A stretch of DNA of 64,000 bases from Pseudomonas sp. B21-056. GTDB taxonomy: Bacteria; Pseudomonadota; Gammaproteobacteria; Pseudomonadales; Pseudomonadaceae. Location of the stretch: NCBI RefSeq assembly GCF_026016325.1, contig NZ_CP087203.1:2542001-2606000 (forward strand). The letters run 5' to 3'. The notes under the pieces are model-generated. The model did no database searches. It saw only the letters and a program-made list of their open reading frames with translations, and had not been told where the DNA came from. Made by a program: the position numbers and the translations under genes. Within the stretch, counting starts at the first letter, position 1, and the number at the start of each line of letters is the position of its first letter. Below are positions 1 to 64,000 of the stretch, piece by piece.

Positions 1-293
1 AGTTTCAGGTCGAGATTTTCGGTGGCGGCTTCAATCACCATTTGCACGTTGTGCAGGCTGGTGTAATCACAACGGGTGCGAATCCTGTCGAGGGCCGCGA
101 GTTTTTGCTCTTGCGACAGTGTGTTCTTGGTGATCTGCCTATCGAGGTTTTTTTCGACAGTTGCGATTGCCTTCTGCAAGGCATTCTCGGAAATGTCGAT
201 CAGGATGACGTTGAGGCCGGCCAGGGCACAGACTTGGGCGATGCCGTTGCCCATGGTGCCGGCGCCGATGACGCCAATGTTCTGTAGATTCAT
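1..293 (-). CDS. 3-hydroxyacyl-CoA (3-hydroxybutyryl-CoA) dehydrogenase, N-terminal part
   Basis: The first 97 or so residues of an NAD-dependent 3-hydroxyacyl-CoA dehydrogenase; the rest lies beyond the left edge. The protein starts MNLQNIGVIGAGTMGNGIAQ, which is the Rossmann GxGxxG loop with the GTMGxGIA signature of this family, followed by an acidic residue after strand 2 (LIDIS) that selects NAD. Around residue 85 comes VIEAATEN, a conserved strand of the same fold. The family oxidises 3-hydroxyacyl-CoA to 3-oxoacyl-CoA in short-chain fatty acid or butanoate breakdown. It is transcribed away from the AraC gene at 426, which is the natural candidate for its regulator. Carnitine dehydrogenase shares this fold and cannot be excluded from the N-terminus alone. 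Confidence 0.9.
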   Translation of the reverse strand, partial: MNLQNIGVIGAGTMGNGIAQVCALAGLNVILIDISENALQKAIATVEKNLDRQITKNTLSQEQKLAALDRIRTRCDYTSLHNVQMVIEAATENLDLK

Positions 294-425
294 CTGGTTC
301 CCTGAATAGGCTTTTTGGTTGGGCATGAGTTTAGAATCAGCAGGGGCACTGGCCTATGCCGAAACTGTTCATGAAAAATGGCGCTTTTTGCCATGTGCAG
401 ATGCGACTGGAGAGGCATTCGAAAC

Positions 426-1442
426 ATGCGGGAAACGGATTCGGTGGCGGTCTACTTCATGTATCCCATGATCCATGCGCTGCGTGAGAAGCCGCAGCGT
501 GTGCGGTCACTCCTTGAGCAGGTGGGCATCGACCCGACACTGATAGATCAGCCAACGGCACGGGTGGCGGCCACGGCTTTCGCCGCGTTGTGGCTGGTGC
601 AGATTCGAGAATTGAACGACGAATTTTTCCAGTTGGACTCCCATGGTATGCCGCCGGGAAGTTTTGCCTTGATCTGTCGGGCGTTGATTCAGGAACCCAC
701 GCTGGAAAAAGCCATGCGTCAGTGCCTGGCCAACTTCGCCCTGTTCCTGAGTGATTTCCGCGGTACGTTGAGTGTGCGCGGCAAGCGTGCGGTCATCAGC
801 TTGCAGACCCATTCGCCAAGTAGCGAGCTTGGCCGGTTGGGCGAAGAAACGTTTTTGGTGTTGATCATCAGTCTGTTGTGTTGGCTGGGCGGGAGACGAA
901 TTCCCATCGATCGTGCGGACTTTCGTCATCAGCGCTTGTCGCTGCGTGATGATGCGTTGCTCTGGGGCCCCAACCTGACCTTCGGTGCCAACCACACCGA
1001 AATCGAATTCGCCAGTCACTACCTGCGGTTGCCGGTGGTTCAAGACCTGGCCTCGCTGAAAGGGTTTTTGCGCACCGCACCACAATGGCTGGTGATCCGC
1101 TTCCGCAACCAGCATGGGGTGGCATCTCAGATTCATCAGCGTCTGCGCCACAGCCATTACAGCGAATGGCCGACCTTGCAGGCCTTCGCCCTGGAGCTGC
1201 ACCTGAGCCCCAGTACCTTACGCCGGAAACTGGAACGCGAAGGCTGTTCGTATCAGGAGATCAAAGATGAGGTGCGGCGCGGCGTGGCGTTTGAACGATT
1301 ACGCGAGGGCGAGGCGAGCATCAGCGAAATTGCTGAGCAGTTGGGGTTTCAGGAGCCGAGTGCGTTTCATCGCGCGTTCAAGAAGTGGACGGGGGAAAGC
1401 CCGGGGCAATACCGATTGCGGTTTCCCCGGCCGCGACCGTAA
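426..1442 (+). CDS. AraC-family transcriptional regulator (arabinose-binding-like N-terminus)
   Basis: A 338-residue regulator. Residues about 10-210 resemble the ligand-binding domain found in OruR/ArgR-type Pseudomonas AraC regulators. The C-terminus carries the double helix-turn-helix: LHLSPSTLRRKLEREG is the first motif and ISEIAEQLGFQEPSAFHRAF, running into KKWTGESPGQYR, is the second and most diagnostic. I chose the ATG at 426 because GGAGAGG lies 10 bases upstream; an in-frame start at 378 has no such site. It is divergent from the hydroxyacyl-CoA dehydrogenase, 132 bases away, which suggests it controls that gene. The inducer cannot be read from the sequence. Confidence 0.9.
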   Translation: MRETDSVAVYFMYPMIHALREKPQRVRSLLEQVGIDPTLIDQPTARVAATAFAALWLVQIRELNDEFFQLDSHGMPPGSFALICRALIQEPTLEKAMRQCLANFALFLSDFRGTLSVRGKRAVISLQTHSPSSELGRLGEETFLVLIISLLCWLGGRRIPIDRADFRHQRLSLRDDALLWGPNLTFGANHTEIEFASHYLRLPVVQDLASLKGFLRTAPQWLVIRFRNQHGVASQIHQRLRHSHYSEWPTLQAFALELHLSPSTLRRKLEREGCSYQEIKDEVRRGVAFERLREGEASISEIAEQLGFQEPSAFHRAFKKWTGESPGQYRLRFPRPRP

Positions 1443-1546
1443 CGATCGTGATGCCAGTAGCCAGATACGTGAACGCTTACGGAAATGGCGCAGCCAGCGC
1501 CGACGAGGACGTGGGCAAGCAGTTCGAGGCTACGGAACAGTCTCAT

Positions 1547-1570
1547 ATGAAAAACAATATTTTTTTTCAT
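1547..1570. promoter_or_regulatory. 24-bp dyad, candidate XRE-cupin operator (site A1)
   Basis: The site reads ATGAAAAA at the left and TTTTTCAT at the right with the arms 24 bases end to end, matching the pattern (A/G)TGAAAA-N10-TTTTCA(T/C) that recurs at 12511, 12557, 19874 and 20727. It lies in the promoter region of the DMSP-lyase-like gene and the chemoreceptor. The role as operator is inferred from symmetry, recurrence and position. Confidence 0.6.
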
Positions 1571-1592
1571 GATAAATCTTGATTTTTTTCAC
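1569..1592. promoter_or_regulatory. Second 24-bp dyad overlapping the first (site A2)
   Basis: ATGATAAA at the left and TTTTTCAC at the right, again 24 bases, with one arm position off consensus. It shares its first two bases with the last two of site A1, giving a 22-bp period, about two helical turns. The same overlapping layout is seen at 12511-12580, which argues against chance. Confidence 0.45.
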
Positions 1593-1653
1593 GGCTCGTT
1601 CCACAGTGGCTGCATAAAAATAAGGGCATACGTCCAGCCTTGAGGAAGGACTC

Positions 1654-1869
1654 ATGAAGTCTGATCTTCACCATCACCGCTGTACCTTTCCGATATGGAC
1701 AGATATCTCCTGTGCTTCGATCCAGCTACTGCCAAACTCAGGTAACCAGGCGTTATCGCTGATGATCGTTGTATTCCTGTCTAACTGCCTAACCGTGGTT
1801 TGTCCTTCAAGCGCACTCAATAAGCCGGGTCAAACCAGAACGTGGAACAAGATCAAAAACGGTAAATAA
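1654..1869 (+). CDS. Small hypothetical protein (71 aa), doubtful
   Basis: I do not recognise this protein. An AGGAAGGA motif three bases before the ATG gives it a plausible if rather close ribosome site, and residues about 33-50 form a hydrophobic stretch (ALSLMIVVFLSNCLTVVC) that could be a single membrane segment. It ends 15 bases before the DMSP-lyase-like gene and is in the same frame, so it could be a leader gene, a remnant of a longer N-terminus of that gene, or a chance open frame. Confidence 0.3.
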   Translation: MKSDLHHHRCTFPIWTDISCASIQLLPNSGNQALSLMIVVFLSNCLTVVCPSSALNKPGQTRTWNKIKNGK

Positions 1870-1884
1870 ACAGGGCCGAGCGCA

Positions 1885-2502
1885 ATGACGGTGGACTTAA
1901 ATTTCGAGTTGACGTGCCTGGTTGACCTTATTCATTCACATCTGTGCTCAACAGTTCCGGATGTTGCAACGCGGCTTCGTCTTGAAGAGTTAGACATATC
2001 CGTTAATGAGGCTGTTTTATGCAGGCCGGAGAGTCAATATTCAGCGATGGCCAAAGCTACTATTGAAACAGCCGGAAAAGAGCTTGCAGGTTCCTTTGAG
2101 AAGCTTGGGGCGATGGCGAGCTGCATTTCGATGATCGCCGATGCGTTAGAGTGGTATAAAAAACCGCTCTCGACGGAGTTGCCCGAATTCCAGGCCGGTC
2201 ACCTGAATGCAATCATCTTTGGCCGGAGTGGATTAGCGACGCTCGGCAACCTGACTCTTGGGGTAACAGTTATGAGTCCACACATAACTTATCCTGAGCA
2301 TCACCATAGTCCTGAAGAACTGTACATTGCACTTTCGGAAAGTGAATGGTGGCAGCCTGAAAGCGGATGGCGCTCACCAGGCCTCGGCGGAACAGTTTAC
2401 AACACTGGTGACTTGCTGCACTCCATGCGCTCTGGAGCCCAACACCACCTGTCCCTCTGGTTTCTTTTCGGCGATATGCATTTCTTTTCCGGCGCAGTTT
2501 AG
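1885..2502 (+). CDS. DMSP-lyase-family cupin (DddQ/DddL-like)
   Basis: A 205-residue protein whose C-terminal half carries the cupin signature of dimethylsulfoniopropionate lyases: YPEHHHSPEELYIALS around residue 138, with the His-x-His, Glu and Tyr expected of the metal site, then DLLHSMRSG and LSLWFLFGDMHF in place of the second metal-binding strand. The length fits the DddQ/DddL group (about 200-230 residues). Known members cleave DMSP to acrylate and dimethyl sulfide; related cupins may act on other onium compounds. The helical N-terminus (residues 1-110) matches the alpha-helical cap of that group. It sits 30 bases before a chemoreceptor gene and behind operator-like dyads. Low GC compared with the flanks suggests acquisition. 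True substrate unknown. Confidence 0.75.
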   Translation: MTVDLNFELTCLVDLIHSHLCSTVPDVATRLRLEELDISVNEAVLCRPESQYSAMAKATIETAGKELAGSFEKLGAMASCISMIADALEWYKKPLSTELPEFQAGHLNAIIFGRSGLATLGNLTLGVTVMSPHITYPEHHHSPEELYIALSESEWWQPESGWRSPGLGGTVYNTGDLLHSMRSGAQHHLSLWFLFGDMHFFSGAV

Positions 2503-2532
2503 CGCCCTGTTGGTTGATTAGGTGGAGTTCAA

Positions 2533-4665
2533 ATGAAGTTCAAGTCCATTCAGCATTCCGTCGCGATGCTGGCCGGGGTCAGTGTACTTGCGGTTGTCGC
2601 CGCATTGGTTATGTACGCAATACACGCTGGCTCCAAAACGCAAAGTCTGGTGCAAACTCGCGCTGAAAGCCTTCTGGAAAAGGTGATAGAAGATCGCCTA
2701 AGGTCGTTAGCGGTCGCAAAGGTCGCTCAAATACAAGGCGAACTGGCTTATCCAATGACGATTGCAAAAACAGTTGCTCTGGCCAATGCATCTTTGAGTA
2801 AAGCGAGGGAGCAGGGGGGCACCGATACCTCTGGGCTGCGAAAGGACATGGCCGAACTAACCCATGGCATTCTGCTGGACAATCCGAAGCTGATTGATCT
2901 CTACGCCGCTTGGGAGCCCGGAGCATTCGATCAAGACGCGCTTCATACCGATACGCCAGGCACCGATTCGTCCGGCAGATTTACGCCATGGTGGTATCGA
3001 GATGCCTCCGGCATTCCACAGCTTTCCACCCTCGGAGACGAACTCGAAAGTCAAAATCTTCTTACCGCCGGGGTGCGCGAGGGAGAGTATTACCTGTGCC
3101 CACGGGAAAGTTTGCAACCCTGTGCAATCGATCCTGCGTCATACGAAGTGGCGGGTAAGACTGTTTTGATGTCGAGCTTCAATGCCCCGATCATGGTGGA
3201 TAGTCATTTTCGAGGGGTGGCGGGGGCTAGTCTCTCGCTCGAGTTCATTCAGCGACTGATTGTCCAGGCAAACCAGGAGCTCTACGAGGGCGCTGGAGAG
3301 ATGGCGCTGTTATCCAGCAACCGTCGGGTTGTCGGTTTCAGTGCCGATGACAAGCATCTGGGTAGCCCAAGCCAGGAGGTACTCGGCACTCCCTTGCAGG
3401 GACTGGTCCAGGCATTGACCAACCACCAAAGCATATTCCAACTGGATCGCGATAACGGCCGTCTCTATTTGATAGTGCCCTTTAGTGTCGAAGGGGCCAA
3501 AGCCCCCTGGCTACTGACGCTCAACCTGCCCATGAACGTCGTCATGGCCGATATGCACAAGTTGGAAATCCAGTTGGGCGAGCAGCGCTCTGACGACATT
3601 TGGGGGATGAGTATCATTGGGCTGATTGTCTCGCTGGCGGGTATAGCCGTGATCTGGCTGATCAGTTTCGGCATTGCTCATCCCATGCGCCAGATGGTTG
3701 CCATGCTGGATGATATTGCTAAAGGCGAAGGCGATTTAACCCGACGCCTGGTTTCCGATAGAGGCGACGAACTGGGCGCGATCGCCAGTGGCTTCAATGC
3801 GTTTCTTTCAAAGCTCCAGTCGATGATTTCTCAGGTTGCATCGTCAGTCAGCGGTCTCAAGGAATCGTCCCGGAATACTGCAGGCATCGCCGCGGACACG
3901 AGTTCTGAAGTCCAGCGGCAACTTGCTGAAATAGAGTTGGTGGCGACTGCCGTTCACGAGATGACGGCTACAGCCCAGGATGTAGCCCGTAGCGCTACGA
4001 TGGCAGCACAGGCAGCCAGCCATGCTGATCATGCGGCTGAAGAAGGTAAACGGATCGTTCAATCCGCCGCTGATGCAAGCTTGCAGCTCGCTCAGGAGAT
4101 GCAGCGGGCCGTCGCAGTTGTTGAACTGCTGGCCGGTGAGAGCGAGAGCATAAGTGCCATTCTGGTAACCATCAGTGGTATCGCCGAGCAGACGAATCTG
4201 CTCGCCCTGAACGCAGCCATCGAGGCCGCTCGGGCAGGCGATCAAGGCCGCGGTTTTGCGGTAGTAGCCGATGAGGTCAGGCAGCTTGCGCAGCGCACAC
4301 GGCAAGCCACTGATGAGATACAACTGATGATTTCTCAGTTGCAGCAGGGAACACAGCAGGTGGTCCAAGTCATGCAGCAAAGCCAGAATCGGACTGAGTC
4401 CAGTCTGCAGCAGGCCGATGAAGCCAAAAATGCCCTGCAAACCATCGCTCAGGCTGTTTCAGTCATCAGCGATATGAATGCTCAAATCGCCAGTGCTGCA
4501 GAAGAGCAAAGTGCTGTAGCAGAAGACATCAACCGGAATATCACGAGCATCGGGCTCGTTGCGAGTGGTGTCGTAGGGAATGCTGATGAGGTCGCTCAGG
4601 CAAGCGTAGAACTGTCGGCGCTGGCGGAAAAACAGCACAGTCTCATGGGGGGCTTCAAGGTCTGA
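2533..4665 (+). CDS. Methyl-accepting chemotaxis protein, dCache type
   Basis: A 710-residue chemoreceptor. Order: membrane segment at about 9-31; periplasmic double-Cache sensor to about 352; second membrane segment about 357-379 ([20 protein letters not shown]); HAMP to about 432; and the signalling coiled coil, whose hairpin tip reads [20 protein letters not shown] from residue 547 or so. No C-terminal CheR-docking pentapeptide. It starts at the ATG behind GGTGGAG and only 30 bases after the DMSP-lyase-like cupin, so the two are probably co-transcribed and may sense and use the same or related compound. The receptor at 41013 has the same architecture and shared sensor motifs, so the pair are paralogues. 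Confidence 0.95.
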
Positions 4666-4723
4666 GGTCAGTTTTTCCGAGTTTGAGCCCCGTCATTTCC
4701 AGCCCCAGGTCTGTCCCCGCTGG

Positions 4724-5305
4724 TTAGGTGCCAGACGTCATTGCACTCGGCATGATCCCGGCTATCAACACTCGCTCCACAACGGCTCTGTGCTCGCGCG
4801 GCGGCAGATGTGAGTCAGCGGTCCAGATCAACAGGTGTTCCAGCAAGTTGAGGCAGGCGCTGCCTGGATCGCCTTGAACTTCGGGATCGCCCAACGCCTT
4901 CAGCAAACTCCGATTTATTTTCTGCCGCAATAACATGACTTCGCTGGCACCCGGAAGCTGCAGCAGCCTGTCTGCCTCACGTGCAGCGAGTTTGAAATAC
5001 CACGGTCTGCGGGCTTGCAGGCGCAGGATCGCATCAATGGCTGCACTGATGCGGTGAACTGTTCTGTTGGAGCGCATGACCGTCATCAGGAAGTCGGCGT
5101 AGTGCGCCTCAATGAGGAAGGAAAAGTACTCGTCCTTGCCCGAAAAGTGGTGATAGAACGCGCCCGCTGTCACCTCCAGCGAGGCGGTCATTTCCCGTAG
5201 GCCTACATCGCTGAAGCCTTTGGTCGCCAATAGCTCGACGGCCCGATCTTGATTGCTTTCAATCCTTTTCAGCCCAGCAGCCACGGGTCGAGACAAGTCA
5301 GTCAT
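4724..5305 (-). CDS. TetR-family transcriptional regulator
   Basis: A 193-residue TetR protein. The N-terminal helix-turn-helix is clear: LLATKGFSDVGLREMTASLE then VTAGAFYHHFSGKDEYF, the usual GxFYxHFxxKxxL motif. Residues 65-190 form the helical ligand domain typical of the family. It converges with the chemoreceptor gene. The neighbour further along on the same strand is the PotGHI cluster, but a REP pair separates them, so a regulatory link is uncertain. Confidence 0.9.
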   Translation of the reverse strand: MTDLSRPVAAGLKRIESNQDRAVELLATKGFSDVGLREMTASLEVTAGAFYHHFSGKDEYFSFLIEAHYADFLMTVMRSNRTVHRISAAIDAILRLQARRPWYFKLAAREADRLLQLPGASEVMLLRQKINRSLLKALGDPEVQGDPGSACLNLLEHLLIWTADSHLPPREHRAVVERVLIAGIMPSAMTSGT

Positions 5306-5565
5306 GATAGGTAGCCTCTGAAGTATTTTTGTTGGATAGGCGCGTGCAAATGGAATCGCCTGATGAGCGATCCAATGATGAGACCGATAAGCGGTGCTGG
5401 CATCCTGCAGATGTAGGAGGTTGTGCGCGTTAGGGCGCGATGGCCTGTATCCTGATTCAGGTTCGCTTTGTAGCGATCCTGTGGGAGCGAGCTCGCGATA
5501 GCGGTTTCAGGTTCAACCAAAAAACCTGTGGCAAGGAAGCAAGCTCCCTCGCCACACCGCCACCT
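5306..5565. other. Intergenic region with REP-like elements
   Basis: This gap upstream of the TetR gene and downstream of the last permease gene holds the REP-like pair annotated at 5478-5560. No gene is seen. Confidence 0.6.
5478..5560. repeat. REP-like pair (possible REPIN)
   Basis: Two facing palindromic units of the type common between Pseudomonas genes: the first reads CCTGTGGGAGCGAGCTCGCG followed by ATAGCGG, the second, inverted, reads GTGGCAAGGAAGCAAGCTCC followed by CTCGCCAC. They sit just after the stop codon of the PotI-like gene, the usual place for REPs, where they can also act in transcription termination or mRNA stability. Confidence 0.7.
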
Positions 5566-6456
5566 TCAGACCTGCGCAGCAGCCACCGCCCGACGGACTT
5601 CCGGCTGCTTCCAGGAATCGGCAGCACTTTCCTCGATGGCTTGCTGGATCGCCCGCTTGCGGTTTTCTTCGGCGCGGCGGCTGAAGTACCAGACCAGGAA
5701 GGTCACCAGCGACACCGCCAGCAGGATCAGGCTCGCCACGGCGTTGATCTCCGGCTTCACGCCCAGGCGCACCGCCGAGAACACTTCCATCGGCAGGGTC
5801 GTCGAGCCCGGGCCCGAGACGAAGCTCGCCAGCACCAGGTCGTCCAAGGACAACGCGAACGACATCATGCCCCCGGCCGCCAGCGACGGCGCGATCATCG
5901 GGATGGTGATCAGGATGAACACCTTCCACGGCCGCGCACCGAGGTCCATGGCCGCCTCTTCGATGGACAGGTCCAGCTCACGCAAGCGTGACGAAACCAC
6001 CACCGCCACATAGGCCGCGCAGAACGTGGTGTGGGCGATCCAGATCGTGACGATGCCACGCTCCTGGGGCCAGCCGATCATCTGCGCCATGGCCACGAAC
6101 AGCAGCAACAGCGACAGACCGGTGATCACTTCCGGCATCACCAGCGGCGCGGTGACCAGGCCGCCGAACAGCGTGCGTCCTTTGAAGCGGGTGATGCGGG
6201 TCAGCACGAAGGCCGCCAGCGTACCCAGGGCCACCGCGGCCACCGCCGTGTAGCAGGCGATTTCCAGCGAACGCAGCACCGAGCCCATCAGTTGGCTGTT
6301 GTCCAGCAGGCCGACGTACCACTTGACCGACCAACCGCCCCACACCGTCACCAGTTTCGAGGCGTTGAACGAGTAGATCACCAGGATCACCATTGGCGCG
6401 TAGATGAACAGCAATCCCAGCACCAGCATCAGGCTTGAAAAACTGAAGCGCTTCAT
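5566..6456 (-). CDS. potI: Polyamine ABC transporter permease, PotI/PotC type
   Basis: A 296-residue inner-membrane permease with six predicted membrane segments and the permease EAA loop EEAAMDLGARPWKVFILITI, which contacts the ATPase. It is the second of two permeases in a PotG-PotH-PotI order; in Pseudomonas the corresponding genes are called spuF-spuG-spuH. The start overlaps the stop of the PotH gene (ATGA), with GGAGGGCAAGGA before it, so the two are translationally coupled. Together the set imports putrescine, spermidine or a related amine. The partner binding protein is not adjacent here; the likely one is at 15187. Confidence 0.92.
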   Translation of the reverse strand: MKRFSFSSLMLVLGLLFIYAPMVILVIYSFNASKLVTVWGGWSVKWYVGLLDNSQLMGSVLRSLEIACYTAVAAVALGTLAAFVLTRITRFKGRTLFGGLVTAPLVMPEVITGLSLLLLFVAMAQMIGWPQERGIVTIWIAHTTFCAAYVAVVVSSRLRELDLSIEEAAMDLGARPWKVFILITIPMIAPSLAAGGMMSFALSLDDLVLASFVSGPGSTTLPMEVFSAVRLGVKPEINAVASLILLAVSLVTFLVWYFSRRAEENRKRAIQQAIEESAADSWKQPEVRRAVAAAQV

Positions 6457-7373
6457 TCCTTGCCCTCCATTTCTTTGGCCTGACTGCGGTTGAACAGGAT
6501 GATCGGCACGATCAGGATCGCCAGCATCACCACCGCCAGGGCGGACGCCACCGGCCAGTCACGGTTATTGAAGAATTCCTGCCACAGCACTTTACCGATC
6601 ATCAGGGTTTCCGGACCGCCGAGCAGTTCCGGGATCACGAACTCGCCCACCACCGGAATGAATACCAGCATGCAGCCGGCGATGATGCCGTTCTTGGACA
6701 GCGGCACGGTGATTTTCCAGAAGCTGTTGAACGTGCTCGAACCCAGGTCGGAGGCGGCCTCCAGCAGGCTGGCGTCATGTTTGACCAGGTTGGCGTACAG
6801 CGGCAGGATCATGAACGGCAGGTAGGAGTAGACCACGCCGATATAGACCGCCAGGTTGGTGTTGAGGATCTGCAGCGGTTCGCTGATCCAGCCCATGCTC
6901 ATCAGGAAACCATTGAGCAGACCGTTGTTGCTGAGGATGCCCATCCACGCGTAGACGCGGATCAGGATCGCGGTCCAGGTCGGCATCATGATCAGCAGCA
7001 CCAGCACCGTCTGCGTCTCTTTGCGGGCATTGGCGATGGCGTAGGCCATCGGGTAACCGATCAGCAGGCACAGCGCGGTGCTGATCAGGGCCATCTTCAA
7101 CGAGCCCAGGTAAGCGGCGATGTACAGCTCATCCTCGCTGAGCATCGCGTAGTTGGCGAAGTTGAGCAGCACCTGCAGCTTCTGGTCGACGTAGCTGTAG
7201 ATCTCGGTGTACGGCGGAATGGCCACGTCGGCTTCGGCGAAGCTGATCTTCAGGACGATGAAGAACGGCAGCATGAAGAACAGGAACAGCCAGATGAAGG
7301 GCACCCCGATGACCAGTTGACGGCCACCGGGCGTTATTCGATCGAGTCGGCGTTTGAATTTGCGCATGTTCAT
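6453..7373 (-). CDS. potH: Polyamine ABC transporter permease, PotH/PotB type
   Basis: A 306-residue permease with six membrane segments, the first near residues 20-45 (IGVPFIWLFLFFMLPFFIVL), and an EAA loop LEAASDLGSSTFNSFWKITV. I chose the ATG at 7373 because it overlaps the stop of the ATPase gene as ATGA; a longer upstream reading would extend into that gene. The C-terminus overlaps the PotI-like gene by four bases. This is the first permease of the amine importer. Confidence 0.92.
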   Translation of the reverse strand: MNMRKFKRRLDRITPGGRQLVIGVPFIWLFLFFMLPFFIVLKISFAEADVAIPPYTEIYSYVDQKLQVLLNFANYAMLSEDELYIAAYLGSLKMALISTALCLLIGYPMAYAIANARKETQTVLVLLIMMPTWTAILIRVYAWMGILSNNGLLNGFLMSMGWISEPLQILNTNLAVYIGVVYSYLPFMILPLYANLVKHDASLLEAASDLGSSTFNSFWKITVPLSKNGIIAGCMLVFIPVVGEFVIPELLGGPETLMIGKVLWQEFFNNRDWPVASALAVVMLAILIVPIILFNRSQAKEMEGKE

Positions 7374-8524
7374 GAGCGAAGCACCACGCCGCTGTCGTCT
7401 TCCCACCAGACGAACACCTGGTCGCCCCAGGTCGGCCGCTGGCCACGGCGCTCGGCGTTGGCGACGAAGGACTGCACCAGCTTGCCGCTCGGCAGCTCGA
7501 CGTAGAACACCGAATGCCCACCCAGGTAGGCAATGTCATGGACCTTGCCGCTGGACCAGTTGTGCTCACAGGTCGGCTGCTCGACGGTCACCAGCAGTTT
7601 TTCCGGGCGAATGGCGTAGGTCACCGACTTGTCCTGCACCGAGGTGCTGATGCCGTGGCCCACGTAGATGTTGCGGTCCAGGTCCTTGCAGGTCAGCACC
7701 GCGTGGCCTTCGGCGTCGTCCACCACTTCGGTCTCGAAGATGTTGACGTTGCCGATGAACTCGCAGACCAGTCGGCTGGTCGGGGTTTCGTAGATGTCGA
7801 TCGGGCTGCCGATCTGGGCGATCCAGCCCAGGTGCATGATCGCGATGCGCTCGGCCATGGTCATGGCCTCTTCCTGGTCGTGGGTCACCATGACGCAGGT
7901 GACGCCGACCCGCTCGATGATCTCGACCAGCTCAAGCTGCATTTGCGAGCGCAGCTTCTTGTCCAGGGCACCCATCGGCTCGTCGAGCAGCAACAGCTTC
8001 GGACGCTTGGCCAGCGAACGGGCCAGGGCCACGCGCTGGCGCTGGCCGCCGGAGAGCTGGTGCGGCTTGCGCTTGGCGTACTGGCTCATCTGCACCAGCT
8101 TGAGCATCTCGGCCACGCGGGCGTCGATGTCGGCCTTGGGGATCTTGTCCTGCTGCAGGCCGAAGGCGATGTTCTGCGCCACGGTCATGTGCGGGAACAA
8201 GGCGTAGGACTGGAACATCATGTTGATCGGCCGCTCATAGGGCGGCATGTCGGTGATGTCCTCGCCGTCGAGGAAAATCCGCCCCTCCGTGGGCCGCTCG
8301 AAGCCGGCAAGCATGCGCAGCAACGTGGATTTGCCCGAACCCGAACCGCCGAGCAAGGCGAAGATCTCGCCTTTTTTGATCTCCAGGGACACATCGTCCA
8401 CGGCAATCGTCTCGTCGAACTTCTTCGTGACCCGGTCGATTTTGACCAGCACCTGCTTGGGTGTCTGGTCGCCCTCGAGGGCTTTCTTATAGGCATTCTT
8501 ATTGGCACTGGAGGCTACGTTCAT
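7370..8524 (-). CDS. potG: Polyamine ABC transporter ATP-binding protein, PotG/PotA type
   Basis: A 384-residue ATPase. Walker A is GGSGSGKST near residue 60, the signature is LSGGQRQRVALARSLA near 160, and Walker B is LLLLDEPMGALD. The C-terminal 120 residues form the OB-like regulatory domain of the PotA/MalK group (TOBE). It is the first gene of a three-gene unit with four-base overlaps. GGGAG lies about 12 bases upstream of the ATG. A 267-base gap separates it from the cupin gene upstream on the same strand, so it may have its own promoter or be read through from the puuB operon. Confidence 0.95.
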   Translation of the reverse strand: MNVASSANKNAYKKALEGDQTPKQVLVKIDRVTKKFDETIAVDDVSLEIKKGEIFALLGGSGSGKSTLLRMLAGFERPTEGRIFLDGEDITDMPPYERPINMMFQSYALFPHMTVAQNIAFGLQQDKIPKADIDARVAEMLKLVQMSQYAKRKPHQLSGGQRQRVALARSLAKRPKLLLLDEPMGALDKKLRSQMQLELVEIIERVGVTCVMVTHDQEEAMTMAERIAIMHLGWIAQIGSPIDIYETPTSRLVCEFIGNVNIFETEVVDDAEGHAVLTCKDLDRNIYVGHGISTSVQDKSVTYAIRPEKLLVTVEQPTCEHNWSSGKVHDIAYLGGHSVFYVELPSGKLVQSFVANAERRGQRPTWGDQVFVWWEDDSGVVLRS

Positions 8525-8791
8525 TTTTATTGTTACTCCCGCAAGGCCGGTAATCTCGATTGAAAGATTTTCTTATGGTTGTTCACTGATTCTTCCACTG
8601 TCGAAAGCGCCCGATCGCATATTCAAGTATTACGGGTGATGAATGTGAAGCGCGCCGGGGCGCTTGGTGATCCTTTTGATGGGGCAAGTTGATCGAGCAG
8701 GTTTGTAAGGATGAAGTATGTTCATAACTTCAGTGTAGGAGGCAAAACACTTTGCCAGGCTCGCCGGTTTCAAAGCAGGTGTTGATGAAGG
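8525..8791. other. Intergenic, upstream of the Pot genes
   Basis: No gene is seen. The region should hold the promoter of the transporter operon. I found no copy of the 24-bp dyad in it, unlike the other amine operons nearby. Confidence 0.4.
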
Positions 8792-9157
8792 TTAATCTTC
8801 AATGGTTATGTAGTATTTCTTCAGGGGCTCATCGATCGCCCAGGTGATTCTGCTGTTCTTGCGCAGGACGAATCCATCGCCGGCCTGGAATGTTTCCGTA
8901 TGCCCCGTGACATCATCGACAATGGATGCCTTGCCCTCGATCAACAGGCAAATTTCGTTGCTCGTCTGTTCAACCTTTAAAATGCAGGGTTCACACTGCC
9001 AGATGCCGGTGCGGATGGTAGCGATTCCACTCGTAGCCGTCTCGAAGACCACTGAGCCGGCATGCACGGGGTTATTGCGGATCGCCACATTGGCGTCAAA
9101 GTCTGGCCAGCGAGACAGTCCTTGTTGTGTGCTTATCCTGATGACGGCGTTATTCAT
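8792..9157 (-). CDS. Small cupin protein (DUF861/cupin_3 type)
   Basis: A 121-residue single-domain cupin. The barrel strands are visible: a WQCEPCILKVEQTSNEICLL segment, then IEGKASIVDDVTG and FQAGDGFVLRKN, the pattern of the cupin_3 family found with EutQ and ureidoglycine enzymes. It lies about 100 bases downstream of the PuuA-like gene on the same strand, so it is probably in that operon. The usual His-rich metal motif is weak (no HxH), so it may bind a small molecule without metal or be a metal-free enzyme. Similar small cupins are at 19317 and 22522. Function unknown. Confidence 0.7.
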   Translation of the reverse strand: MNNAVIRISTQQGLSRWPDFDANVAIRNNPVHAGSVVFETATSGIATIRTGIWQCEPCILKVEQTSNEICLLIEGKASIVDDVTGHTETFQAGDGFVLRKNSRITWAIDEPLKKYYITIED

Positions 9158-9257
9158 GATTAAACCTGCTGTTGGAGAGAGTGTTATGGCTTTAGCAATG
9201 CATGAGTACGGCTAATAAGTTGACGTCAGGTGCTTCAAGAAAGACCGAGTGTCTGTC

Positions 9258-10604
9258 TTATAGATACCATCGATATTCCCGGGCACTGATGTCTTGCATG
9301 AAGGCGAGGTGATCTTGACGCTTGTTTTCACAATAGACGTTGACGAACTCTGCGCCCAAGGCAGTTTGCAAGTCAGGATTGCTTTGCATCCCGTCAAGTG
9401 ATGCGAGCATGTCCAAGGGGAACTCAACGCCACTGTTTCGATCGGTATTGACGGGCGCGATAGGTTCACGCCGGGCTTCCAACCCATGCTCGATGCCAGC
9501 CAGAATGGCTGCCAGAACCAGATAGGGATTAGCGTCAGCCCCGGCCAGACGATGCTCAATACGACGGTTATGTGGATCCGAGTCGGGAATCCTTAGCGAG
9601 GCATCACGACTTTCCATACCCCAGCTCGCCCGATTGGCGATATTGACTGACCCGCCAAAGCGGCGTAACGCATTTATATTCGGCGCGAAAACAGGCATGC
9701 AACCAGGCAGCAGCTCAAGGCAACCCGCAACCGCATGCCCAAGTGACCGCTGGTCATCGTCCGCCAGCAGATTCAAACCCGCCTCGTCATACACGCTCAC
9801 GTGCACATGCATGCCACTTCCCGGGTGCTGCAGGTAGGGCTTGGCCATGAAACTGGCGCGATAACCGTGTTTAAGCGCCACGCCTCGGGTACTGCGGCAG
9901 AACAGGGCGGCCCAGTCGGCGGCACGCAGGCCATCGTCGAGATGACCGAAATTGATCTCGAATTGGCCAGGGCCATGCTCGGCGGTAATGACAGTGGCAT
10001 CAACGCCTTGTGAACGAGCCGCTTCCACCATCTCACCCAATACCGGGGCGAAGCGGGATAGCCGGTCGATGTGCATGTTGGGTTGATCATCCGCATCATT
10101 GCACAGCTGATCGCGCGGATACTGTGGATGCCCATCTCGCAGATGCTTATCGAAAAGATAGAATTCCAACTCGAATGCCACCACCGGATGAATGCCTTTG
10201 CCACGAAGCCGTTCGAGTACCCTTGCCAGCACTTCCCTCGGCTCGAATACGATCGGCGCTGCAGTACCGTCAGAAGTGATCAGCATCTGGCCCAGTGGTT
10301 GCGCTTCCCAACTGACGACTTTCAGGGTGCCGGGTACCAAGCGACGTTCTGCATCAGGGTCGCCATCTTTGAAAAAATAATCGCCAATTTCATAGACACC
10401 ACCCTGCAGACCTAGCTGTATGCAGTTTTGAGGTAGTTTAAGAGAGCCTCCTGCCGCCACTTTTTCCAGCATGTCCATTGGGTATCGCTTACCGTAGAAA
10501 TGGCCGGGTATATCGAGGCAAATCAAATCGACGTAGCGAATGTCAGGATGATGTAATCGAAAATCTCTGATTTCAGTCATCAGGTCAGGGTAGGGGGACG
10601 TCAT
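9258..10604 (-). CDS. Glutamine-synthetase-like gamma-glutamylpolyamine synthetase (PuuA type)
   Basis: A 448-residue type I glutamine-synthetase homologue. The active-site blocks are in order: VVAFELEFYLFD, TAEHGPGQFEINFGH, PGSGMHVHVSVYD, NRASWGMESRDASLRIP and GADANPYLVLAAIL. Family members of this branch (PuuA, and SpuI/PauA in Pseudomonas) attach glutamate to an amine with ATP instead of ammonia. Neighbouring PuuB-like oxidase, XRE-cupin regulator and Pot transporter support that role. The ATG at 10604 follows AGAGGAAT; a longer upstream reading overlaps the regulator gene and is not convincing. Exact amine unknown. No PuuD-like gamma-glutamyl hydrolase is in the window. Confidence 0.88.
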   Translation of the reverse strand: MTSPYPDLMTEIRDFRLHHPDIRYVDLICLDIPGHFYGKRYPMDMLEKVAAGGSLKLPQNCIQLGLQGGVYEIGDYFFKDGDPDAERRLVPGTLKVVSWEAQPLGQMLITSDGTAAPIVFEPREVLARVLERLRGKGIHPVVAFELEFYLFDKHLRDGHPQYPRDQLCNDADDQPNMHIDRLSRFAPVLGEMVEAARSQGVDATVITAEHGPGQFEINFGHLDDGLRAADWAALFCRSTRGVALKHGYRASFMAKPYLQHPGSGMHVHVSVYDEAGLNLLADDDQRSLGHAVAGCLELLPGCMPVFAPNINALRRFGGSVNIANRASWGMESRDASLRIPDSDPHNRRIEHRLAGADANPYLVLAAILAGIEHGLEARREPIAPVNTDRNSGVEFPLDMLASLDGMQSNPDLQTALGAEFVNVYCENKRQDHLAFMQDISAREYRWYL

Positions 10605-10632
10605 GAAACTATTCCTCTGTGTGTTTTGCTTG

Positions 10633-11190
10633 TTATGTATAAATCCAAAGGATTCGGGTCGTGCTCTTGCTTGAGTTGCAATAGCGGCATTGTGTCCGGC
10701 TGGGAAGCTGGAAAGTATCGCCAACCTGCAAGACGATCTGTTCTTCGCTGATACCAAGTAGCAGTGTCAGCTCACCCTCCAAAACATAACCCCCTTGCTC
10801 TGAGCTATCACTTAACTGCCGCTCACCGCTGCTGGCTCCTGGTTGCAGGGTCGTTTCGAGCATAGAGAACGCTGCAGTCATAGTCGGTGAAAGCAAAATA
10901 TCGGAGATGCCGTTAGCGTAATGAAGGGTGCGGCGTTCATAGGGACGCGTCACCCATGGCGATTCCTGTGGCAGTGAGTCGTTGAAGAAATAGGTCGTGG
11001 GCACCCCAAGGGTTTCGCTGATTGCCGTGAGATCGGCGACCGTCGGCTGGGAAAGTCCTCTTTCTATCTGAGAAACAAAACCCACCGAGCGACCGATGCA
11101 TCTGGCAAGATCTTCCAGTGTGTACTTCTTGTGCTTGCGCAGTTCGTGGATGCGCCTTGGCAGATCGGGAATCTCGGCTTGTTTATCCAT
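10633..11190 (-). CDS. XRE-family regulator with C-terminal cupin (PuuR type), first copy
   Basis: A 185-residue regulator: XRE helix-turn-helix (about 8-65) with recognition segment GRSVGFVSQIERGLSQPTVA, then a cupin sensor (about 105-180; GGYVLEGELTLLL, GDTFQLPSRTQCRY). PuuR and its Pseudomonas relatives repress amine-catabolic genes until the amine or a product binds. The ATG at 11190 follows GAGAGAA; the reading that overlaps the upstream gene would need a TTG. It sits between the PuuB-like and PuuA-like genes in one operon, so it is probably autoregulated through the dyads at 12511-12580. Its recognition helix is nearly identical to those of the copies at 12663 and 20040. Confidence 0.92.
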   Translation of the reverse strand: MDKQAEIPDLPRRIHELRKHKKYTLEDLARCIGRSVGFVSQIERGLSQPTVADLTAISETLGVPTTYFFNDSLPQESPWVTRPYERRTLHYANGISDILLSPTMTAAFSMLETTLQPGASSGERQLSDSSEQGGYVLEGELTLLLGISEEQIVLQVGDTFQLPSRTQCRYCNSSKSTTRILWIYT

Positions 11191-11210
11191 GACAAGTTCT
11201 CTCGCAACGT

Positions 11211-12500
11211 TCAAAGCACGTCCCGCAGCCGATACCAGGTCTTGCCGATTGCTTCGATAGGTGCAGCCAAAGCCTTACCACCCGGAAAGTTCCTGTTGTA
11301 CAAACCTTGGTATAGCGTGAGGTCATCCTTGTCCCCCAAGATGGCATTTGAAACCGCACGCGCAGCCGCCAGGGTCGGCAGCACACCGTGTCCCGAGTAG
11401 CCCTGCATCCAATAAAGCTGACCACTTTTGCCGATGTCGGGTGTGCGGTTGAATGTCAAATCGAGATGACCGCCCCAGGCAAACTCGATAGGTACTTTTC
11501 CAAGTTGTGGGAATACGCGCTCAAGGAAAGGCCTTGTCGCCGCGGCGATATCCTTCGGCAACCCGCCGAGATAAGTTGTACCGCCGCCAAAGAGCAAGCG
11601 GTTGTCTGGAGTCAGACGGAAGTAATCGAGAATAAATTGATTGTCGGTGACGCAAACATTCGAGGGTATCAACGACGCTGCTACTGCTTTCGGCAGCGGA
11701 GCGGTCGCCACCTGATAGCTGCCTGCCGAGAGCACCCGGCGCGATAGCTTGGGGCAGAGCTCATCCAGATACGCGTTGCATGCCAGGACCAGTACGTCTG
11801 CCTGGATCCGCCCTCGTTCTGTCAAGACGACGTAGTGCCCATCTTCTTCACGGAAACTCAGTGCCTTGCTTCGTTCGTGAATCGAACCTCCGGCTTGTTC
11901 AATGGCGTCAGCCAGGCCCAGGGCAAGTTTGAGCGGATTCAAATGACCGCCTTCAGGATCGAGCAACCCGGCTTGGTATCGATCACTGGCAACCCAGTCA
12001 GGCAAGTTCTGTCGTGAGATGAACTTCAAGCCGTCGTGGCCCCACTTGTGGCTCGCCTCCTGCTGCCAATCCGTGAGCATGCTGACCCGTCGTTTCAGCA
12101 CGGATGTCCAGAGATGACCGGGGCGATAGTCGATATCAAAACCCTGGCGAACAGGGAGCTCGCGTATCTCCCGTGCAGCCCAGCGCATGCTGTCCCACAG
12201 CCTTCGCGCACGTTCGTAACCCAGTGCCGCTTCAAGCGGTGGCATATCACATGACCACCCAAGAATGGCCTGTCCTCCGTTTCTTCCAGAAGCTGCCCAG
12301 GCCACCCGACTGGCTTCCAGAACGGTCACCCGCTTGCCCGCCAGTGCCAAGCGCAACGCGGTATGCAGGCCGCTGAAGCCTGCACCAATAACGACGACCT
12401 CACTGCTTTGGTCGCCTTCAAGCGCGGGACGAAGCGTTAGTCTGTCGGAGCAGCTATGGGCGTAGTAGCTGGAAACGTGGTCGGTTGACTGGCAAAACAT
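11211..12500 (-). CDS. FAD-dependent amine oxidase, PuuB type (first copy)
   Basis: A 429-residue flavoprotein of the DAO family. The FAD-binding loop is VVIGAGFSGLHTALRLALAG near residue 35; then ASGRNGGQAILGWS, and near the C-terminus WGGHLDLTFNRTPDIG and GYSGHGVLPTLAAARAV. This matches gamma-glutamylputrescine oxidase and its relatives, which oxidise the free amino group of the glutamylated amine to an aldehyde with peroxide. I chose the ATG at 12500, with GGAGAG before it; a start at 12512 lies inside an operator dyad and has no ribosome site. First gene of the operon running to PuuA and the small cupin. Confidence 0.9.
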   Translation of the reverse strand: MFCQSTDHVSSYYAHSCSDRLTLRPALEGDQSSEVVVIGAGFSGLHTALRLALAGKRVTVLEASRVAWAASGRNGGQAILGWSCDMPPLEAALGYERARRLWDSMRWAAREIRELPVRQGFDIDYRPGHLWTSVLKRRVSMLTDWQQEASHKWGHDGLKFISRQNLPDWVASDRYQAGLLDPEGGHLNPLKLALGLADAIEQAGGSIHERSKALSFREEDGHYVVLTERGRIQADVLVLACNAYLDELCPKLSRRVLSAGSYQVATAPLPKAVAASLIPSNVCVTDNQFILDYFRLTPDNRLLFGGGTTYLGGLPKDIAAATRPFLERVFPQLGKVPIEFAWGGHLDLTFNRTPDIGKSGQLYWMQGYSGHGVLPTLAAARAVSNAILGDKDDLTLYQGLYNRNFPGGKALAAPIEAIGKTWYRLRDVL

Positions 12501-12510
12501 GGGGCTCTCC

Positions 12511-12534
12511 ATGAAAATACTTTATAATTTTCAT
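12511..12534. promoter_or_regulatory. 24-bp dyad, candidate XRE-cupin operator (site B1)
   Basis: ATGAAAAT and ATTTTCAT form perfect 8-base arms around an 8-base centre. The left edge abuts the ribosome site of the PuuB-like gene, so occupancy should block transcription start or early elongation of that operon. It is the first of three overlapping dyads. Confidence 0.7.
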
Positions 12535-12558
12535 GAAAATATAGGCGGCGCTTTTCAT
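12533..12558. promoter_or_regulatory. Middle dyad of the array, 26-bp variant (site B2)
   Basis: ATGAAAA at the left and TTTTCAT at the right, but 26 bases end to end instead of 24. It shares two bases with the sites on either side, so four TGAAAA/TTTTCA half-site clusters are evenly spread. The two-base extension may change the affinity or simply reflect juxtaposition of neighbouring sites. Confidence 0.4.
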
Positions 12559-12580
12559 GAAAACAAGCAATATTTTTCAT
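12557..12580. promoter_or_regulatory. 24-bp dyad, candidate XRE-cupin operator (site C)
   Basis: ATGAAAA and TTTTCAT arms, 24 bases end to end. It is the copy of the array closest to the divergent regulator gene at 12663, so it may control both the PuuB operon and that regulator. Confidence 0.65.
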
Positions 12581-12662
12581 GCTGAGCGACACAACCCTCT
12601 TGATGCGGCTTGGGGGCAGGTTGCATCAAGGCTCCTGGGACGTTCAGCCTTTTTGAAGTTTC

Positions 12663-13256
12663 ATGCCGAATATGGATAATCGTGCTCCCATTTTCAGGTT
12701 TCCAACTGTGAACAATTCCAACGCTACCGTTTTGGCTGACATCATCCGCGACCTGCGAAAGCGTAAGAGAATGACAGTTCGTCAGTTGGCCTCTGCGATC
12801 GACAGGTCTACCGGGTTCATTTCTCAAATTGAGCGTGGTCTGTCACAGCCGACCGTTGAAGATTTGACAGCGATAGCGGCTGCCATGGGGGTGTCGATCG
12901 AGATCTTCGCGCAACCTGCCAAGCAGCCGCTGCAGCGATGGGTCACCCAACCAGACGAGCGCCGATCGCTTCGGTACGCTCGCGGGGTGACGGATTTTGT
13001 CGTCTCGCCGAGTCTCTCTGGAAAGATGGTGATGTTCGAGACCCATCTCGAGCCGGGTGCTGACTTTGGTGAGCGAGGCATCACCGAGGATTCGGAGCAA
13101 TGCGGATATGTGCTCGAGGGTGAGTTGACCATCTGGGTCGGCGATGAGGTGCTCACCATCGGTGCGAAGGGGGGGTTCCAAATCCCCGGTGGCATCCCTT
13201 GCCGTTACGCCAATCGAAGTTCCTCCATGACGCGTGTGGTGTTGATCTACAGCTAG
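12663..13256 (+). CDS. XRE-family regulator with C-terminal cupin (PuuR type), second copy
   Basis: A 197-residue regulator of the same plan as the one at 10633: XRE domain about 22-80 with DRSTGFISQIERGLSQPTVE as recognition segment, then a cupin sensor with CGYVLEGELTIWVGDEVLTI and GGFQIPGGIPCRY. It is divergent from the PuuB-like operon with the dyad array between them. The start is uncertain: the ATG at 12663 lacks a good ribosome site, while a GTG at 12708, just before the XRE domain, has AGG eight bases upstream. Likely represses the divergent operon or its own gene. Confidence 0.9.
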   Translation: MPNMDNRAPIFRFPTVNNSNATVLADIIRDLRKRKRMTVRQLASAIDRSTGFISQIERGLSQPTVEDLTAIAAAMGVSIEIFAQPAKQPLQRWVTQPDERRSLRYARGVTDFVVSPSLSGKMVMFETHLEPGADFGERGITEDSEQCGYVLEGELTIWVGDEVLTIGAKGGFQIPGGIPCRYANRSSSMTRVVLIYS

Positions 13257-13843
13257 TCCGCCAGGACTCATCGTAAGTCGCTGGCTTCGCCTCGTCGCCG
13301 CGCTGGCACTCGCTCGAATGCCTGCTCATCACCGAATGCTCTATCCGCTCAACGCGAATGCGTGAGTCACCCTTTCGCCTGCGCCTGTTGCACGCTCTGG
13401 CAGCGAAAGAGGTGCCTTGCATCGATCCCTTTGCTCACTGAACTCCTCATGTTTTCGTACCAAACTCCCTCGTTGCGTCGGCACGGTGATCCCTCAGGAC
13501 CCTGTCCCGCTGGCGCTTGAGCCCCGTCATACGTCCGCGCAGGGCCCTAATGAAGCTCAAAAGAAAATTTTGCCACATGAACAAAAGTGTCATATTGTTC
13601 ATGTGGCTCGACCTAGCGGACAGGTCGGACCCGGCAATTCACAGGGCAGGGGGGGCGTTTTTTTAGAAGGCAATCGTAATGTCGCCTGTCAGGCTCCAGT
13701 GTTAACTAATACATGCGCTTGAGAGAGGCGACATGGAATACGTTTATTCTCCAAGTTTATGCGCGGACGCGAGTTCACGAAGCACTGCCCTATAAATGCT
13801 TAAAGCTACTGCCCATCAGATGGTGACCCTATAGAGATTCGTC
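13257..13843. other. Intergenic with a long palindrome; possible 20-codon leader ORF
   Basis: This 587-base gap holds the 36-bp palindrome at 13572-13607. Further on, 13733-13795 encodes a 20-residue reading frame (MEYVYSPSLCADASSRSTAL) behind GAGAGGCG, which could be a leader peptide or chance. The first 300 bases show no gene and no strong terminator. Confidence 0.4.
13572..13607. promoter_or_regulatory. 36-bp perfect-arm palindrome, candidate operator (site D)
   Basis: Arms GCCACATGAACAA and TTGTTCATGTGGC are perfect over 13 bases with a 10-base centre. The inner ATGAAC/GTTCAT halves resemble the TGAAAA dyads but the end-to-end distance is 26, not 24. It lies about 240 bases before the second PuuB-like oxidase and its binding protein, so it is a good candidate operator, perhaps for one of the three XRE-cupin paralogues or for a regulator outside the window. 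Confidence 0.6.
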
Positions 13844-15133
13844 ATGACCGCTTTTTTTAATTTTTACGAAACCACCGTACAGCGCAGACATTATGAAAAG
13901 TTGATCGGAGAACAGCAAACAGAGGTATGCATTGTTGGCGGCGGAGTCGCTGGAGTGAGTACCGCTCTGCGTTTGGCCGAGGAGGGGGTTTCTTGCGTTT
14001 TACTTGAAGCAGATAAAATCGGTTGCTGCGCCTCCGGCATGAACGGAGGTCAAATAATTCGCGGGTTTGCCCCTCGCTTGGCAGATATTGAAGCCAGCCA
14101 CGGCATGGCATTATCCACCAAGCTATTCAAGTTGGCCGCAGTGGGAGTGGATCGGGTATTCAGCAATGTAAGTCGTTATGGGATTTCATGTGACGCGCAA
14201 CGTGGCCAGATTACTGCGGCGATCCGCCCGGCACACTATCGTGCTCTTCAAGATGAAGCCGACCATTTGGCCCGAAATTACAACTACATCAATCTGCAGT
14301 TACTCGATACCGATGCGTTAACGGCCTATGTCACTTCACCTGCCTATTATGGTGGGCTCCGTGACCCACGCGGCGGGAAACTCAATCCATTGGCATATAC
14401 GATTGGCCTCGCTGAGGCAGCGGAAAATATAGGCGCCAAGCTTTATGAATACAGTCGCGTGGAAGGCATGCGACAACAGTCCGGTCGATGGGAAGTTGCA
14501 ACGGCCGAAGGCAAGGTTATTGCTGATCGGGTAGTCGTGGCCTGCAATGCATTTACCGGTGATTTGGAAAGGCAGCTTGCCCCAGCAGTGCTTAAGGTCG
14601 GAACCTATCAGTTGATTACCCGCCCATTGCGACAGGAGGAGGCTGCGTTGATTGGTGAAGAACCGATATTTGATACGCATCCGTTCAATCACTACTTTCG
14701 CAAGAGCACAGATAATCGTCTGCTGTTCGGCTGTTCGATCGGTACCACACAGAGTCCACGACAAGCTGATCTGCGGCACATACGCAAAGAGCTGACCAAA
14801 ATATTCCCCCGGTTGGCAGCTATCGAAGTCGATTATATTTGGGGTGGCTGGCTGGATGTAACCGTCAATCAGTTGCCTGATATCAGAGAACGTAAAGACG
14901 GGCGTCTGGTACTGCAAGGGTTCAATGGCCATGGCATGAACTGCGCAAGTATGGCTGCCGATCTGGCTGTAGAAAAACTGCTTGGCTGCCCCAGGAATTT
15001 TGATGTTTTTGCCGCCATCAAACACCGCACCATACCCGGATTACCTTGGAGTCGACTGCCGCTGACTTGGGCAGGGCACCTGCAATATTACCTAAAAGCC
15101 CGTATGGCGGGTGATCGCTCGGACTTTGTCTAG
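13844..15133 (+). CDS. FAD-dependent amine oxidase, PuuB type (second copy)
   Basis: A 429-residue flavoprotein of the same family as the copy at 11211 but clearly diverged. FAD loop VCIVGGGVAGVSTALRLAEE near residue 30, ASGMNGGQIIRGFAP, DPRGGKLNPLAYTIGLAEAA, and C-terminal WGGWLDVTVNQLPDI and GFNGHGMNCASMAAD. Predicted to oxidise a primary amine or its glutamyl derivative to the aldehyde. It precedes a polyamine-type binding protein by 53 bases on the same strand. Two oxidases in one cluster suggest two oxidation steps or two substrates. Confidence 0.88.
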   Translation: MTAFFNFYETTVQRRHYEKLIGEQQTEVCIVGGGVAGVSTALRLAEEGVSCVLLEADKIGCCASGMNGGQIIRGFAPRLADIEASHGMALSTKLFKLAAVGVDRVFSNVSRYGISCDAQRGQITAAIRPAHYRALQDEADHLARNYNYINLQLLDTDALTAYVTSPAYYGGLRDPRGGKLNPLAYTIGLAEAAENIGAKLYEYSRVEGMRQQSGRWEVATAEGKVIADRVVVACNAFTGDLERQLAPAVLKVGTYQLITRPLRQEEAALIGEEPIFDTHPFNHYFRKSTDNRLLFGCSIGTTQSPRQADLRHIRKELTKIFPRLAAIEVDYIWGGWLDVTVNQLPDIRERKDGRLVLQGFNGHGMNCASMAADLAVEKLLGCPRNFDVFAAIKHRTIPGLPWSRLPLTWAGHLQYYLKARMAGDRSDFV

Positions 15134-15165
15134 GTATAAGTTCCCCCGTCCAACACACACACTGA

Positions 15166-16287
<1,122 letters not shown>

Positions 16288-16296
16288 TGGTGCCAG

Positions 16297-16331
16297 TTGA
16301 CCTATGAGGTCAATCGCAACTCATAGGTCAA
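16297..16331. terminator. Perfect 12-bp inverted repeat after the binding-protein gene
   Basis: TTGACCTATGAG and CTCATAGGTCAA with an 11-base loop, ten bases after the stop codon. There is no T-run after the stem, so it may stabilise the mRNA end or act as a protein site rather than as an intrinsic terminator. Confidence 0.4.
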
Positions 16332-16433
16332 GTGCTCAATCCCTTCTTGCAGGGCATTCACTGGTGTCGCTGAGCAAACTGCAAATTCGGTAGTTTGAAT
16401 CAGACGCACGTCCCTGGCTGTTCACTGGCTTGA

Positions 16434-16457
16434 CTAAAAAGGGCGGTTGCCCGCCCT
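16434..16457 (-). terminator. Intrinsic terminator of the TorF-type porin gene
   Basis: Read on the minus strand: stem AGGGCGG / CCGCCCT with a four-base loop, followed by TTTTTAG. It lies about 55 bases beyond the porin stop codon, in the orientation of that gene. Confidence 0.75.
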
Positions 16458-16510
16458 GAAATCATAAGAGTTTTACCGTCCAAAGAAACTAGGGGCGCAT
16501 AAGCGCTACC

Positions 16511-17245
16511 CTAGAATTTTTTCGTGACACTCAATACCAGCTCGGCGCTACAGAGGTCGTCATACCCCGAGAGGCTTGTGCACTCCGTAGCTGATAAATC
16601 TGTATCAACCAGGCTTGCACTCCACGTAGCCTCCCAATAGTCCTTTTCGACTCTGGCTTCCCATTCCGCATATTTCGATCTTGCCTTACCACTTCCAGAC
16701 AAGATCAGATTGTCTTTGTAGTCCAGGATGCCATAGCGAACATTTATCCGGCTGTCATCAGTCAGTGGGTATTCATACGCTAATGCCGTGTAATTGCTAG
16801 ATCCCTTTTGGAGCAGCTCATTCGTGTACTGATAGGTCAGTTTGAGGCCTTCATAAGTTGCGATGGCGTAATAGGAGGCCTGGTTGGACTCACTGTTCTT
16901 GTCGTAGGTGTATTTGAGCCAACCAACGTCAATCGAAAAACTGTCGGTGATCGGGATATACCAGCCTGCATAATAGTCTTGTTCCGTCTTCGATTTAGCC
17001 GTCCTGCCAAAGTCGACGTTCGTTACCCAGGTACCTATATAAGCCCCAATCGGGGAGGTCAAGGTAGCTCCGACCTGCAAGGCCGGGTCTCCTTGTGTCT
17101 GGGAAATACCGAAGTAGCGGTAATCGCTCGTCGCCGTTACGTCGATGCCCAGATCAAACCCGCCGCCGATTGGCATGGCCAGCACATGCGTTGGGTCAAA
17201 GAGAGCCAAGAGGGTTGCTGCGAGGGGTACTTTTTTACAGATCAT
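16511..17245 (-). CDS. TorF-family putative outer-membrane porin
   Basis: A 244-residue exported beta-barrel-like protein. Signal peptide about 1-23 (ending HVLA), then the family opening GIDVTATSDYRYFGISQTQG and a run of short amphipathic strands, ending with a C-terminal phenylalanine (VTKKF) typical of outer-membrane barrels. The family (Gcw_chp/TorF) is annotated as putative porins and is common beside amine and quaternary-ammonium genes in pseudomonads, though the function is not established. It probably lets the substrate of the nearby transporter enter. It lies downstream of the esterase gene on the same strand. Confidence 0.8.
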   Translation of the reverse strand: MICKKVPLAATLLALFDPTHVLAMPIGGGFDLGIDVTATSDYRYFGISQTQGDPALQVGATLTSPIGAYIGTWVTNVDFGRTAKSKTEQDYYAGWYIPITDSFSIDVGWLKYTYDKNSESNQASYYAIATYEGLKLTYQYTNELLQKGSSNYTALAYEYPLTDDSRINVRYGILDYKDNLILSGSGKARSKYAEWEARVEKDYWEATWSASLVDTDLSATECTSLSGYDDLCSAELVLSVTKKF

Positions 17246-17304
17246 GTGAATACCATTTTTATTTTTTTAGTGATAGGCAAGTGTTTGGTTGATGCCCGTG
17301 CCAA

Positions 17305-18972
17305 TCAAAGCGGATTGAATACTTCCTGGTCCCAGAGTTTTCGGCGATCAGAGTCCGGATCAATCGTGGAGCTTGAGAAGTTGTCCCAGATCATGGTCCG
17401 TCTGTGGCTCAGGTCATACTCAGGCCAGGCAGGTACTCCATTTCCGTTAGGGTTACCTGTACGTGCGAAGTTGGTCCATGCAGTCATCATTTGCTCGCTG
17501 AGCTTCTTCGCATTTGTATTAGGATCTTCGCTATATTTTTGGCCCCCTGGGACCCAGGAGAAATCGAGATTACCGAAGACAAAAGGGATCTCTAACGCAT
17601 GGACCGCGCCCAGGTCTGGGCTTTCTGCCGGAAGATATTTCTCTGGGATTTTCCATTTGAACCGATAGAGGTATACATTAGGATTGTGCGGCTGCTGATA
17701 TTCCACCATTTTTCTCATGGGCTGAATCATGATGAAGTCATCATTTTGTGCCTGGCGAAGTTTGGACTGGTTGGTTTCTTTCATAATGGCCGAATACCGT
17801 TCGTCCAATGTGCCGTGTAGCTTGTCCTCTAAGGCCTTACGGTAGTGCTCGGCTATTAAGGGCGACGCTGGGCCGAAATCCGTTTCATCCGTGAACATGT
17901 TTCGCAGCTTGCTGTCGTAGATGGACCAATAGTTCATCTCGTTCTGGTTCGCTCCAGCCATCAGGCTGATTCCTTTTGCGTTGCCGGCGCTAATCAAGGT
18001 ATTTGGATTATCTTTAATGACATGACCGTCTATAAACGGAGCGAACAGCCGATCGCCAATTTCGGACTGTGCGTAAGCGGTCTGCTGTGCACTCAAGAGT
18101 TCCTCGGCGGATGATTCAAGCAGCTTGTCCATGGTATCGAACTTGCCGGCAGCCAGTATGTCTTTGCTGGCCTGTCGTGCGACTTCCGGCGAATGGATAA
18201 TATTGGCCGCACCGCTTTGGGCAATGGCTCTTTTGAAAAGATTGGCAGGCTTCTCGGTGGCCAGCAGCGCCGTAACCGATGCGCTACCCGCCGACTCACC
18301 GAAGACGGTGATGTTGTCGGGATCCCCGCCAAATGACGAGGCGTTACGCTTCACCCATTGGATGGCGGCGATTTGGTCTCCGAGACCGTTATTACCACTT
18401 CCACTGTAGCGACTGTCCAGCTCACCTAATTCCAGAAAACCAAAAAGACCGAGCCTGTAGTTGAATGTAACGACCACCACATCGCGGTTTGCAAGTTTTT
18501 TGCCATTATAGAAGTCAGAAGATGCACTACCTACCACAAAAGCACCACCGTGGATAAAGACCATGATGGGACGTTTTTTCTGATCGGCAGCAGGAGTCCA
18601 TACATTCAGGTACAAGCAGTCTTCGTTATCATAAACTTCAACTGTCTCACCTCCCATTGTTACAGTGCGCCCTTTATTCGGGTATTCCTCCAGAGGGTCC
18701 TTCACCTGGGGACAGTTGGGTTTGTAGGCTGCGGCATCCAGTATGCCATCCCAGGGTTTCACAGGCTGTGGTGGGCGAAAGCGCAAATCCTCTCTAGGTG
18801 CAGCCGCGTATGGAATGCCTTTATAGGAGACGACACCGTCTTCTCGATGACCCTGGACGGTTCCACTTTCTGTGTTTGTGCATAATGTACATTCCTCCTC
18901 TGCAAATGCCACAGAGTGAGCGGTGTAGCTTGCAAGTATCAGAAGCGCCGCCATTGTTAGTTTTCTTTTCAT
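17305..18972 (-). CDS. Secreted type-B carboxylesterase
   Basis: A 555-residue carboxylesterase/cholinesterase-family alpha/beta hydrolase. Signal peptide about 1-24 (ALLILASYTAHSVAFA), oxyanion-hole region FIHGGAFVVGS, nucleophile elbow FGESAGSASV, acid residue in GANQNEMNYW and the catalytic His in GAVHALEIPF: the complete triad. The ATG at 18972 follows AGAGGA; an upstream start adds five residues and is weaker. It acts outside the cytoplasm, upstream of a TorF porin on the same strand. In this setting it could release an amine-bearing alcohol from an ester before uptake; this is inference. Confidence 0.9.
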   Translation of the reverse strand: MKRKLTMAALLILASYTAHSVAFAEEECTLCTNTESGTVQGHREDGVVSYKGIPYAAAPREDLRFRPPQPVKPWDGILDAAAYKPNCPQVKDPLEEYPNKGRTVTMGGETVEVYDNEDCLYLNVWTPAADQKKRPIMVFIHGGAFVVGSASSDFYNGKKLANRDVVVVTFNYRLGLFGFLELGELDSRYSGSGNNGLGDQIAAIQWVKRNASSFGGDPDNITVFGESAGSASVTALLATEKPANLFKRAIAQSGAANIIHSPEVARQASKDILAAGKFDTMDKLLESSAEELLSAQQTAYAQSEIGDRLFAPFIDGHVIKDNPNTLISAGNAKGISLMAGANQNEMNYWSIYDSKLRNMFTDETDFGPASPLIAEHYRKALEDKLHGTLDERYSAIMKETNQSKLRQAQNDDFIMIQPMRKMVEYQQPHNPNVYLYRFKWKIPEKYLPAESPDLGAVHALEIPFVFGNLDFSWVPGGQKYSEDPNTNAKKLSEQMMTAWTNFARTGNPNGNGVPAWPEYDLSHRRTMIWDNFSSSTIDPDSDRRKLWDQEVFNPL

Positions 18973-19316
18973 TGTTTTTCCTCTCATGGTTGTGCTGCAA
19001 CTTTATTGTTTTATGCTCGCTTTTAACGCTTAACCAAGGCGCAGCGACGCCTGGATGCAGGCTCTCATCCTGAAGAGTGTGAGTTTTCCGTCAGTTGGTA
19101 TTAGCAGTCTTGAAAGTGCTGTCGTTTAAGTTCTACCGTGTCCGGCATAGGTTTACCTGGACCAAGTTGAAAGGCCGGGCAAAGGGCGCGCAGCAAAGGA
19201 AGCTGACAAAGCTGTCCTCCTTTGAAGTAATTGACCAAGTAATAATTCATCTAATAAAGGTGAGCTACGCGCCACCGAATAGAGCCATTTGAGATCCGGA
19301 CTCCAAGGATAAATCG
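18973..19316. other. Intergenic, no recognised feature
   Basis: A 344-base gap between the esterase start and the stop of the small cupin gene. It should contain the esterase promoter. I see no operator dyad, gene or terminator in it. Confidence 0.4.
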
Positions 19317-19676
19317 TCAAGCTATGACGAAAAGCTTCTTAACGGTGCCTACGTTTTCCCAAACACCTGAAAAGCCAACAGGAATGACGAAGGACTCGCC
19401 TTCCTTGAACTCATCCATTCTGCCCTGTTCGTCGGTTAGTCGGACGATGCCCGACAGGATGTGGCAGAACTCGGTCTGTTCGGCATGAAATTGTTCTCGG
19501 CAAGCCTCAGCTTCCCATTGGCCCGACATGAAACCTTTCTGTTCATCCGAGTAGTGCATCCATGTCGTTGATGCGTACTGTCCCGATAACACCCCGGAAT
19601 GGTTGATAATGTCTTTCGCAGGAGTAACTTCAGAGTGGGTGAATCCAACAATACGATGCAGACACTTGTCGTTCAT
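19317..19676 (-). CDS. Small cupin protein (DUF861/cupin_3 type)
   Basis: A 119-residue single-domain cupin. Visible family features are GQWEAEACREQFHAEQTEFC, then HILSGIVRLTDEQG and FKEGESFVIPVGFSGVWE, the cupin_3 pattern with the conserved FxxGxxFxIPxGxxGxW block. It is divergent from the regulator at 20040. It resembles the cupins at 8792 and 22522 in fold but not closely in sequence. The role is unknown; members of this group have been assigned isomerase or small-molecule-binding functions. Confidence 0.75.
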   Translation of the reverse strand: MNDKCLHRIVGFTHSEVTPAKDIINHSGVLSGQYASTTWMHYSDEQKGFMSGQWEAEACREQFHAEQTEFCHILSGIVRLTDEQGRMDEFKEGESFVIPVGFSGVWENVGTVKKLFVIA

Positions 19677-20039
19677 TATTCTAATCTCACAAGTTCACAT
19701 TGTTTTTATCATGGCCAGGGCGGGTAGGCTTTTCTCAAGGCTTATCCTCAACCAGCCTTTGGCGCGGCAGTTGCCCTGCGCGTTGCTCCAACCCCGGTTC
19801 ATCCTGAGAGGGCTCCAGAAGATCGCTGAGCGAGACGTTCTACGCCCTCTGTGGGAGCACTGTGATACTCGCCGTGAAAAAAATCAACTATTTTCACGAA
19901 GTGCTTCGATCCTGTTTTCCTACCGGCACCGCTCGATACAGCGGTGCTATCAAGAACGGCCGTTGAGCAGGGATCAGGCTAGCTTGGGGGCACTGTTCCT
20001 CCCTATACTCGCCCCCAAATGCAAGCACTGGAGTAGCTG
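19677..20039. other. Divergent promoter region between a small cupin and an XRE-cupin regulator
   Basis: This 363-base gap contains the operator-like dyad at 19874-19897. No gene is convincing in it. The dyad is positioned to control either side. Confidence 0.5.
19874..19897. promoter_or_regulatory. 24-bp dyad, candidate XRE-cupin operator (site E)
   Basis: GTGAAAA and TTTTCAC arms, 24 bases end to end, extended by one more C/G pair on each side. It lies 142 bases before the regulator gene at 20040. Unlike the sites on the left it starts with G instead of A, as does the copy at 20727, which hints that this pair belongs to the adjacent regulator. Confidence 0.65.
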
Positions 20040-20588
20040 ATGAGCGATCACGTCGCAGGACTACGGATCAAATACCTGCGTAAAAAGAAAGGCCTTAGTC
20101 TTCAACAAGTTGCCGATACCATCGGCCGTTCCGTTGGGTTCGTGTCCCAGATCGAGCGTGGTCTTTCCCGCCCGAGCATTGAGGACATCGGTGCCATTGC
20201 AGAGCTGCTTGAGGTGGACTACCTGAGCTTCTTCACTGCCAAGAAGGAGCAGCTGGCAAACAGATTCATCGTCAAAAGGAGCGAGCGATCGGCGCTCGAT
20301 TATCGCGGTGGCATTTCGGACGAGTTGTTGTCACCCGACATCTCAGGGAAATTCCACATGCTCTTCACCGAGCTCGCGTCAGGTGCGAAGTCCAGTGACG
20401 ACATGATGAAGGACAGCGGTGAACAAGGGGGTTATGTCCTTGAAGGCGAGCTGGAATTGATGATTGATGGAGAGATCTTCAAGCTCGAGGCAGGGGACAG
20501 TTTCCAGTTCGTTTCCACGACCCCTCACAGCTATGTGAATACAGGGCGTGTTCCGACGAAGATCGTTTGGGTGTTTTCACAGCGGTAA
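20040..20588 (+). CDS. XRE-family regulator with C-terminal cupin (PuuR type), third copy
   Basis: A 182-residue regulator. XRE domain about 6-62 with GRSVGFVSQIERGLSRPSIE as recognition segment, nearly the same as in the two paralogues; cupin sensor about 105-180 with GGYVLEGELELMIDGEIFKL and GDSFQFVSTTPHSY. Ribosome site GGAG eight bases before the ATG. Operator-like dyads of the GTGAAAA type flank the gene (19874 and 20727), so it probably represses both itself and the aldehyde dehydrogenase operon that follows. Confidence 0.92.
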   Translation: MSDHVAGLRIKYLRKKKGLSLQQVADTIGRSVGFVSQIERGLSRPSIEDIGAIAELLEVDYLSFFTAKKEQLANRFIVKRSERSALDYRGGISDELLSPDISGKFHMLFTELASGAKSSDDMMKDSGEQGGYVLEGELELMIDGEIFKLEAGDSFQFVSTTPHSYVNTGRVPTKIVWVFSQR

Positions 20589-21067
20589 GCAGTACGTGGC
20601 GCCAAGCCGGAGCCGATTCGTTTCGCGCCGGGTGCCAAGGCTGTCCTTGGTGTTCTAGTAACCAATTGAATTTTAACGGAATTGTTCGATAGGCCAGACA
20701 TTCTGCGAAAAAGCCTTGCCTGCGCCGTGAAAAAATGTGTAAATTTTCACGGTGCTTCTCCTTGTTTTGACAATTTCATGCAGTTCTCTCGTGTGTGGCC
20801 ATGAACGTTGGTTTTCTCAATAGAAAAGTAACGCGGGCTATAAACGGTTAGAAGTACTGCAACGCTTGCCTGGGTGTTAACCCGACTAACACGCGAGACC
20901 GCCGCTCACAGGGGGGGCTTAGCCCGTCCTGAGCACAAGAATATATAAGTAATACCGCACGTCCTGATGCTTGATGTTAATTCGAGTGGCCCCAGCAGAT
21001 ATTCGCTGATTAAAGGGGAGGGCGTGGCTGTGCAAGTTTGACTTCATAATAAATACAGGTGGATTTT
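20589..21067. other. Long leader/promoter region of the PatD-like operon
   Basis: This 479-base gap contains the dyad at 20727-20750, more than 300 bases before the aldehyde dehydrogenase start. The remaining stretch has no recognised riboswitch or gene. Confidence 0.4.
20727..20750. promoter_or_regulatory. 24-bp dyad, candidate XRE-cupin operator (site F)
   Basis: GTGAAAA and TTTTCAC, 24 bases end to end, extended to 28 by CC and GG. It is the most symmetric copy and lies upstream of the PatD-like dehydrogenase, EutQ-like cupin and TMADH-like flavoprotein genes. Confidence 0.7.
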
Positions 21068-22492
21068 ATGCAGACGAAGCTACTTATCAATGGTCAGCTG
21101 GTGATGGGGCAAGGTGAACCCCAAATGGTGTTGAATCCGTCTACCGGTGAAACCCTGATCATGATCCCCGAGGCTACCGTTGAACAGGTCACGGCTGCCG
21201 TAGTCTCCGCGGAACATGCTTTTTGGGGCTGGTCTGAAGTTACGCCGAAGGATCGTTCTGCATTACTGCTAAAAATCGCTGACCTGATTGACGACAATGC
21301 TGAAGAGCTGGCTCGCCTTGAGTCGCTCAATTGCGGCAAGCCCTATAGCGCCGTGCTCAATGATGAGTTACCCAACATATCGGATGTATTCCGCTTCTTT
21401 GCAGGGGCCGCCCGCTGTTTGACGGGCAGCGCAGCCGGGGAGTATCTGGCAGGTCATACTTCGATGATCCGCCGCGACCCCATTGGAGTAATCGCATCCA
21501 TCGCGCCGTGGAATTACCCGCTGACCATGATGGCATGGAAGATTGCCCCGGCTTTAGTCGCAGGCAATACGGTAGTGCTTAAACCTTCCGAACAGACGCC
21601 GCTCACCGCGCTTCGCCTGGCCGAACTGGTAAGTACCGTTCTTCCAGATGGCGTCCTGAACGTCGTGTATGGTCGCGGTGAGTCAGTGGGCGCATCCTTG
21701 ACCAACCACCCTTTGATCAAAATGGTCTCGCTGACGGGCTCGGTAGCCACCGGTGCGCGCATCATTTCGAACACCAGCCATGACATCAAGCGCATGCATA
21801 TGGAGCTGGGAGGCAAGGCGCCAGTCATCATCTTTGATGATGCGGATATAGATGCGGCGGTGGACGGCATTCGCTCGTTCGGTTTCTACAATGCTGGCCA
21901 GGACTGCTGCGCCGCGTCTCGGTTGTATGTCCAGGACGGGGTCTACGATCAGTTTGTTTCTAGATTGACGGAGGCAGTGCGGACCCTGCGTTGCGGGCTG
22001 CAGGATGATGAGAATGTAGAGCTAGGCCCCCTGATCACAGCCCAGCATCGTGAGCATGTCCGAAGCTATGTAGAACGCGCCGCTGCATTGCCGCACATTC
22101 GCATTACCACAGGTGGTCGTGCGGTCGATGGACCAGGGTTCTTCTTTGAGCCAACTGTAGTTGCCGATGCCCGGCAAGACGATGAGATCGTTCAACGGGA
22201 GGTTTTCGGCCCTGTTGTTTCGGTGACTCGCTTCAGCACTGAACAGGAAGTTCTAGAGTGGGCGAATGACTCCCTCTACGGTCTCGCGTCCTCGGTATGG
22301 ACGAAGGATCTCGGGCGGGCGCATCGCGTTTCATCACGCCTGCAGTACGGCTGTACTTGGGTAAATACCCATTTCATGCTCATCAGCGAGATGCCGCACG
22401 GCGGCCAGAAACAATCCGGATACGGTAAAGACCTGTCCATGTATGGTCTTGAAGACTACACCTCGGTTCGTCACGTGATGATCAAGCATTGA
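21068..22492 (+). CDS. patD: Gamma-aminobutyraldehyde dehydrogenase, PatD type
   Basis: A 474-residue NAD-dependent aldehyde dehydrogenase, the same length as Escherichia coli PatD, and it shares long motifs with it: [28 protein letters not shown](C) with the catalytic Cys, and near the end [20 protein letters not shown] followed by [13 protein letters not shown]. The enzyme turns 4-aminobutanal (1-pyrroline) into GABA. The ATG at 21068 follows AGGTGGA; a GTG nine bases earlier would overlap that site. It heads an operon with a cupin and a TMADH-like flavoprotein. Here the substrate may be a relative of aminobutanal made by the PuuB-like oxidases. Confidence 0.85.
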
Positions 22493-22521
22493 AGCCAAAC
22501 ATCAGTTGAAGAGGTGGGGTC

Positions 22522-22866
22522 ATGTCAGAACATATTCATTTTAAAGCCCGGGAAATGCAGTTCTCAGCTTATGGCGGTGAAGTTCAAAGTAAAGCGGCGA
22601 TCTGCCGTTTGGTCGGCACCGATGAAAGTAAGACGATGGGGGCTGGCGTTGCCTGTTTCGATGATGCCTTTATTTCCTGGACGGTCCTGTACGACGAACT
22701 GATCGTCGTGCTCGAGGGGGAGTTTGTCCTGACTGTTGGAAACGAAACCATTAATGCCAAGGCGGGGGACGTGATATGGATCCCGGAAAAAAGCCCGGTG
22801 GTGTATTCAGGTAAGAAAGCCAAGGTTTTTTATGCCCTGTATCCAGTTAACTGGAACAACAGCTAG
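22522..22866 (+). CDS. EutQ-like small cupin
   Basis: A 114-residue cupin with the pattern of the EutQ C-terminal domain: WTVLYDELIVVLEGEFVLTV, then INAKAGDVIWIPEKSPVVYS and a closing KVFYALYPVNW. EutQ belongs to ethanolamine utilisation, where the domain has been reported to act as an acetate kinase; whether that applies to such a short stand-alone domain is not known. GAGGTGGGG precedes the ATG. It lies between the PatD-like gene and the TMADH-like gene, 29 and 35 bases from them, so all three are probably one transcript. Confidence 0.78.
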   Translation: MSEHIHFKAREMQFSAYGGEVQSKAAICRLVGTDESKTMGAGVACFDDAFISWTVLYDELIVVLEGEFVLTVGNETINAKAGDVIWIPEKSPVVYSGKKAKVFYALYPVNWNNS

Positions 22867-22901
22867 GCGCTGTGCCTGATGGCCCATAGGTAAAATAAAA
22901 A

Positions 22902-24863
22902 ATGTCTTCCGTGAACAATGCTTATCAACATCTGCTTTCTCCCTTTGAAGTGCGTGGGAGGCGACTGAAGAACCGTATCGTGTCTACCGGGCACGACACT
23001 TCCATGCCCACCGATAACCTGGTCAATGACCAGCTTGTCGCCTATCACAGGGCCCGGGCTGAGGGCGGGGTCGGTCTCATCATCCTGCAAGTAGCGGGGG
23101 TGCATGAAAGCGCCCGTTATACCTCCCATGTACTAATGGCGACGGATGATGCCTGTATCCCAGGTTACCGGCGCATCGCGGATGTCTGCCATGCCAATGG
23201 GACGGTTGTGCTGTCGCAGATCTTCCATCCCGGCCGGGAAATCATGGAGTCGAGTGAGGGGCCGTTGGCGGTCGCCTATTCGGCGTCGTCGACGCCTAAC
23301 GAACGCTTTCATGTGATGCCCCGTGCGCTCGATCAGAAAATGATCGATGAGATCGTCCGTGGATACGGAGAGGCTGCACAGCGGCTCGAAAGCGCTGGTC
23401 TCGATGGGGTGGAAATCGTTGCCAGCCACGGCTATCTGCCGTCCCAGTTCCTGAACCCCCGGGTTAACAGGCGTACTGATGAGTACAATGGCGACATCGT
23501 CAGGCGTCTGCGTTTCATTGATGAAATCATCGAGGCGGTGCGTAGTCGCACCAGCGATGAGTTCATTGTTGGCCTGCGTATCTCGGCGGGTGAATTTGAT
23601 CCTGAGGGCCTCACCGAGGACGAATCAAGGGAGGCTGCCGAGCTGCTTCAGGACCGCTTGGATTATGTGCACCTGGTCGCAGGGACATCTGCGTCGCTTG
23701 GCGGGGCAGTGCATATCGTTCCCCCGATGGCCATCGAGCCGGCATACCTGGCCAGGCAAGCGGGACAATTCAAATCGAAAATCTCAGTTCCGTTGTTTGT
23801 GACAGGGCGTATCAATGCTCCGCAAGAGGCGGAACTTATCCTGGCGCGGGGCCAGGCAGACCTTTGTGGCATGACTCGAGCGCTGATTTGTGATCCTGAT
23901 ATGCCGAACAAGATCTACAAAAACAGGGCTGACGATATCCGCGCATGCATTGCATGCAATCAGGCTTGCATTGGCCACTTCCATAAAGGTTTCCCGATTT
24001 CTTGTATCCAGCGACCGGAGACTGGCCGGGAACTGGCTTATGGCCAAATAAGCCCTGCAGCTGTCCGCAAGAAGGTAATGGTCATAGGGGGAGGCCCGGC
24101 AGGTATGAAGGCCGCCGTGACAGCTGCGCAGCGTGGCCACGACGTGACCTTGTTCGAGGCAACCTCGCAGCTTGGTGGCCAGGTTCTACTTGCCCAGCTA
24201 CTGCCGCGACGCAGCGAGTTCGGGGGCGCGAGCACCAACCTTCAACGTGAAATGGAACTTGCAGGTGTGAAGGTGCAGAAGAACATGACGGTGACCGCAG
24301 ATCTCGTCAGATCCTTTGCACCGCAAGCAATCGTGGTGGCTACCGGGGCGAAGCCTTACCACCCACATTATGAGGTCGGCGGTGAACTGCAAGTGGTCGA
24401 TGCCTGGCAGGTGCTGCGTAACGAGGTGAAGATCGGCCGGTCGGTGCTGGTGGTGGACTGGCGTTGTGACTGGATCGGCCCGGGTGTCGCCGAAGTACTG
24501 GTCCGAGGCGGGCACAATGTGCAGCTTGCGGTGAACGGTACCAACGTGGGTGAAATCCTTCCTCTCTATGTTCGGGACAACATGGTGGGTGAAATGCACA
24601 AGCTGCAGATCCCGGTCACCACGTACTCCCGCCTTTACGGCTTCGATGATTCAACTGTGTACATGCAGCATACCGCCAGCGGTGAGCCCATTATTTTCGA
24701 GGATGTGGACACCTTGGTTCTATGTTCCGGGCATCAATCGGTTGACGACTTGGTGGAGCAGCTTGATGACGGAGTGGAAATCCACCGAGCGGGCGACTGC
24801 TTGGCACCACGAAGTGTTGAAGAAGCGGTTTACGAGGGCTTGAAGGTGGGCTGGGCTATTTGA
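22902..24863 (+). CDS. FMN/4Fe-4S/FAD oxidoreductase of the trimethylamine-dehydrogenase family
   Basis: A 653-residue flavoprotein. Residues about 10-340 form the old-yellow-enzyme barrel (LLSPFEVRGRRLKNRIVSTG; SHGYLPSQFLNPRVNRRTD). Around residue 347 comes the iron-sulfur motif CIACNQACIGHFHKGFPISC, with the CxxCxxxC and a later Cys. The C-terminal part is an NAD/FAD domain (VMVIGGGPAGMKAAVTAAQR). This layout is shared by trimethylamine and dimethylamine dehydrogenases, N-methylproline demethylases and 2,4-dienoyl-CoA reductase. In an amine operon an oxidative N-demethylation is the best guess. Weak ribosome site. The dinucleotide loop in GRSVLVVDWRCDWIGPG is unusual and should be looked at. 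Confidence 0.85.
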   Translation: MSSVNNAYQHLLSPFEVRGRRLKNRIVSTGHDTSMPTDNLVNDQLVAYHRARAEGGVGLIILQVAGVHESARYTSHVLMATDDACIPGYRRIADVCHANGTVVLSQIFHPGREIMESSEGPLAVAYSASSTPNERFHVMPRALDQKMIDEIVRGYGEAAQRLESAGLDGVEIVASHGYLPSQFLNPRVNRRTDEYNGDIVRRLRFIDEIIEAVRSRTSDEFIVGLRISAGEFDPEGLTEDESREAAELLQDRLDYVHLVAGTSASLGGAVHIVPPMAIEPAYLARQAGQFKSKISVPLFVTGRINAPQEAELILARGQADLCGMTRALICDPDMPNKIYKNRADDIRACIACNQACIGHFHKGFPISCIQRPETGRELAYGQISPAAVRKKVMVIGGGPAGMKAAVTAAQRGHDVTLFEATSQLGGQVLLAQLLPRRSEFGGASTNLQREMELAGVKVQKNMTVTADLVRSFAPQAIVVATGAKPYHPHYEVGGELQVVDAWQVLRNEVKIGRSVLVVDWRCDWIGPGVAEVLVRGGHNVQLAVNGTNVGEILPLYVRDNMVGEMHKLQIPVTTYSRLYGFDDSTVYMQHTASGEPIIFEDVDTLVLCSGHQSVDDLVEQLDDGVEIHRAGDCLAPRSVEEAVYEGLKVGWAI

Positions 24864-25236
24864 TTCTGTCGCTGTCACTATGTGTTTTGTGGCGCTATCA
24901 GCAGCGCCACAGCAGACTATTCTCAGCCAGCTGAGATGTGACTTTTCGATTCGCGCTGTCTTAAAGCTGATGCTCTCAACCCAATGCTCAACTGAACATG
25001 AAATGATTGGTTGGGGAATAGTGGAATCGTTGAGTGCAGTCTTCTACAAAGGGGTATTCCAGAACTAAAGCGTGGGCTGAACGGGTTGTTGGCCGGTCTC
25101 TTCAGATCGCCATCATCGCCTCCGTACTGATTGAAAACATCCATGAGCGGACGGCTTATCCACCGTCCTGGTCTGGATTGTGAGGCGGGGTTAATCGAAG
25201 TGCCGACCCCACCTCCTGTCGAACCATCTTTAATGA
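24864..25236. other. Intergenic, no recognised feature
   Basis: This 373-base gap lies between the TMADH-like gene and the converging flavodoxin gene. I found no gene, clear terminator or operator dyad. Confidence 0.4.
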
Positions 25237-25812
25237 TTACCGAGCCAGTCTTCCAGCGAACTGCGCCACGCGTTCACCCAGCAGTTCGGCTGTTTTCAGG
25301 TCGCCACTGCGAGGTGCCTCTTCAGCTGATGCGTCTGATGGAGAAATAGCCATCGCACCTGCAAAGCCGCCACTCCAGTTAGTGTCAGCAGGGCCATTTT
25401 CCTTTTTATTGGAAGGGTGCAGGCCCAACCCCACCCATACCTGGCCGTGTTGTTGAGACAGCGTAAACAGATACTGAAGGGTGGAATGTTTGTCACCGTT
25501 GACCGACGCAGAGTTGGTGAAGCCAGCTGCTACTTTGTCCTTCAGTGCTTGCTGGAACCAGAGTTTGGAGGACGCATCGGCGAATTTCTTGAATTGCCAT
25601 GCCGTACCGCCCATGTAGGTAGGTGATCCGTAGATGATCGCATCTTGCTGGGCGAGCAGTTCGAAGCTGCCCTCTGGAACATTGCCGTTCTCGTCAATGC
25701 GCAGCAGGGTCACGGACGTGTCTGGAACCGAGGCGGCGCCACGCTGGACCGCTTCAGCCTGCTTTGCGGTGTGGCCGTAGCCACTGAAGTAAACGATTGC
25801 AACGTTAGTCAT
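25237..25812 (-). CDS. Flavodoxin-fold NAD(P)H oxidoreductase (WrbA-like)
   Basis: A 191-residue flavodoxin-fold protein. It opens with NVAIVYFSGYGHTAKQAEAV, the phosphate-binding loop for FMN, and carries YGSPTYMGGTAWQFKKFAD, the second FMN loop of the WrbA/flavodoxin_2 group. Members reduce quinones with two electrons, protecting against oxidative damage. The ATG at 25812 follows GGGAAAG. It lies 58 bases after the DsbA-like gene on the same strand and forms a two-gene unit with it. Confidence 0.85.
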   Translation of the reverse strand: MTNVAIVYFSGYGHTAKQAEAVQRGAASVPDTSVTLLRIDENGNVPEGSFELLAQQDAIIYGSPTYMGGTAWQFKKFADASSKLWFQQALKDKVAAGFTNSASVNGDKHSTLQYLFTLSQQHGQVWVGLGLHPSNKKENGPADTNWSGGFAGAMAISPSDASAEEAPRSGDLKTAELLGERVAQFAGRLAR

Positions 25813-25870
25813 GATTTCTTTCCCGGATTTGCCTGGATATTGATAAGGGTGCAACTTGTCGCACGGTCGA

Positions 25871-26548
25871 CTACGCGGCCGTTGAAACGATGTGTTTGAT
25901 CTTCTCTATCAGATAGGCGGGATCTGCATACAGATCCATGCCATTGAGTGGGTGAAGTGTTTCACCGACCTGGACAAGCAACAGCGGCACCCCGCTGGCT
26001 TTCACTCGACTCATCAAGGCCTGGGCATTCTCCATGCGCTGCCTTGTCTGCTTCGCCAGCTGTTTCCCGTGTGTGAGGAGGGCTGAAAACTCGCTTTCAC
26101 TGATGTCATGGCCTTCACCGTTCAATAGCTCAACGGCGATACGGGCCACTATTTCCGGGGACGAGGTATCCTGGCCTGCGACGTATCTCTCCGATTGCAG
26201 ACGATGAAACAGAACGGGTTCCAGAGCACCGTCGATCTCCCTAACCGCCGTCAGTGCCATGCTCATGACCATCGAGTCAAATCGCACGTTGTTACCACCC
26301 AGAATCTGCTGAAAGTAGCGTGGGCTGAATGGCTGTCCTGTCATCGCGGTGATGCGCTGGTCATTGGTCCGAGCGTGTGTCGCGAAGGCTGGTGTGATCT
26401 GTCGAGCGCCTTCGCCAGAGAACAGGCCGGTCGGGTTGAGTTCCAGAGCATCTGGAAACTTATGCGCCAGGCTTGCGAGAGCTGGAGCACTGGCGTAGCA
26501 CCAGCCGCAAAGGGGGTCGAACAGGTAATGTATCTTGAACTCGGCCAT
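25871..26548 (-). CDS. DsbA-family thioredoxin-fold protein
   Basis: A 225-residue protein with a thioredoxin fold and redox motif CGWC near residue 15 (YLFDPLCGWCYASAPAL), without a signal peptide, so it is cytoplasmic. The group includes FrnE-like and 2-hydroxychromene-2-carboxylate isomerase-like proteins. I chose the ATG at 26548, seven to eight bases after AGGAG; another ATG two codons earlier is too close to it. The pair with the quinone-reductase-like gene and the divergent LysR gene suggests an oxidative or electrophile-stress function. Confidence 0.8.
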   Translation of the reverse strand: MAEFKIHYLFDPLCGWCYASAPALASLAHKFPDALELNPTGLFSGEGARQITPAFATHARTNDQRITAMTGQPFSPRYFQQILGGNNVRFDSMVMSMALTAVREIDGALEPVLFHRLQSERYVAGQDTSSPEIVARIAVELLNGEGHDISESEFSALLTHGKQLAKQTRQRMENAQALMSRVKASGVPLLLVQVGETLHPLNGMDLYADPAYLIEKIKHIVSTAA

Positions 26549-26647
26549 GGGCATGGCTCCTGTAATTCGCCAGGCCCCTACACTATTGGCTTGGCCTGCG
26601 GAGAAATAGCCGATTAAAGTAGACGGTTTGTTGCATGGATCAAGCAA

Positions 26648-27529
26648 ATGGACAGAGTGTTCGCGGCGCAAGTCTTGGTAGAAACGGTCGCTCGCGGCAG
26701 CATCTCGGCTGCGGCAGAGCATTTGCAGATATCGCGGGCAATGGCCTCCAGGTACATCGCGGCCATGGAGGAGTGGGCTCAAGCGAGGCTGCTGCATCGC
26801 ACGACCCGCAAGTTGAGCCTGACGGCGGCAGGCGAGCAGATCGTCCCGGTGTGCAAGGAGTTCCTTGCGCTGTCGCAGGAAGTAGCGCTGGCGGCGTCAT
26901 TCCTGGATGGAACACCCAAAGGGCTTTTGCGAGTGACGGCGTCCTCGATTTTTGCCGAATATTGTCTGGCCGACACCCTCGTCGCGTTCCTGTCAGAGTT
27001 TCCGGCCATGTCGATCGATCTTCAGGTCATTGACCGAACCGTCAATCTGGCAGAGGACGCCATCGACCTTGCGATCCGTATCACCAACTCGCCCGATCCC
27101 CAGCTAATTGCAAGAAAGCTCGGTGAATGTTCCTCGGTACTTTGCGCAAGCCGAGCGTATCTCGACGCTCACGGTATTCCTGTGCAGATACAGGACCTGG
27201 CGGCACACAATTGCCTCACCTACGCATATTTCGGGCAAAGCATTTGGCGTTTCAACGCTGGCGGTGAAGAGTCTGCCGTAGCGGTTCAAGGGAACTTCAG
27301 CACGAACGAGGCGTTGGTGCTCATGCGGGCTGCATCGGGAGGAGCTGGCATCGCCATGCTGCCAAGGTTTGCAGTGTCAAAGGCCCTGGACGAGGGCCGA
27401 TTGGTCGAGGTGCTTCCTGACTTTGAAGCTGAGCGGCTGAGCATCTACGCCGTGTATCTGTCACGCCATCGCATGCCGCCGTCGCTCAGGGTGTTGATCG
27501 ATTTTTTAAGCGCAAACCTCAAGTGTTGA
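26648..27529 (+). CDS. LysR-family transcriptional regulator
   Basis: A 293-residue LysR protein with a winged helix-turn-helix in residues 1-60 (GSISAAAEHLQISRAMASRY) and a substrate domain from about 90 on (GLLRVTASSIFAEYCLADTL). The group is the CrgA/DsdC-like branch common beside oxidoreductases. It is divergent from the DsbA-like/flavodoxin pair, 99 bases away, so it very probably regulates that pair. Confidence 0.92.
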   Translation: MDRVFAAQVLVETVARGSISAAAEHLQISRAMASRYIAAMEEWAQARLLHRTTRKLSLTAAGEQIVPVCKEFLALSQEVALAASFLDGTPKGLLRVTASSIFAEYCLADTLVAFLSEFPAMSIDLQVIDRTVNLAEDAIDLAIRITNSPDPQLIARKLGECSSVLCASRAYLDAHGIPVQIQDLAAHNCLTYAYFGQSIWRFNAGGEESAVAVQGNFSTNEALVLMRAASGGAGIAMLPRFAVSKALDEGRLVEVLPDFEAERLSIYAVYLSRHRMPPSLRVLIDFLSANLKC

Positions 27530-27638
27530 GTGAGGAGCATGGTAAGAGTGGGTGGGCCGTCGTTGAATGGGAAGGCAAGCTTCCCACTCCTCTGGCGCTT
27601 GAGCGTGGAATCCCTGATGCAGGGGCTCCCTGTGCGGA

Positions 27639-28478
27639 TCAATCGGCATGATCCTCCGGCCCGTCATGAAGCTGATGAAAGATGTTGCGCTTCATGCGAA
27701 TGAATTCCGGATCCATGACCATGTCGAGGTTGCGCGGGCGGCCGATGGGCACGTCGAGTACTTCCTTGATCCGGCCGGGGCGTGCGCCCATCACGAATAT
27801 CCGGTCGCCCAGCAGGATCGCCTCGTCGATGTCATGGGTGACGAACAATACGGTCTTCTTGCTGTGGTCCCAGACCTTGAGCAGCAGTTGTTGCATTTGC
27901 AGGCGGGTCTGGCTGTCGAGCGCACCAAACGGTTCGTCCATCAACAGGATCTGCGGGTCGTTGGCCAGGGCACGAGCGATCGCCACCCGCTGCATCATCC
28001 CGCCGGAAAGCTGTTTGGAATAGTTGTCCGCAAAGCGCAGCAGGCCGACTTCGTTGAGATAGAACTCGACGATGTCCTTACGCTCGGCGGCGGGCATGCC
28101 ACGTCGCTTGAGGCCGAACTCGATGTTCTTGCGCACGGTCAGCCACGGGAACAGGGTGTAGCCCTGAAACACCATGCCGCGATCGGCACCGGGCCCATCG
28201 ACTTGTTGACCGCCGACGTAGATGTCGCCAGCAGTCGGCTCTGCCAGGCCCGCGGTCAGGTACAGCAGGCTGGATTTACCACAACCCGATGGGCCGACCA
28301 GCACCGCGAACTGTTGATCGGGGACGTCGAAAGAGACCTTGTCCAGCGCCGTGAACGTGTCGCCTGACGGCGTCTTGTATTGCAGGGTGACGTTGTCGAC
28401 CTGCAGACGCGGTGTGGCAGGCGCGGTCACTGCCGTTGGCCGTAGCGGAATCGGCGAAGTTGCGGTTACTGAGCCCAT
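27639..28478 (-). CDS. ABC transporter ATP-binding protein, nitrate/sulfonate/taurine type
   Basis: A 279-residue ATPase. Walker A GPSGCGKSS near residue 62, signature LSGGMMQRVAIARALA and Walker B ILLMDEPFGALD. The SsuB/TauB branch is indicated by QGYTLFPWLTVRKNIEFGL. The ATG at 28478 overlaps the end of the permease gene by 13 bases; a longer reading frame continuing upstream through the permease gene is a shadow. Last gene of the importer. Confidence 0.93.
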   Translation of the reverse strand: MGSVTATSPIPLRPTAVTAPATPRLQVDNVTLQYKTPSGDTFTALDKVSFDVPDQQFAVLVGPSGCGKSSLLYLTAGLAEPTAGDIYVGGQQVDGPGADRGMVFQGYTLFPWLTVRKNIEFGLKRRGMPAAERKDIVEFYLNEVGLLRFADNYSKQLSGGMMQRVAIARALANDPQILLMDEPFGALDSQTRLQMQQLLLKVWDHSKKTVLFVTHDIDEAILLGDRIFVMGARPGRIKEVLDVPIGRPRNLDMVMDPEFIRMKRNIFHQLHDGPEDHAD

Positions 28479-29269
28479 GCGGCCACCTTCAAGCGCAGAA
28501 GTCGGAAAAGTTGATCGGTGATCAGGCCCAACAGGCCGATGACCGCGATCGCCAGGAAAATCACATCGACCTGAAAACCACGCATGGCCTTGAGGCTCAG
28601 GTAACCCAGGCCGCTGGAGGCCGCGACCAGCTCGGCCACCACCAGGTAGGTCCAGGCCCAGCCCATGGTGACGCGCAGGGTATCCAATACGCCGGGCAGC
28701 GAAGCCGGGGCGATGACGTGCAACACCGCATCCGTGCGGCTGGAGCCGAGGGTGTACGAGGCGTTGATCAGGTCTTTGGAAATCCCTTTGGAGACATCGG
28801 CGATCATCACCAGTTGCTGGAAGAACACGCCGAAAATGATGATCGACACACGTTGTTCCAGGCCGATGCCGATCCACAGGATGAACAGCGGCACGAACGA
28901 GGTGACCGGCAGGTAGCGGATGAAGTTGACCAGTGGCTCGAGGAACGCCTGCACCACCCTGAAGCTCCCCATCATCAGACCGATCGGCACCGCGACCACC
29001 GATGAAACGATGAACCCGACCATCACCACTTCCACGCTGGCCCACACATGCGGACCGAGGGTGCCGTCATGGGCCAGGCGCATGGCCGCATCGAAGACCG
29101 CGCCCGGTGTCGGCAGGAACATCGCCGGCACCACCTCGCCGTAGGAAAGAAAGGCCCACAGGCCGATCATCAGGATCCAGGCCAGACCGCTGGCGCTCCA
29201 GACCACCTGCACAGGCAAGCTGGTCTTGGGCGTCAGGCAGCGGTTGAGCCACGAATTACGCTTGGACAT
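28466..29269 (-). CDS. ABC transporter permease, SsuC/TauC type
   Basis: A 267-residue membrane protein with about six segments (VVWSASGLAWILMIGLWAFL is the first) and the EAA-type loop KDLINASYTLGSSRTDAVLH. Family BPD_transp_1 of nitrate/sulfonate/taurine importers. It begins 14 bases after the binding-protein gene and overlaps the ATPase gene. Confidence 0.93.
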   Translation of the reverse strand: MSKRNSWLNRCLTPKTSLPVQVVWSASGLAWILMIGLWAFLSYGEVVPAMFLPTPGAVFDAAMRLAHDGTLGPHVWASVEVVMVGFIVSSVVAVPIGLMMGSFRVVQAFLEPLVNFIRYLPVTSFVPLFILWIGIGLEQRVSIIIFGVFFQQLVMIADVSKGISKDLINASYTLGSSRTDAVLHVIAPASLPGVLDTLRVTMGWAWTYLVVAELVAASSGLGYLSLKAMRGFQVDVIFLAIAVIGLLGLITDQLFRLLRLKVAAWAQ

Positions 29270-29283
29270 GAGGTGCTCCTGGT

Positions 29284-30270
29284 TTATTTCGGGCTGATGA
29301 AACGGTTGTCGATCAGGTCGCTGTAGCTCACGTTGTACGGCTTGCCCTGCAACTCGCTGGCGGTTTCGTTGGCCAGCTTGATGACCGTGGCGGCGTCGCC
29401 CTGAGTGCCGTTGCTGCCCAGCAGTTTCTCGCTCATGGCCTGGTCGTAGAAACGCACGCCTTTGGCGGCGGCTTCCAGTTCAACCGGGTCAGCGAGGTAG
29501 CCGCCGACACCTTTGGCCATGATCGCGTAGGCCTCTTTCGGGTGGTCTTTGGTGTACTGCACGGCCTTGTAGAGGCCGCTGACCAGCGCCTTGACGTCCG
29601 CTTGTTGTTTGTCGATCACATCGCAGCTCAGTGCCACGACATCGACGATCACGCCGGGCGTCGTGCTGCTGTCCACCAGCACCTTGCCTTTCTGCTTGTC
29701 GCGTACGGTGGTCAGGTGCGGTTCCCACGTCACTGCGGCAGGTACGCGCCCGGCGATGAAGGCGGTGGCCGCGTCGTCGGCGGTCATGTTCTGGATCGTC
29801 AGGTCGCTCATCTTCATGCCGGCGTTTTTCAGCAGGTAGTTGAGCCAGAACTGCGATACCGAACCTTCGTTGACCGCAACGGCCTTGCCCTTGAGGTCCT
29901 GCAGGCTGTCGACGTCCTTGCCCACCAGCACACCGTCGCCGCCATGGCTGTCATCCAGCGCGGCCACCGCCTTGAAGCAGAACTGCGGGCGGTACTTGAG
30001 GATTTCATCGAGGGTCGAGGCCGAACCGGACAACTTGCCCGAGGCCTGGGCTGCCATGTACATCGAGGCTTCTTCGATGGTCGGCAACTCGACGGTCAGG
30101 CCCTGCTCCTTGAAGTAGCCCAGATCCTTGGCCAGGTACAGGGTGCCGTAGCCCACCCAGGTGGTGTGTCCGATGGACAGGGTGCCGGCCTGAGCGCCAC
30201 CGGCAACGCCGACAGCGATTGCAGTCAGGGCCAGCGGACGCACGCAACGCGATACAAAAGACTTGATCAT
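29284..30270 (-). CDS. Periplasmic substrate-binding protein, NMT1/SsuA/TauA type
   Basis: A 328-residue binding protein with a Sec signal peptide (about 1-28, ending GVAGGAQA). Mature start TLSIGHTTWVGYGTLYLAKD and then LGYFKEQGLTVEL, the opening of the nitrate/taurine/thiamine-precursor binding family. The ATG at 30270 follows CCGGGAG. It is the first gene of the importer but lies 286 bases after the GMC oxidase, with a hairpin between. Substrate unknown; candidates include small amines, sulfonates or guanidino compounds. Confidence 0.9.
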   Translation of the reverse strand: MIKSFVSRCVRPLALTAIAVGVAGGAQAGTLSIGHTTWVGYGTLYLAKDLGYFKEQGLTVELPTIEEASMYMAAQASGKLSGSASTLDEILKYRPQFCFKAVAALDDSHGGDGVLVGKDVDSLQDLKGKAVAVNEGSVSQFWLNYLLKNAGMKMSDLTIQNMTADDAATAFIAGRVPAAVTWEPHLTTVRDKQKGKVLVDSSTTPGVIVDVVALSCDVIDKQQADVKALVSGLYKAVQYTKDHPKEAYAIMAKGVGGYLADPVELEAAAKGVRFYDQAMSEKLLGSNGTQGDAATVIKLANETASELQGKPYNVSYSDLIDNRFISPK

Positions 30271-30503
30271 TTGACACTCCCGGAATCGTGGTTTTAGTTC
30301 GTTATTTCTCGGGGCAGTGGAGCCAGGTGAAAACAAGGCATTCATGGCCTCTTGCGGACCTTCTCGCCTCTGTGGGGCAGGGTTGATGGTGGCCGATGTC
30401 GGGGGATAGGAAAATTAGTAAATATGTGGTCGCTGATGAGGAAAAAACTGGGGTGGAGGAGGGGCTCTGAATCGCGTTCAAACCTGGGGCGCGCGCAATG
30501 TTC

Positions 30504-30534
30504 AACGCCGCTTCCTGGTGCGAAAAGCGGCGTT
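30504..30534. terminator. Strong hairpin between the GMC oxidase and the ABC importer
   Basis: Stem AACGCCGCTT / AAGCGGCGTT with an 11-base loop. The T-run (TTTCTC) is on the plus-strand side only, while both genes read on the minus strand, so it is more likely an mRNA-processing or partial-readthrough hairpin than an efficient terminator for the oxidase. Confidence 0.5.
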
Positions 30535-30556
30535 TTTCTCAAGTCATTTCAAGCCT

Positions 30557-32155
30557 TCAAGAGCCCGTGGTCCGGCCCAGGATCAGGTCCGCCGCCTTCT
30601 CGCCGATCATGATGCAGGGCGCATTGGTGTTGCCGCTGATCAATGTCGGCATGATCGAGGCATCGACCACACGCAGTCCCTGAATGCCGTGCACCTTCAG
30701 GTCCGGCCCGACCACACTCATGGCGTCGATTCCCATCTTGCAGGTGCCCACCGGGTGGAACACCGTTGCCGCATACTTCCGCACGTAGGTCATCAGCTGT
30801 TCGTCCGTCTGCACGTGGGCACCGGGCAGTATCTCCTTGCCCCGAATGCCATCGAACGGTTGATCGGCGAGGATCCTGCGTGCCAGTTTCAGGCCTTCGA
30901 TCAATACCCTGGCGTCCTCGGGATCGGAGAGGAAGTTGAAGTCGATGACCGGTCTGGCCTCCCGGTCCAGGCGTATCTCGCCGATGCTCCTGGGCCTTAG
31001 TACGCAGGTGTGCACGGCATAACCGTGTCCCCACTCGAACAGCCGTCCGCGATGGCTGCGATAGCCTGGCACGAAATGAAATTGCACGTCGGGCAGGGCC
31101 TTGGCCAACGGCGTACGGGCGAAGCCTCCAGCCTCTACATAATTGGTCGTCAGCCAACCTTTTCTGCGCAACAGATAACGCAGCGGCGATAGGATAATGC
31201 TCGGCAAGGCGCCCAGTGAAAAACCCAGAGTCAGCGGGCTTTTCGAGCGAACGGTGATGAGCCCGTCGAGGTGATCCTGCAGGTTCTTGCCGACACCGGG
31301 CAGGTCATGTTCAACCCTGATCCCGGCACTCTGCAGTTCGCTCGCAGGCCCGATGCCTGACGCCAGCAACAGGCTCGGGCTGCCCAGTGATCCTGCCGAC
31401 AGAATGACCTCGCGGTTCGCACCCAGGACGAGAGTCTTGCCGTCCGATATCACCTTCACGCCCTTGGCCACTCGCTGCTGGAGCATCAAGGCCTGCACTG
31501 AGCAATCGGTGATCACGGTGAGGTTGGGGCGATCAAGCACGGGAGCGACAAACGCGCGATAGCTTGACAGGCGCCGGGCGTTTTTCTGCGTCAGGTTGTA
31601 GAGGCCACAGCCTTCGAGCGTTTCGCCGTTGAAGTCGTCGTTGAGAGGGATGCCCACGCGCTGCGCGGCTTTGACGAACAGTCGCGACACCGGATTGGGA
31701 TCGCGTGCCGCCTCGACGTGCAGCTCGCCTGTTGTGCCATGCAGGCGTGGGTCCTGGCCGAGCCGGTTGTTTTCCGATTGCTTGAAGTAGGGCAGCACAC
31801 TGTCCCAGTCCCACCCGGAACAACCGGCCTGGGCCCAGCGATCGTAATCACTGGCGTGGCCGCGAATGTAGATCATGCTGTTCATCGAGCTGGAGCCGCC
31901 CAGCGCCTTGCCGCGCGGCGTGTGCAGGGTTCGGCCATTGAGATGCTGTTGCGGCGCCGAGAAGAAGTTCCAGCTGTACTTTTTGCTTTTGTACAACGTG
32001 ATGGTTCCGGCGGGCGTCTGGATGCGCAGGCTGTTGTCGTGGCCGCCGGCCTCGATCAGGCAGACGCTGAGGTCGGGATCGGCGCTCAAACGGTTCGCCA
32101 GGACGCAACCGGACGAACCGGCGCCGACAATGATGTAGTCATATTCGGTTTTCAT
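30557..32155 (-). CDS. GMC-family alcohol/choline dehydrogenase
   Basis: A 532-residue FAD enzyme of the glucose-methanol-choline family. N-terminal YDYIIVGAGSSGCVLANRLS, then HTPRGKALGGSSSMNSMIYI (GMC signature 1), GSLGSPSLLLASGIGP (signature 2), and C-terminal TVFHPVGTCKMG with the catalytic His and SGNTNAPCIMIGEKAA. Substrates in this family range over choline, alcohols and amino alcohols. ATG at 32155 follows TTGGACG. It lies downstream of an aldehyde dehydrogenase on the same strand, as BetA/BetB pairs do, so alcohol to acid oxidation in two steps is likely. Confidence 0.9.
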   Translation of the reverse strand: MKTEYDYIIVGAGSSGCVLANRLSADPDLSVCLIEAGGHDNSLRIQTPAGTITLYKSKKYSWNFFSAPQQHLNGRTLHTPRGKALGGSSSMNSMIYIRGHASDYDRWAQAGCSGWDWDSVLPYFKQSENNRLGQDPRLHGTTGELHVEAARDPNPVSRLFVKAAQRVGIPLNDDFNGETLEGCGLYNLTQKNARRLSSYRAFVAPVLDRPNLTVITDCSVQALMLQQRVAKGVKVISDGKTLVLGANREVILSAGSLGSPSLLLASGIGPASELQSAGIRVEHDLPGVGKNLQDHLDGLITVRSKSPLTLGFSLGALPSIILSPLRYLLRRKGWLTTNYVEAGGFARTPLAKALPDVQFHFVPGYRSHRGRLFEWGHGYAVHTCVLRPRSIGEIRLDREARPVIDFNFLSDPEDARVLIEGLKLARRILADQPFDGIRGKEILPGAHVQTDEQLMTYVRKYAATVFHPVGTCKMGIDAMSVVGPDLKVHGIQGLRVVDASIMPTLISGNTNAPCIMIGEKAADLILGRTTGS

Positions 32156-32182
32156 GAGAGCGTCCAAGTGCTATGCCATGGC

Positions 32183-33673
32183 TCAACGCAGTTGAAACCA
32201 GGTGGTCTTCAGTTGTGTGTATTTGTCGAAGGAATGCAGCGACAGGTCGCGGCCGAAGCCGGACTGCTTGCCACCACCGAACGGCACGCTGACGTCCAGC
32301 GCGTCGACGGTATTGACCGAAACCGTTCCCGCATTCAGGCGGCTGGCGACCCGGTGCGCGCGATTGAGGTCGTCGCTCCACACCGATGCTGCGAGTCCAT
32401 AGATGTGCTCGTTGGCCATCTGCACGGCCTGGTCTTCGTTGTCGAACCGGGTGATCGCCAACACCGGGCCGAATACTTCTTCGCGGGACAAGCGCATGTC
32501 CGGCGTGACGTCAGTGAACAGTGTTGGACGGATGAAGTTATCCGAGCCGTTGATGATGACTCGCTCACCGCCCGTCACCCGTCGTGCGCCGCTGTCGCTC
32601 GCCTCGCCAATGTAATCCATGATGCGGGCGGCCTGGGTGGCGTCGACGATAGCGCCCATTTTGCTGGCGGGATTCAATGGGTCGCCGGGCTGCCAGTGCT
32701 GCGCTTTCTCGATCAGGCGCTCGACGAACTCATCGTGGATCGAGCGTTGCACCAACAGCCGTGAGTTGGCCGAGCAGACTTCTCCCTGGTTGAAAAAAAT
32801 GCCGAACGCAGCTTTCTCCGCTGCCAGATCCAGATCCTGGCAATCGGCGAACACCAGGTTCGGGCTCTTGCCACCGCACTCCAGCCACACCTGCTTGAGG
32901 TTGGATTGCGCGGCGTACTGCATGAAGTATTTGCCCACCTGGGTGGAGCCGGTGAAGGCCAGCGCATCGACATCCGGGTGCAGGCCCAGCGCACGTCCTG
33001 CCTGTTCACCGAGGCCGGTGATGACGTTGAACACACCCTCCGGTACGCCCGCTTCCAGCGCCAGTTCAGCCAGGCGCAAGGCCGAGAAGGGCGATTGTTC
33101 GGCGGGTTTAAGGATCACGCTGTTCCCGGCGGCGAGCGCCGGGGCGAGTTTCCAGGCCGCCATGTCCAGCGGGAAATTCCACGGCACCACCGCAGCGATC
33201 ACCCCCAGGGGTACGCGAGTGATGGTCGCCAGCGTGCCGGGACCGGTCGGTGCGACTTGGTCGTACAGTTTGTCGAGGCTTTCGGCATACCAGGCAAATA
33301 CATGGGCCGCCCCCGGCACGTCGATGCCATAGGCGTCCATCACCGGTTTGCCCATGCTCAGGGAGTCAAGCAACGCCAGTTCTTCGCGATGGGCCAGGAT
33401 CGATTCGGACAGGCGCAGCAGGATGGCTTTGCGTTCCCTGGGGTGCATGCGCGCCCAGGGGCCGGTTTCGAAGCATTGGCGAGCGATCTGGACCGCCTTG
33501 TCGACGTCGGCATCCGAGCACGCGGCCACATTGGCCAGCAAGGCATTGGTGGCCGGATTGATCACTGCAAAGGTTTCACCGCTATAGGCCTGGTGAGACT
33601 GGCCCGCGATCATGGCGCTGCTGATAAACCGTTGGCTATCAGCCAGATGTTGCCAGCTTTTCAAGTCCGTCAC
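32183..33673 (-). CDS. Aldehyde dehydrogenase, PuuC/KauB type
   Basis: A 496-residue NAD(P) aldehyde dehydrogenase. Motifs: VPWNFPLDMAAWKLAPALAA, LECGGKSPNLVFADC with the general base Glu region, NQGEVCSANSR with the catalytic Cys, and EEVFGPVLAITRF. I chose a GTG at 33673 (VTDLKSWQHLAD) since AGGAG lies six bases upstream; an ATG ten codons earlier has no ribosome site. In Pseudomonas this branch oxidises aminoaldehydes such as 4-guanidinobutyraldehyde or gamma-glutamyl-aminobutyraldehyde. It could therefore also supply the PuuC step missing from the cluster at 9-25 kb. Confidence 0.9.
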   Translation of the reverse strand: MTDLKSWQHLADSQRFISSAMIAGQSHQAYSGETFAVINPATNALLANVAACSDADVDKAVQIARQCFETGPWARMHPRERKAILLRLSESILAHREELALLDSLSMGKPVMDAYGIDVPGAAHVFAWYAESLDKLYDQVAPTGPGTLATITRVPLGVIAAVVPWNFPLDMAAWKLAPALAAGNSVILKPAEQSPFSALRLAELALEAGVPEGVFNVITGLGEQAGRALGLHPDVDALAFTGSTQVGKYFMQYAAQSNLKQVWLECGGKSPNLVFADCQDLDLAAEKAAFGIFFNQGEVCSANSRLLVQRSIHDEFVERLIEKAQHWQPGDPLNPASKMGAIVDATQAARIMDYIGEASDSGARRVTGGERVIINGSDNFIRPTLFTDVTPDMRLSREEVFGPVLAITRFDNEDQAVQMANEHIYGLAASVWSDDLNRAHRVASRLNAGTVSVNTVDALDVSVPFGGGKQSGFGRDLSLHSFDKYTQLKTTWFQLR

Positions 33674-33942
33674 TGCACACTCCTGAATGGCCTCCAGGGC
33701 CATGTTCACAATCGGTGGGGCCGATAGTGGTGGAATGGAAGACGACGGGAAACTAGTAAAAATGTCGTTGCTATCGATAAAAAAGCTCGCCTGAAAGGCG
33801 TCCTTGTTGATGCCCCACAGGCTGTTCGAGGATCGCTTTTTTAGCTTCATTGGGCAGCAATTTGCTTGTTTCCTCGCTGCTGTGAACATCGCAGAATAAC
33901 GCGCAGGACCCGGTACTCCGGTTCACCCAGTTCGAGGTAGCT

Positions 33943-34851
33943 ATGGCCGCTTACAATCTGCGACAACTCAAGTACTTCGTCACCACGGTGGAGTGCGGCA
34001 GCGTCGCCGAGGCCTCGCGCAAGCTCTACATCGCGCAGCCTTCGGTCTCGACCGCGATCAAGCACCTGGAAGAGAGCTTCGCCGTGCAGTTGTTCATCAG
34101 GCACCACGCCCAAGGCGTGTCACTGACCCCTGGTGGCGCGCGGTTCTATCGCAAGGCTCAGGAACTGCTGCGCGTGGCCCATGAATTCGAGCAGAACGCC
34201 CTGGCGGACAACGATATCGTTGCGGGTCAGATTGACATCGGCTGTTTCGAAACCGTCGCACCGTTGTACCTGCCGCGGCTGATTTCCGGTTTCCGCGACC
34301 GTTGGCCGGGGGTGGAAATTCGTATGCGCGATGGCGAGCAACAGGAACTGGTGCAGGCGCTGACCTCGGGCAGCATCGATCTGGCGATCCTTTATGAGCA
34401 TGACCTGGACAGCACGATCGAAACCGCGCCGCTGATGGCGCCGCAGCAGCCCTATGCGTTGTTGCCCGAAGGCCATCGCTTCGCCAATCAGGCGAAGGTT
34501 TCGCTCAACGATCTGGTGCTCGAACCCATGGTATTGCTCGATGTACAGCCGAGCCGGACCTATTTTGTCAGCATCTTCGAAGAGCGCGGCTTGAGCCCAC
34601 ATATCCAGTTCAGCTCACCGTCGATCGAGATGGTGCGGGGTATGGTGGGACGCGGTTTCGGCTTCTCGATTCTGGTGACCCGCCCCAAATCCGACTACAC
34701 CTATGATGGACAGAAAGTGGTGTGCGTGCCGCTGGCCGAACAGGTCACCGGCTCGGGGCTGTCAGCCGCCTGGCTTCGCCGCGCGCCATTGACCAAACCG
34801 GCGCAGCTGTTTGTGGATCATTGCCGGGAAGAGTTGGCACCCAGGATCTGA
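33943..34851 (+). CDS. LysR-family transcriptional regulator
   Basis: A 302-residue LysR protein: helix-turn-helix in 1-60 (GSVAEASRKLYIAQPSVSTA), substrate domain from about 90. GAGGTAGCT precedes the ATG. It is divergent from the aldehyde dehydrogenase/GMC oxidase genes, 269 bases away, and is the best candidate for their regulator. Its last 34 bases overlap the converging deacetylase gene. Confidence 0.92.
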   Translation: MAAYNLRQLKYFVTTVECGSVAEASRKLYIAQPSVSTAIKHLEESFAVQLFIRHHAQGVSLTPGGARFYRKAQELLRVAHEFEQNALADNDIVAGQIDIGCFETVAPLYLPRLISGFRDRWPGVEIRMRDGEQQELVQALTSGSIDLAILYEHDLDSTIETAPLMAPQQPYALLPEGHRFANQAKVSLNDLVLEPMVLLDVQPSRTYFVSIFEERGLSPHIQFSSPSIEMVRGMVGRGFGFSILVTRPKSDYTYDGQKVVCVPLAEQVTGSGLSAAWLRRAPLTKPAQLFVDHCREELAPRI

Positions 34852-35984
34852 ATCATCCGGCGCAACATCTCATCGCATCCTTCAAGTTGTTCGAGGCTCA
34901 CGAACTCATCCGGCTTATGCCCTTGATCCATGCTGCCAGGGCCGCACACCACGGTAGGAATGCCGATGGCGTCGAACAGTCCACCTTCGGTGCCGAACGC
35001 AACGGTCGTGAACGCTGCTGAGCCACAGAACTGCGCAATCAACTGCGCTGCCTGGCTTCTGGCGTCGGTGGCGAGCCCCGGGTATGCCGACAGCTCGTGG
35101 AAGCGAATGTCACTGCCCGGATCGACTTCGCGCATACGCGGCAGCAATTGTTCCTTTGCGTACTGCTGCAACTGTTGGGCGACCTTGAGCGGGTCTTGGG
35201 CCGGCAGTGCACGCACTTCAAAATCGAACCGGCAATCGGCTGGTACGATATTCAACGCCTTGCCGCCACTGATCAGTCCGGTTTGCACGGTGGTGAAAGG
35301 CGGATCGAAGCGCGCGTCCTGCAAGTGTCCGGCGCGCAGGGTCGAGCCGATGCGTCCCAGTTGCGCAATCAACTCGGCTGCGTATTCGATGGCGTTGACG
35401 CCTTGGGGCGCATAGGCCGAATGGCAGGCCGCGCCCGCTACGTCGCAGCGCATCGCCAGCTTGCCCTTGTGCCCAAGCACCGGTTTGAGTTCGGTGGGTT
35501 CGCCGATGATGCACAGCAGCGGTTTGACCGGGCGTAGCTCAAGCTCGGCCAGTAACGAACGGACGCCGAGACAGCCGACTTCTTCGTCATAGGACAGCGC
35601 GATGTGCACCGGCATCCGCAAGGGCGCTGCCAGCAACCCAGGCACCGCCGCCAGGACACAAGCGATGTAGGCTTTCATGTCGGCCGTGCCGCGTCCGAAC
35701 AGCTTGCCGTCTTTCTCGCTTAGCTCGAACGGTGCCACGCTCCAGGGTTGGCCGTCCACCGGCACCACATCGGTGTGACCGGACAGCACGATACCCGGCA
35801 GATCAGCCGGGCCGATCGTGGCAAACAGATTGGCCTTGCTGCGCTGCTCGTTGTAGATCAGTTCGCAGGGCACATCGAACTGCGCCAGATAATCGCGAAC
35901 GAAGGCGATCAGGTGCAGATTCGATTCGCGGCTGGTGGTATCGAAGCCCACCAGAGCGGCCAGCAGTTCCCGGCTACGGCTCAT
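34818..35984 (-). CDS. M20-family deacetylase (acetylornithine deacetylase, ArgE type)
   Basis: A 388-residue metallohydrolase with SGHTDVVPVDGQPW (first metal His-Asp), GRGTADMKAY (bridging Asp), SYDEEVGCLGVRSL (catalytic Glu pair) and GPGSMDQGHKPDEFV at the C-terminus. ArgE-type proteins remove acetyl or acyl groups from amino acids. The neighbours (DUF1028 protein, omega-aminotransferase) suggest a catabolic N-acyl amino acid or amide substrate rather than arginine synthesis. Ends overlapping the LysR gene. Confidence 0.9.
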   Translation of the reverse strand: MSRSRELLAALVGFDTTSRESNLHLIAFVRDYLAQFDVPCELIYNEQRSKANLFATIGPADLPGIVLSGHTDVVPVDGQPWSVAPFELSEKDGKLFGRGTADMKAYIACVLAAVPGLLAAPLRMPVHIALSYDEEVGCLGVRSLLAELELRPVKPLLCIIGEPTELKPVLGHKGKLAMRCDVAGAACHSAYAPQGVNAIEYAAELIAQLGRIGSTLRAGHLQDARFDPPFTTVQTGLISGGKALNIVPADCRFDFEVRALPAQDPLKVAQQLQQYAKEQLLPRMREVDPGSDIRFHELSAYPGLATDARSQAAQLIAQFCGSAAFTTVAFGTEGGLFDAIGIPTVVCGPGSMDQGHKPDEFVSLEQLEGCDEMLRRMIQILGANSSRQ

Positions 35985-36014
35985 GCGCGCAACCCCAGGT
36001 GAGTCATCGGTACT

Positions 36015-36689
36015 TTATTCATCGCCGGGCACGCCGTAACGAGGGGCTTTGGTCGGGTCGAGGGCACGGGTAATGTAATCCTGCATCTGTGGGCTGTAAT
36101 CGGCCCACAGTTGTACCAGCTTGCCGACCGGATCTTCGTCAGCCCAATCCACCCGCAGATCAACGATCGGCCAGGTCAGCTCACCCACCACCACCAGCGC
36201 CGCCGAATGCACCGGGCCGGCTTCACCCCCGGCCGCCACAGCTGCCTGCATCGCTGCAATCAGCCGATCGGCCAATTGGCCGCCGCTGGTTTCAAAGGTC
36301 TGCACCAGCGTCTCGATGACCGCGCGATCGGCAAGCATGTTGCCCGCACCGACGCATTGCTCGCCGGCGAGCGCATGGTGTGTGCCCAAGGTTTCGCTGC
36401 CGCTGAAGTGGGCGGTCTGGCCGAGGTGATCGATGGCGGTCAACTGGCGAAACTGGCTGTAGCCATTGCTGGTCAGCGCCCTGTCCAGCGCCTGGGCCAC
36501 GGACAGGCCGCTTTCCAATTGGTCGAGGACCTGGGGGCCAAGGGCAGGGAGGGTGATGTTCTGCGTGGCAACTGCCCCGACGCCCGGGCGCAGCCACGGG
36601 CAACGGGCGCCCACGGCAATGCTGGAGGAGCTTATGGCGATGCCCAACTGCCCTGTTTCGGCGCAACGGCCGACGATGGAAAACGTCAT
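36015..36689 (-). CDS. DUF1028-family protein (Ntn-hydrolase-like)
   Basis: A 224-residue protein of the DUF1028 family: it begins MTFSIVGRCAETGQLGIAIS and carries SSIAVGARCPWLRPGVGAVA, GHTHALAGEQC-like HHALAGEQCVGAGNML and AALVVVG. The family groups with N-terminal-nucleophile hydrolases; removal of Met1 would expose Thr2. No signal peptide. Starts at ATG 36689 behind AGGACG. It lies 30 bases before the deacetylase on the same strand, so the two form a unit; its reaction is unknown. Confidence 0.8.
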   Translation of the reverse strand: MTFSIVGRCAETGQLGIAISSSSIAVGARCPWLRPGVGAVATQNITLPALGPQVLDQLESGLSVAQALDRALTSNGYSQFRQLTAIDHLGQTAHFSGSETLGTHHALAGEQCVGAGNMLADRAVIETLVQTFETSGGQLADRLIAAMQAAVAAGGEAGPVHSAALVVVGELTWPIVDLRVDWADEDPVGKLVQLWADYSPQMQDYITRALDPTKAPRYGVPGDE

Positions 36690-36873
36690 GGTGTGTTCGT
36701 CCTGTTTCGTCCTGACCTTCCGTCCGCTGTCCGGGCAGCGTGTGCGACGCTGCCGGACGGGGACGGTACATGACTGCATTGTGTCGACGCGCTGCAGTGG
36801 GCGAAACGAGGTTTTTTGTGGAGCCTGACTACGTAAAAACTTCTCAAGCGGCACTTGAGGCTACAGCGCCTGC

Positions 36874-38256
36874 CTACAGGCGCCCGTATTCTCGCGCGGT
36901 GCGATCCACCGCGATGCGGGTCTTGTCGACCAGTTCATCCAGTTCCGCACGGGTCGCGACCAGCGCCGGAGCCATGATCATGCGGCCCAGTGTCGAACGA
37001 ATGATGATGCCTTCCTCGAAACCGAGGGTACGGCAGCGCCAGGCGATGTCGTTCTCGTTGACGAAGCGTTTGCGCGTGGCCTTGTCTTCGGCGAACTGCA
37101 GCGCCGCCACCAGGCCTACGCCCTGGACTTCACCGACCAGCGGATGATTGTCGAATACTTCACGCAGGCATTTCTGCAAGTAAGGCCCGGTGTCGGATTT
37201 AACCTGGGTCACCACACCCTCGTCGCGCAAGGCCTTGAGGTTGGCGATCGCCACTGCGGCGGCAACCGGATGGCCGGAGTACGTCAGGCCGTGGGCGAAT
37301 ACGCCGCCTTTTTCCACCAACGCTTCGGCCATGCGTCGCGACAGGATCAGCCCGCCCATGGGGATATAACCGGAGGTCAGGCCCTTGGCGATGGAGAGCG
37401 TGTCGGGCTCGAAGCCCAATGCCTGGTGGGCGAACCATTCGCCGGTGCGGCCAAAGCCACCGATCACTTCGTCGGCGCACAGCAGCACGTCGTACTGGCG
37501 GCAGATGCGCTGGATCTCCGGCCAGTAAGTCTGCGGTGGAATGATCATCCCGCCCGCGCCCTGGAAGGGTTCGGCGACGAAGGCCGCTACCTTGTCGGCG
37601 CCCAGTTCGAGAATCTTGTCTTCCAGTTGACGCGCTGCGCGCAGGCCGAATTCTTCAGGGCTCAGATTGCCTTCATGGGCGAACCAGTACGGTTCGTCGA
37701 TGTGGGCAACGTCGGGAATCGTGCCGCCCATTTCGTGCATGAACTTCATGCCCCCCAGCGCCGTCGCCGCGAGTGTTGAGCCGTGGTAGCCATTCCAGCG
37801 GCCGATCATGACCTTCTTCTCGGGTTTGCCCATTACTTGCCAGAACTTGCGCACGGTGCGGATCAGCACCTCGTTGGCCTCGGAGCCGGAGTTGGTATAG
37901 ATCGCATGGCTGTAGTGCGAAGGCAGCAGGCTGAACAGCAGCTCGGACAGTTCGATCACCGCCGGATGAGTCGTGTGGAAGAACATGTTGTAGTAGGGCA
38001 ACTGCGCCAGCTGTGCACTGGCGGCGTCGGCCAGGTCTTTGCGCCCATAACCCAGGTTGGTGCACCACAGGCCCGACATGCCATCCAGGTAGCGATTGCC
38101 GTCGTTGTCCCACAGCGACAGCCGATCACCCCTGACCATCACCCGCGGACCTTCTTCGTTCAGGGCTTTCTGATCGACGAAGGCGTGAATGTGATGGGCG
38201 GCGTCGGACGCCTGGTAATCACGAGTGGTACGGATTGGATCGAGTTCGATGGACAT
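36874..38256 (-). CDS. Class III aminotransferase, polyamine:pyruvate type (SpuC-like)
   Basis: A 460-residue PLP enzyme. GMSGLWCTNLGYGRKDLADA, YTNSGSEANEVLIRTVRKFW, LLCADEVIGGFGRTGEWFAH (Asp binding the PLP nitrogen), and SIAKGLTSGYIPMGG with the catalytic Lys. It resembles Pseudomonas SpuC closely in these blocks; that group transfers the amino group of putrescine, cadaverine or other omega-amines to pyruvate. ATG at 38256 follows TGGAGAAG. It precedes the DUF1028 and deacetylase genes on the same strand, with 184 bases between. Confidence 0.92.
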   Translation of the reverse strand: MSIELDPIRTTRDYQASDAAHHIHAFVDQKALNEEGPRVMVRGDRLSLWDNDGNRYLDGMSGLWCTNLGYGRKDLADAASAQLAQLPYYNMFFHTTHPAVIELSELLFSLLPSHYSHAIYTNSGSEANEVLIRTVRKFWQVMGKPEKKVMIGRWNGYHGSTLAATALGGMKFMHEMGGTIPDVAHIDEPYWFAHEGNLSPEEFGLRAARQLEDKILELGADKVAAFVAEPFQGAGGMIIPPQTYWPEIQRICRQYDVLLCADEVIGGFGRTGEWFAHQALGFEPDTLSIAKGLTSGYIPMGGLILSRRMAEALVEKGGVFAHGLTYSGHPVAAAVAIANLKALRDEGVVTQVKSDTGPYLQKCLREVFDNHPLVGEVQGVGLVAALQFAEDKATRKRFVNENDIAWRCRTLGFEEGIIIRSTLGRMIMAPALVATRAELDELVDKTRIAVDRTAREYGRL

Positions 38257-38422
38257 TGCGCTTCTCCAGGATGATGACGCCGCGGCCTGCATTCAGGGTA
38301 GGGACGGGGCAGGGCGCGGATTAAGTTTTGGCATCTAAAAATATTTTTGTAAAGAAAATATTTGTTGATCGAAATTATTATCCGTAACCTGCGAGTTATC
38401 GAGAAACCACGCCTGGGGCACC

Positions 38423-39028
38423 ATGACAGGACTCAGAGAGCGACAAAAAGAACAGCGCCGACAGAACATCGTCGAGGCCGCGCTGGCGTTATTCAAAGCC
38501 AATGGTTTTGGCGCCACTACGCTGGACCAGATCGCCAAGCAGGCAGGGGTCTCCTCGCCTACGGTGGTCAACTATTTCGGCGGCAAGCAAGAGATCCTGG
38601 TGGCCCTGTTGAAAGCGCCTGATGAACAGGCAATGGGTGAGGCGAGGGCGAATCTGGACGAAAACTCCGACCCACTCGACGCCCTCTGCGAACTCGAAGG
38701 CTTGATGACTCGCTATCAGTTGCGCGCAATGCCGACCTCGTTGTGGCGTGAACTGGCACCGTTCCTGTTTACCGGTGAACTGTCCCAGGCCTTCCAGCCC
38801 TGGAATGCCGCCGTCGTTGAAGAGGCCAAGGCGCTGCTCGTACATTTCCAGAAGCTGGGCAAGGTCCGTGAGTCGGTGGATATCGACGTGGCCGCCACCT
38901 TGTTCAACCAGTACGCAAACCTGGCGTTCATTCGGCTGGCGACCGAATCGGTGCCTGACCGCGAAGCCCATGCGACGCACATGCGCAGTGTGCTGGGATT
39001 GATGTGTCATGGGATGCTGACTGGATGA
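38423..39028 (+). CDS. TetR-family transcriptional regulator
   Basis: A 201-residue TetR protein: N-terminal helix-turn-helix with ALFKANGFGATTLDQIAKQA and PTVVNYFGGKQEILVALLKA, then a helical ligand domain. It is divergent from the aminotransferase gene, 166 bases away, and followed by the flavin monooxygenase, either of which could be its target. Confidence 0.92.
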   Translation: MTGLRERQKEQRRQNIVEAALALFKANGFGATTLDQIAKQAGVSSPTVVNYFGGKQEILVALLKAPDEQAMGEARANLDENSDPLDALCELEGLMTRYQLRAMPTSLWRELAPFLFTGELSQAFQPWNAAVVEEAKALLVHFQKLGKVRESVDIDVAATLFNQYANLAFIRLATESVPDREAHATHMRSVLGLMCHGMLTG

Positions 39029-39163
39029 GGCAAGGCGCTGCCTTGATGGCGCCTCATCCAACCCCTAGTTTTTTCCTGCTCTGCGACGACAAAAATCATC
39101 ATTTCGCTATCGCCTGATCCTGCACAGAATGCGCCCACACCCGCCTTCGTGAAGGACACAGGT

Positions 39164-40474
39164 ATGACAGCTGGAAACATTGAAATCGATACGCTCGTGA
39201 TCGGCGCAGGCCAGGCTGGCATTGCCATGAGCGAACACTTGAGCAAACTGGGAGTCGCTCACCTGGTCCTCGAACGCAGCCGGATTGCCGAGGCGTGGCG
39301 CACCGGACGCTGGGACTCGCTGGTGGCCAATGGGCCGGCCTGGCACGATCGTTTTCCGGGGCTTGAGTTTGACGACCTGAGCCCCGACAGTTTTGCCCCG
39401 AAAGAGCGGGTCGCTGATTACTTCGAAGCCTATGCGCGCAAGTTCAAGGCGCCGATTCGCACCGGCGTCGAGGTACGCCGGGTCGAGCGCAATGTCGGTC
39501 GTCCGGGTTTTATGGTCCAGACATCCGAAGGCGTGATACAGGCCAATCGTGTGGTCGTTGCAACGGGGCCTTTCCAGCGCCCGGTGATCCCGGCTATCGC
39601 CCCGAAAGACGAGCATCTCACGCAGATCCACTCTGCCCAGTACCGCAATCCCCAACAGCTTCCTGAGGGTGCCATCCTGGTGGTGGGCGCCGGGTCTTCC
39701 GGTACCCAGATCGCGGATGAACTGCAGCGTGCCGGTCGCGAGGTCTACCTCTCGGTGGGCCAGCACGATCGTCCTCCACGTGCATACCGCAATCGGGATT
39801 TCTGCTGGTGGTTGGGGGTGTTGGGGGAGTGGGAGCAGGCGACGATGAAGCCGGGTCGCGAGCACGTCACGATTGCCGTCAGCGGCGCCCATGGCGGGCG
39901 TACCGTGGACTTTCGCGAGCTGGCCGAGCGCGGAATGAAACTCGTCGGTGTGACCCGCTCGTTCGACAATGGCATCGTGACGTTCCAGCCGGACCTGGCC
40001 GACAACCTGGCGCGGGGCGACGAAAACTACCTGGCGGTGCTCGATGCGGCCGATGCGTACATTGAGCGCAACGGGCTGCAACTGCCGCTCGAACCCGAAG
40101 CCCGTCGTGTGTTCCCTGATCCTGAATGCGTCAGTAACCCGATTCTCGAGCTGGATCTGCTCAAGGCGGGCATCACCACGATCATCTGGGCCACCGGCTA
40201 TGCCACTGATTACAGCTGGTTGAAAGTCGATGCGTTCGACGCCAAGGGTAAGCCAGTCCACCAGCGCGGTGTGTGCAGCGAGTCAGGTATCTATTTCCTG
40301 GGGTTGCCGTGGCAATCGCGGCGTGGATCTTCATTCATCTGGGGCGTTTGGCACGATGCGAAGTACGTCGCCGACCACATCGCGACCCAACGGACCTACC
40401 TCGAGTATCGCGATGCAGCGCAGCGCGAGGCCGAACGGTCCGCCTCGGTGATTGCGCGCCCCGTCGGCGCCTGA
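39164..40474 (+). CDS. Flavin-containing monooxygenase
   Basis: A 436-residue FAD/NADPH monooxygenase. First FAD loop LVIGAGQAGIAMSEHLSKLG, then the group motif FQRPVIPAIAPKDEHLTQIH with HSAQYRNP, and the NADPH loop VVGAGSSGTQIADELQRAG. FMOs oxidise nitrogen or sulfur atoms of small molecules or perform Baeyer-Villiger reactions. ATG at 39164 follows AAGGA. It lies 61 bases before the Rid-type gene on the same strand, so the two are likely linked in one pathway. Confidence 0.88.
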   Translation: MTAGNIEIDTLVIGAGQAGIAMSEHLSKLGVAHLVLERSRIAEAWRTGRWDSLVANGPAWHDRFPGLEFDDLSPDSFAPKERVADYFEAYARKFKAPIRTGVEVRRVERNVGRPGFMVQTSEGVIQANRVVVATGPFQRPVIPAIAPKDEHLTQIHSAQYRNPQQLPEGAILVVGAGSSGTQIADELQRAGREVYLSVGQHDRPPRAYRNRDFCWWLGVLGEWEQATMKPGREHVTIAVSGAHGGRTVDFRELAERGMKLVGVTRSFDNGIVTFQPDLADNLARGDENYLAVLDAADAYIERNGLQLPLEPEARRVFPDPECVSNPILELDLLKAGITTIIWATGYATDYSWLKVDAFDAKGKPVHQRGVCSESGIYFLGLPWQSRRGSSFIWGVWHDAKYVADHIATQRTYLEYRDAAQREAERSASVIARPVGA

Positions 40475-40535
40475 TACCCCGCGCGCAGCTCTCTGAGCGC
40501 CGCGCGGCCAGCATTCTGTTTTGGAGAAGCCGCAC

Positions 40536-40973
40536 ATGGCACAACCGACCCACACCCGCATCCGCATGTTCAACACCAAAGAGACTTACCCTAACCAGTC
40601 ACTGGATAACGATCTGTGCCAGGCGGTTCGCGCGGGCAACACGATCTACGTGCGCGGCCAGATCGGCACCGATTTCGAAGGCAATCTGGTCGGGCTGGGC
40701 GATCCGCGTGCCCAGGCCGAGCAGGCGATGAAGAACGTCAAGCAATTGCTCGAAGAGGCCGGCTCGGACCTGTCGCATATCGTCAAGACCACCACCTACA
40801 TCATCGACCCACGTTATCGCGAGCCTGTGTATCAGGAGATCGGCAAGTGGCTCAAAGGTGTCTTCCCGATTTCGACCGGATTGGTGATTTCCGGCCTGGG
40901 CCAGCCGCAATGGTTGATGGAGATCGACGTGATTGCCGTGGTGCCGGACGACTGGCAGTCGAACCAGAAGTGA
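40536..40973 (+). CDS. Rid/YjgF/YER057c-family protein lacking the RidA arginine
   Basis: A 145-residue Rid protein: GNTIYVRGQIGTDFEGNLVG, KNVKQLLEEAGSDLSHIVKT and MEIDVIAVVPDD at the C-terminus. In RidA the active-site Arg lies in the block before the last strand (PARSCVEV); here the matching block reads FPISTGLVIS, so the Arg is absent, which is characteristic of the Rid4-7 groups that lack 2-imino acid deaminase activity. ATG at 40536 follows GGAG. Located just after the flavin monooxygenase, so a role in processing its product is plausible. Confidence 0.88.
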   Translation: MAQPTHTRIRMFNTKETYPNQSLDNDLCQAVRAGNTIYVRGQIGTDFEGNLVGLGDPRAQAEQAMKNVKQLLEEAGSDLSHIVKTTTYIIDPRYREPVYQEIGKWLKGVFPISTGLVISGLGQPQWLMEIDVIAVVPDDWQSNQK

Positions 40974-41012
40974 TACGGACTCACGGCGAAGTGAGATCGG
41001 ACATCGGCCTTT

Positions 41013-43064
41013 TCAGGTACGAAAGTGCCCCACCCGTTGCTGCTGATGGTCCGCCATCTCATAGAGCTGGAGGCTGGCTTGCGAGGCGTCCTGCATCCGG
41101 CTGGTCAATGTTTCGCTGATCATGCGGATGTCGCTGACGCGATGGCTGAGGTCTTCGACCACTGAGCTTTGCTCCAGGGCGGCGCTGGCGATTTGCTGGT
41201 TCATTTGTTCGATCACTTCCACGGCGTCGCTGATGTGCCGCAGCGCCACCTGGGTTTGTTCGACCTGAACCACGCTGCCCCTGGCCAGTTCGCGGCTGAG
41301 TTGAGTGTTGTGCACCACTTCCTGGCTGAGATGTTGCAACGCTTCGATCACCCTGCGGATGTGTTCGACCGAATTCTGGGTGTTGCTGGCCAGGTGTCGA
41401 ACCTCGTCCGCTACCACCGCGAAGCCACGTCCCTGTTCGCCGGCCCTGGCCGCTTCAATCGCAGCATTGAGGGCCAGCAGGTTGGTCTGCTGGGCGATGG
41501 CACAGATCACGTCCAGCACCTGGTCGATCTGCTGACTGTTGTCGGCCAGGGTCTGCACCTGGCCGAGGGTGGTTTCGAGGCTTTGGTCAAGGGTCCCGAT
41601 GCTGCTGACGGCGTTGGCGAACAACGCCCGGCCTGATCGGCTCGCACTTTCGGCGCGGATGGCTGCATCGGCCGCCTGGTGGGAATGGCGGGCGACTTCC
41701 TGGGCACTGGCACTCATCTCGTGCAGGGCGGTGGCGGCCAGCTCGACGTCCCGGTACTGCCTGGACATGCCTGTGCTCACTTCCTGGGCCACCTGCGAGG
41801 ACGTGTCGGCGGTGTTCCGGGTGTCTTGGGACGCTTGCTGGATATCGCGGATGATGGGTTGCAGTTTGGCGAGAAAGCGATTGAACCCGTTGGCCAGTTG
41901 GCCCAGTTCGTCGCTGCGGTCGTCGGGCAGGCGCCGGGTGAGGTCGCCGTCGCCCTCGACGATGGCATCGAGCATGTCGGCGACGGTGAGCAGGGGGCGG
42001 GTCACGCCGTAGGCGGTCAGCCAGATGAGTGACAACCCGAGGCCGCCGGCCAGCAATCCCAGGCCAAGATTGACCCAGTTTGCATGTTGCTGTCTTTCAT
42101 CCAACCGGGCCTGCATCTGCAAGGCCGGCGCTTGCACCAGGGCCTCGGGAACACGAATCTGCAACTGCCAGGGGGCGCCGTCTGTGACGGTCTGCACGCT
42201 CTGGCGCACGTCGACAGAAGTGTCCGATACGCTGCCACTGTGGCCGGCAAGCTGCCCCGACGGTGACAGAATGCTGATCTCGCTGTGGCCTGGATACAAG
42301 TCATCGGCCAGGCTGGCGGCGAGTTTCTGCAGGGTATCGAGGCTGATGTCCATGCCCACGACGCCGATGGTCTGGCCCTTGTCCATCAGCGGGATCGAGA
42401 TACTGCTCATGAGGGTTTTCCGGCCCTCGACTTCAACCTCGTAGGGTTCTGTCACGCAAGTGCGCCGCTCCGTCTGCGGGCAGAAGTACCAGGCGTTTCC
42501 CGGCTCGCTGCCTGGCGGCGCAGCGTTGGCAATGATCTGGGTTTCGCTGAGCACTTCCTGGACCAAGTGCCCAGGCTGGCTTTGCGACCAATACAAGGCG
42601 AAGCGGCCTGTCTCGTTACCCGCCACACTCCGCTGGCCCGAGAAACCCGCGTCTTCCCCGGCCAGCGCATCGGGCAATAACACGACGTACAGCCCGAGGA
42701 TCTTCTCGCGTTTGAGCAGAGCCTGGCGGGTGGCGCCGATCAGTGCCTGGCGCAGTTGTGCCGCGGTCAACCGCCCGTCCAGGGTCTGGGCGCGCAGTTG
42801 AAGAACCTCCTGGGCGAATCCTTCCCCGTACAGCGCTGTTTCGTTGAAGAAGCGCTCCACCCGTTGGCCGTGGGCAAGGGCTTGGGCCTGCAAGCGTTCC
42901 AGGGCGGATTGGCCGAGAAGCAGACTGCTCTGGTGCTTCAACAGTTTTGCGCCCTGTTGGTTCTGGTACAGGGAAGCGCCGGTCAACGCGCCGACGACCG
43001 CCAGCAGGGAGAGCCCACTCAAGAGCGTGATCCGCCACTGAATAGTGAGACGAGTGAAGAACAT
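41013..43064 (-). CDS. Methyl-accepting chemotaxis protein, dCache type
   Basis: A 683-residue chemoreceptor: first membrane segment about 11-30, large periplasmic Cache sensor ([20 protein letters not shown] is in the ligand region), second membrane segment about 330-355, HAMP, then the signalling coiled coil with [20 protein letters not shown]. The ATG at 43064 follows AGGAAG; a longer reading adds 25 residues before the natural membrane start. It shares architecture and sensor motifs (CP-x-C, LMSS) with the receptor at 2533. It is divergent from the APC permease operon. Confidence 0.95.
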
Positions 43065-43426
43065 GCTGAGACTTCCTGCTGGCGGCTTCAGATCGCATGC
43101 AGCCAAGGCCTGGGTTGGCGTTGGACGGGCGCGTCCCACCTGATTGTTATTGTTGGGTACCCGGCGCTTGGTTCAAGGGCGGGCGAGGTCATCTTGAAGG
43201 ATGCAATGTCCGCCCCGTTAGCCCGAATCGGCAGCCATTGCGGCGTGCTCGATACGGGGGCGCACCGCCTTGGGGCATGGCTTCCGATGCTGCCGATTTG
43301 GGATAGCGAACGCTTTTGGCGAGGGCATAGGATCGATTCCGGCAACACACAACCAGCGTGTGCGGAACGGTGAAGCTGGCGTGCCCCGATCCTGCAACAG
43401 CAGCCTCATACAATAAGGTTAAAAAA
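43065..43426. other. Divergent intergenic region with a long hairpin
   Basis: This 362-base gap separates the chemoreceptor and the APC permease. It holds the nested hairpin at 43222-43302 and should include both promoters. No gene is seen. Confidence 0.5.
43222..43302. repeat. 81-base nested inverted repeat, possible structured RNA
   Basis: Outer arms CCCGAATCGGCAGC and GCTGCCGATTTGGG pair over 14 positions (one G-U in RNA). Inside, 43240-43248 pairs with 43260-43268 over nine positions with one mismatch. The result is a two-level hairpin about 125 bases before the permease gene. It could be a 5' leader structure, a cruciform or a relic of a mobile element. Confidence 0.5.
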
Positions 43427-44875
43427 ATGAGCGTATCTTTTCCGATCAGCAGCTCGACGGAGTTGAAGCGAGGCGCCCTGGGCGTCGGCTTCATCATTTT
43501 CTTTGTGGTATCGGCGGCAAGCCCACTGAGCGTCATCGCCGGGGGCTTTCCCATCGGCATCATGCTGGGTAACGGTGCCGGTACGCCGGCCCTGTTGATC
43601 CTGGCCCTGCTGGTGCTGCTGGCGTTCTCGGCGGGATACACCGCCATGTCCCGGCACATGACCAATGCGGGCGGCTTCTACGCCTTTACTTCCCGTGGCC
43701 TGGGCGGTCTGGCCGGCGGCGCGGCGGGGGTGTTGGCGATGTTTGCCTACAACATCCTTCAGGTGGGCCTGTACGGCATGTTCGGCGGCGTCGTCAGCGG
43801 CACGATGGCCAGTGTCTTCAACCTCGACTTGCCATGGTGGTGCTATTCGCTCCTGGCCATGGCGAGCGTGGCGATTCTTGGCTATCGCAAGATCGACCTC
43901 TCTGCGCGGGTACTTTCGGTGGTGGTCATCGCCGAGTACCTGGCCATCCTGATCCTGGATTTCGCCATTCTCAAGACCGGCGGCGACAGTGGCATCAATC
44001 TCGACTCGTTCGACCGCAGCCACGTGTTCAGCGGGACCCCGTCGATTGGCCTGCTGTTCTGCTTCGCCGCCTTCATCGGCTTCGAGGCCACCACCATCTA
44101 CGGTGAAGAGGCCCGCGATCCGCACCGCACCATTCCGATTGCCACCTACAGCTCGGTGCTGATGATCGGCGGCTTCTATGCCTTGTCGGTCTGGGCAATG
44201 GTGGTTGGCGTGGGGGCAGACAAGATTGTCCCGACGTTGCAGGCCTTGCAGGACCCGACCACGTTCATCTATGGCCTGTCCGATCACTTTGTCGGACCAC
44301 ACCTGACCCAGGTCATCCGCATCCTGTTCATGGTCAGCATCTATGCCGGACTGCTGGCGTTCCACAATGCCGCGGCCCGTTATTTCTATGCCATCGGGCG
44401 TGACGGCCTGCTGCCTCGCCAACTGGGCACGACCCACCGGGTTCACCAGAGTCCGCACATGGGCTCGGCGCTGCAAAGCCTGATCGCTGCCGTGGTGGTG
44501 CTGATTTTCGCGGCGCTGGATGCCGATCCGATCCTGCAACTGTTCGCCTGGTTCTCCAACCTGGCGACCTTGTGCGTGATCCTGCTGATGGCGCTGACCT
44601 CGGCTGCGGTAGTGGTCTACTTCCGGCGTCACCCGGAACTGAAGCTCGGTCTCTGGCGCGGGCGGATCTTGCCGGTGTTTTCCTGCCTGGCGTTGCTGGT
44701 GGTCCTGGCGCTTGCGGTGATTCATTTCGATGTGCTGACCGGGGCCAGCGCGCTGCTGTCTTATGTCCTCTGCGCCATCATCCCCGTTGCGCTGATCGTC
44801 GGTGTATGCCTGGCGGTCCGGCTGCGCAGGGTGTCGCCCGAGCGGTTCATGGCATTGGGTAGCCACAAGCTCTAG
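43427..44875 (+). CDS. APC-family amino acid/amine permease
   Basis: A 482-residue permease with about 12 membrane segments. The N-terminal LGVGFIIFFVVSAASPLSVI and GGFYAFTSRGLGGLAGGAAG are the conserved first and third segments of the APC superfamily, and IGFEATTIYGEEARDP the sixth-segment region. The ATG at 43427 follows AAGG; the upstream in-frame reading adds no helix. First gene of an operon with an aldehyde dehydrogenase, an aminotransferase and an outer-membrane porin, so it probably imports an amine or amino acid used by them. Confidence 0.92.
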   Translation: MSVSFPISSSTELKRGALGVGFIIFFVVSAASPLSVIAGGFPIGIMLGNGAGTPALLILALLVLLAFSAGYTAMSRHMTNAGGFYAFTSRGLGGLAGGAAGVLAMFAYNILQVGLYGMFGGVVSGTMASVFNLDLPWWCYSLLAMASVAILGYRKIDLSARVLSVVVIAEYLAILILDFAILKTGGDSGINLDSFDRSHVFSGTPSIGLLFCFAAFIGFEATTIYGEEARDPHRTIPIATYSSVLMIGGFYALSVWAMVVGVGADKIVPTLQALQDPTTFIYGLSDHFVGPHLTQVIRILFMVSIYAGLLAFHNAAARYFYAIGRDGLLPRQLGTTHRVHQSPHMGSALQSLIAAVVVLIFAALDADPILQLFAWFSNLATLCVILLMALTSAAVVVYFRRHPELKLGLWRGRILPVFSCLALLVVLALAVIHFDVLTGASALLSYVLCAIIPVALIVGVCLAVRLRRVSPERFMALGSHKL

Positions 44876-44963
44876 GGCCTTGCGCGGCACTGTTCAACTC
44901 TCACGAAAAATACCGGTCCGCGTGGTACGGGACGGCCCGTCTGCGCGCGAAAGGGAGGTACTG

Positions 44964-46385
44964 ATGCACGATTATCAAATGCTCATCAACGGGGTGGCGG
45001 TCAGCGGTGAAAAGGGTGACTTCGATGTCATCAACCCGGCCACCGGCAGCGCCTTCGCCCGATGCCCCGCCGGCTCCCTGGCCCAGTTGGACCTGGCGGT
45101 CGACGCGGCGCAGGCGGCCTTCAGCGAGTGGCGTCACAGCACTCACGAAGACCGTAGGGAACGCTTGCTGGGCATCGCGGCGGACATCGAAGCACAGGCC
45201 GAGGCATTGGCCCGTCTGATTGTTCTGGAGCAGGGCAAGCCAATGGCGCTCGCGCTCTTCGAAGTCATGGGTGCGGTGGCCTGGACGCGGTACACCGCCG
45301 AACAGCAGATTCCGGTGGAGCCGGTGGAAGAAACCCCGACCCAGCGCATCGAGCTGCACCGCAAGCCGTTGGGCGTGGTGGCTTCGATCACCCCTTGGAA
45401 CTGGCCGTTCATGATCGCCATCTGGCACATCATGCCGGCGCTGCGTGCGGGCAATTGTGTGATCAGCAAACCGTCCAGCCTCACGCCTTTGAGCACCCTG
45501 AGCCTGGTGCACATCATCGCCCGTCATGTGCCCAAGGGCGTGATCAACGTCGTGACGGGCGAGCAGGGTTTCGGCAGTGCGATCACCGCCCACGCCGGCA
45601 TCCACAAGGTCGTATTCACCGGCTCGACCGCCACCGGCCAGAGCGTGATGCGTGGCGCCGCCGGCAATCTCAAGCGCCTGACGCTGGAGCTGGGGGGCAA
45701 CGATGCCGCCATCGTCTTGCCCGGTACGTCGGTGGAGGCCGTGGCCGAGGAGATTTTCCAGGCGGCTTTCCTGAACATGGGCCAGACCTGCGCCGCCCTC
45801 AAGCGCCTGTATATCCACCAGTCCCAGTACGAGGCCTTTGCCGATGCGCTGGTGCAGATCGCAGCGCGTCAGGTGGTGGGCGACGGCCTGGAACCCGGGG
45901 TCACCTTCGGTCCGGTGCAGAACCTTGAACAGCTGGAACTGGTCGAGGCACTGGTGGCCGACGCCCGCGCCCATGGGGCTCGCGTGCTGTGCGGCGGTGC
46001 ACGTCTGGATCGGCCGGGCTTTTTCTATCCGCCGACCCTGGTGGCCGATGTGACGGACGGGCAGCGCCTGGTCGATGAAGAGCAGTTCGGTCCAGTGCTG
46101 CCGCTGATTGCCTATCAGGATGTCGAGGATGTCCTGCGTCGCGCCAATGCCAGCGACATGGGCTTGGGGGGCTCGGTATGGGGCAGCGACGTCAAGCAGG
46201 CACAGGCCTTGGCCAGTCGCCTGGAAAGCGGCGTGGCCTGGGTCAACTGCCATGCGCAGATCCAGCCGAATACGCCTTTTGGCGGCAGCAAGATGTCCGG
46301 GTTCGGTGTCGAGTTCGGCCTTGAAGGGTTGCTGGAGTTCACAGGCCAGCAACTGCTGTTTGTACGCACCCGTGAAACTGAGTGA
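44964..46385 (+). CDS. Aldehyde dehydrogenase
   Basis: A 473-residue NAD(P) aldehyde dehydrogenase: SITPWNWPFMIAIWHIMPAL, LELGGNDAAIVLPGTSVEAV, NMGQTCAALKRLY with the catalytic Cys, and VFGP replaced by EEQFGPVLPLIAY. The ATG at 44964 follows GGGAGG. It lies between the permease and the aminotransferase (12 bases to the latter) and would oxidise the aldehyde that the aminotransferase makes. Confidence 0.9.
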   Translation: MHDYQMLINGVAVSGEKGDFDVINPATGSAFARCPAGSLAQLDLAVDAAQAAFSEWRHSTHEDRRERLLGIAADIEAQAEALARLIVLEQGKPMALALFEVMGAVAWTRYTAEQQIPVEPVEETPTQRIELHRKPLGVVASITPWNWPFMIAIWHIMPALRAGNCVISKPSSLTPLSTLSLVHIIARHVPKGVINVVTGEQGFGSAITAHAGIHKVVFTGSTATGQSVMRGAAGNLKRLTLELGGNDAAIVLPGTSVEAVAEEIFQAAFLNMGQTCAALKRLYIHQSQYEAFADALVQIAARQVVGDGLEPGVTFGPVQNLEQLELVEALVADARAHGARVLCGGARLDRPGFFYPPTLVADVTDGQRLVDEEQFGPVLPLIAYQDVEDVLRRANASDMGLGGSVWGSDVKQAQALASRLESGVAWVNCHAQIQPNTPFGGSKMSGFGVEFGLEGLLEFTGQQLLFVRTRETE

Positions 46386-46396
46386 GGACTTGAATC

Positions 46397-47746
46397 ATGT
46401 ATGAGAAATACAAGACCGCGCAGAAGAAGTTCTGGCACCCGATGAGTTCCGCGGCACCGGCGCAGCGCTCGAAAACCCTGATCATCGCCAAAGGCGACGG
46501 CAACTACATCACCGACATCGACGGCCATCGCATGCTTGATGGTGTTGGCGGTTTGTGGAACGTGAACGTGGGCCACAATCGGGCTTCGGTGAAGGCCGCC
46601 ATTGCCGCGCAACTGGACGAACTGGCGTATTACCAGACGTTCGATGGCATCGCCCATCCGCGGGTATTCGACCTGGCTGAGCGACTGATCGCGATGTTTG
46701 CCCAGGAGAACATGGCCCGGGTGCTGTTCAGCGCCGGCGGTTCGGATGCGGTGGAGACGGCATTGAAAATGGCCCGTCAGTACTGGATCGCCAGCGGCGA
46801 GCCGGGGCGTACCCGTTTCCTGTCGTTGCGCAACGGCTACCACGGCGTGCACATGGGCGGCACCTCGGTGGGCGGCAACGGTGTCTATCACTACAACCAC
46901 GGGCAATTGCTCGCGGGTTGCCATTTGCTCGATACGCCGTGGCTGTATCGCAACCCCTGGGATTGCCGCGATCCGGAAGAGCTGACCGCCCATTGCATCC
47001 GCCAGTTGGAAGACCAGATCGCGCTGTTGGGCTCGCAGACTATCGCAGCGCTGATCGCCGAACCGGTGCAGGGGGCGGGTGGCGTCATCGTGCCGCCGGC
47101 GAACTACTGGAAGCGACTGCGTGAAGTCTGCGATCGCCACGGCATCCTGTTGATTGCCGATGAAGTGGTGACGGGGTTCGGGCGCTCCGGCTGCATGCTC
47201 GGCAGTCGTGGTTGGGGCGTCGCGCCGGACGTGCTGTGCCTGGCCAAAGGCATCACCGCCGGTTACATCCCAATGGGGGCCACGGTGTTCAACCAACGCA
47301 TCGCCGATACCATCGAGAACGGGCCGGGGTTCAGCAGTGTGATCATGCACGGCTACACCTACAGCGGCCATCCAACCGCGTGTGCCGCGGCCCTGGCGGT
47401 GCTGGATATTGTCGAGTCCGAGGACTTGCCGGGCAACGCCGGGAAAATCGGTGCCCAGTTGCTGGAGCAATTGCAACCGATGACCGATCGCTACGCGCTG
47501 GTCGGCGAGGTTCGGGGCAAGGGATTGATGATTGCCCTCGACCTGGTGGTCGACAAGGCTACCCGCGAACCCCTCGATCCGGCGACGGGCCTTGCCAGTC
47601 GCATTGCCGACGAAGCGCGCCGTGGCGGTGTGCTGGTGCGCCCGATAGGCAACAAGATCGTCCTGTCGCCGCCGCTGACCCTCACCTCTGAAGAAGCTGG
47701 CGCAATGGTTCAGGCCCTCGACAGCGCTTTCGCCACCTGCCGTTGA
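46397..47746 (+). CDS. Class III aminotransferase (omega-amine type)
   Basis: A 449-residue PLP enzyme: FWHPMSSAAPAQRSKTLIIA, DGVGGLWNVNVGHNRASVKA, LLIADEVVTGFGRSGCMLGS with the PLP Asp, and CLAKGITAGYIPMGA with the catalytic Lys. Group resembles omega-amino acid and beta-alanine:pyruvate transaminases. Operon with aldehyde dehydrogenase and APC permease suggests conversion of an imported omega-amine or omega-amino acid to an aldehyde and then an acid. Confidence 0.92.
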   Translation: MYEKYKTAQKKFWHPMSSAAPAQRSKTLIIAKGDGNYITDIDGHRMLDGVGGLWNVNVGHNRASVKAAIAAQLDELAYYQTFDGIAHPRVFDLAERLIAMFAQENMARVLFSAGGSDAVETALKMARQYWIASGEPGRTRFLSLRNGYHGVHMGGTSVGGNGVYHYNHGQLLAGCHLLDTPWLYRNPWDCRDPEELTAHCIRQLEDQIALLGSQTIAALIAEPVQGAGGVIVPPANYWKRLREVCDRHGILLIADEVVTGFGRSGCMLGSRGWGVAPDVLCLAKGITAGYIPMGATVFNQRIADTIENGPGFSSVIMHGYTYSGHPTACAAALAVLDIVESEDLPGNAGKIGAQLLEQLQPMTDRYALVGEVRGKGLMIALDLVVDKATREPLDPATGLASRIADEARRGGVLVRPIGNKIVLSPPLTLTSEEAGAMVQALDSAFATCR

Positions 47747-47753
47747 CCCTGCA

Positions 47754-47781
47754 AAGCCGGCGCAGTGAGCTGCGCCGGCTT
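47754..47781. terminator. GC-rich hairpin after the aminotransferase gene
   Basis: Perfect 12-base arms AAGCCGGCGCAG and CTGCGCCGGCTT with a four-base loop. No T-run follows, and the porin gene starts 51 bases on, so it may attenuate rather than stop transcription and set the porin level lower. Confidence 0.55.
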
Positions 47782-47832
47782 CACGAATCACCAAGACAGC
47801 CTTTGAAAGGCGCACCACAAGGAGCTTCAGCC

Positions 47833-49158
47833 ATGCGGTATCCATCGCGTATTGAGTTTTTCGGCGGCAGTCTCGCCTGCACATTGGCGTTCTGCACCAT
47901 GGGCCAGGCCCAGGCCTATGAGCTGTATGCCGACGACGACAGTCATCTCAACGCCGACGTGCTGGCGGTATTCGGCCATTTCAACAGCCGCAAGAACTAC
48001 GACGGTACGCCGGGCGGATCCACCTGGCGGGAAGGTTTCATCAAATATGGCTTGAGTGGCGACCAGGCCTTGGCCGGCCATGGAACCGCCTACGGTGCAT
48101 TCAGCCTGGTGAGTTCCGCGACCTGGGGGGACGGTGACGCAGCAGGAAACAGCCTGGGAACCGAACGGACCACGAAAATTGAAGATGCCTATCTGGGCTG
48201 GCGTTCCGCCGATCTGTTCCCGCTGTTGGGCCAGGACGGCGTCGACATCTCGGGCGGGCGCCAGGTGGTCAAGCTGGGCAGGGGATTCTTGATCAACGAT
48301 GACGGACCGAACCTGGGCAAAGGCCCCGCCGATGGACGCCTGAACCGAGGTGGTGCCTATTACCTGGCCGCCCGACACGCTTTCGATCAAACCGCCGTGG
48401 TGCGCCTGGGCGGGCAGGACGGCGTGCATGGCAGCGTGGCGTGGCTCAAGTCCGACAACCGCGCCCAGGCCGAAACCGAACTGGCCGCCGCGACCCTGGA
48501 CTACACCGCCAAGGCCGGAACGCTAGGGCTGACGTGGGTGCATGGCCTTGACGTGAATGACCGCTGGGCCAGTGATTTTCAGAAGCAACGCGAAGGGATG
48601 GATATCTACAGCGTTCGCGGTGAGGGGGATGCTGGCATCGAGAACGCCAGCCTGGCGTTTGAATACGCCTGGCAAGACAAGGACGCCGGTCCCGAGAAAG
48701 CCTGGTACGCCGAGGCCGGATACACCTTTGCGGACGTGGCCTGGGCGCCGAAGCTGACGTACCGCTATACCCGCTACTCGCAGAAATGGGACTCGCTGTT
48801 TACCGGCCAGAGTACCGGCTACGGGACCTGGTTCCAGGGCGAAGTCGCCGGTAACTACGCCGGGCCATTCAACAGCAATACGGCCATTCACCACGTCGGC
48901 CTGAAGGCGACGCCGCTGGAAAACCTGACCCTCGGCGTGCTGTTCTTCGACTTCAACACGGTGCGTAAAAGCAATGCGTTGAACCTCGATGCCCGGGAGC
49001 TGGATGTCTATGCCGAGTGGGCCGTCAATCCACACCTGATCATCACCCCGCTCGTAGGTCTCTACAAACCGGACCGGGACTCGACAAGCGGCGGTAATCA
49101 AGCGACAGGCAACGGCACCAACCTGTACAGCCAGGTGACCGTGGCTGTTCCATTTTGA
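47833..49158 (+). CDS. Outer-membrane beta-barrel porin (alginate-export-like fold)
   Basis: A 441-residue exported protein. Signal peptide about 1-35 (TLAFCTMGQAQA), then repeated amphipathic strands, ending with TVAVPF, the C-terminal Phe of barrels. Motifs such as SGGRQVVKLGRGFLINDDG and LKATPLENLTLGVLFFDFNT recall the alginate-export/OprD-like group. The ATG at 47833 follows AAGGAG. As last gene of the permease operon it probably lets the same substrate through the outer membrane. Confidence 0.82.
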   Translation: MRYPSRIEFFGGSLACTLAFCTMGQAQAYELYADDDSHLNADVLAVFGHFNSRKNYDGTPGGSTWREGFIKYGLSGDQALAGHGTAYGAFSLVSSATWGDGDAAGNSLGTERTTKIEDAYLGWRSADLFPLLGQDGVDISGGRQVVKLGRGFLINDDGPNLGKGPADGRLNRGGAYYLAARHAFDQTAVVRLGGQDGVHGSVAWLKSDNRAQAETELAAATLDYTAKAGTLGLTWVHGLDVNDRWASDFQKQREGMDIYSVRGEGDAGIENASLAFEYAWQDKDAGPEKAWYAEAGYTFADVAWAPKLTYRYTRYSQKWDSLFTGQSTGYGTWFQGEVAGNYAGPFNSNTAIHHVGLKATPLENLTLGVLFFDFNTVRKSNALNLDARELDVYAEWAVNPHLIITPLVGLYKPDRDSTSGGNQATGNGTNLYSQVTVAVPF

Positions 49159-49164
49159 TGCAGG

Positions 49165-49192
49165 GGCTGCGGTTATGAGTCGCGCCGCAGCC
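49165..49192. terminator. Hairpin between converging porin and IclR genes
   Basis: Stem GGCTGCGG / CCGCAGCC with a 12-base loop, positioned between the two stop codons. No clear T-run on either side; a two-way terminator is inferred from position. Confidence 0.45.
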
Positions 49193-49950
49193 TAGCGCTG
49201 GAGAGGAGCGGGTGGGTGTTGCATTTTTTCGGCGATACGCCGGCTGGTGTCCATCACCATTTCAACCACCGTTTCCTGGCGCAGCAGCTTGAAGCTTTGG
49301 CTGCTGCCGACCGCAGAAAGGCTGCCCACCACCTCGTCGATCCCGGGATTGATGATCGGCGCCGCGATACCGGTCAGCCCCTGGTTGAGTTCGTCGTGGG
49401 TCAGGCAGTAACCGTCCTTGCGGATCTTCTTCGCCGCTTTGGAAAAGCTTGCCCAGTCATAGGGGTTTTCCGGGTCGTTGGCCATGTGCTCGTCGTACAG
49501 GCGTTGCAGGCGCCGGCTCTTCTGAAAGGCGATCAGGACCTTGGACTGCGCACCGCGAAAAAACGGCAGCGGTTGGCCGCGACCGAATGCAAATTGGTAG
49601 GTGTCGGTGGGCTCGGCAATGTAGGTGTTGATGATGTGACCGTCATAGAAAACGCTGGCGAACACCGCCAGGCCGGTTTCTTCGGACAGCTGGTGCATCA
49701 GCTCGCGACCGGCTACGAGGATCGGGTCGTACTGCCGCATCATCCAGTCCAGCTCGATGATCCGAGGCCCCAGGCCGTAGCTGCCGGCGTCCACCCGGCT
49801 CAGCAGACCCGCGTCGCACAGGTCCTTGACGTAGCGATACACGGTCGCCCGTGAAAGGCCCATGTGCTCGGCAATGGTGTCGGGGTCGATCTTCAGCCGT
49901 TGCGGGCCGAACAGGTCCAGGACACTCAACATTTTACTCAGACTGCTCAT
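49192..49950 (-). CDS. IclR-family transcriptional regulator
   Basis: A 252-residue IclR protein: winged helix (MLSVLDLFGPQRLKIDPDTI, LSRATVYRYVKDLCDAGLLS), then the effector domain (LAVFASVFYDGHIINTYIAE, DELNQGLTGIAAPIINPG). The ATG at 49950 follows TAGGAG. It is divergent from the operon starting at 50223, with 272 AT-rich bases between, and is the obvious regulator of it. IclR proteins in this setting commonly respond to an aromatic acid. Confidence 0.93.
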   Translation of the reverse strand: MSSLSKMLSVLDLFGPQRLKIDPDTIAEHMGLSRATVYRYVKDLCDAGLLSRVDAGSYGLGPRIIELDWMMRQYDPILVAGRELMHQLSEETGLAVFASVFYDGHIINTYIAEPTDTYQFAFGRGQPLPFFRGAQSKVLIAFQKSRRLQRLYDEHMANDPENPYDWASFSKAAKKIRKDGYCLTHDELNQGLTGIAAPIINPGIDEVVGSLSAVGSSQSFKLLRQETVVEMVMDTSRRIAEKMQHPPAPLQR

Positions 49951-50222
49951 TTGGCTCCTAAAGGGGAAGGGCGCGTGGCTGGCCGTTTGGTGAGCACTAT
50001 AGGTAGACGCGCCTGGGATGGAAAGCCTGCTCAGCGGCTGACAGATGCGCTGCCACGTTACCCCAGGGCTTGAGAAATGCAAGCGTATTTGCCAGTTTGT
50101 ACGCTCAATAAATACACATTAATCTCAAAATACGAGTTTTATGAAAATAAAGTGCTTGTTATGTTGGTTTTTGTGTGTGATAAATCTCAGCCATTGCAAA
50201 CGCTCGAACAAGAGGGCTGGAA

Positions 50223-51764
50223 ATGAATGGCGCGCAATTGATAGTGAAGGCGGCGGTGGCGAGCGGTATCGAGTACTGCTTTGCCAATCCCGGAACGACC
50301 GAAATCCCCTTGGTGGCCGCCATGGCCAGCGCTCCGGCCCTCAAGCCGGTTCTGTCACTGTTCGAAGGTGTGTGCACCGGCGCCGCGGACGGATACGGGC
50401 GGATTGCCGGCAAGCCGGCGATGACCTTGACGCACCTGGGGCCTGGTTTCGCCAACGGCATTGCCAACCTGCACAACGCCCGTCGCGCCAACACGCCGAT
50501 TGTCAACGTCATCGGCGATCACGCGTCATGGCACGTCAACTACGATCCGCCGCTCGCCAGTGATATCCAGGCACTGGCCGGGAGTGTCTCCGGTTGGGTG
50601 CGTACCTCGCGCACGGCATCGGGCATTGGCGAAGATTTCCAGGAGGCCGTGCGGTCTGCCTGGCAAGCCAAGGGCCAGATCGCCAGCCTGATCCTGCCGA
50701 TGGACCTGCAAGCCAACGAAGTGGCGCAGGAACGGGCCTTCACGACCTTGCACGCACCGGTTCGGCGGTTTGCCGGTGATCGGATCGAAGCCGTCGCCCA
50801 GGCGCTGCGCAATGGTCAGCGCCTGGTGTTCGTCGTCGGCGACCAGGGCTTGTCGGTCGCAGGCCTTGAAGCGGCAGGGCGCCTGGCGCAACTGCCCGGT
50901 GTGCATCTGTTCGCCGAAACCTTCCCGCGCATGAGCTATCGCGGCGGCGGCCTGCCGGACCTGGACCGCTTGCCCTATTTCCCCGAGGTGGCCATCGGCG
51001 TCCTGGACCAATACGACGCGGTGGTGTGTGCCGGTATCCCGGAACCGATCAGTTATTTCGGTTACGAAGGTATTCCTTCTCGCCTGGCCGAACGTGATCG
51101 CCTGCTTTACCTGGCTGACGTCGGGGATGACGTTGCCGGTGCGCTCACCGCGCTGGCCGACGCATTGGAAGCACCGGCCTTCGTGCCGACGCCGATGGGG
51201 GTCGAGTTGCCGCCCGCCACCGCTGAGCTGACCCCGCAGTCGATAGGGCAGGTGTTGGCCGCCTCGCTGCCGGACGACTGCATTGTCTCGGTCGAAGGTG
51301 GCACCTGCGGTTACCCGTTCTTCACCGCTTCGGCCCGTGCCGCGCGGCACCGGGTGCTGACCAACACCGGGGGCGCCATCGGCCAGGGCATTCCGGTGGG
51401 GTTCGGCGCAGCGCTGGCCGAGCGGGGCAACCGGGTGTTCTGCCTGCAATCGGACGGCAGTGCCCAGTACACCATTCAAACCCTGTGGAGCATCGCCCGC
51501 GAACAGCTGCCGGTGGTGATCCTGATCGCGGCCAACCATCGCTACGCGATCCTGCAGAACGAATTGCGCCGGTTTGGCATGACCGACCTCGGTCCCGAAG
51601 CGCTGAGCCTGACCGTGCTCGACCGTCCTCGTATCGATTGGAAGGCCCTGGCCAAGGGCTACGGCCTGGCGGCGAGCACAGTACACACCAATGCCGAATT
51701 GCAACGCGCCTTGGCCAATGCTGCCGCCGATGGCGGTCCTTGCCTGATTGAAATGGCGCTGTGA
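50223..51764 (+). CDS. ThDP-dependent 2-oxoacid decarboxylase/acetolactate-synthase-like enzyme
   Basis: A 513-residue thiamine-diphosphate enzyme. NPGTTEIPLVAAMASAP and the activating Glu in LFEGVCTGAADGYGRIAG form the N-terminal domain; the C-terminal cofactor motif reads QSDGSAQYTIQTLWSIAREQ then ILIAANHRYAILQNE. The closest recognised branch is benzoylformate decarboxylase/acetolactate synthase-like. Short length excludes a regulated acetolactate synthase. Together with the aldehyde dehydrogenase directly after it, it would decarboxylate a 2-oxoacid and oxidise the aldehyde. GAGGGCTGG precedes the ATG. First gene of the ten-gene unit. Confidence 0.88.
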   Translation: MNGAQLIVKAAVASGIEYCFANPGTTEIPLVAAMASAPALKPVLSLFEGVCTGAADGYGRIAGKPAMTLTHLGPGFANGIANLHNARRANTPIVNVIGDHASWHVNYDPPLASDIQALAGSVSGWVRTSRTASGIGEDFQEAVRSAWQAKGQIASLILPMDLQANEVAQERAFTTLHAPVRRFAGDRIEAVAQALRNGQRLVFVVGDQGLSVAGLEAAGRLAQLPGVHLFAETFPRMSYRGGGLPDLDRLPYFPEVAIGVLDQYDAVVCAGIPEPISYFGYEGIPSRLAERDRLLYLADVGDDVAGALTALADALEAPAFVPTPMGVELPPATAELTPQSIGQVLAASLPDDCIVSVEGGTCGYPFFTASARAARHRVLTNTGGAIGQGIPVGFGAALAERGNRVFCLQSDGSAQYTIQTLWSIAREQLPVVILIAANHRYAILQNELRRFGMTDLGPEALSLTVLDRPRIDWKALAKGYGLAASTVHTNAELQRALANAAADGGPCLIEMAL

Positions 51765-51774
51765 AGGAGGGGAT

Positions 51775-53265
51775 ATGAGCCAGATCCAATTGTTGCCTGC
51801 CGTCGAGAAGTTCCTATCGCAACCCGGCCGCCTGTTCATTGGCGGCACCTGGCAGGACGCCGCCGGCGGTCGCCGGTTTGCCGTGGAAAACCCGGCCAGC
51901 GAATCCAGCGTGGCTGAAGTGGCCGAGGGCGACGAACGCGATGTCGACGCTGCGGTCGCGGCAGCTCGCGCTGCCTTCACCGGACCGTGGGCGCAGCATT
52001 CACCGGCCCAGCGGGGCCTGTTGCTGTTCCGCTTGGCGGAATTGCTGGATCAGCACCGCGAAGAACTGGCCCAGTTGATCACGCTGGAGAACGGCAAGCC
52101 GATTGCCAACGCCCGTGGTGAGGCAGCCAGTGCGGCCAACATCATCCGCTACTTTGCCGGTTGGCCGACCAAGATCGAAGGCAGCACGCATCCGGTGTCG
52201 CCCGCCAGCGGCGCACCGATGCTCAATTACACCGTGCGGGAGCCCGTGGGCGTCTGCGCGCTGATCGTGCCGTGGAACTTCCCGCTGACCATGTGCGTGT
52301 GGAAGCTCGGCCCGGTGCTGGCGACCGGTTGCGTCGCGGTGCTCAAGCCGGCGGAACAGACGCCCCTGGTTGCGATTCGTCTGGTGCAGTTGATCGAAGC
52401 CGCCGGCTTCCCGGCCGGGGTGGTCAACCTGGTCACCGGGCTTGGTGCCCATACCGGCGCGCCGCTGGCCGGGCATGCGGATGTGGACAAGATCGCCTTT
52501 ACCGGTTCGACCCAGGTCGGTCGGCTGATCGCTCAAGCGGCCACCGGCAACATGAAAAAGGTCTCCCTGGAGCTGGGGGGCAAGTCGCCCAACATCATCT
52601 TGCCGGACGCCGATATCGTGCGCGCCGCCAAGGGTGCCGCCGATGGCATTTTCTACAACCAGGGACAGGTGTGCACCGCTGGTTCACGTCTCTACGTGCA
52701 CGCCAGCGTCCTCGACCAGGTACTGGAAGAACTCCAGCGCCACGCCGCCGCCCATGTGTTGGGCCCCGGGCTGGATCCGGCCAACAGCATGGGGCCGCTG
52801 GTGTCGGCCCGCCAACTGGGCTCGGTCCGTGGCTACCTGCAACGGGGCCAGGAAGAAGGCGCCGAGCTGATCTGCGGCGGCGACCGTCCGGCCCACCTGG
52901 AGCGCGGCCACTTCATCCAGCCCAGCGTGTTCCTTGACCGTGCCGAGCGGGCCTGCGTTGCCCGTGAGGAAATCTTCGGCCCGGTGCTGACCGTCATGAG
53001 CTGGACCGAAGTCGATGAGCTGGTCCTGCGGGCCAACGACTCGCCCTACGGCCTGGCGGCCGGTCTCTGGACCCGCGACCTGCGCTCTGCCCATCGCGTG
53101 GCCGCGCAGCTGAAGGCCGGCTCGGTGTGGATCAACTGTTGGAACGTCGTCGACCCGGCCTCGCCATTCGGTGGTTACAAACAATCCGGGTGGGGACGGG
53201 AAATGAGCAAGAACGTGATCGATGCCTACACCGAAACCAAAAGTGTCTTTGTCGATCTCGCCTGA
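51775..53265 (+). CDS. Aldehyde dehydrogenase (phenylacetaldehyde/betaine aldehyde branch)
   Basis: A 496-residue NAD(P) aldehyde dehydrogenase: VPWNFPLTMCVWKLGPVLAT, LELGGKSPNIILPDADIVRA, NQGQVCTAGSRLYVHASVLD with the catalytic Cys, and EEIFGPVLTVMSW. The ATG at 51775 follows AAGGAGG, ten bases after the decarboxylase stop. It probably acts on the decarboxylase product. Confidence 0.92.
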   Translation: MSQIQLLPAVEKFLSQPGRLFIGGTWQDAAGGRRFAVENPASESSVAEVAEGDERDVDAAVAAARAAFTGPWAQHSPAQRGLLLFRLAELLDQHREELAQLITLENGKPIANARGEAASAANIIRYFAGWPTKIEGSTHPVSPASGAPMLNYTVREPVGVCALIVPWNFPLTMCVWKLGPVLATGCVAVLKPAEQTPLVAIRLVQLIEAAGFPAGVVNLVTGLGAHTGAPLAGHADVDKIAFTGSTQVGRLIAQAATGNMKKVSLELGGKSPNIILPDADIVRAAKGAADGIFYNQGQVCTAGSRLYVHASVLDQVLEELQRHAAAHVLGPGLDPANSMGPLVSARQLGSVRGYLQRGQEEGAELICGGDRPAHLERGHFIQPSVFLDRAERACVAREEIFGPVLTVMSWTEVDELVLRANDSPYGLAAGLWTRDLRSAHRVAAQLKAGSVWINCWNVVDPASPFGGYKQSGWGREMSKNVIDAYTETKSVFVDLA

Positions 53266-53291
53266 GCCGAACAATCACAAGAGGAACTGCT

Positions 53292-54086
53292 ATGGATCTG
53301 GAATTACAAGGCCGCGTGGCCATCGTCACCGGCGGTGGCATGGGCATCGGCAAGGAAGTCGCACGCTTTCTGTCCCAGGAAGGTTGCAAGGTGGTGATCT
53401 GCGCGCGGCGCATGGAATACCTCGAGCAAGCTGCCGAGGAAATCAGCGCAGAGACCGGCAACGAAGTGCTGCCGCTGTACTGTGACACCAACCAGATGTC
53501 GGCCGTGTCCGATATGGTGCAGGCCGCCCACAAGCACTTCGGCCGTATCGACATCCTGGTCAACGGTGCCGCGGCGCCGTCCGGCGTGGTGCGCAATGAC
53601 ATCGAACATGCGGGCGACGATGAGCTGCTCTCGGACCTCAACACCAAGGTCATCGGTTATTTCCGTTGTGCCAAGGCTGTGACGCCGCACATGAAGGCGG
53701 GCGGCTTCGGTCGCATCATCAACATCGGTGGCCTGACCGGTCGCGGCAGTAAGGTGCTTTCGGGGATGCGCAACCTGGCCATCGCCCACATGACCAAGAC
53801 GCTCTCCGATCAGCTCGGCCCTGCCGGCATCACCGTCAACCTGATCCACCCCGGTGTGGTGGACACCCCGCACATCCAGGAGCTGTACGAACGCGAAGGG
53901 ATCAAGCAGGGCAAGACGCCGGGGCAGGTCGAGCAGGGCTACATCGACGCGACGCCGATCCGCCGCACGTTGGCGCCCATCGAAATGGGCTGGCTGATCG
54001 GCTTCCTGGCATCGCCCAAGGCCGGCGCGGTGACGGGCGAGTCCATCGGCATCGATGGCGGCCTGACACGTGGCATCTTCATTTGA
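53292..54086 (+). CDS. Short-chain dehydrogenase/reductase-like protein without catalytic Tyr/Lys
   Basis: A 264-residue SDR-fold protein with the NAD loop VTGGGMGIGKEVARFLSQEG and the structural VNGAAAP block, and the C-terminal GESIGIDGGLTRG. The catalytic positions are changed: where SDRs have Y-x-x-x-K the protein reads LSGMR (residues about 156-160) and the preceding Ser is Gly (NIGGLTGRG). The cofactor site is intact. The reaction may therefore not be a normal SDR hydride transfer, or a different residue may act as base. The ATG at 53292 follows GAGGAACTG. Co-transcribed in the operon. Confidence 0.88.
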   Translation: MDLELQGRVAIVTGGGMGIGKEVARFLSQEGCKVVICARRMEYLEQAAEEISAETGNEVLPLYCDTNQMSAVSDMVQAAHKHFGRIDILVNGAAAPSGVVRNDIEHAGDDELLSDLNTKVIGYFRCAKAVTPHMKAGGFGRIINIGGLTGRGSKVLSGMRNLAIAHMTKTLSDQLGPAGITVNLIHPGVVDTPHIQELYEREGIKQGKTPGQVEQGYIDATPIRRTLAPIEMGWLIGFLASPKAGAVTGESIGIDGGLTRGIFI

Positions 54087-54098
54087 GGAGCAGCAGCG

Positions 54099-55136
54099 AT
54101 GAGTAACGGAACCCTTTTGGTCGCCACCATCGGGCAGGCGGTGATCCGCAGCGCCGACGACGGCCGCACCTGGCACCGCCTGGGCCTGGGACAGGACCTG
54201 GAGTTCGATGCAATCACCCGGTCCCTGAGCGTCCATCCCGGTACGCCCGAAGTGATCTACGCCGGCACCGACGTCGGCCTGTGCGTCAGCCATGACACCG
54301 GTGGTCACTGGCAGCGGGTGGACTCGCCGTTCAACGGCCAGACCGTGTGGAAGGTCGCCGTGGACCCTGCGGATGCCCAGCGTATTTTCGTCGGTACGGG
54401 CGCACCTTCCCGTGCCGTGCTCTGGCGCACCCTCGATGGCGGCCAGAGCTGGGACCGTGCCCCGGTAGACATTCCAGAGTTCTGCGAGGGTGTCAGTCGG
54501 CCGCGCTTGCTGGCCTTCGCCTACGACCCGACCGATCGTAACCAGCTCTGGTTCGGCCTGGAGGAGGGCGGTCTGTTCCATAGCCGCGATGGCGGCGACA
54601 GTTGGACCCGTGTCGACGACCGGCTGTTGTGGGACTTCAACTCGGACGTTCACAACATCCTGGTGCTGCCCAACCACGGGCAGAAGGTCATCGTGGTGGT
54701 GTGCGTCAACGCGGTCTACCGCAGCCTCGATGAAGGACAGACCTGGACCGGCATCGTGGCCCGCGAAACCTTCGGCTTGTACTACGTGCGGGCCATGAAC
54801 GCACCGCTGGGCAGTGAGAGCACGCTGTACCTGAGCATTTCCGACGGCACCCCCGGTACCACCAGCAAGGTGCTGATCTCCCGCGATGCGGCGGTCAGTT
54901 GGGAGGTGTTGCCACTGTCGCAACAACCCAACTCGTGCATCTGGGCGATTGCCTGCAACCCGGCTGACCCGCGCCAGATCGTCGCCGGCACCAAGTACGG
55001 GCACCTGTTCACTTCCGAGAACGGCGGTGACGGTTGGCAGAAGCAGTGGCGTGAGTTCAGTGAAATCGCCGATGTGCTCTGGACACCGGCGGTGGCGCAG
55101 ATCAAGTCCGGGCATCAATCCATCATCAAGAACTGA
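54099..55136 (+). CDS. Beta-propeller protein with seven Asp-box repeats
   Basis: A 345-residue protein made of about seven blades of some 48 residues, each with an Asp-box turn of the S-x-D-x-G-x-x-W type: SADDGRTW, SHDTGGHW, TLDGGQSW, SRDGGDSW, SLDEGQTW, SRDAAVSW and SENGGDGW. These repeats occur in sialidases, photosystem assembly factors and sortilin-type receptors. No signal peptide, so it is cytoplasmic, inside an otherwise enzymatic operon. It could be a hydrolase or isomerase of a sugar-like or lactone intermediate, or a scaffold. I do not know a function. Confidence 0.85.
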   Translation: MSNGTLLVATIGQAVIRSADDGRTWHRLGLGQDLEFDAITRSLSVHPGTPEVIYAGTDVGLCVSHDTGGHWQRVDSPFNGQTVWKVAVDPADAQRIFVGTGAPSRAVLWRTLDGGQSWDRAPVDIPEFCEGVSRPRLLAFAYDPTDRNQLWFGLEEGGLFHSRDGGDSWTRVDDRLLWDFNSDVHNILVLPNHGQKVIVVVCVNAVYRSLDEGQTWTGIVARETFGLYYVRAMNAPLGSESTLYLSISDGTPGTTSKVLISRDAAVSWEVLPLSQQPNSCIWAIACNPADPRQIVAGTKYGHLFTSENGGDGWQKQWREFSEIADVLWTPAVAQIKSGHQSIIKN

Positions 55137-55147
55137 GGTATCGCGCG

Positions 55148-55597
55148 ATGAAAGTCGAGGTCGTTCGTACTCACCTGTCGCTGTTCGTGCGCGACCCGGA
55201 AACATCGGCACGCTGGTACGCCGATGTTCTGGGCATGCATGAAAGTGCCCGGGGGGACAGCTGGATCATGATGGCGTTCGGTGCCAAGCACCACGACATC
55301 GCGTTGCTCCGTGCCGAGCCGGGGGCCCATCAGGGCGGCCTGGGACTGCAGCACTACGGGCTGGAAATCGCCGGTGACATGACCACACTGCGCCAGCTCT
55401 ACGGCATGTTGCTCGGCAAGGGGATCGAAGTGGTGAAAATCACCGATCACGAAATCGGCAACGGTGTGTACTTCAACGACCCCGACGGCAACCGCATGGA
55501 ATTCTTCCTCGAAACCGAACACGACGATGAGCGCGGCAAGGCCCGTTTCAAGGCCGCCGGCGCGCCGAGCCGCAAGTTCGATCTCGATCCACTTTGA
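55148..55597 (+). CDS. VOC-superfamily protein (single-domain extradiol-dioxygenase/glyoxalase type)
   Basis: A 149-residue vicinal-oxygen-chelate protein. It has THLSLFVRDPETSARWYADV at the N-terminus (His in the first strand), LQHYGLEIAG in the middle and GNGVYFNDPDGNRMEFFLE at the end, where the metal-binding Glu is expected. The ending resembles that of catechol 2,3-dioxygenases. In an operon with a ring hydroxylase, hydrolase and hydratase an extradiol ring cleavage is possible, but glyoxalase- or epimerase-type functions are alternatives. GAGG before the ATG. Confidence 0.85.
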   Translation: MKVEVVRTHLSLFVRDPETSARWYADVLGMHESARGDSWIMMAFGAKHHDIALLRAEPGAHQGGLGLQHYGLEIAGDMTTLRQLYGMLLGKGIEVVKITDHEIGNGVYFNDPDGNRMEFFLETEHDDERGKARFKAAGAPSRKFDLDPL

Positions 55598-55611
55598 AAG
55601 AGCACCGATCA

Positions 55612-56214
55612 ATGAAAACCGCAAACTTCGCCACTTACCACATCCGCAAATGGTACAGCTTTGTCGAAGAAACCCTGGCCAACGAAAGTGGCCGGCTGGC
55701 CGACGGCGAACCGTTGTTCAAATACGCCATTGGCGCCGTGATCGCCAACCCCTATGCCGGACGCTACAGCGAAAGCCTGGCCGAGTTGATCGAGCCGTCA
55801 CCCTTGCTGGGCCAGGAGTTCGGTCGGCGCATCCAGGCACTGGCCGGCGAGCACGAGATCGTCAGCTACGGCAAGGCGTGCCTGGTGGGCAGCCAGGGTG
55901 AGTACGAGCATGGCAATGCGCTGCTGACCAATCCGGCGGCGGATCCGATTCGCGTCGCCCTGGGCGGCGGTAAGTCCTGGGTACCGTCCACCGGCAAGCG
56001 CGGTGGCCCTGGCGTGACCATCGACGTGCCGCTGGCTCATAAGGATGCACTGTATGTGCGCTCTCACTACGACAGCATTTCGCTTTCGTTTGGCGACGGT
56101 CCTTCGGCTGACGAACTGGTCATCATCTGGGCCTTCGCCACCCGTGGGCGTTTGCATGCGCGTCTGGGCGGCCTGCAAGCCGAGGACGTCAAGGGCAACG
56201 ACGGCTTGTATTGA
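55612..56214 (+). CDS. AA_synth-family protein (DUF1185 type)
   Basis: A 200-residue protein of the family called amino acid synthesis, whose function is not established: YHIRKWYSFVEETLANESGR, GAVIANPYAGRYSESLAELI, YGKACLVGSQGEYEHGNALL, and GGGKSWVPSTGKRGGPGVTI. It lies 15 bases after the VOC gene. In the operon it could act on a small ring or N-acyl intermediate. No signal peptide. Confidence 0.8.
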   Translation: MKTANFATYHIRKWYSFVEETLANESGRLADGEPLFKYAIGAVIANPYAGRYSESLAELIEPSPLLGQEFGRRIQALAGEHEIVSYGKACLVGSQGEYEHGNALLTNPAADPIRVALGGGKSWVPSTGKRGGPGVTIDVPLAHKDALYVRSHYDSISLSFGDGPSADELVIIWAFATRGRLHARLGGLQAEDVKGNDGLY

Positions 56215-56240
56215 GGGCGTTGACCGTGGGAGCCAAGCGA

Positions 56241-57107
56241 ATGTCCACAAACAGCCATTTCTTCAGCAATCGAACGGGGATGCGCCTGCACTATCTGTCC
56301 TGGGGCAGCCCGTCAGGCATCCCGGTGGTGCTGCTCCATGGGCTGCGATCCTATGCCCAGACCTGGCAAGCCCTGGCCGATGCGTTGGGTGAGCACTATT
56401 GTTGTTATGCCCTGGACCAGCGCGGTCGTGGACACAGTGAGTGGGCGCCTGCCAGCACCTACCGGACCGAGGCCTACGTCAGCGATCTGGAAGACCTGGT
56501 GGCACACCTGGGGTTGCAGCAGTTTGTCCTGGTGGGGCACTCCCTCGGTGGTACCAATGCGCTGGAGTATGCCCGGCTTAACCCGGGGCGGCTCCAGGCG
56601 CTGGTGATCGAGGACATCGGCCCCGGTTCCTCGATCAGCGGCGACGGTGCCGAGCGCATTCGCCGCGAGATGAGCGACACGCCCCTGTGTTTTCCCGACT
56701 GGGAAAGTGCCGCTCAGTTCTGGCAAAAGGCGCGTCCGGGGCTGTCCCTGGAAGCGCTGGCGTCCAGGTTGACGTATTCCATGAAAGAAACCCTCGAAGG
56801 CATCGAGTGGCGTCACGATCAACAGGGCATTGCCCAGGCGCGCCTGAGTATCACACCGACGGACCTGTGGCCGGCGGTGCGGGCGCTGGATTGTCCGACG
56901 CTGTTCATCCGTGGCGGGCGCTCCGACTTTCTTCCGGCGGCGACCCTGGAGGCGATGAAGGTCGCCAATCCGCGGGTGCACACCACGGAGATCGCCGACG
57001 CCAGTCATTACGTCCATGATGACCAGGGAACGGCGTTCAACCGTGTCGTCAGGGACTACTTGCACGGCCAACACCTACAACCACAACAACGAAGCGGTGA
57101 AGCGTGA
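56241..57107 (+). CDS. Alpha/beta-hydrolase
   Basis: A 288-residue alpha/beta-hydrolase with LHGLRSYAQTWQALADALGE (oxyanion region), DQRGRGHSEWAP, nucleophile elbow VGHSLGGTNA, the Asp in IRGGRSDFLPAATLE and the His in DASHYVHDDQG. This is the size and layout of MhpC-like C-C bond hydrolases and of lactonases. The stop overlaps the ATG of the FAD hydroxylase by one base, so the two are coupled. It would cut the ring-cleavage product. Confidence 0.9.
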   Translation: MSTNSHFFSNRTGMRLHYLSWGSPSGIPVVLLHGLRSYAQTWQALADALGEHYCCYALDQRGRGHSEWAPASTYRTEAYVSDLEDLVAHLGLQQFVLVGHSLGGTNALEYARLNPGRLQALVIEDIGPGSSISGDGAERIRREMSDTPLCFPDWESAAQFWQKARPGLSLEALASRLTYSMKETLEGIEWRHDQQGIAQARLSITPTDLWPAVRALDCPTLFIRGGRSDFLPAATLEAMKVANPRVHTTEIADASHYVHDDQGTAFNRVVRDYLHGQHLQPQQRSGEA

Positions 57108-58714
57108 TGAAGCAGGACAAAACCCAGGTGGTCATCGTGGGCGGAGGCCCGAACGGGATCACCGCCGCGCATTACATGGGGCTGTACGGCATCGACTGCG
57201 TCGTCCTCGAGCTGGCGGACGGCATACTGCCGTATCCCCGAGCGGTGGGCATGGATGATGAGGCGCTGCGTGTGTTGCAGGGCATCGACATCGCCGAGCT
57301 GGCTACGCGGGACATGATCTGCAACGTGCCCTTGCGCTACTACAACGCCCGCGGCGTGTGCTTTGCCGAAGTCAAGCCGAGCACCGCCCACTATGGCTGG
57401 CCGATGCGTAATATCTTCATGCAGCAGTTGCTGGAAGGGACGCTGCGCGAACAACTGGGCCGGCATCCGGGCGTCGAGTTGCGCCAGGGGCACGAAATGC
57501 TCGATCTGGAGCAGGATGCGCAAGGGGTGACGTTGCAGGTGCGCGATGCCCAGGGCGAGCTGTACCAGTTGCAGGCGCAATACGTGATCGGCGCCGATGG
57601 CGGGCGTTCCAGCGTGCGCAAGAAACTCGGCATCGAATTGCTGGGCCTGACCCATCCGCGCAAATGGGTGGTGGTCGATACGGCCAACGACACCCTGGAT
57701 GCGCCCTATACGGCCTTGCATGCCGATCCTCAACGGCCCTTCGTCTGCATCTACCTGCCGTATCAGCAACGCCGCTGGGAGTTCATGCTCCTGGAGGGCG
57801 AAGATGAAAACACGATGTGCGAGGAAGCGACCATCCGCGAGCTGATCCGCGGGCACATCGGCAATGCTGTCGATCAACTGGAAATCATCCGCATCCGCGC
57901 CTACACCCATAACTCCCGGGTCGCGGCGCGGTTTGTCGAGGGGCGCGTGGCACTGGTGGGGGATGCGGCGCACATTTCCCCGCCGTGGGCCGGGCAGGGG
58001 CTCAACTCGGGCCTGCGGGATGTCGCGAACATCGCCTGGAAAATCGCCGCCATCATCCAGGGACGCGCCTCGGCATCGATTCTGGCGAGTTATGATCAGG
58101 AGCGGCGCGGGCATGCGACCGACCTCATTGCCCTGGCCGACAACATGGGCGCGGTGCTGGGCCTGACCAATCCGCTGATGGCGGGCGTGCGGGACTGGCT
58201 GTTCCAGGCCGTCAACAGCGTCGACAACCTGCGCTCGCACTTGCTGGAATTCAAGTTCAAACCCAAGGCGACCATTACCAAGGGCCTGGTGCATCACGAA
58301 CGTGCGGAACTGCACGAAGATGACCTCGTAGGGCAGTTGTTCATCCAACCGACCATCGAAGATGAGCAAGGCCAGCGACGGCGTCTGGACGAGGTGCTGG
58401 GCCACTCCTATGCGGTGCTGGGCTATCGGGTCAATCCGAGCGAGCCCCTCAGCGAGGAAACTAGGGCCTACTGGGCGCGCTGGGACACCCGCTTCATTCA
58501 GATCAACCGTTCCCGTAGCGGAAAAGGCCGTAACCAACCGTTGTCCGCCCCCCAAGCCATCTGCGTCGAGGACGTCGATAACCGTCTCGGAGAATGGTTT
58601 GCCAAGGTGCGGGATTGCGTCGTGGTGGTGCGGCCGGACCGCTTCGTTGCCGCAATTACCACGCCTGAGCGACTGGACGGCGTACTGCGCAAACTGGCGG
58701 AGCAACTCTCATGA
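57107..58714 (+). CDS. FAD-dependent aromatic hydroxylase (MhpA type)
   Basis: A 535-residue class A flavoprotein monooxygenase. FAD loop VVIVGGGPNGITAAHYMGLY, the middle motif YVIGADGGRSSVRKKLGIEL, and VALVGDAAHISPPWAGQGLN (the GD motif binding FAD ribityl), followed by SGLRDVANIAWKIAAIIQG. The same plan is seen in 3-(3-hydroxyphenyl)propionate hydroxylase and related enzymes that put a hydroxyl on an aromatic ring with NAD(P)H and O2. A GTG one codon earlier is possible. Last but one gene of the operon; overlaps the hydratase gene by four bases. Confidence 0.9.
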   Translation: MKQDKTQVVIVGGGPNGITAAHYMGLYGIDCVVLELADGILPYPRAVGMDDEALRVLQGIDIAELATRDMICNVPLRYYNARGVCFAEVKPSTAHYGWPMRNIFMQQLLEGTLREQLGRHPGVELRQGHEMLDLEQDAQGVTLQVRDAQGELYQLQAQYVIGADGGRSSVRKKLGIELLGLTHPRKWVVVDTANDTLDAPYTALHADPQRPFVCIYLPYQQRRWEFMLLEGEDENTMCEEATIRELIRGHIGNAVDQLEIIRIRAYTHNSRVAARFVEGRVALVGDAAHISPPWAGQGLNSGLRDVANIAWKIAAIIQGRASASILASYDQERRGHATDLIALADNMGAVLGLTNPLMAGVRDWLFQAVNSVDNLRSHLLEFKFKPKATITKGLVHHERAELHEDDLVGQLFIQPTIEDEQGQRRRLDEVLGHSYAVLGYRVNPSEPLSEETRAYWARWDTRFIQINRSRSGKGRNQPLSAPQAICVEDVDNRLGEWFAKVRDCVVVVRPDRFVAAITTPERLDGVLRKLAEQLS

Positions 58715-59490
58715 AGCAGTGGGATGAACTGCTGGGCCAGCTCCACCAGGCAACAGTGTCGGCGCAGGCGCTGCCGGCCTTGCGCCCCGAGGCGTTCGAC
58801 CTGCCGACAGGCTACGCCATGCAGCGCGAAGCGTTGCATCAGCGTCAGGCCCGTGGCGAGCAACTGAGCGGCTGGAAGGTGGCCTTCGCTGGTAGCGCAG
58901 CGCAGAAGCGGATGGGTATCGACGAACCAGTGCTGGGTGCCCTTACCGACGCCATGGTTGTCGAGCCAGGCCGTTCGGTGGACCTGGCGAGTCTGATCCA
59001 GCCCAAGCTGGAGATCGAGCTGGCGTGTTTCCTGGGGCGCACCCTGGAGCCGGGCGAGCACAGCGACGAGGAAATCCTGGCCTGTGTCTCAGCGGTCGCC
59101 CCGGCCTTCGAGATCGCCGATTGTCGATGGCAGGGCTGGAGCTTCGGCGTCGGGGCGTTTCTGGCCGACAACGCGGCGGCGGCGTTGTACTGCGTGGGCC
59201 CGTGCATTGAGTTCGAGCCGGGCCAGATGCCCCATCTGAGCTATTGCCTGGAACGAGACGGGGTGGCCTGCGGTAGCGGTGATACCCACGCGCGGGAAGA
59301 CACACCCCAGGTCAATCTCTGCTGGCTGATCCGGCGATTGCTGGCGGACGGGCAGCACCTTGAAGCGGGACAGGTCGTACTGTCCGGCGCATTGCTGCCG
59401 CCGATGGACATCCTGCCCGCCGAGTACCGTCTGCACATGCTTGGCACGGAACTGGCTTTGATTTTCCAGGCCGGCGCTGGCGCCCCGTAG
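58711..59490 (+). CDS. 2-keto-4-pentenoate hydratase-like (MhpD type)
   Basis: A 259-residue fumarylacetoacetase-family protein: SGWKVAFAGSAAQKRMGIDE near residue 50, LIQPKLEIELACFLGRTLEP with the metal-binding Glu pair, and APAFEIADCRWQGWSFGVGA. These are the features of 2-hydroxypenta-2,4-dienoate hydratase and 2-oxohept-4-ene-1,7-dioate hydratase. It starts in an ATGA overlap with the hydroxylase gene. It would hydrate the enol product of ring opening. The aldolase that normally follows (MhpE type) is not in the window. Confidence 0.9.
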   Translation: MKQWDELLGQLHQATVSAQALPALRPEAFDLPTGYAMQREALHQRQARGEQLSGWKVAFAGSAAQKRMGIDEPVLGALTDAMVVEPGRSVDLASLIQPKLEIELACFLGRTLEPGEHSDEEILACVSAVAPAFEIADCRWQGWSFGVGAFLADNAAAALYCVGPCIEFEPGQMPHLSYCLERDGVACGSGDTHAREDTPQVNLCWLIRRLLADGQHLEAGQVVLSGALLPPMDILPAEYRLHMLGTELALIFQAGAGAP

Positions 59491-59569
59491 ACCCTTTCGC
59501 TGTCATGGACGATCGAGCACCTTATGAACGGCCGGTAGAAAAAATGCCGGCCAGCGAGGAACACTGATC

Positions 59570-60511
59570 ATGCTCGCCGAAGTCCGTACCTTCAATGATC
59601 CTCAACAGCATGCCGGTTCGATCCTGGGCTGGCAGCAGGTCTATGACCAACTTGGTCGCGGCTGTCTTTCCAGTGAGCTGCAGCACATTTGCGCCGAGCG
59701 CTTTCAGATCTTCCAGGAAGTGCTGGACAAACGCGTTGTGCAGCGCGGCTGCGCGCCAAAGGGACGCCTGTGCATTGCCATGTCGCTGGGCAGCGCCCCG
59801 GTGGTCCAGGGGCATCAGGTCGACGCTCACAACGTGGTGCTGTTGCGCGATGAAGAAGACTTTGTCTTGCATGCCCCGCAAGGGACGCGCTTCTTCGCGA
59901 TCAATGTCGACATGGTGCGGTTCGCCAGGCTGGCGGCCTATGAATTGCCAGAGGACCAGCTCAAGCGCTTGAAAAACGTCTCCCAGGTCAGCGTGGATGA
60001 AGCGGTCCTGCTGCGGGTACAACAGAGCATTCATCCGCTGTTTCGTCACCTTTTGGCACAGGCAGACGCAGTGAATCCGGCCTCGGAAAAAATGCTCGAG
60101 GACGTCCTGCTCAACGCCTTCCTCGATCTGTTCAGCCATGCCTCGGACGAAGTCCGGGGTCGGCGCGGTAACTTTGCGGTCAGCGCCTATCTGGTCAAGC
60201 GCTGCCAGGAGCTGGTCGGCGACAGCGGTGATACATCACTGAGCATTCTCGATTTGTGCGAGCAACTGCGGGTCAGCCGCAGGACCCTGCAAAACAGCTT
60301 CCAGGCAGTGACCGGGATACGTCCGGTCGAATATCTGCGCAACCTGAGGCTCAATGCAGTACGGCGGCGTTTGATCAGCACCCAGGCAAACACGCAGAAC
60401 GTCGGTGAGATCGCCGTGGCGATGGGATTCTTTCACCTGAGCCACTTCGCTACGCATTACAAGGAGCTATTCGGTGAGTCGCCCTCGGAGACGCCCAGGG
60501 CCGGAAGGTGA
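59570..60511 (+). CDS. AraC-family transcriptional regulator (EutR-like)
   Basis: A 313-residue regulator with a C-terminal double helix-turn-helix: LSILDLCEQLRVSRRTLQNS, then FQAVTGIRPVEYLRNLRLNA and VGEIAVAMGFFHLSHFATHY. The N-terminal domain (1-200) resembles that of EutR. GAGGAACAC precedes the ATG. It follows the hydratase gene by 79 bases on the same strand and may be co-transcribed, adding a second regulator to the operon besides the IclR protein. Confidence 0.9.
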   Translation: MLAEVRTFNDPQQHAGSILGWQQVYDQLGRGCLSSELQHICAERFQIFQEVLDKRVVQRGCAPKGRLCIAMSLGSAPVVQGHQVDAHNVVLLRDEEDFVLHAPQGTRFFAINVDMVRFARLAAYELPEDQLKRLKNVSQVSVDEAVLLRVQQSIHPLFRHLLAQADAVNPASEKMLEDVLLNAFLDLFSHASDEVRGRRGNFAVSAYLVKRCQELVGDSGDTSLSILDLCEQLRVSRRTLQNSFQAVTGIRPVEYLRNLRLNAVRRRLISTQANTQNVGEIAVAMGFFHLSHFATHYKELFGESPSETPRAGR

Positions 60512-60535
60512 TGGTCGGCTAGCGCTTTGCACATA

Positions 60536-60564
60536 AAGGCGTGGACGTCTTGCGCCCACGCCTT
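60536..60564. terminator. Hairpin between the AraC gene and the converging cytochrome b561 gene
   Basis: Stem AAGGCGTGG / CCACGCCTT with an 11-base loop, between the two stop codons (60511 and 60571). It is preceded by an A-rich and followed by a T-poor stretch; a two-way terminator is likely from position. Confidence 0.55.
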
Positions 60565-60570
60565 ATCCAG

Positions 60571-61134
60571 TCAAATCATGCGACGCAGCACGTCTTTTCG
60601 AGGATCACGGTCGAGGAACCGGTGCTTGAGGGCGCCCGCAATGTGCAGCAGGATCAGGCCAAGCAGGGTATACGCGAGGACTTTGTGCAGCCATTGGAAC
60701 ACGACGAACCAATCGTCATTTTTCGACAGGAGCTCCGGTAGGTTGACCCCGAAAAAGAACACCCCGTCGCTCATGGTGTAAGTGCTGGACATGGAGTAAC
60801 CCATCAACGGCACGATCACGAGCAGCCCATACATGGCCCGTTGCACAAGGTTTGACATCACCTGTTCAGGCCCGGTCAGCGTGTGCAGCGGCTTCGGCAA
60901 CCTGGGCGTCATGTAGCGCAGGGCGATCTGAACCAGCACGACCAGGAACGTCAACACCCCGAAGGATTTGTGCCAGGGGTAATAGAGCTCGTACTTGCTT
61001 GCCACTTCGTCATTCATCCCGGTCATATGCCAGCCTGCCCAGAGGAGGCCGGCTACGAGCACGGCGCGTACCCAGTGCAACAGCAGCAGGGACGTCGGAT
61101 ACCGATCAATTATCTCTTGATTTGTGGTGTTCAT
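60571..61134 (-). CDS. Cytochrome b561
   Basis: A 187-residue four-helix membrane cytochrome. The N-terminus SLLLLHWVRAVLVAGLLWAG and later YYPWHKSFGVLTFLVVLVQI and WLHKVLAYTLLGLILLHIAG hold the haem-ligand histidines in helices 1, 2 and 4. It passes electrons between quinol and periplasmic or superoxide partners. The ATG at 61134 follows GAGGCG. Next to an aldehyde dehydrogenase on the same strand, 107 bases away; a functional link is not obvious. Confidence 0.92.
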   Translation of the reverse strand: MNTTNQEIIDRYPTSLLLLHWVRAVLVAGLLWAGWHMTGMNDEVASKYELYYPWHKSFGVLTFLVVLVQIALRYMTPRLPKPLHTLTGPEQVMSNLVQRAMYGLLVIVPLMGYSMSSTYTMSDGVFFFGVNLPELLSKNDDWFVVFQWLHKVLAYTLLGLILLHIAGALKHRFLDRDPRKDVLRRMI

Positions 61135-61241
61135 CGCAGTCGCCTCATCAATCGTCAAAAACATCAGGTATGCACTTCTGAACGTCCACCCCCGGCGCCT
61201 CACAAGGTTTGGAGGGTGGTTCGTTCAATGCACTATCGTTT

Positions 61242-62696
61242 TCAGGCAGGCAGCAGCACGGTGATGACCTTTTCCTCGGTGTAGGCCAGTGCGCCGCCAA
61301 ACCCTCCTTCACGGCCAATACCGCTGTCCTTGACGCCGCCCCAGGGCAGGTTGGCATCCAGCGGGCTCCAGCAGTTGACGCCCACGGCACCGACCTTCAC
61401 CGCGGCGGCGACGCGGTGCGCTCGCACCAGGTCGTTCGTCCACACCGTGGCCGCCAGGCCATAGGTGGAGTCATTGGCCAGCGCGACAGCTTCATCTTCA
61501 GTGTCGAAGGCGATCACCGTGCCGACCGGACCGAAAATCTCGTCCTGGGCGATTGCCATGTCATTGCGGGCATTGGCGAAGATCGTCGGCCGCACGAACC
61601 AGCCTTGCTCAGGGTTCGATACTCCGCCGGCCAGCAGCGTAGCGCCTTGTTCGATGCCCAGTTGAATGTAGCGGTTGACCCGATCGAACTGCGCCTTCTT
61701 GGCCACCGGTCCCATCTGCACATCGGGCTGCCGGGGATCACCCACTTTGACGGCAGACGCGGCATTGGCAAGCGCGGCGGCGAAGCGCTCTGCGAGGCTG
61801 CGTTGGACCAGGATGCGTGAGCCGGCGGCACAGACCTGGCCCTGGTTGGCGAACAGGCCGAGGGTACAACCAAACAGCGCATCGTCGAAGGGGGCGTCGT
61901 CGAAGACAATCTGTGGGCTCTTACCGCCCAGTTCCAAAGCCACGCGCTTGAACAGCACACCGGCGGTGCGCTGGATCTCGCGTCCGGCCTCGGGGCTGCC
62001 GGTGAAGCTGATCTTGGCGACATCCGGGTGCTCGCACAGGGCGCGGCCGACTTCCTTGCCGTAGCCGGTGACCACGTTGATCACACCGTCGGGAAAGCCC
62101 GCTTCCTGGGCCAGGGCCGCCAGGTGCAGGGCCGACTGCGGTGTTTCTTCCGATGGCTTGATCACCACGGTGCAACCTGCCGCCAGCAACGCGGCGAGTT
62201 TCCAGACCGTAATCATCAGCGGTGAATTCCAAGGCACGATGGCCCCGACCACCCCCACCGGCTCGCGTACCGTGTATGAAAGGGTCCTGGTGCCAAAGTA
62301 GCCACCGGAGGGGATGGTGCGGCCTTCGAGCTGATTGGCCCAACCGGCGGCGGCACGCAGGTTGGCGAGCACGTTGGGGATATCCAGGCGACGCGGTTCG
62401 ATCGGCGAGCGACCGATGGCGTCGGCATCCATGTCGGCGAGCAAGTCGGTGTCGCGCTCCACCAGGTCCGCCAGTTTCAGCAGCAACCGGCCACGCTGGG
62501 CGCCGTCGAGCTGGCTCCAGGCGCCACGTTCAAGCTGATTGCGGGCGGCCGCCACGGCACGGCTCACGTCCTCGGCCGTGCCGCGCGCGGCGCTGCCGTA
62601 GACCTGTTCCGTCACGGGGTTGATCAGGTTCGTTCGACGGCCGTCGGAGGCCTCGAAGGAGCCGCCTTCGATGAAGTGATTCAGATGCTGTGTCAT
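61242..62696 (-). CDS. Aldehyde dehydrogenase
   Basis: A 484-residue NAD(P) aldehyde dehydrogenase: VPWNSPLMITVWKLAALLAA (a Ser where most have Phe), LELGGKSPQIVFDDAPFDDA, NQGQVCAAGSRILVQRSLAE with the catalytic Cys, and DEIFGPVGTVIAF. The ATG at 62696 follows TGGAT. It lies 43 bases after the aminotransferase gene on the same strand, so the two would convert an amine to an acid. Substrate unknown. Confidence 0.92.
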   Translation of the reverse strand: MTQHLNHFIEGGSFEASDGRRTNLINPVTEQVYGSAARGTAEDVSRAVAAARNQLERGAWSQLDGAQRGRLLLKLADLVERDTDLLADMDADAIGRSPIEPRRLDIPNVLANLRAAAGWANQLEGRTIPSGGYFGTRTLSYTVREPVGVVGAIVPWNSPLMITVWKLAALLAAGCTVVIKPSEETPQSALHLAALAQEAGFPDGVINVVTGYGKEVGRALCEHPDVAKISFTGSPEAGREIQRTAGVLFKRVALELGGKSPQIVFDDAPFDDALFGCTLGLFANQGQVCAAGSRILVQRSLAERFAAALANAASAVKVGDPRQPDVQMGPVAKKAQFDRVNRYIQLGIEQGATLLAGGVSNPEQGWFVRPTIFANARNDMAIAQDEIFGPVGTVIAFDTEDEAVALANDSTYGLAATVWTNDLVRAHRVAAAVKVGAVGVNCWSPLDANLPWGGVKDSGIGREGGFGGALAYTEEKVITVLLPA

Positions 62697-62739
62697 GTTT
62701 GGATCCACGAATGTTGTGCAATGGTCAGGTAGACCCGTT

Positions 62740-64000
62740 TCATGCCTTGAGGGAGGCCAGGGCGTCGCCGAAGATGTCCAGCGCCTTGAAGAACAGCGAG
62801 CGCGAGATCGTCAGCGAGGGCATGACACGCATCACGTTGCTGTAGCGACCGCAGGGAATCATCAGCACGCCGTGGTTCAGCAGGTAACCCATGAGTTGGC
62901 CGATCCTGGCGCCTTCCAGAGGGGCCTTGGTGGCCGGGTCTTCCACCAGTTCGATGCCGATCATCAGGCCGCGCCCGCGCACTTCACCCACGAACGGGCT
63001 CTTGAAGCCACGGATCCGCTCTTGCGCCTCCAGCCCCAGGGTGTGCGCACGGTTGAGCAGGTCGAGCTCCGGATCCTGCAGGATGCTGATATTGGTCAGC
63101 GCCACGGCGGCGGACAACGAGTTGGCAGCGAAGGTATTGGGCACCGAGCCGTCAGGAATCGCGGCAGCCAGGTCCGAGCGCATGATCAGGCCCGCCATGG
63201 GCAGGTCGCTGCCGATACCTTTGCCAAAAGTGAGCATGTCAGGCTTCACGCCCGAGTGCTCGACCGCCCACATCTTGCCGGTACGCCCGGCGCCAGACTG
63301 CACTTCGTCGACGATCAGCAGCGCGCCGCTGCGGTCGCAGGCCTTGCGCAGGAGCTGCAGGAACTCAGGCGAGGGCGGCACGTAGCCGCCTTCGCCCTGC
63401 ACCGGCTCGACGATCACGGCGGCCACGTCATCGGCGGCGGTGTAGGGGGTGTTCAGCAGGTAGTCGACGTAGTCGCCGGCGATCTGCTCGGCGCTTTTAT
63501 GGGTGGTGTCGAAGGGGAAACGATAGGCGTAAGGGTAGGGCGCGTGAATGACACCGCCCATCATGGCGCCATAGCCCTTGCGGTAGGCCGTACCTGTCGT
63601 CAGCGCGCCCGATGCGTTCCACACGCCGTGGTAGCCTCCGTGGAAGGCAATGATCTGGTGTCGCCCGGTGATGCGCTTGGCGAACTTGACCGCGGCCTCC
63701 AATGCATCGCTGCCGCTTTGGGTAAAGAAGGTGGTGCAATCGCCGCGCAAGCCATCGGGCGCGATCTCGGATATCTTGGCTGCCAGCTCGGTGCGTCGGG
63801 TGCTGTTGACTTCCAGGGCGTGCATCAACACTTCGGACTGTTCACGGATGGCCTGCACCACTTTCGGGTGGCAGCGGCCTACGCTGCTGACGCCCACGCC
63901 GGCGGACAGGTCGATGTAGGTGTTGCCGTCCGGGTCCTTGAAGGTCGCGCCGAACGCCCGGTCCATGGCCACCGGCATGCGTCCACCGCCGCGGGCCATG
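62740..64000 (-). CDS. Class III aminotransferase (GabT-like), 5' end beyond the window
   Basis: At least 419 residues of a PLP aminotransferase; the reading frame is open to the right edge and the first visible Met (63999) is probably internal, because family members have about 20-40 more residues before GATFKDPDGNTYIDLSAGVG. Motifs: FTQSGSDALEAAVKFAKRIT, LLIVDEVQSGAGRTGKMWAV with the PLP Asp, and LTFGKGIGSDLPMAGL with the catalytic Lys. The GabT-like branch acts on 4-aminobutyrate or other omega-amines. First gene of a pair with the aldehyde dehydrogenase. Confidence 0.9.
   Translation of the reverse strand, partial: MARGGGRMPVAMDRAFGATFKDPDGNTYIDLSAGVGVSSVGRCHPKVVQAIREQSEVLMHALEVNSTRRTELAAKISEIAPDGLRGDCTTFFTQSGSDALEAAVKFAKRITGRHQIIAFHGGYHGVWNASGALTTGTAYRKGYGAMMGGVIHAPYPYAYRFPFDTTHKSAEQIAGDYVDYLLNTPYTAADDVAAVIVEPVQGEGGYVPPSPEFLQLLRKACDRSGALLIVDEVQSGAGRTGKMWAVEHSGVKPDMLTFGKGIGSDLPMAGLIMRSDLAAAIPDGSVPNTFAANSLSAAVALTNISILQDPELDLLNRAHTLGLEAQERIRGFKSPFVGEVRGRGLMIGIELVEDPATKAPLEGARIGQLMGYLLNHGVLMIPCGRYSNVMRVMPSLTISRSLFFKALDIFGDALASLKA

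Follow-up and report, generated by a model that had tools for sequence, protein, structure and literature searches.

TGAAA dyads as very probable operators of PA0535-type XRE-cupin regulators in a three-regulator amine gene cluster of Pseudomonas

Introduction

In Pseudomonas sp. B21-056, a 64,000-nucleotide stretch of contig NZ_CP087203.1 (hereafter, the window) carries three XRE-cupin regulator genes among amine-related genes, with near-identical dyads before several of them. This raises the question of which proteins recognize these dyads and whether three paralogues could answer to one operator. In P. aeruginosa PAO1, DAP-seq assigned only pauB1 to the XRE-cupin regulator PA0535, and EMSA and RT-qPCR are also reported (PMC7901475). 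The accessible text of that study gives motifs for PsdR and PauR, cites one for ErfA, and derives none for PA0535; it describes the P. aeruginosa XRE-cupins as having no targets in common and the PauR, PsdR, and ErfA consensus sequences as ‘quite different’ from one another (PMC7901475). Related repressors are known for separate targets, which makes three side-by-side repressors with nearly one site unusual. Here, a concrete operator is proposed for PA0535-type repressors, with targets predicted in many pseudomonads, and the cluster is put forward as a natural test of paralogue insulation versus merging, in which the half-site is constant and the spacing variable.

Dyads in the window and the genome

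Pattern search of the window recovered five exact copies of RTGAAAA-N10-TTTTCAY, all of which a previous sequence-only reading had located correctly. In 100 dinucleotide shuffles of the window the mean was 0.00 copies, and 0 of 100 reached five. The dyads are listed below without strand, with lengths counted from TGAAA to TTTCA.

1547..1570, exact copy, left array dyad 1, ATGAAAA-N10-TTTTCAT, length 22
1569..1592, left array dyad 2, one mismatch, half-site in common with dyad 1
12511..12534, exact copy, proximal dyad of the central array, length 22, adjoining the oxidoreductase gene start
12533..12558, middle dyad of the central array, ATGAAAATATAGGCGGCGCTTTTCAT, full arms, N12 spacer, length 24 as in relatives
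12557..12580, exact copy, third dyad of the central array, length 22, on the side facing R2
13572..13607, variant dyad GCCACATGAACAA-N10-TTGTTCATGTGGC, 13-base perfect arms, candidate operator of the 13844 gene, which it precedes; absent from the sequence-only reading
19874..19897, exact copy, single dyad GTGAAAA-N10-TTTTCAC between the divergent cupin gene and R3
20727..20750, exact copy, single dyad upstream of the aldehyde dehydrogenase gene, arms extending to 12 bases and 92% complementary, GCGCCGTGAAAA/TTTTCACGGTGC

Two further copies had been described as weaker. This is correct for 1569, with its one mismatch, but not for 12533, which has full arms around a 12-base spacer; the region 12511-12580 is thus one array of three dyads with common half-sites. 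The 12511 copy overlaps the longest open frame of the 11211 gene; placed by eye, however, the start of this gene is at 12500, after GGAGAG, so that this copy is intergenic, as had been proposed. Sigma-70 scans found no promoter overlapping the dyad sites, and sigma-70 and terminator scans over the sites returned one promoter-like match, at 12653-12680, outside them.

Across the whole 6,448,716-bp genome, TGAAAA-N10-TTTTCA occurs five times, always in this cluster, and the backwards pattern 0 times, which supports confinement of exact copies to this amine cluster. When up to two mismatches are allowed, the 24-bp pattern occurs at 48 places, 7 of them in the window (backwards pattern, 13), indicating that degenerate copies are common and only exact copies are confined. 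A relaxed pattern matched 11 places versus 6 for its reversed control. All eight relaxed or one-mismatch matches outside the cluster were inspected: five lie inside open frames and three do not, and the six frames flanking the latter gave a single Pfam match (AbiEi_2). Single relaxed matches carry little meaning, since the reversed pattern outnumbers the relaxed one in two other genomes (relaxed 5 versus reversed 11 in one; 4 versus 9 in G264). It could be argued that the dyads have no regulatory role and are palindromes or hairpins arising by chance in AT-rich sequence, given that seven-base A/T-rich arms are simple, that 13 of the other 197 genomes of the family each have a single TGAAAA-N10-TTTTCA copy, and that two-mismatch copies are frequent in the genome itself. 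This is extremely improbable in view of five out of five exact copies within 19 kb of 6.45 Mb and of the dyad’s conservation at one position in 75 of 79 loci of relatives (see below); a chance origin was rejected on the shuffles, the exact copies, and the family counts.

The three regulators and the surrounding genes

The regulators and the amine-related genes around them are as follows.

5566..6456, minus strand, PotI-like permease of a polyamine ABC transporter (399 bits, cut-off 476)
6453..7406, minus strand, PotH-like permease (450.7 bits, cut-off 489)
7370..8524, minus strand, PotG/PotA-like ATPase (polyamine ATPase subfamily, 426.4 bits, cut-off 355.6)
8792..9157, minus strand, EutQ-like cupin (domain match)
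9258..10604, minus strand, glutamine-synthetase-like ligase (start by eye, open frame reaching 10757; best NCBIfam matches type III glutamate--ammonia ligase and gamma-glutamylputrescine synthetase, both below cut-off)
10633..11214, minus strand, R1, XRE-cupin regulator, PA0535-type (domains, relatives, tree)
11211..12500, minus strand, FAD-dependent oxidoreductase, DAO family (start by eye; 66% identical to the PA7 protein preceding a PA0535-like regulator)
12663..13256, plus strand, R2, XRE-cupin paralogue, recognition helix RSTGFISQIERGLS (domains, helix, tree)
13844..15133, plus strand, second DAO-family oxidoreductase (best NCBIfam match L-pipecolate oxidase, below cut-off)
15187..16287, plus strand, solute-binding protein (domain match)
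19317..19676, minus strand, EutQ-like cupin (domain match)
20040..20588, plus strand, R3, XRE-cupin paralogue, RSVGFVSQIERGLS (domains, tree)
21059..22492, plus strand, aldehyde dehydrogenase (aminobutyraldehyde dehydrogenase subfamily model 799.6 bits, cut-off 615; equivalog model missed, 818.9 versus 909.3)
22522..22866, plus strand, EutQ-like cupin (domain match)
22902..24863, plus strand, old-yellow-enzyme (OYE)/FAD oxidoreductase (NCBIfam and domain matches)

R1, R2, and R3 each combine an N-terminal HTH_3 with a C-terminal cupin domain (Pfam HTH_3 and Cupin_2 above cut-off) and are hence XRE-cupin proteins. They had been called ‘PuuR-type’, a label that fails in the strict sense: with 42.5, 44.3, and 73.7 bits they fall far below the cut-off of 211 for the NCBIfam PuuR equivalog NF007408, and PuuR membership was rejected. 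PuuR of Escherichia coli is alike in its XRE-cupin architecture and amine theme, but is set apart from them here by protein score. Instead, the three belong to the PA0535 type. R1 and R2 fall in one 19-row group of the regulator tree with the regulator of P. aeruginosa PA7 locus L130 (100/99), within which the placement of R2 is weak (94/56). R3 pairs with a relative from genome G332 (98/90), and this pair joins the R1/R2/L130 group (99/92); it should be noted that the tree is midpoint-rooted and came with a warning of long branches. On it, L108 and L109, both dyad-bearing, group with regulators that lack dyads, indicating that the half-site tracks the helix and not one clean clade. The helix FVSQIERGLS is common to R1 and R3; among 79 helices from relatives of R1, this combination occurs in 0.

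Operators of related regulators

Relatives of R1 sit in an oxidoreductase/regulator operon. The best 80 loci of a collection were taken, 79 of which were usable, and an open search of these for all 5-base dyads with spacers of 0-20 ranked TGAAA-N14-TTTCA first. These dyads, mostly overlapping, lie at most 150 bases from the operon start in 75 of the 79 loci, which are related to one another, so that such counts are not independent; three of the four loci without the dyad hold near copies by eye. In a second set of 20 R1-type loci, 3 of which recur in the 80, the dyad was present in 19, at the operon start or, in three loci that have no adjoining oxidoreductase, at the regulator start. A compact TTTCATGAAA palindrome is present in 74 of the 79 upstream regions; as the sole unit it was rejected, since neither of the single sites (19874, 20727) has one.

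A length of 24 was found in 137 of 138 dyads of R1 relatives and is the rule at the proximal position of their arrays, versus 22 at that position in the window and for most window dyads. The central array therefore departs from the overlapping TGAAA-N14-TTTCA array of the PA0535 type, two of its three dyads having length 22 and only the middle one 24. With half-sites and place shared and length altered, this points to the same operator family with changed geometry. A preference of the paralogues for ATG or GTG outer bases had also been suggested. As a paralogue code this was rejected, given that outer bases are mixed in 62 arrays of the 80 loci (left, G 33, A 28, T 1; right, T 34, C 28) and that, of the three dyads of the R3 relative in G332, one carries GTG and the other two ATG.

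The PA7 genome has two matches to the relaxed pattern, each in the array upstream of the oxidoreductase-regulator pair (reversed control, 0). From gene order and identity, with no accession match, this locus looks like pauB1-PA0535: it has the same gene pair, order, half-site, and place as the window, with the oxidoreductase 66% and the regulator 61-63% identical. The systems differ in that PAO1 has one regulator and one target, whereas the window has three paralogues, several operons, and a spacing of mostly 22 instead of 24. A search for R3 in 321 genomes of the class (E<=1e-40) returned only its own genome; the closest relative found, in G332 (65% identity), has a divergent promoter bearing R1-family half-sites at length 23. 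Two dyads lie there between the R3 relative and an OYE gene, which is followed by a cupin 50% identical to that at 19317-19676, and a third lies 13 kb off, flanked by a Rieske oxygenase gene and an acyl-CoA-dehydrogenase gene, beyond which are Pot-type transporter genes. Among 17 XRE-cupin loci with the helix TAGYISQLERN, the full-arm dyad was present in 0; the best dyad of these regulators themselves is CCCTGG-N7 (9 of 17 loci).

Together, the half-sites conserved before related operons, the agreement of the PA7 locus with the PA0535 DAP-seq target, the G332 arrangement, and the loci of the other helix type make it very probable that PA0535-type XRE-cupin regulators, and not PuuR, use the dyads as operators. 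This supports the part of the sequence-only reading that had assigned the sites to these XRE-cupin regulators.

Known XRE-cupin systems offer parallels. PauR and PsdR resemble the window’s system, by description and not by consensus letters, in domain order, dimers on palindromes, mostly core-promoter sites, and a role in amine or peptide catabolism (PMC7901475). DbuR of Pseudomonas putida is likewise an XRE-cupin repressor whose 44-bp footprint spans a palindrome and the predicted -10 box, but its palindrome, AATTCTCATATATTAGAATT, differs in sequence from the dyads, and DbuR targets D-branched-chain amino acid genes (PMC12724383). A further study reports, in a table, 223 XRE motif clusters; its main text contains no TGAAA or TTTCA string (PMC12565409).

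A model of shared or separate control

The account proposed for the locus, which we consider highly likely as a whole, is that the dyads would be operators for PA0535-type repressor dimers across a three-member amine cluster, with repression as the predicted outcome. The recognized half-site would be RTGAAA(A), two of which face each other, and arrays would hold half-sites in common. Bound at promoters of amine-catabolic operons, the regulators would probably obstruct RNA polymerase until an amine or intermediate, the presumptive inducer, is sensed by the cupin domain. Near-identical operators would serve the R1 operon and R2, the cupin gene and R3, the aldehyde dehydrogenase gene, and the DMSP-lyase-like and chemoreceptor genes, and cross-binding by all three paralogues may follow.

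How far the paralogues share these sites can be read in two ways. Each regulator might bind only the sites adjoining its own gene, the likeness of the sites reflecting shared ancestry, with spacing or flanks keeping the proteins apart. Consistent with this, all P. aeruginosa XRE-cupins except PauR act locally, with no targets in common in the accessible account (PMC7901475), G332 keeps an R1-type operator of length 24 and three R3-type dyads of length 23 in one genome, and the variant dyad (TGAACA) before the second oxidoreductase accompanies the changed helix of R2. Length 22 at the R1, R3, and left sites alike and the FVSQIERGLS helix shared by R1 and R3 argue against it, and we place strictly local binding a little below an even chance. 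Alternatively, and more doubtfully, normally insulated paralogues may have merged: R1 would have gained the R3 helix and its operator would have shortened from 24 to 22, placing three sensors with unlike cupin domains on one operator set, through which catabolism, transport, and chemotaxis would respond to several integrated amine signals. The half-site being constant, spacer length (24, 23, 22) would then be a code that separates or joins paralogues.

The left array and its neighbors

The left array precedes these features.

1654..1869, plus strand, possible 71-aa leader open frame (putative), after the left array and ahead of the DMSP-lyase-like gene
1885..2502, plus strand, cupin, Pfam DMSP_lyase (PF16867, 96.7 bits, cut-off 27)
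2533..4665, plus strand, chemoreceptor with a sensor domain closest, among solved chains, to that of the choline/acetylcholine receptor PctD

The 1885-2502 protein belongs to the DMSP-lyase family at the sequence level, scoring above the PF16867 gathering cut-off; it had no NCBIfam match, and its closest solved chains reach only E 0.007-0.009. Relatives occur in 15 of 248 other genomes of the genus (E<=1e-15), at no more than 44% identity and over part of the protein; of 16 such loci (L092-L107), also at or below 44%, 0 have a dyad upstream. A scan of genome contigs for this protein gave 27 pattern matches and no relative. The chemoreceptor matches the sensor domain of P. aeruginosa PctD at E 1e-89, and Pfam dCache_1 scores 21.1 bits (cut-off 45). 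For PctD, the dCache_1AM positions named are R103, D133, W155, F188, Y189, M215, S217, and D235, and replacing D235 with alanine lowered choline binding 162-fold (PMC10104139). Aligned by hand, the receptor retains R103, D133, W155, Y189, M215, and S217 but has tyrosine for F188 and serine for the motif aspartate D235, and thus departs from the dCache_1AM motif.

The well-placed left site may control the DMSP-lyase-like/chemoreceptor pair (1885-4665). Against this stands the possibility that the array at 1547-1592 is a relic operator of the oxidoreductase-R1 operon, stranded by inversion and now controlling nothing. An AraC relative (>80%) occurs in three loci: in L187 it is directly followed by the array and oxidoreductase operon, and in L136 and L183 it lies 3 to 5 kb from them. 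In the window AraC is followed by the left array, with the oxidoreductase operon inverted and about 8-11 kb away, an arrangement that a relic would explain, as it would the 292 bases from the array to the annotated 1885 gene. A relic is nonetheless unlikely, with decay not favoring a first dyad exact in both arms, with that dyad having the window’s spacing of 22 and not the relatives’ 24, and with the 71-aa frame starting 61 bases past the array and ending 15 bases short of the cupin gene.

The three-regulator, 25-kb cluster was probably accreted around an ancestral oxidoreductase-R1-ligase operon. A plasmid search with 10633-13256 returned five Burkholderia or Paraburkholderia records at 65-67%.

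Distribution of the probable operator dyad

The features considered are as follows.
1547-1592: left array
1885-2502: DMSP-lyase-like cupin gene
2533-4665: chemoreceptor gene
10633-11214, minus strand: R1, XRE-cupin regulator
11211-12500, minus strand: oxidoreductase of the DAO family, same operon as R1
12510-12581: array
12663-13256, plus strand: R2, paralogue of R1
13844-15133, plus strand: second oxidoreductase
20040-20588, plus strand: R3, paralogue of R1
22902-24863: old-yellow-enzyme (OYE) gene

The sequence-only reading took the dyad RTGAAAA-N10-TTTTCAY as the mark of a candidate regulon of three XRE-cupin paralogues, with exact copies at 1547, 12511, 12557, 19874, and 20727. All five are present there, and the restricted occurrence that it expected is borne out by a genome-wide search, in which TGAAAA-N10-TTTTCA occurs five times in the whole genome, always within one 19-kb stretch. 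Of 198 family genomes drawn from a larger group, 14 contain the 24-bp pattern, the own genome five times and 13 others once each; these single copies are background level. A relaxed pattern (RTGAAAW-N8-12-WTTTCAY) occurs at 11 places in the own genome, 6 of them inside the cluster (reversed pattern, 6), and with up to two mismatches to the 24-bp pattern 48 places are found, 7 in the window (reversed, 13). The array at 12510-12581 comprises three dyads with common half-sites and lengths, counted from TGAAA to TTTCA, of 22, 24, and 22, with CATG boxes at 12510, 12532, 12556, and 12578. In the left array two dyads overlap, of which the second has one mismatch, and 19874 and 20727 are single sites. 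A separate 15-base inverted repeat (16294-16334; 93% complementary, 11 bases between arms) lies 3' of the solute-binding protein gene.

R1-type loci and a probable link to PA0535

A search with R2 in 115 relatives gave matches in 47 others at E<=1e-20, and the 20 loci fetched (~50% identity, 16-18 kb each) are R1-type. In 19 of these, TGAAA-N14-TTTCA dyads lie immediately 5' of the oxidoreductase-regulator operon or of the regulator, the latter in L060, L065, and L066; the sole locus without this dyad is L057. A named collection of genomes, scanned with seven aligned regulators, yielded at least 526 related stretches, the best 80 of which, mostly from Pseudomonas (6 Paraburkholderia, 5 metagenome bins), were kept; 3 of the 20 loci recur among them. 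Between -250 and +30 relative to the operon start, 75 of these 80 have a TGAAA-N8-16-TTTCA dyad, including a poor match in L128, whose locus yielded no oxidoreductase. The 138 operon-start dyads have length 24 in 137 cases and 23 in one; the loci contain 11 further dyads at other positions, and the control dyad AAAGT/ACTTT occurs three times. When 150-base upstream regions were searched without a preset motif for every 5-base dyad with a spacer of 0-20, TGAAA-N14 ranked first (75 of 79 usable regions). The misses are L128, L150, L166, and L176; by eye, all of these but L128 contain near copies. It should be noted that these locus counts are not independent, since the loci are related to each other.

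In P. aeruginosa PA7 (L130), an oxidoreductase is 66% identical to that of the window, and the regulator that follows it shares 61-63% identity with R1; the relaxed pattern occurs twice in this genome, both times in the array that precedes the two genes (reversed, 0). Corresponding counts are five, two at the operon, in the P. fluorescens genome of L170 (reversed, 11) and four, two at the operon, in the Paraburkholderia genome of L147 (reversed, 0). From gene order and identity, the PA7 pair is probably pauB1-PA0535. In PAO1, these two genes are predicted to form a single operon, and pauB1 is reported as the sole target of the repressor PA0535 by DAP-seq, RNA-seq, EMSA, and RT-qPCR; the motifs derived in that work are those of PsdR and PauR, that of ErfA being cited (PMC7901475). 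Repression at core promoters has been published for this family; some members are reported to be released by a metabolite of the pathway, and the same has been proposed for the rest (PMC7901475). The window regulators would repress at core promoters and be released by a pathway metabolite. Consensus searches for sigma-70 promoters over the dyad sites of the window were negative.

One genome (G253, L066) encodes two R1-type regulators 4.4 kb apart (7765 and 12193), each preceded by dyads (lengths 24 and 23), and is another natural example of paralogues that share one half-site.

Half-site and recognition helix

In the genus (249 genomes), R3 is matched best, after its own genome, in G332 (65%; next, 48%). 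There, two overlapping TGAAAA-N11-TTTTCA dyads lie between the R3 relative and an OYE gene, and a third, 13 kb off, lies between genes for a Rieske-type oxygenase and an acyl-CoA dehydrogenase, the latter followed by Pot-type transporter genes. G332 also encodes a relative of R1 (69%), and the dyad at the oxidoreductase of that relative has length 24; thus, R1-type and R3-type operators of one genome have different spacing and the same half-site.

Of 19 more distant XRE-cupin loci used as controls, 17, all with helix TAGYISQLERN, lack the full-arm dyad; a single partial match lies 1.3 kb away in L113. The remaining two do have dyads: L108 (helix RSVGYLSQVERG) has three, 22-23 long, and L109 (helix LSVGYISQLERD) has one of length 23. 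The dyad of L109 is weak evidence because reversed matches outnumber forward ones in its genome. Since both group in the tree with the 17 dyad-less regulators, the half-site tracks the helix rather than one clean clade.

In 17 other loci (L110-L126), relatives of the window OYE enzyme (69-75% identity) adjoin an XRE-cupin whose helix is of another type and which lacks the operator dyad; the OYE gene therefore appears under a different regulator type in the window. A more distant XRE-cupin (L225, G256) has four dyads of length 22-23 over 14 kb (3192, 15751, 16025, and 17113), preceding a DAO/GCV_T enzyme, an aminotransferase, the regulator itself, and a solute-binding protein; this is perhaps another local multi-operon regulon.

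Peculiarities and possible history of the cluster

The proximal dyad at the R1 operon is two bases shorter in the window than in relatives, and the left, R3, and aldehyde-dehydrogenase sites likewise have spacing 22. The R1 recognition helix, FVSQIERGLS, is that of R3; the 79 helices in the best 80 loci are FL/QV (70), FL/QI (5), or FV/QV (4), and never FV/QI. Co-adaptation of R1 helix and operator spacing is a suggestion, because the helix changes are conservative. In the helix of R2, V is replaced by T (RSTGF). A perfect 13-base inverted repeat 5' of the second oxidoreductase (13572-13607; GCCACATGAACAA-N10-TTGTTCATGTGGC) has the register of the operator but a half-site with C (TGAACA), and may be an operator of R2 itself.

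Three loci have an AraC relative of >80% identity. In all three it has the same orientation as the oxidoreductase operon, and in L187 it stands immediately before the array. In the window, the operon runs opposite to AraC and other genes separate the two. G+C, measured in bins of 1.5 kb, lies at 50-57% for the greater part of 1.5-25.5 kb, apart from 4.5-7.5 kb (59-61%) and the following bin (57.5%); at 30-64 kb it is 62%. Orientation and G+C both fit a cluster that accreted around an ancestral R1 locus.

The left pair

The left array would control the cupin and chemoreceptor genes, judging by its position and a possible 71-aa leader frame. The cupin scores above the Pfam DMSP_lyase cut-off, and its closest matches among solved chains are weak (E ~0.01); the patterns used found no relatives in the genome collection, which may omit the own genome. 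For the chemoreceptor sensor domain, the closest solved chain is PctD, with 6 of 8 motif positions kept (F188 to Y, D235 to S). Loss of D235 in PctD is reported to lower choline binding 162-fold (PMC10104139). An amine ligand is therefore plausible, but the motif rule does not predict one. Because serine replaces the aspartate that is key to amine binding, and a DMSP-lyase-like cupin adjoins, a candidate ligand is a sulfonium or another compound that is not an amine.
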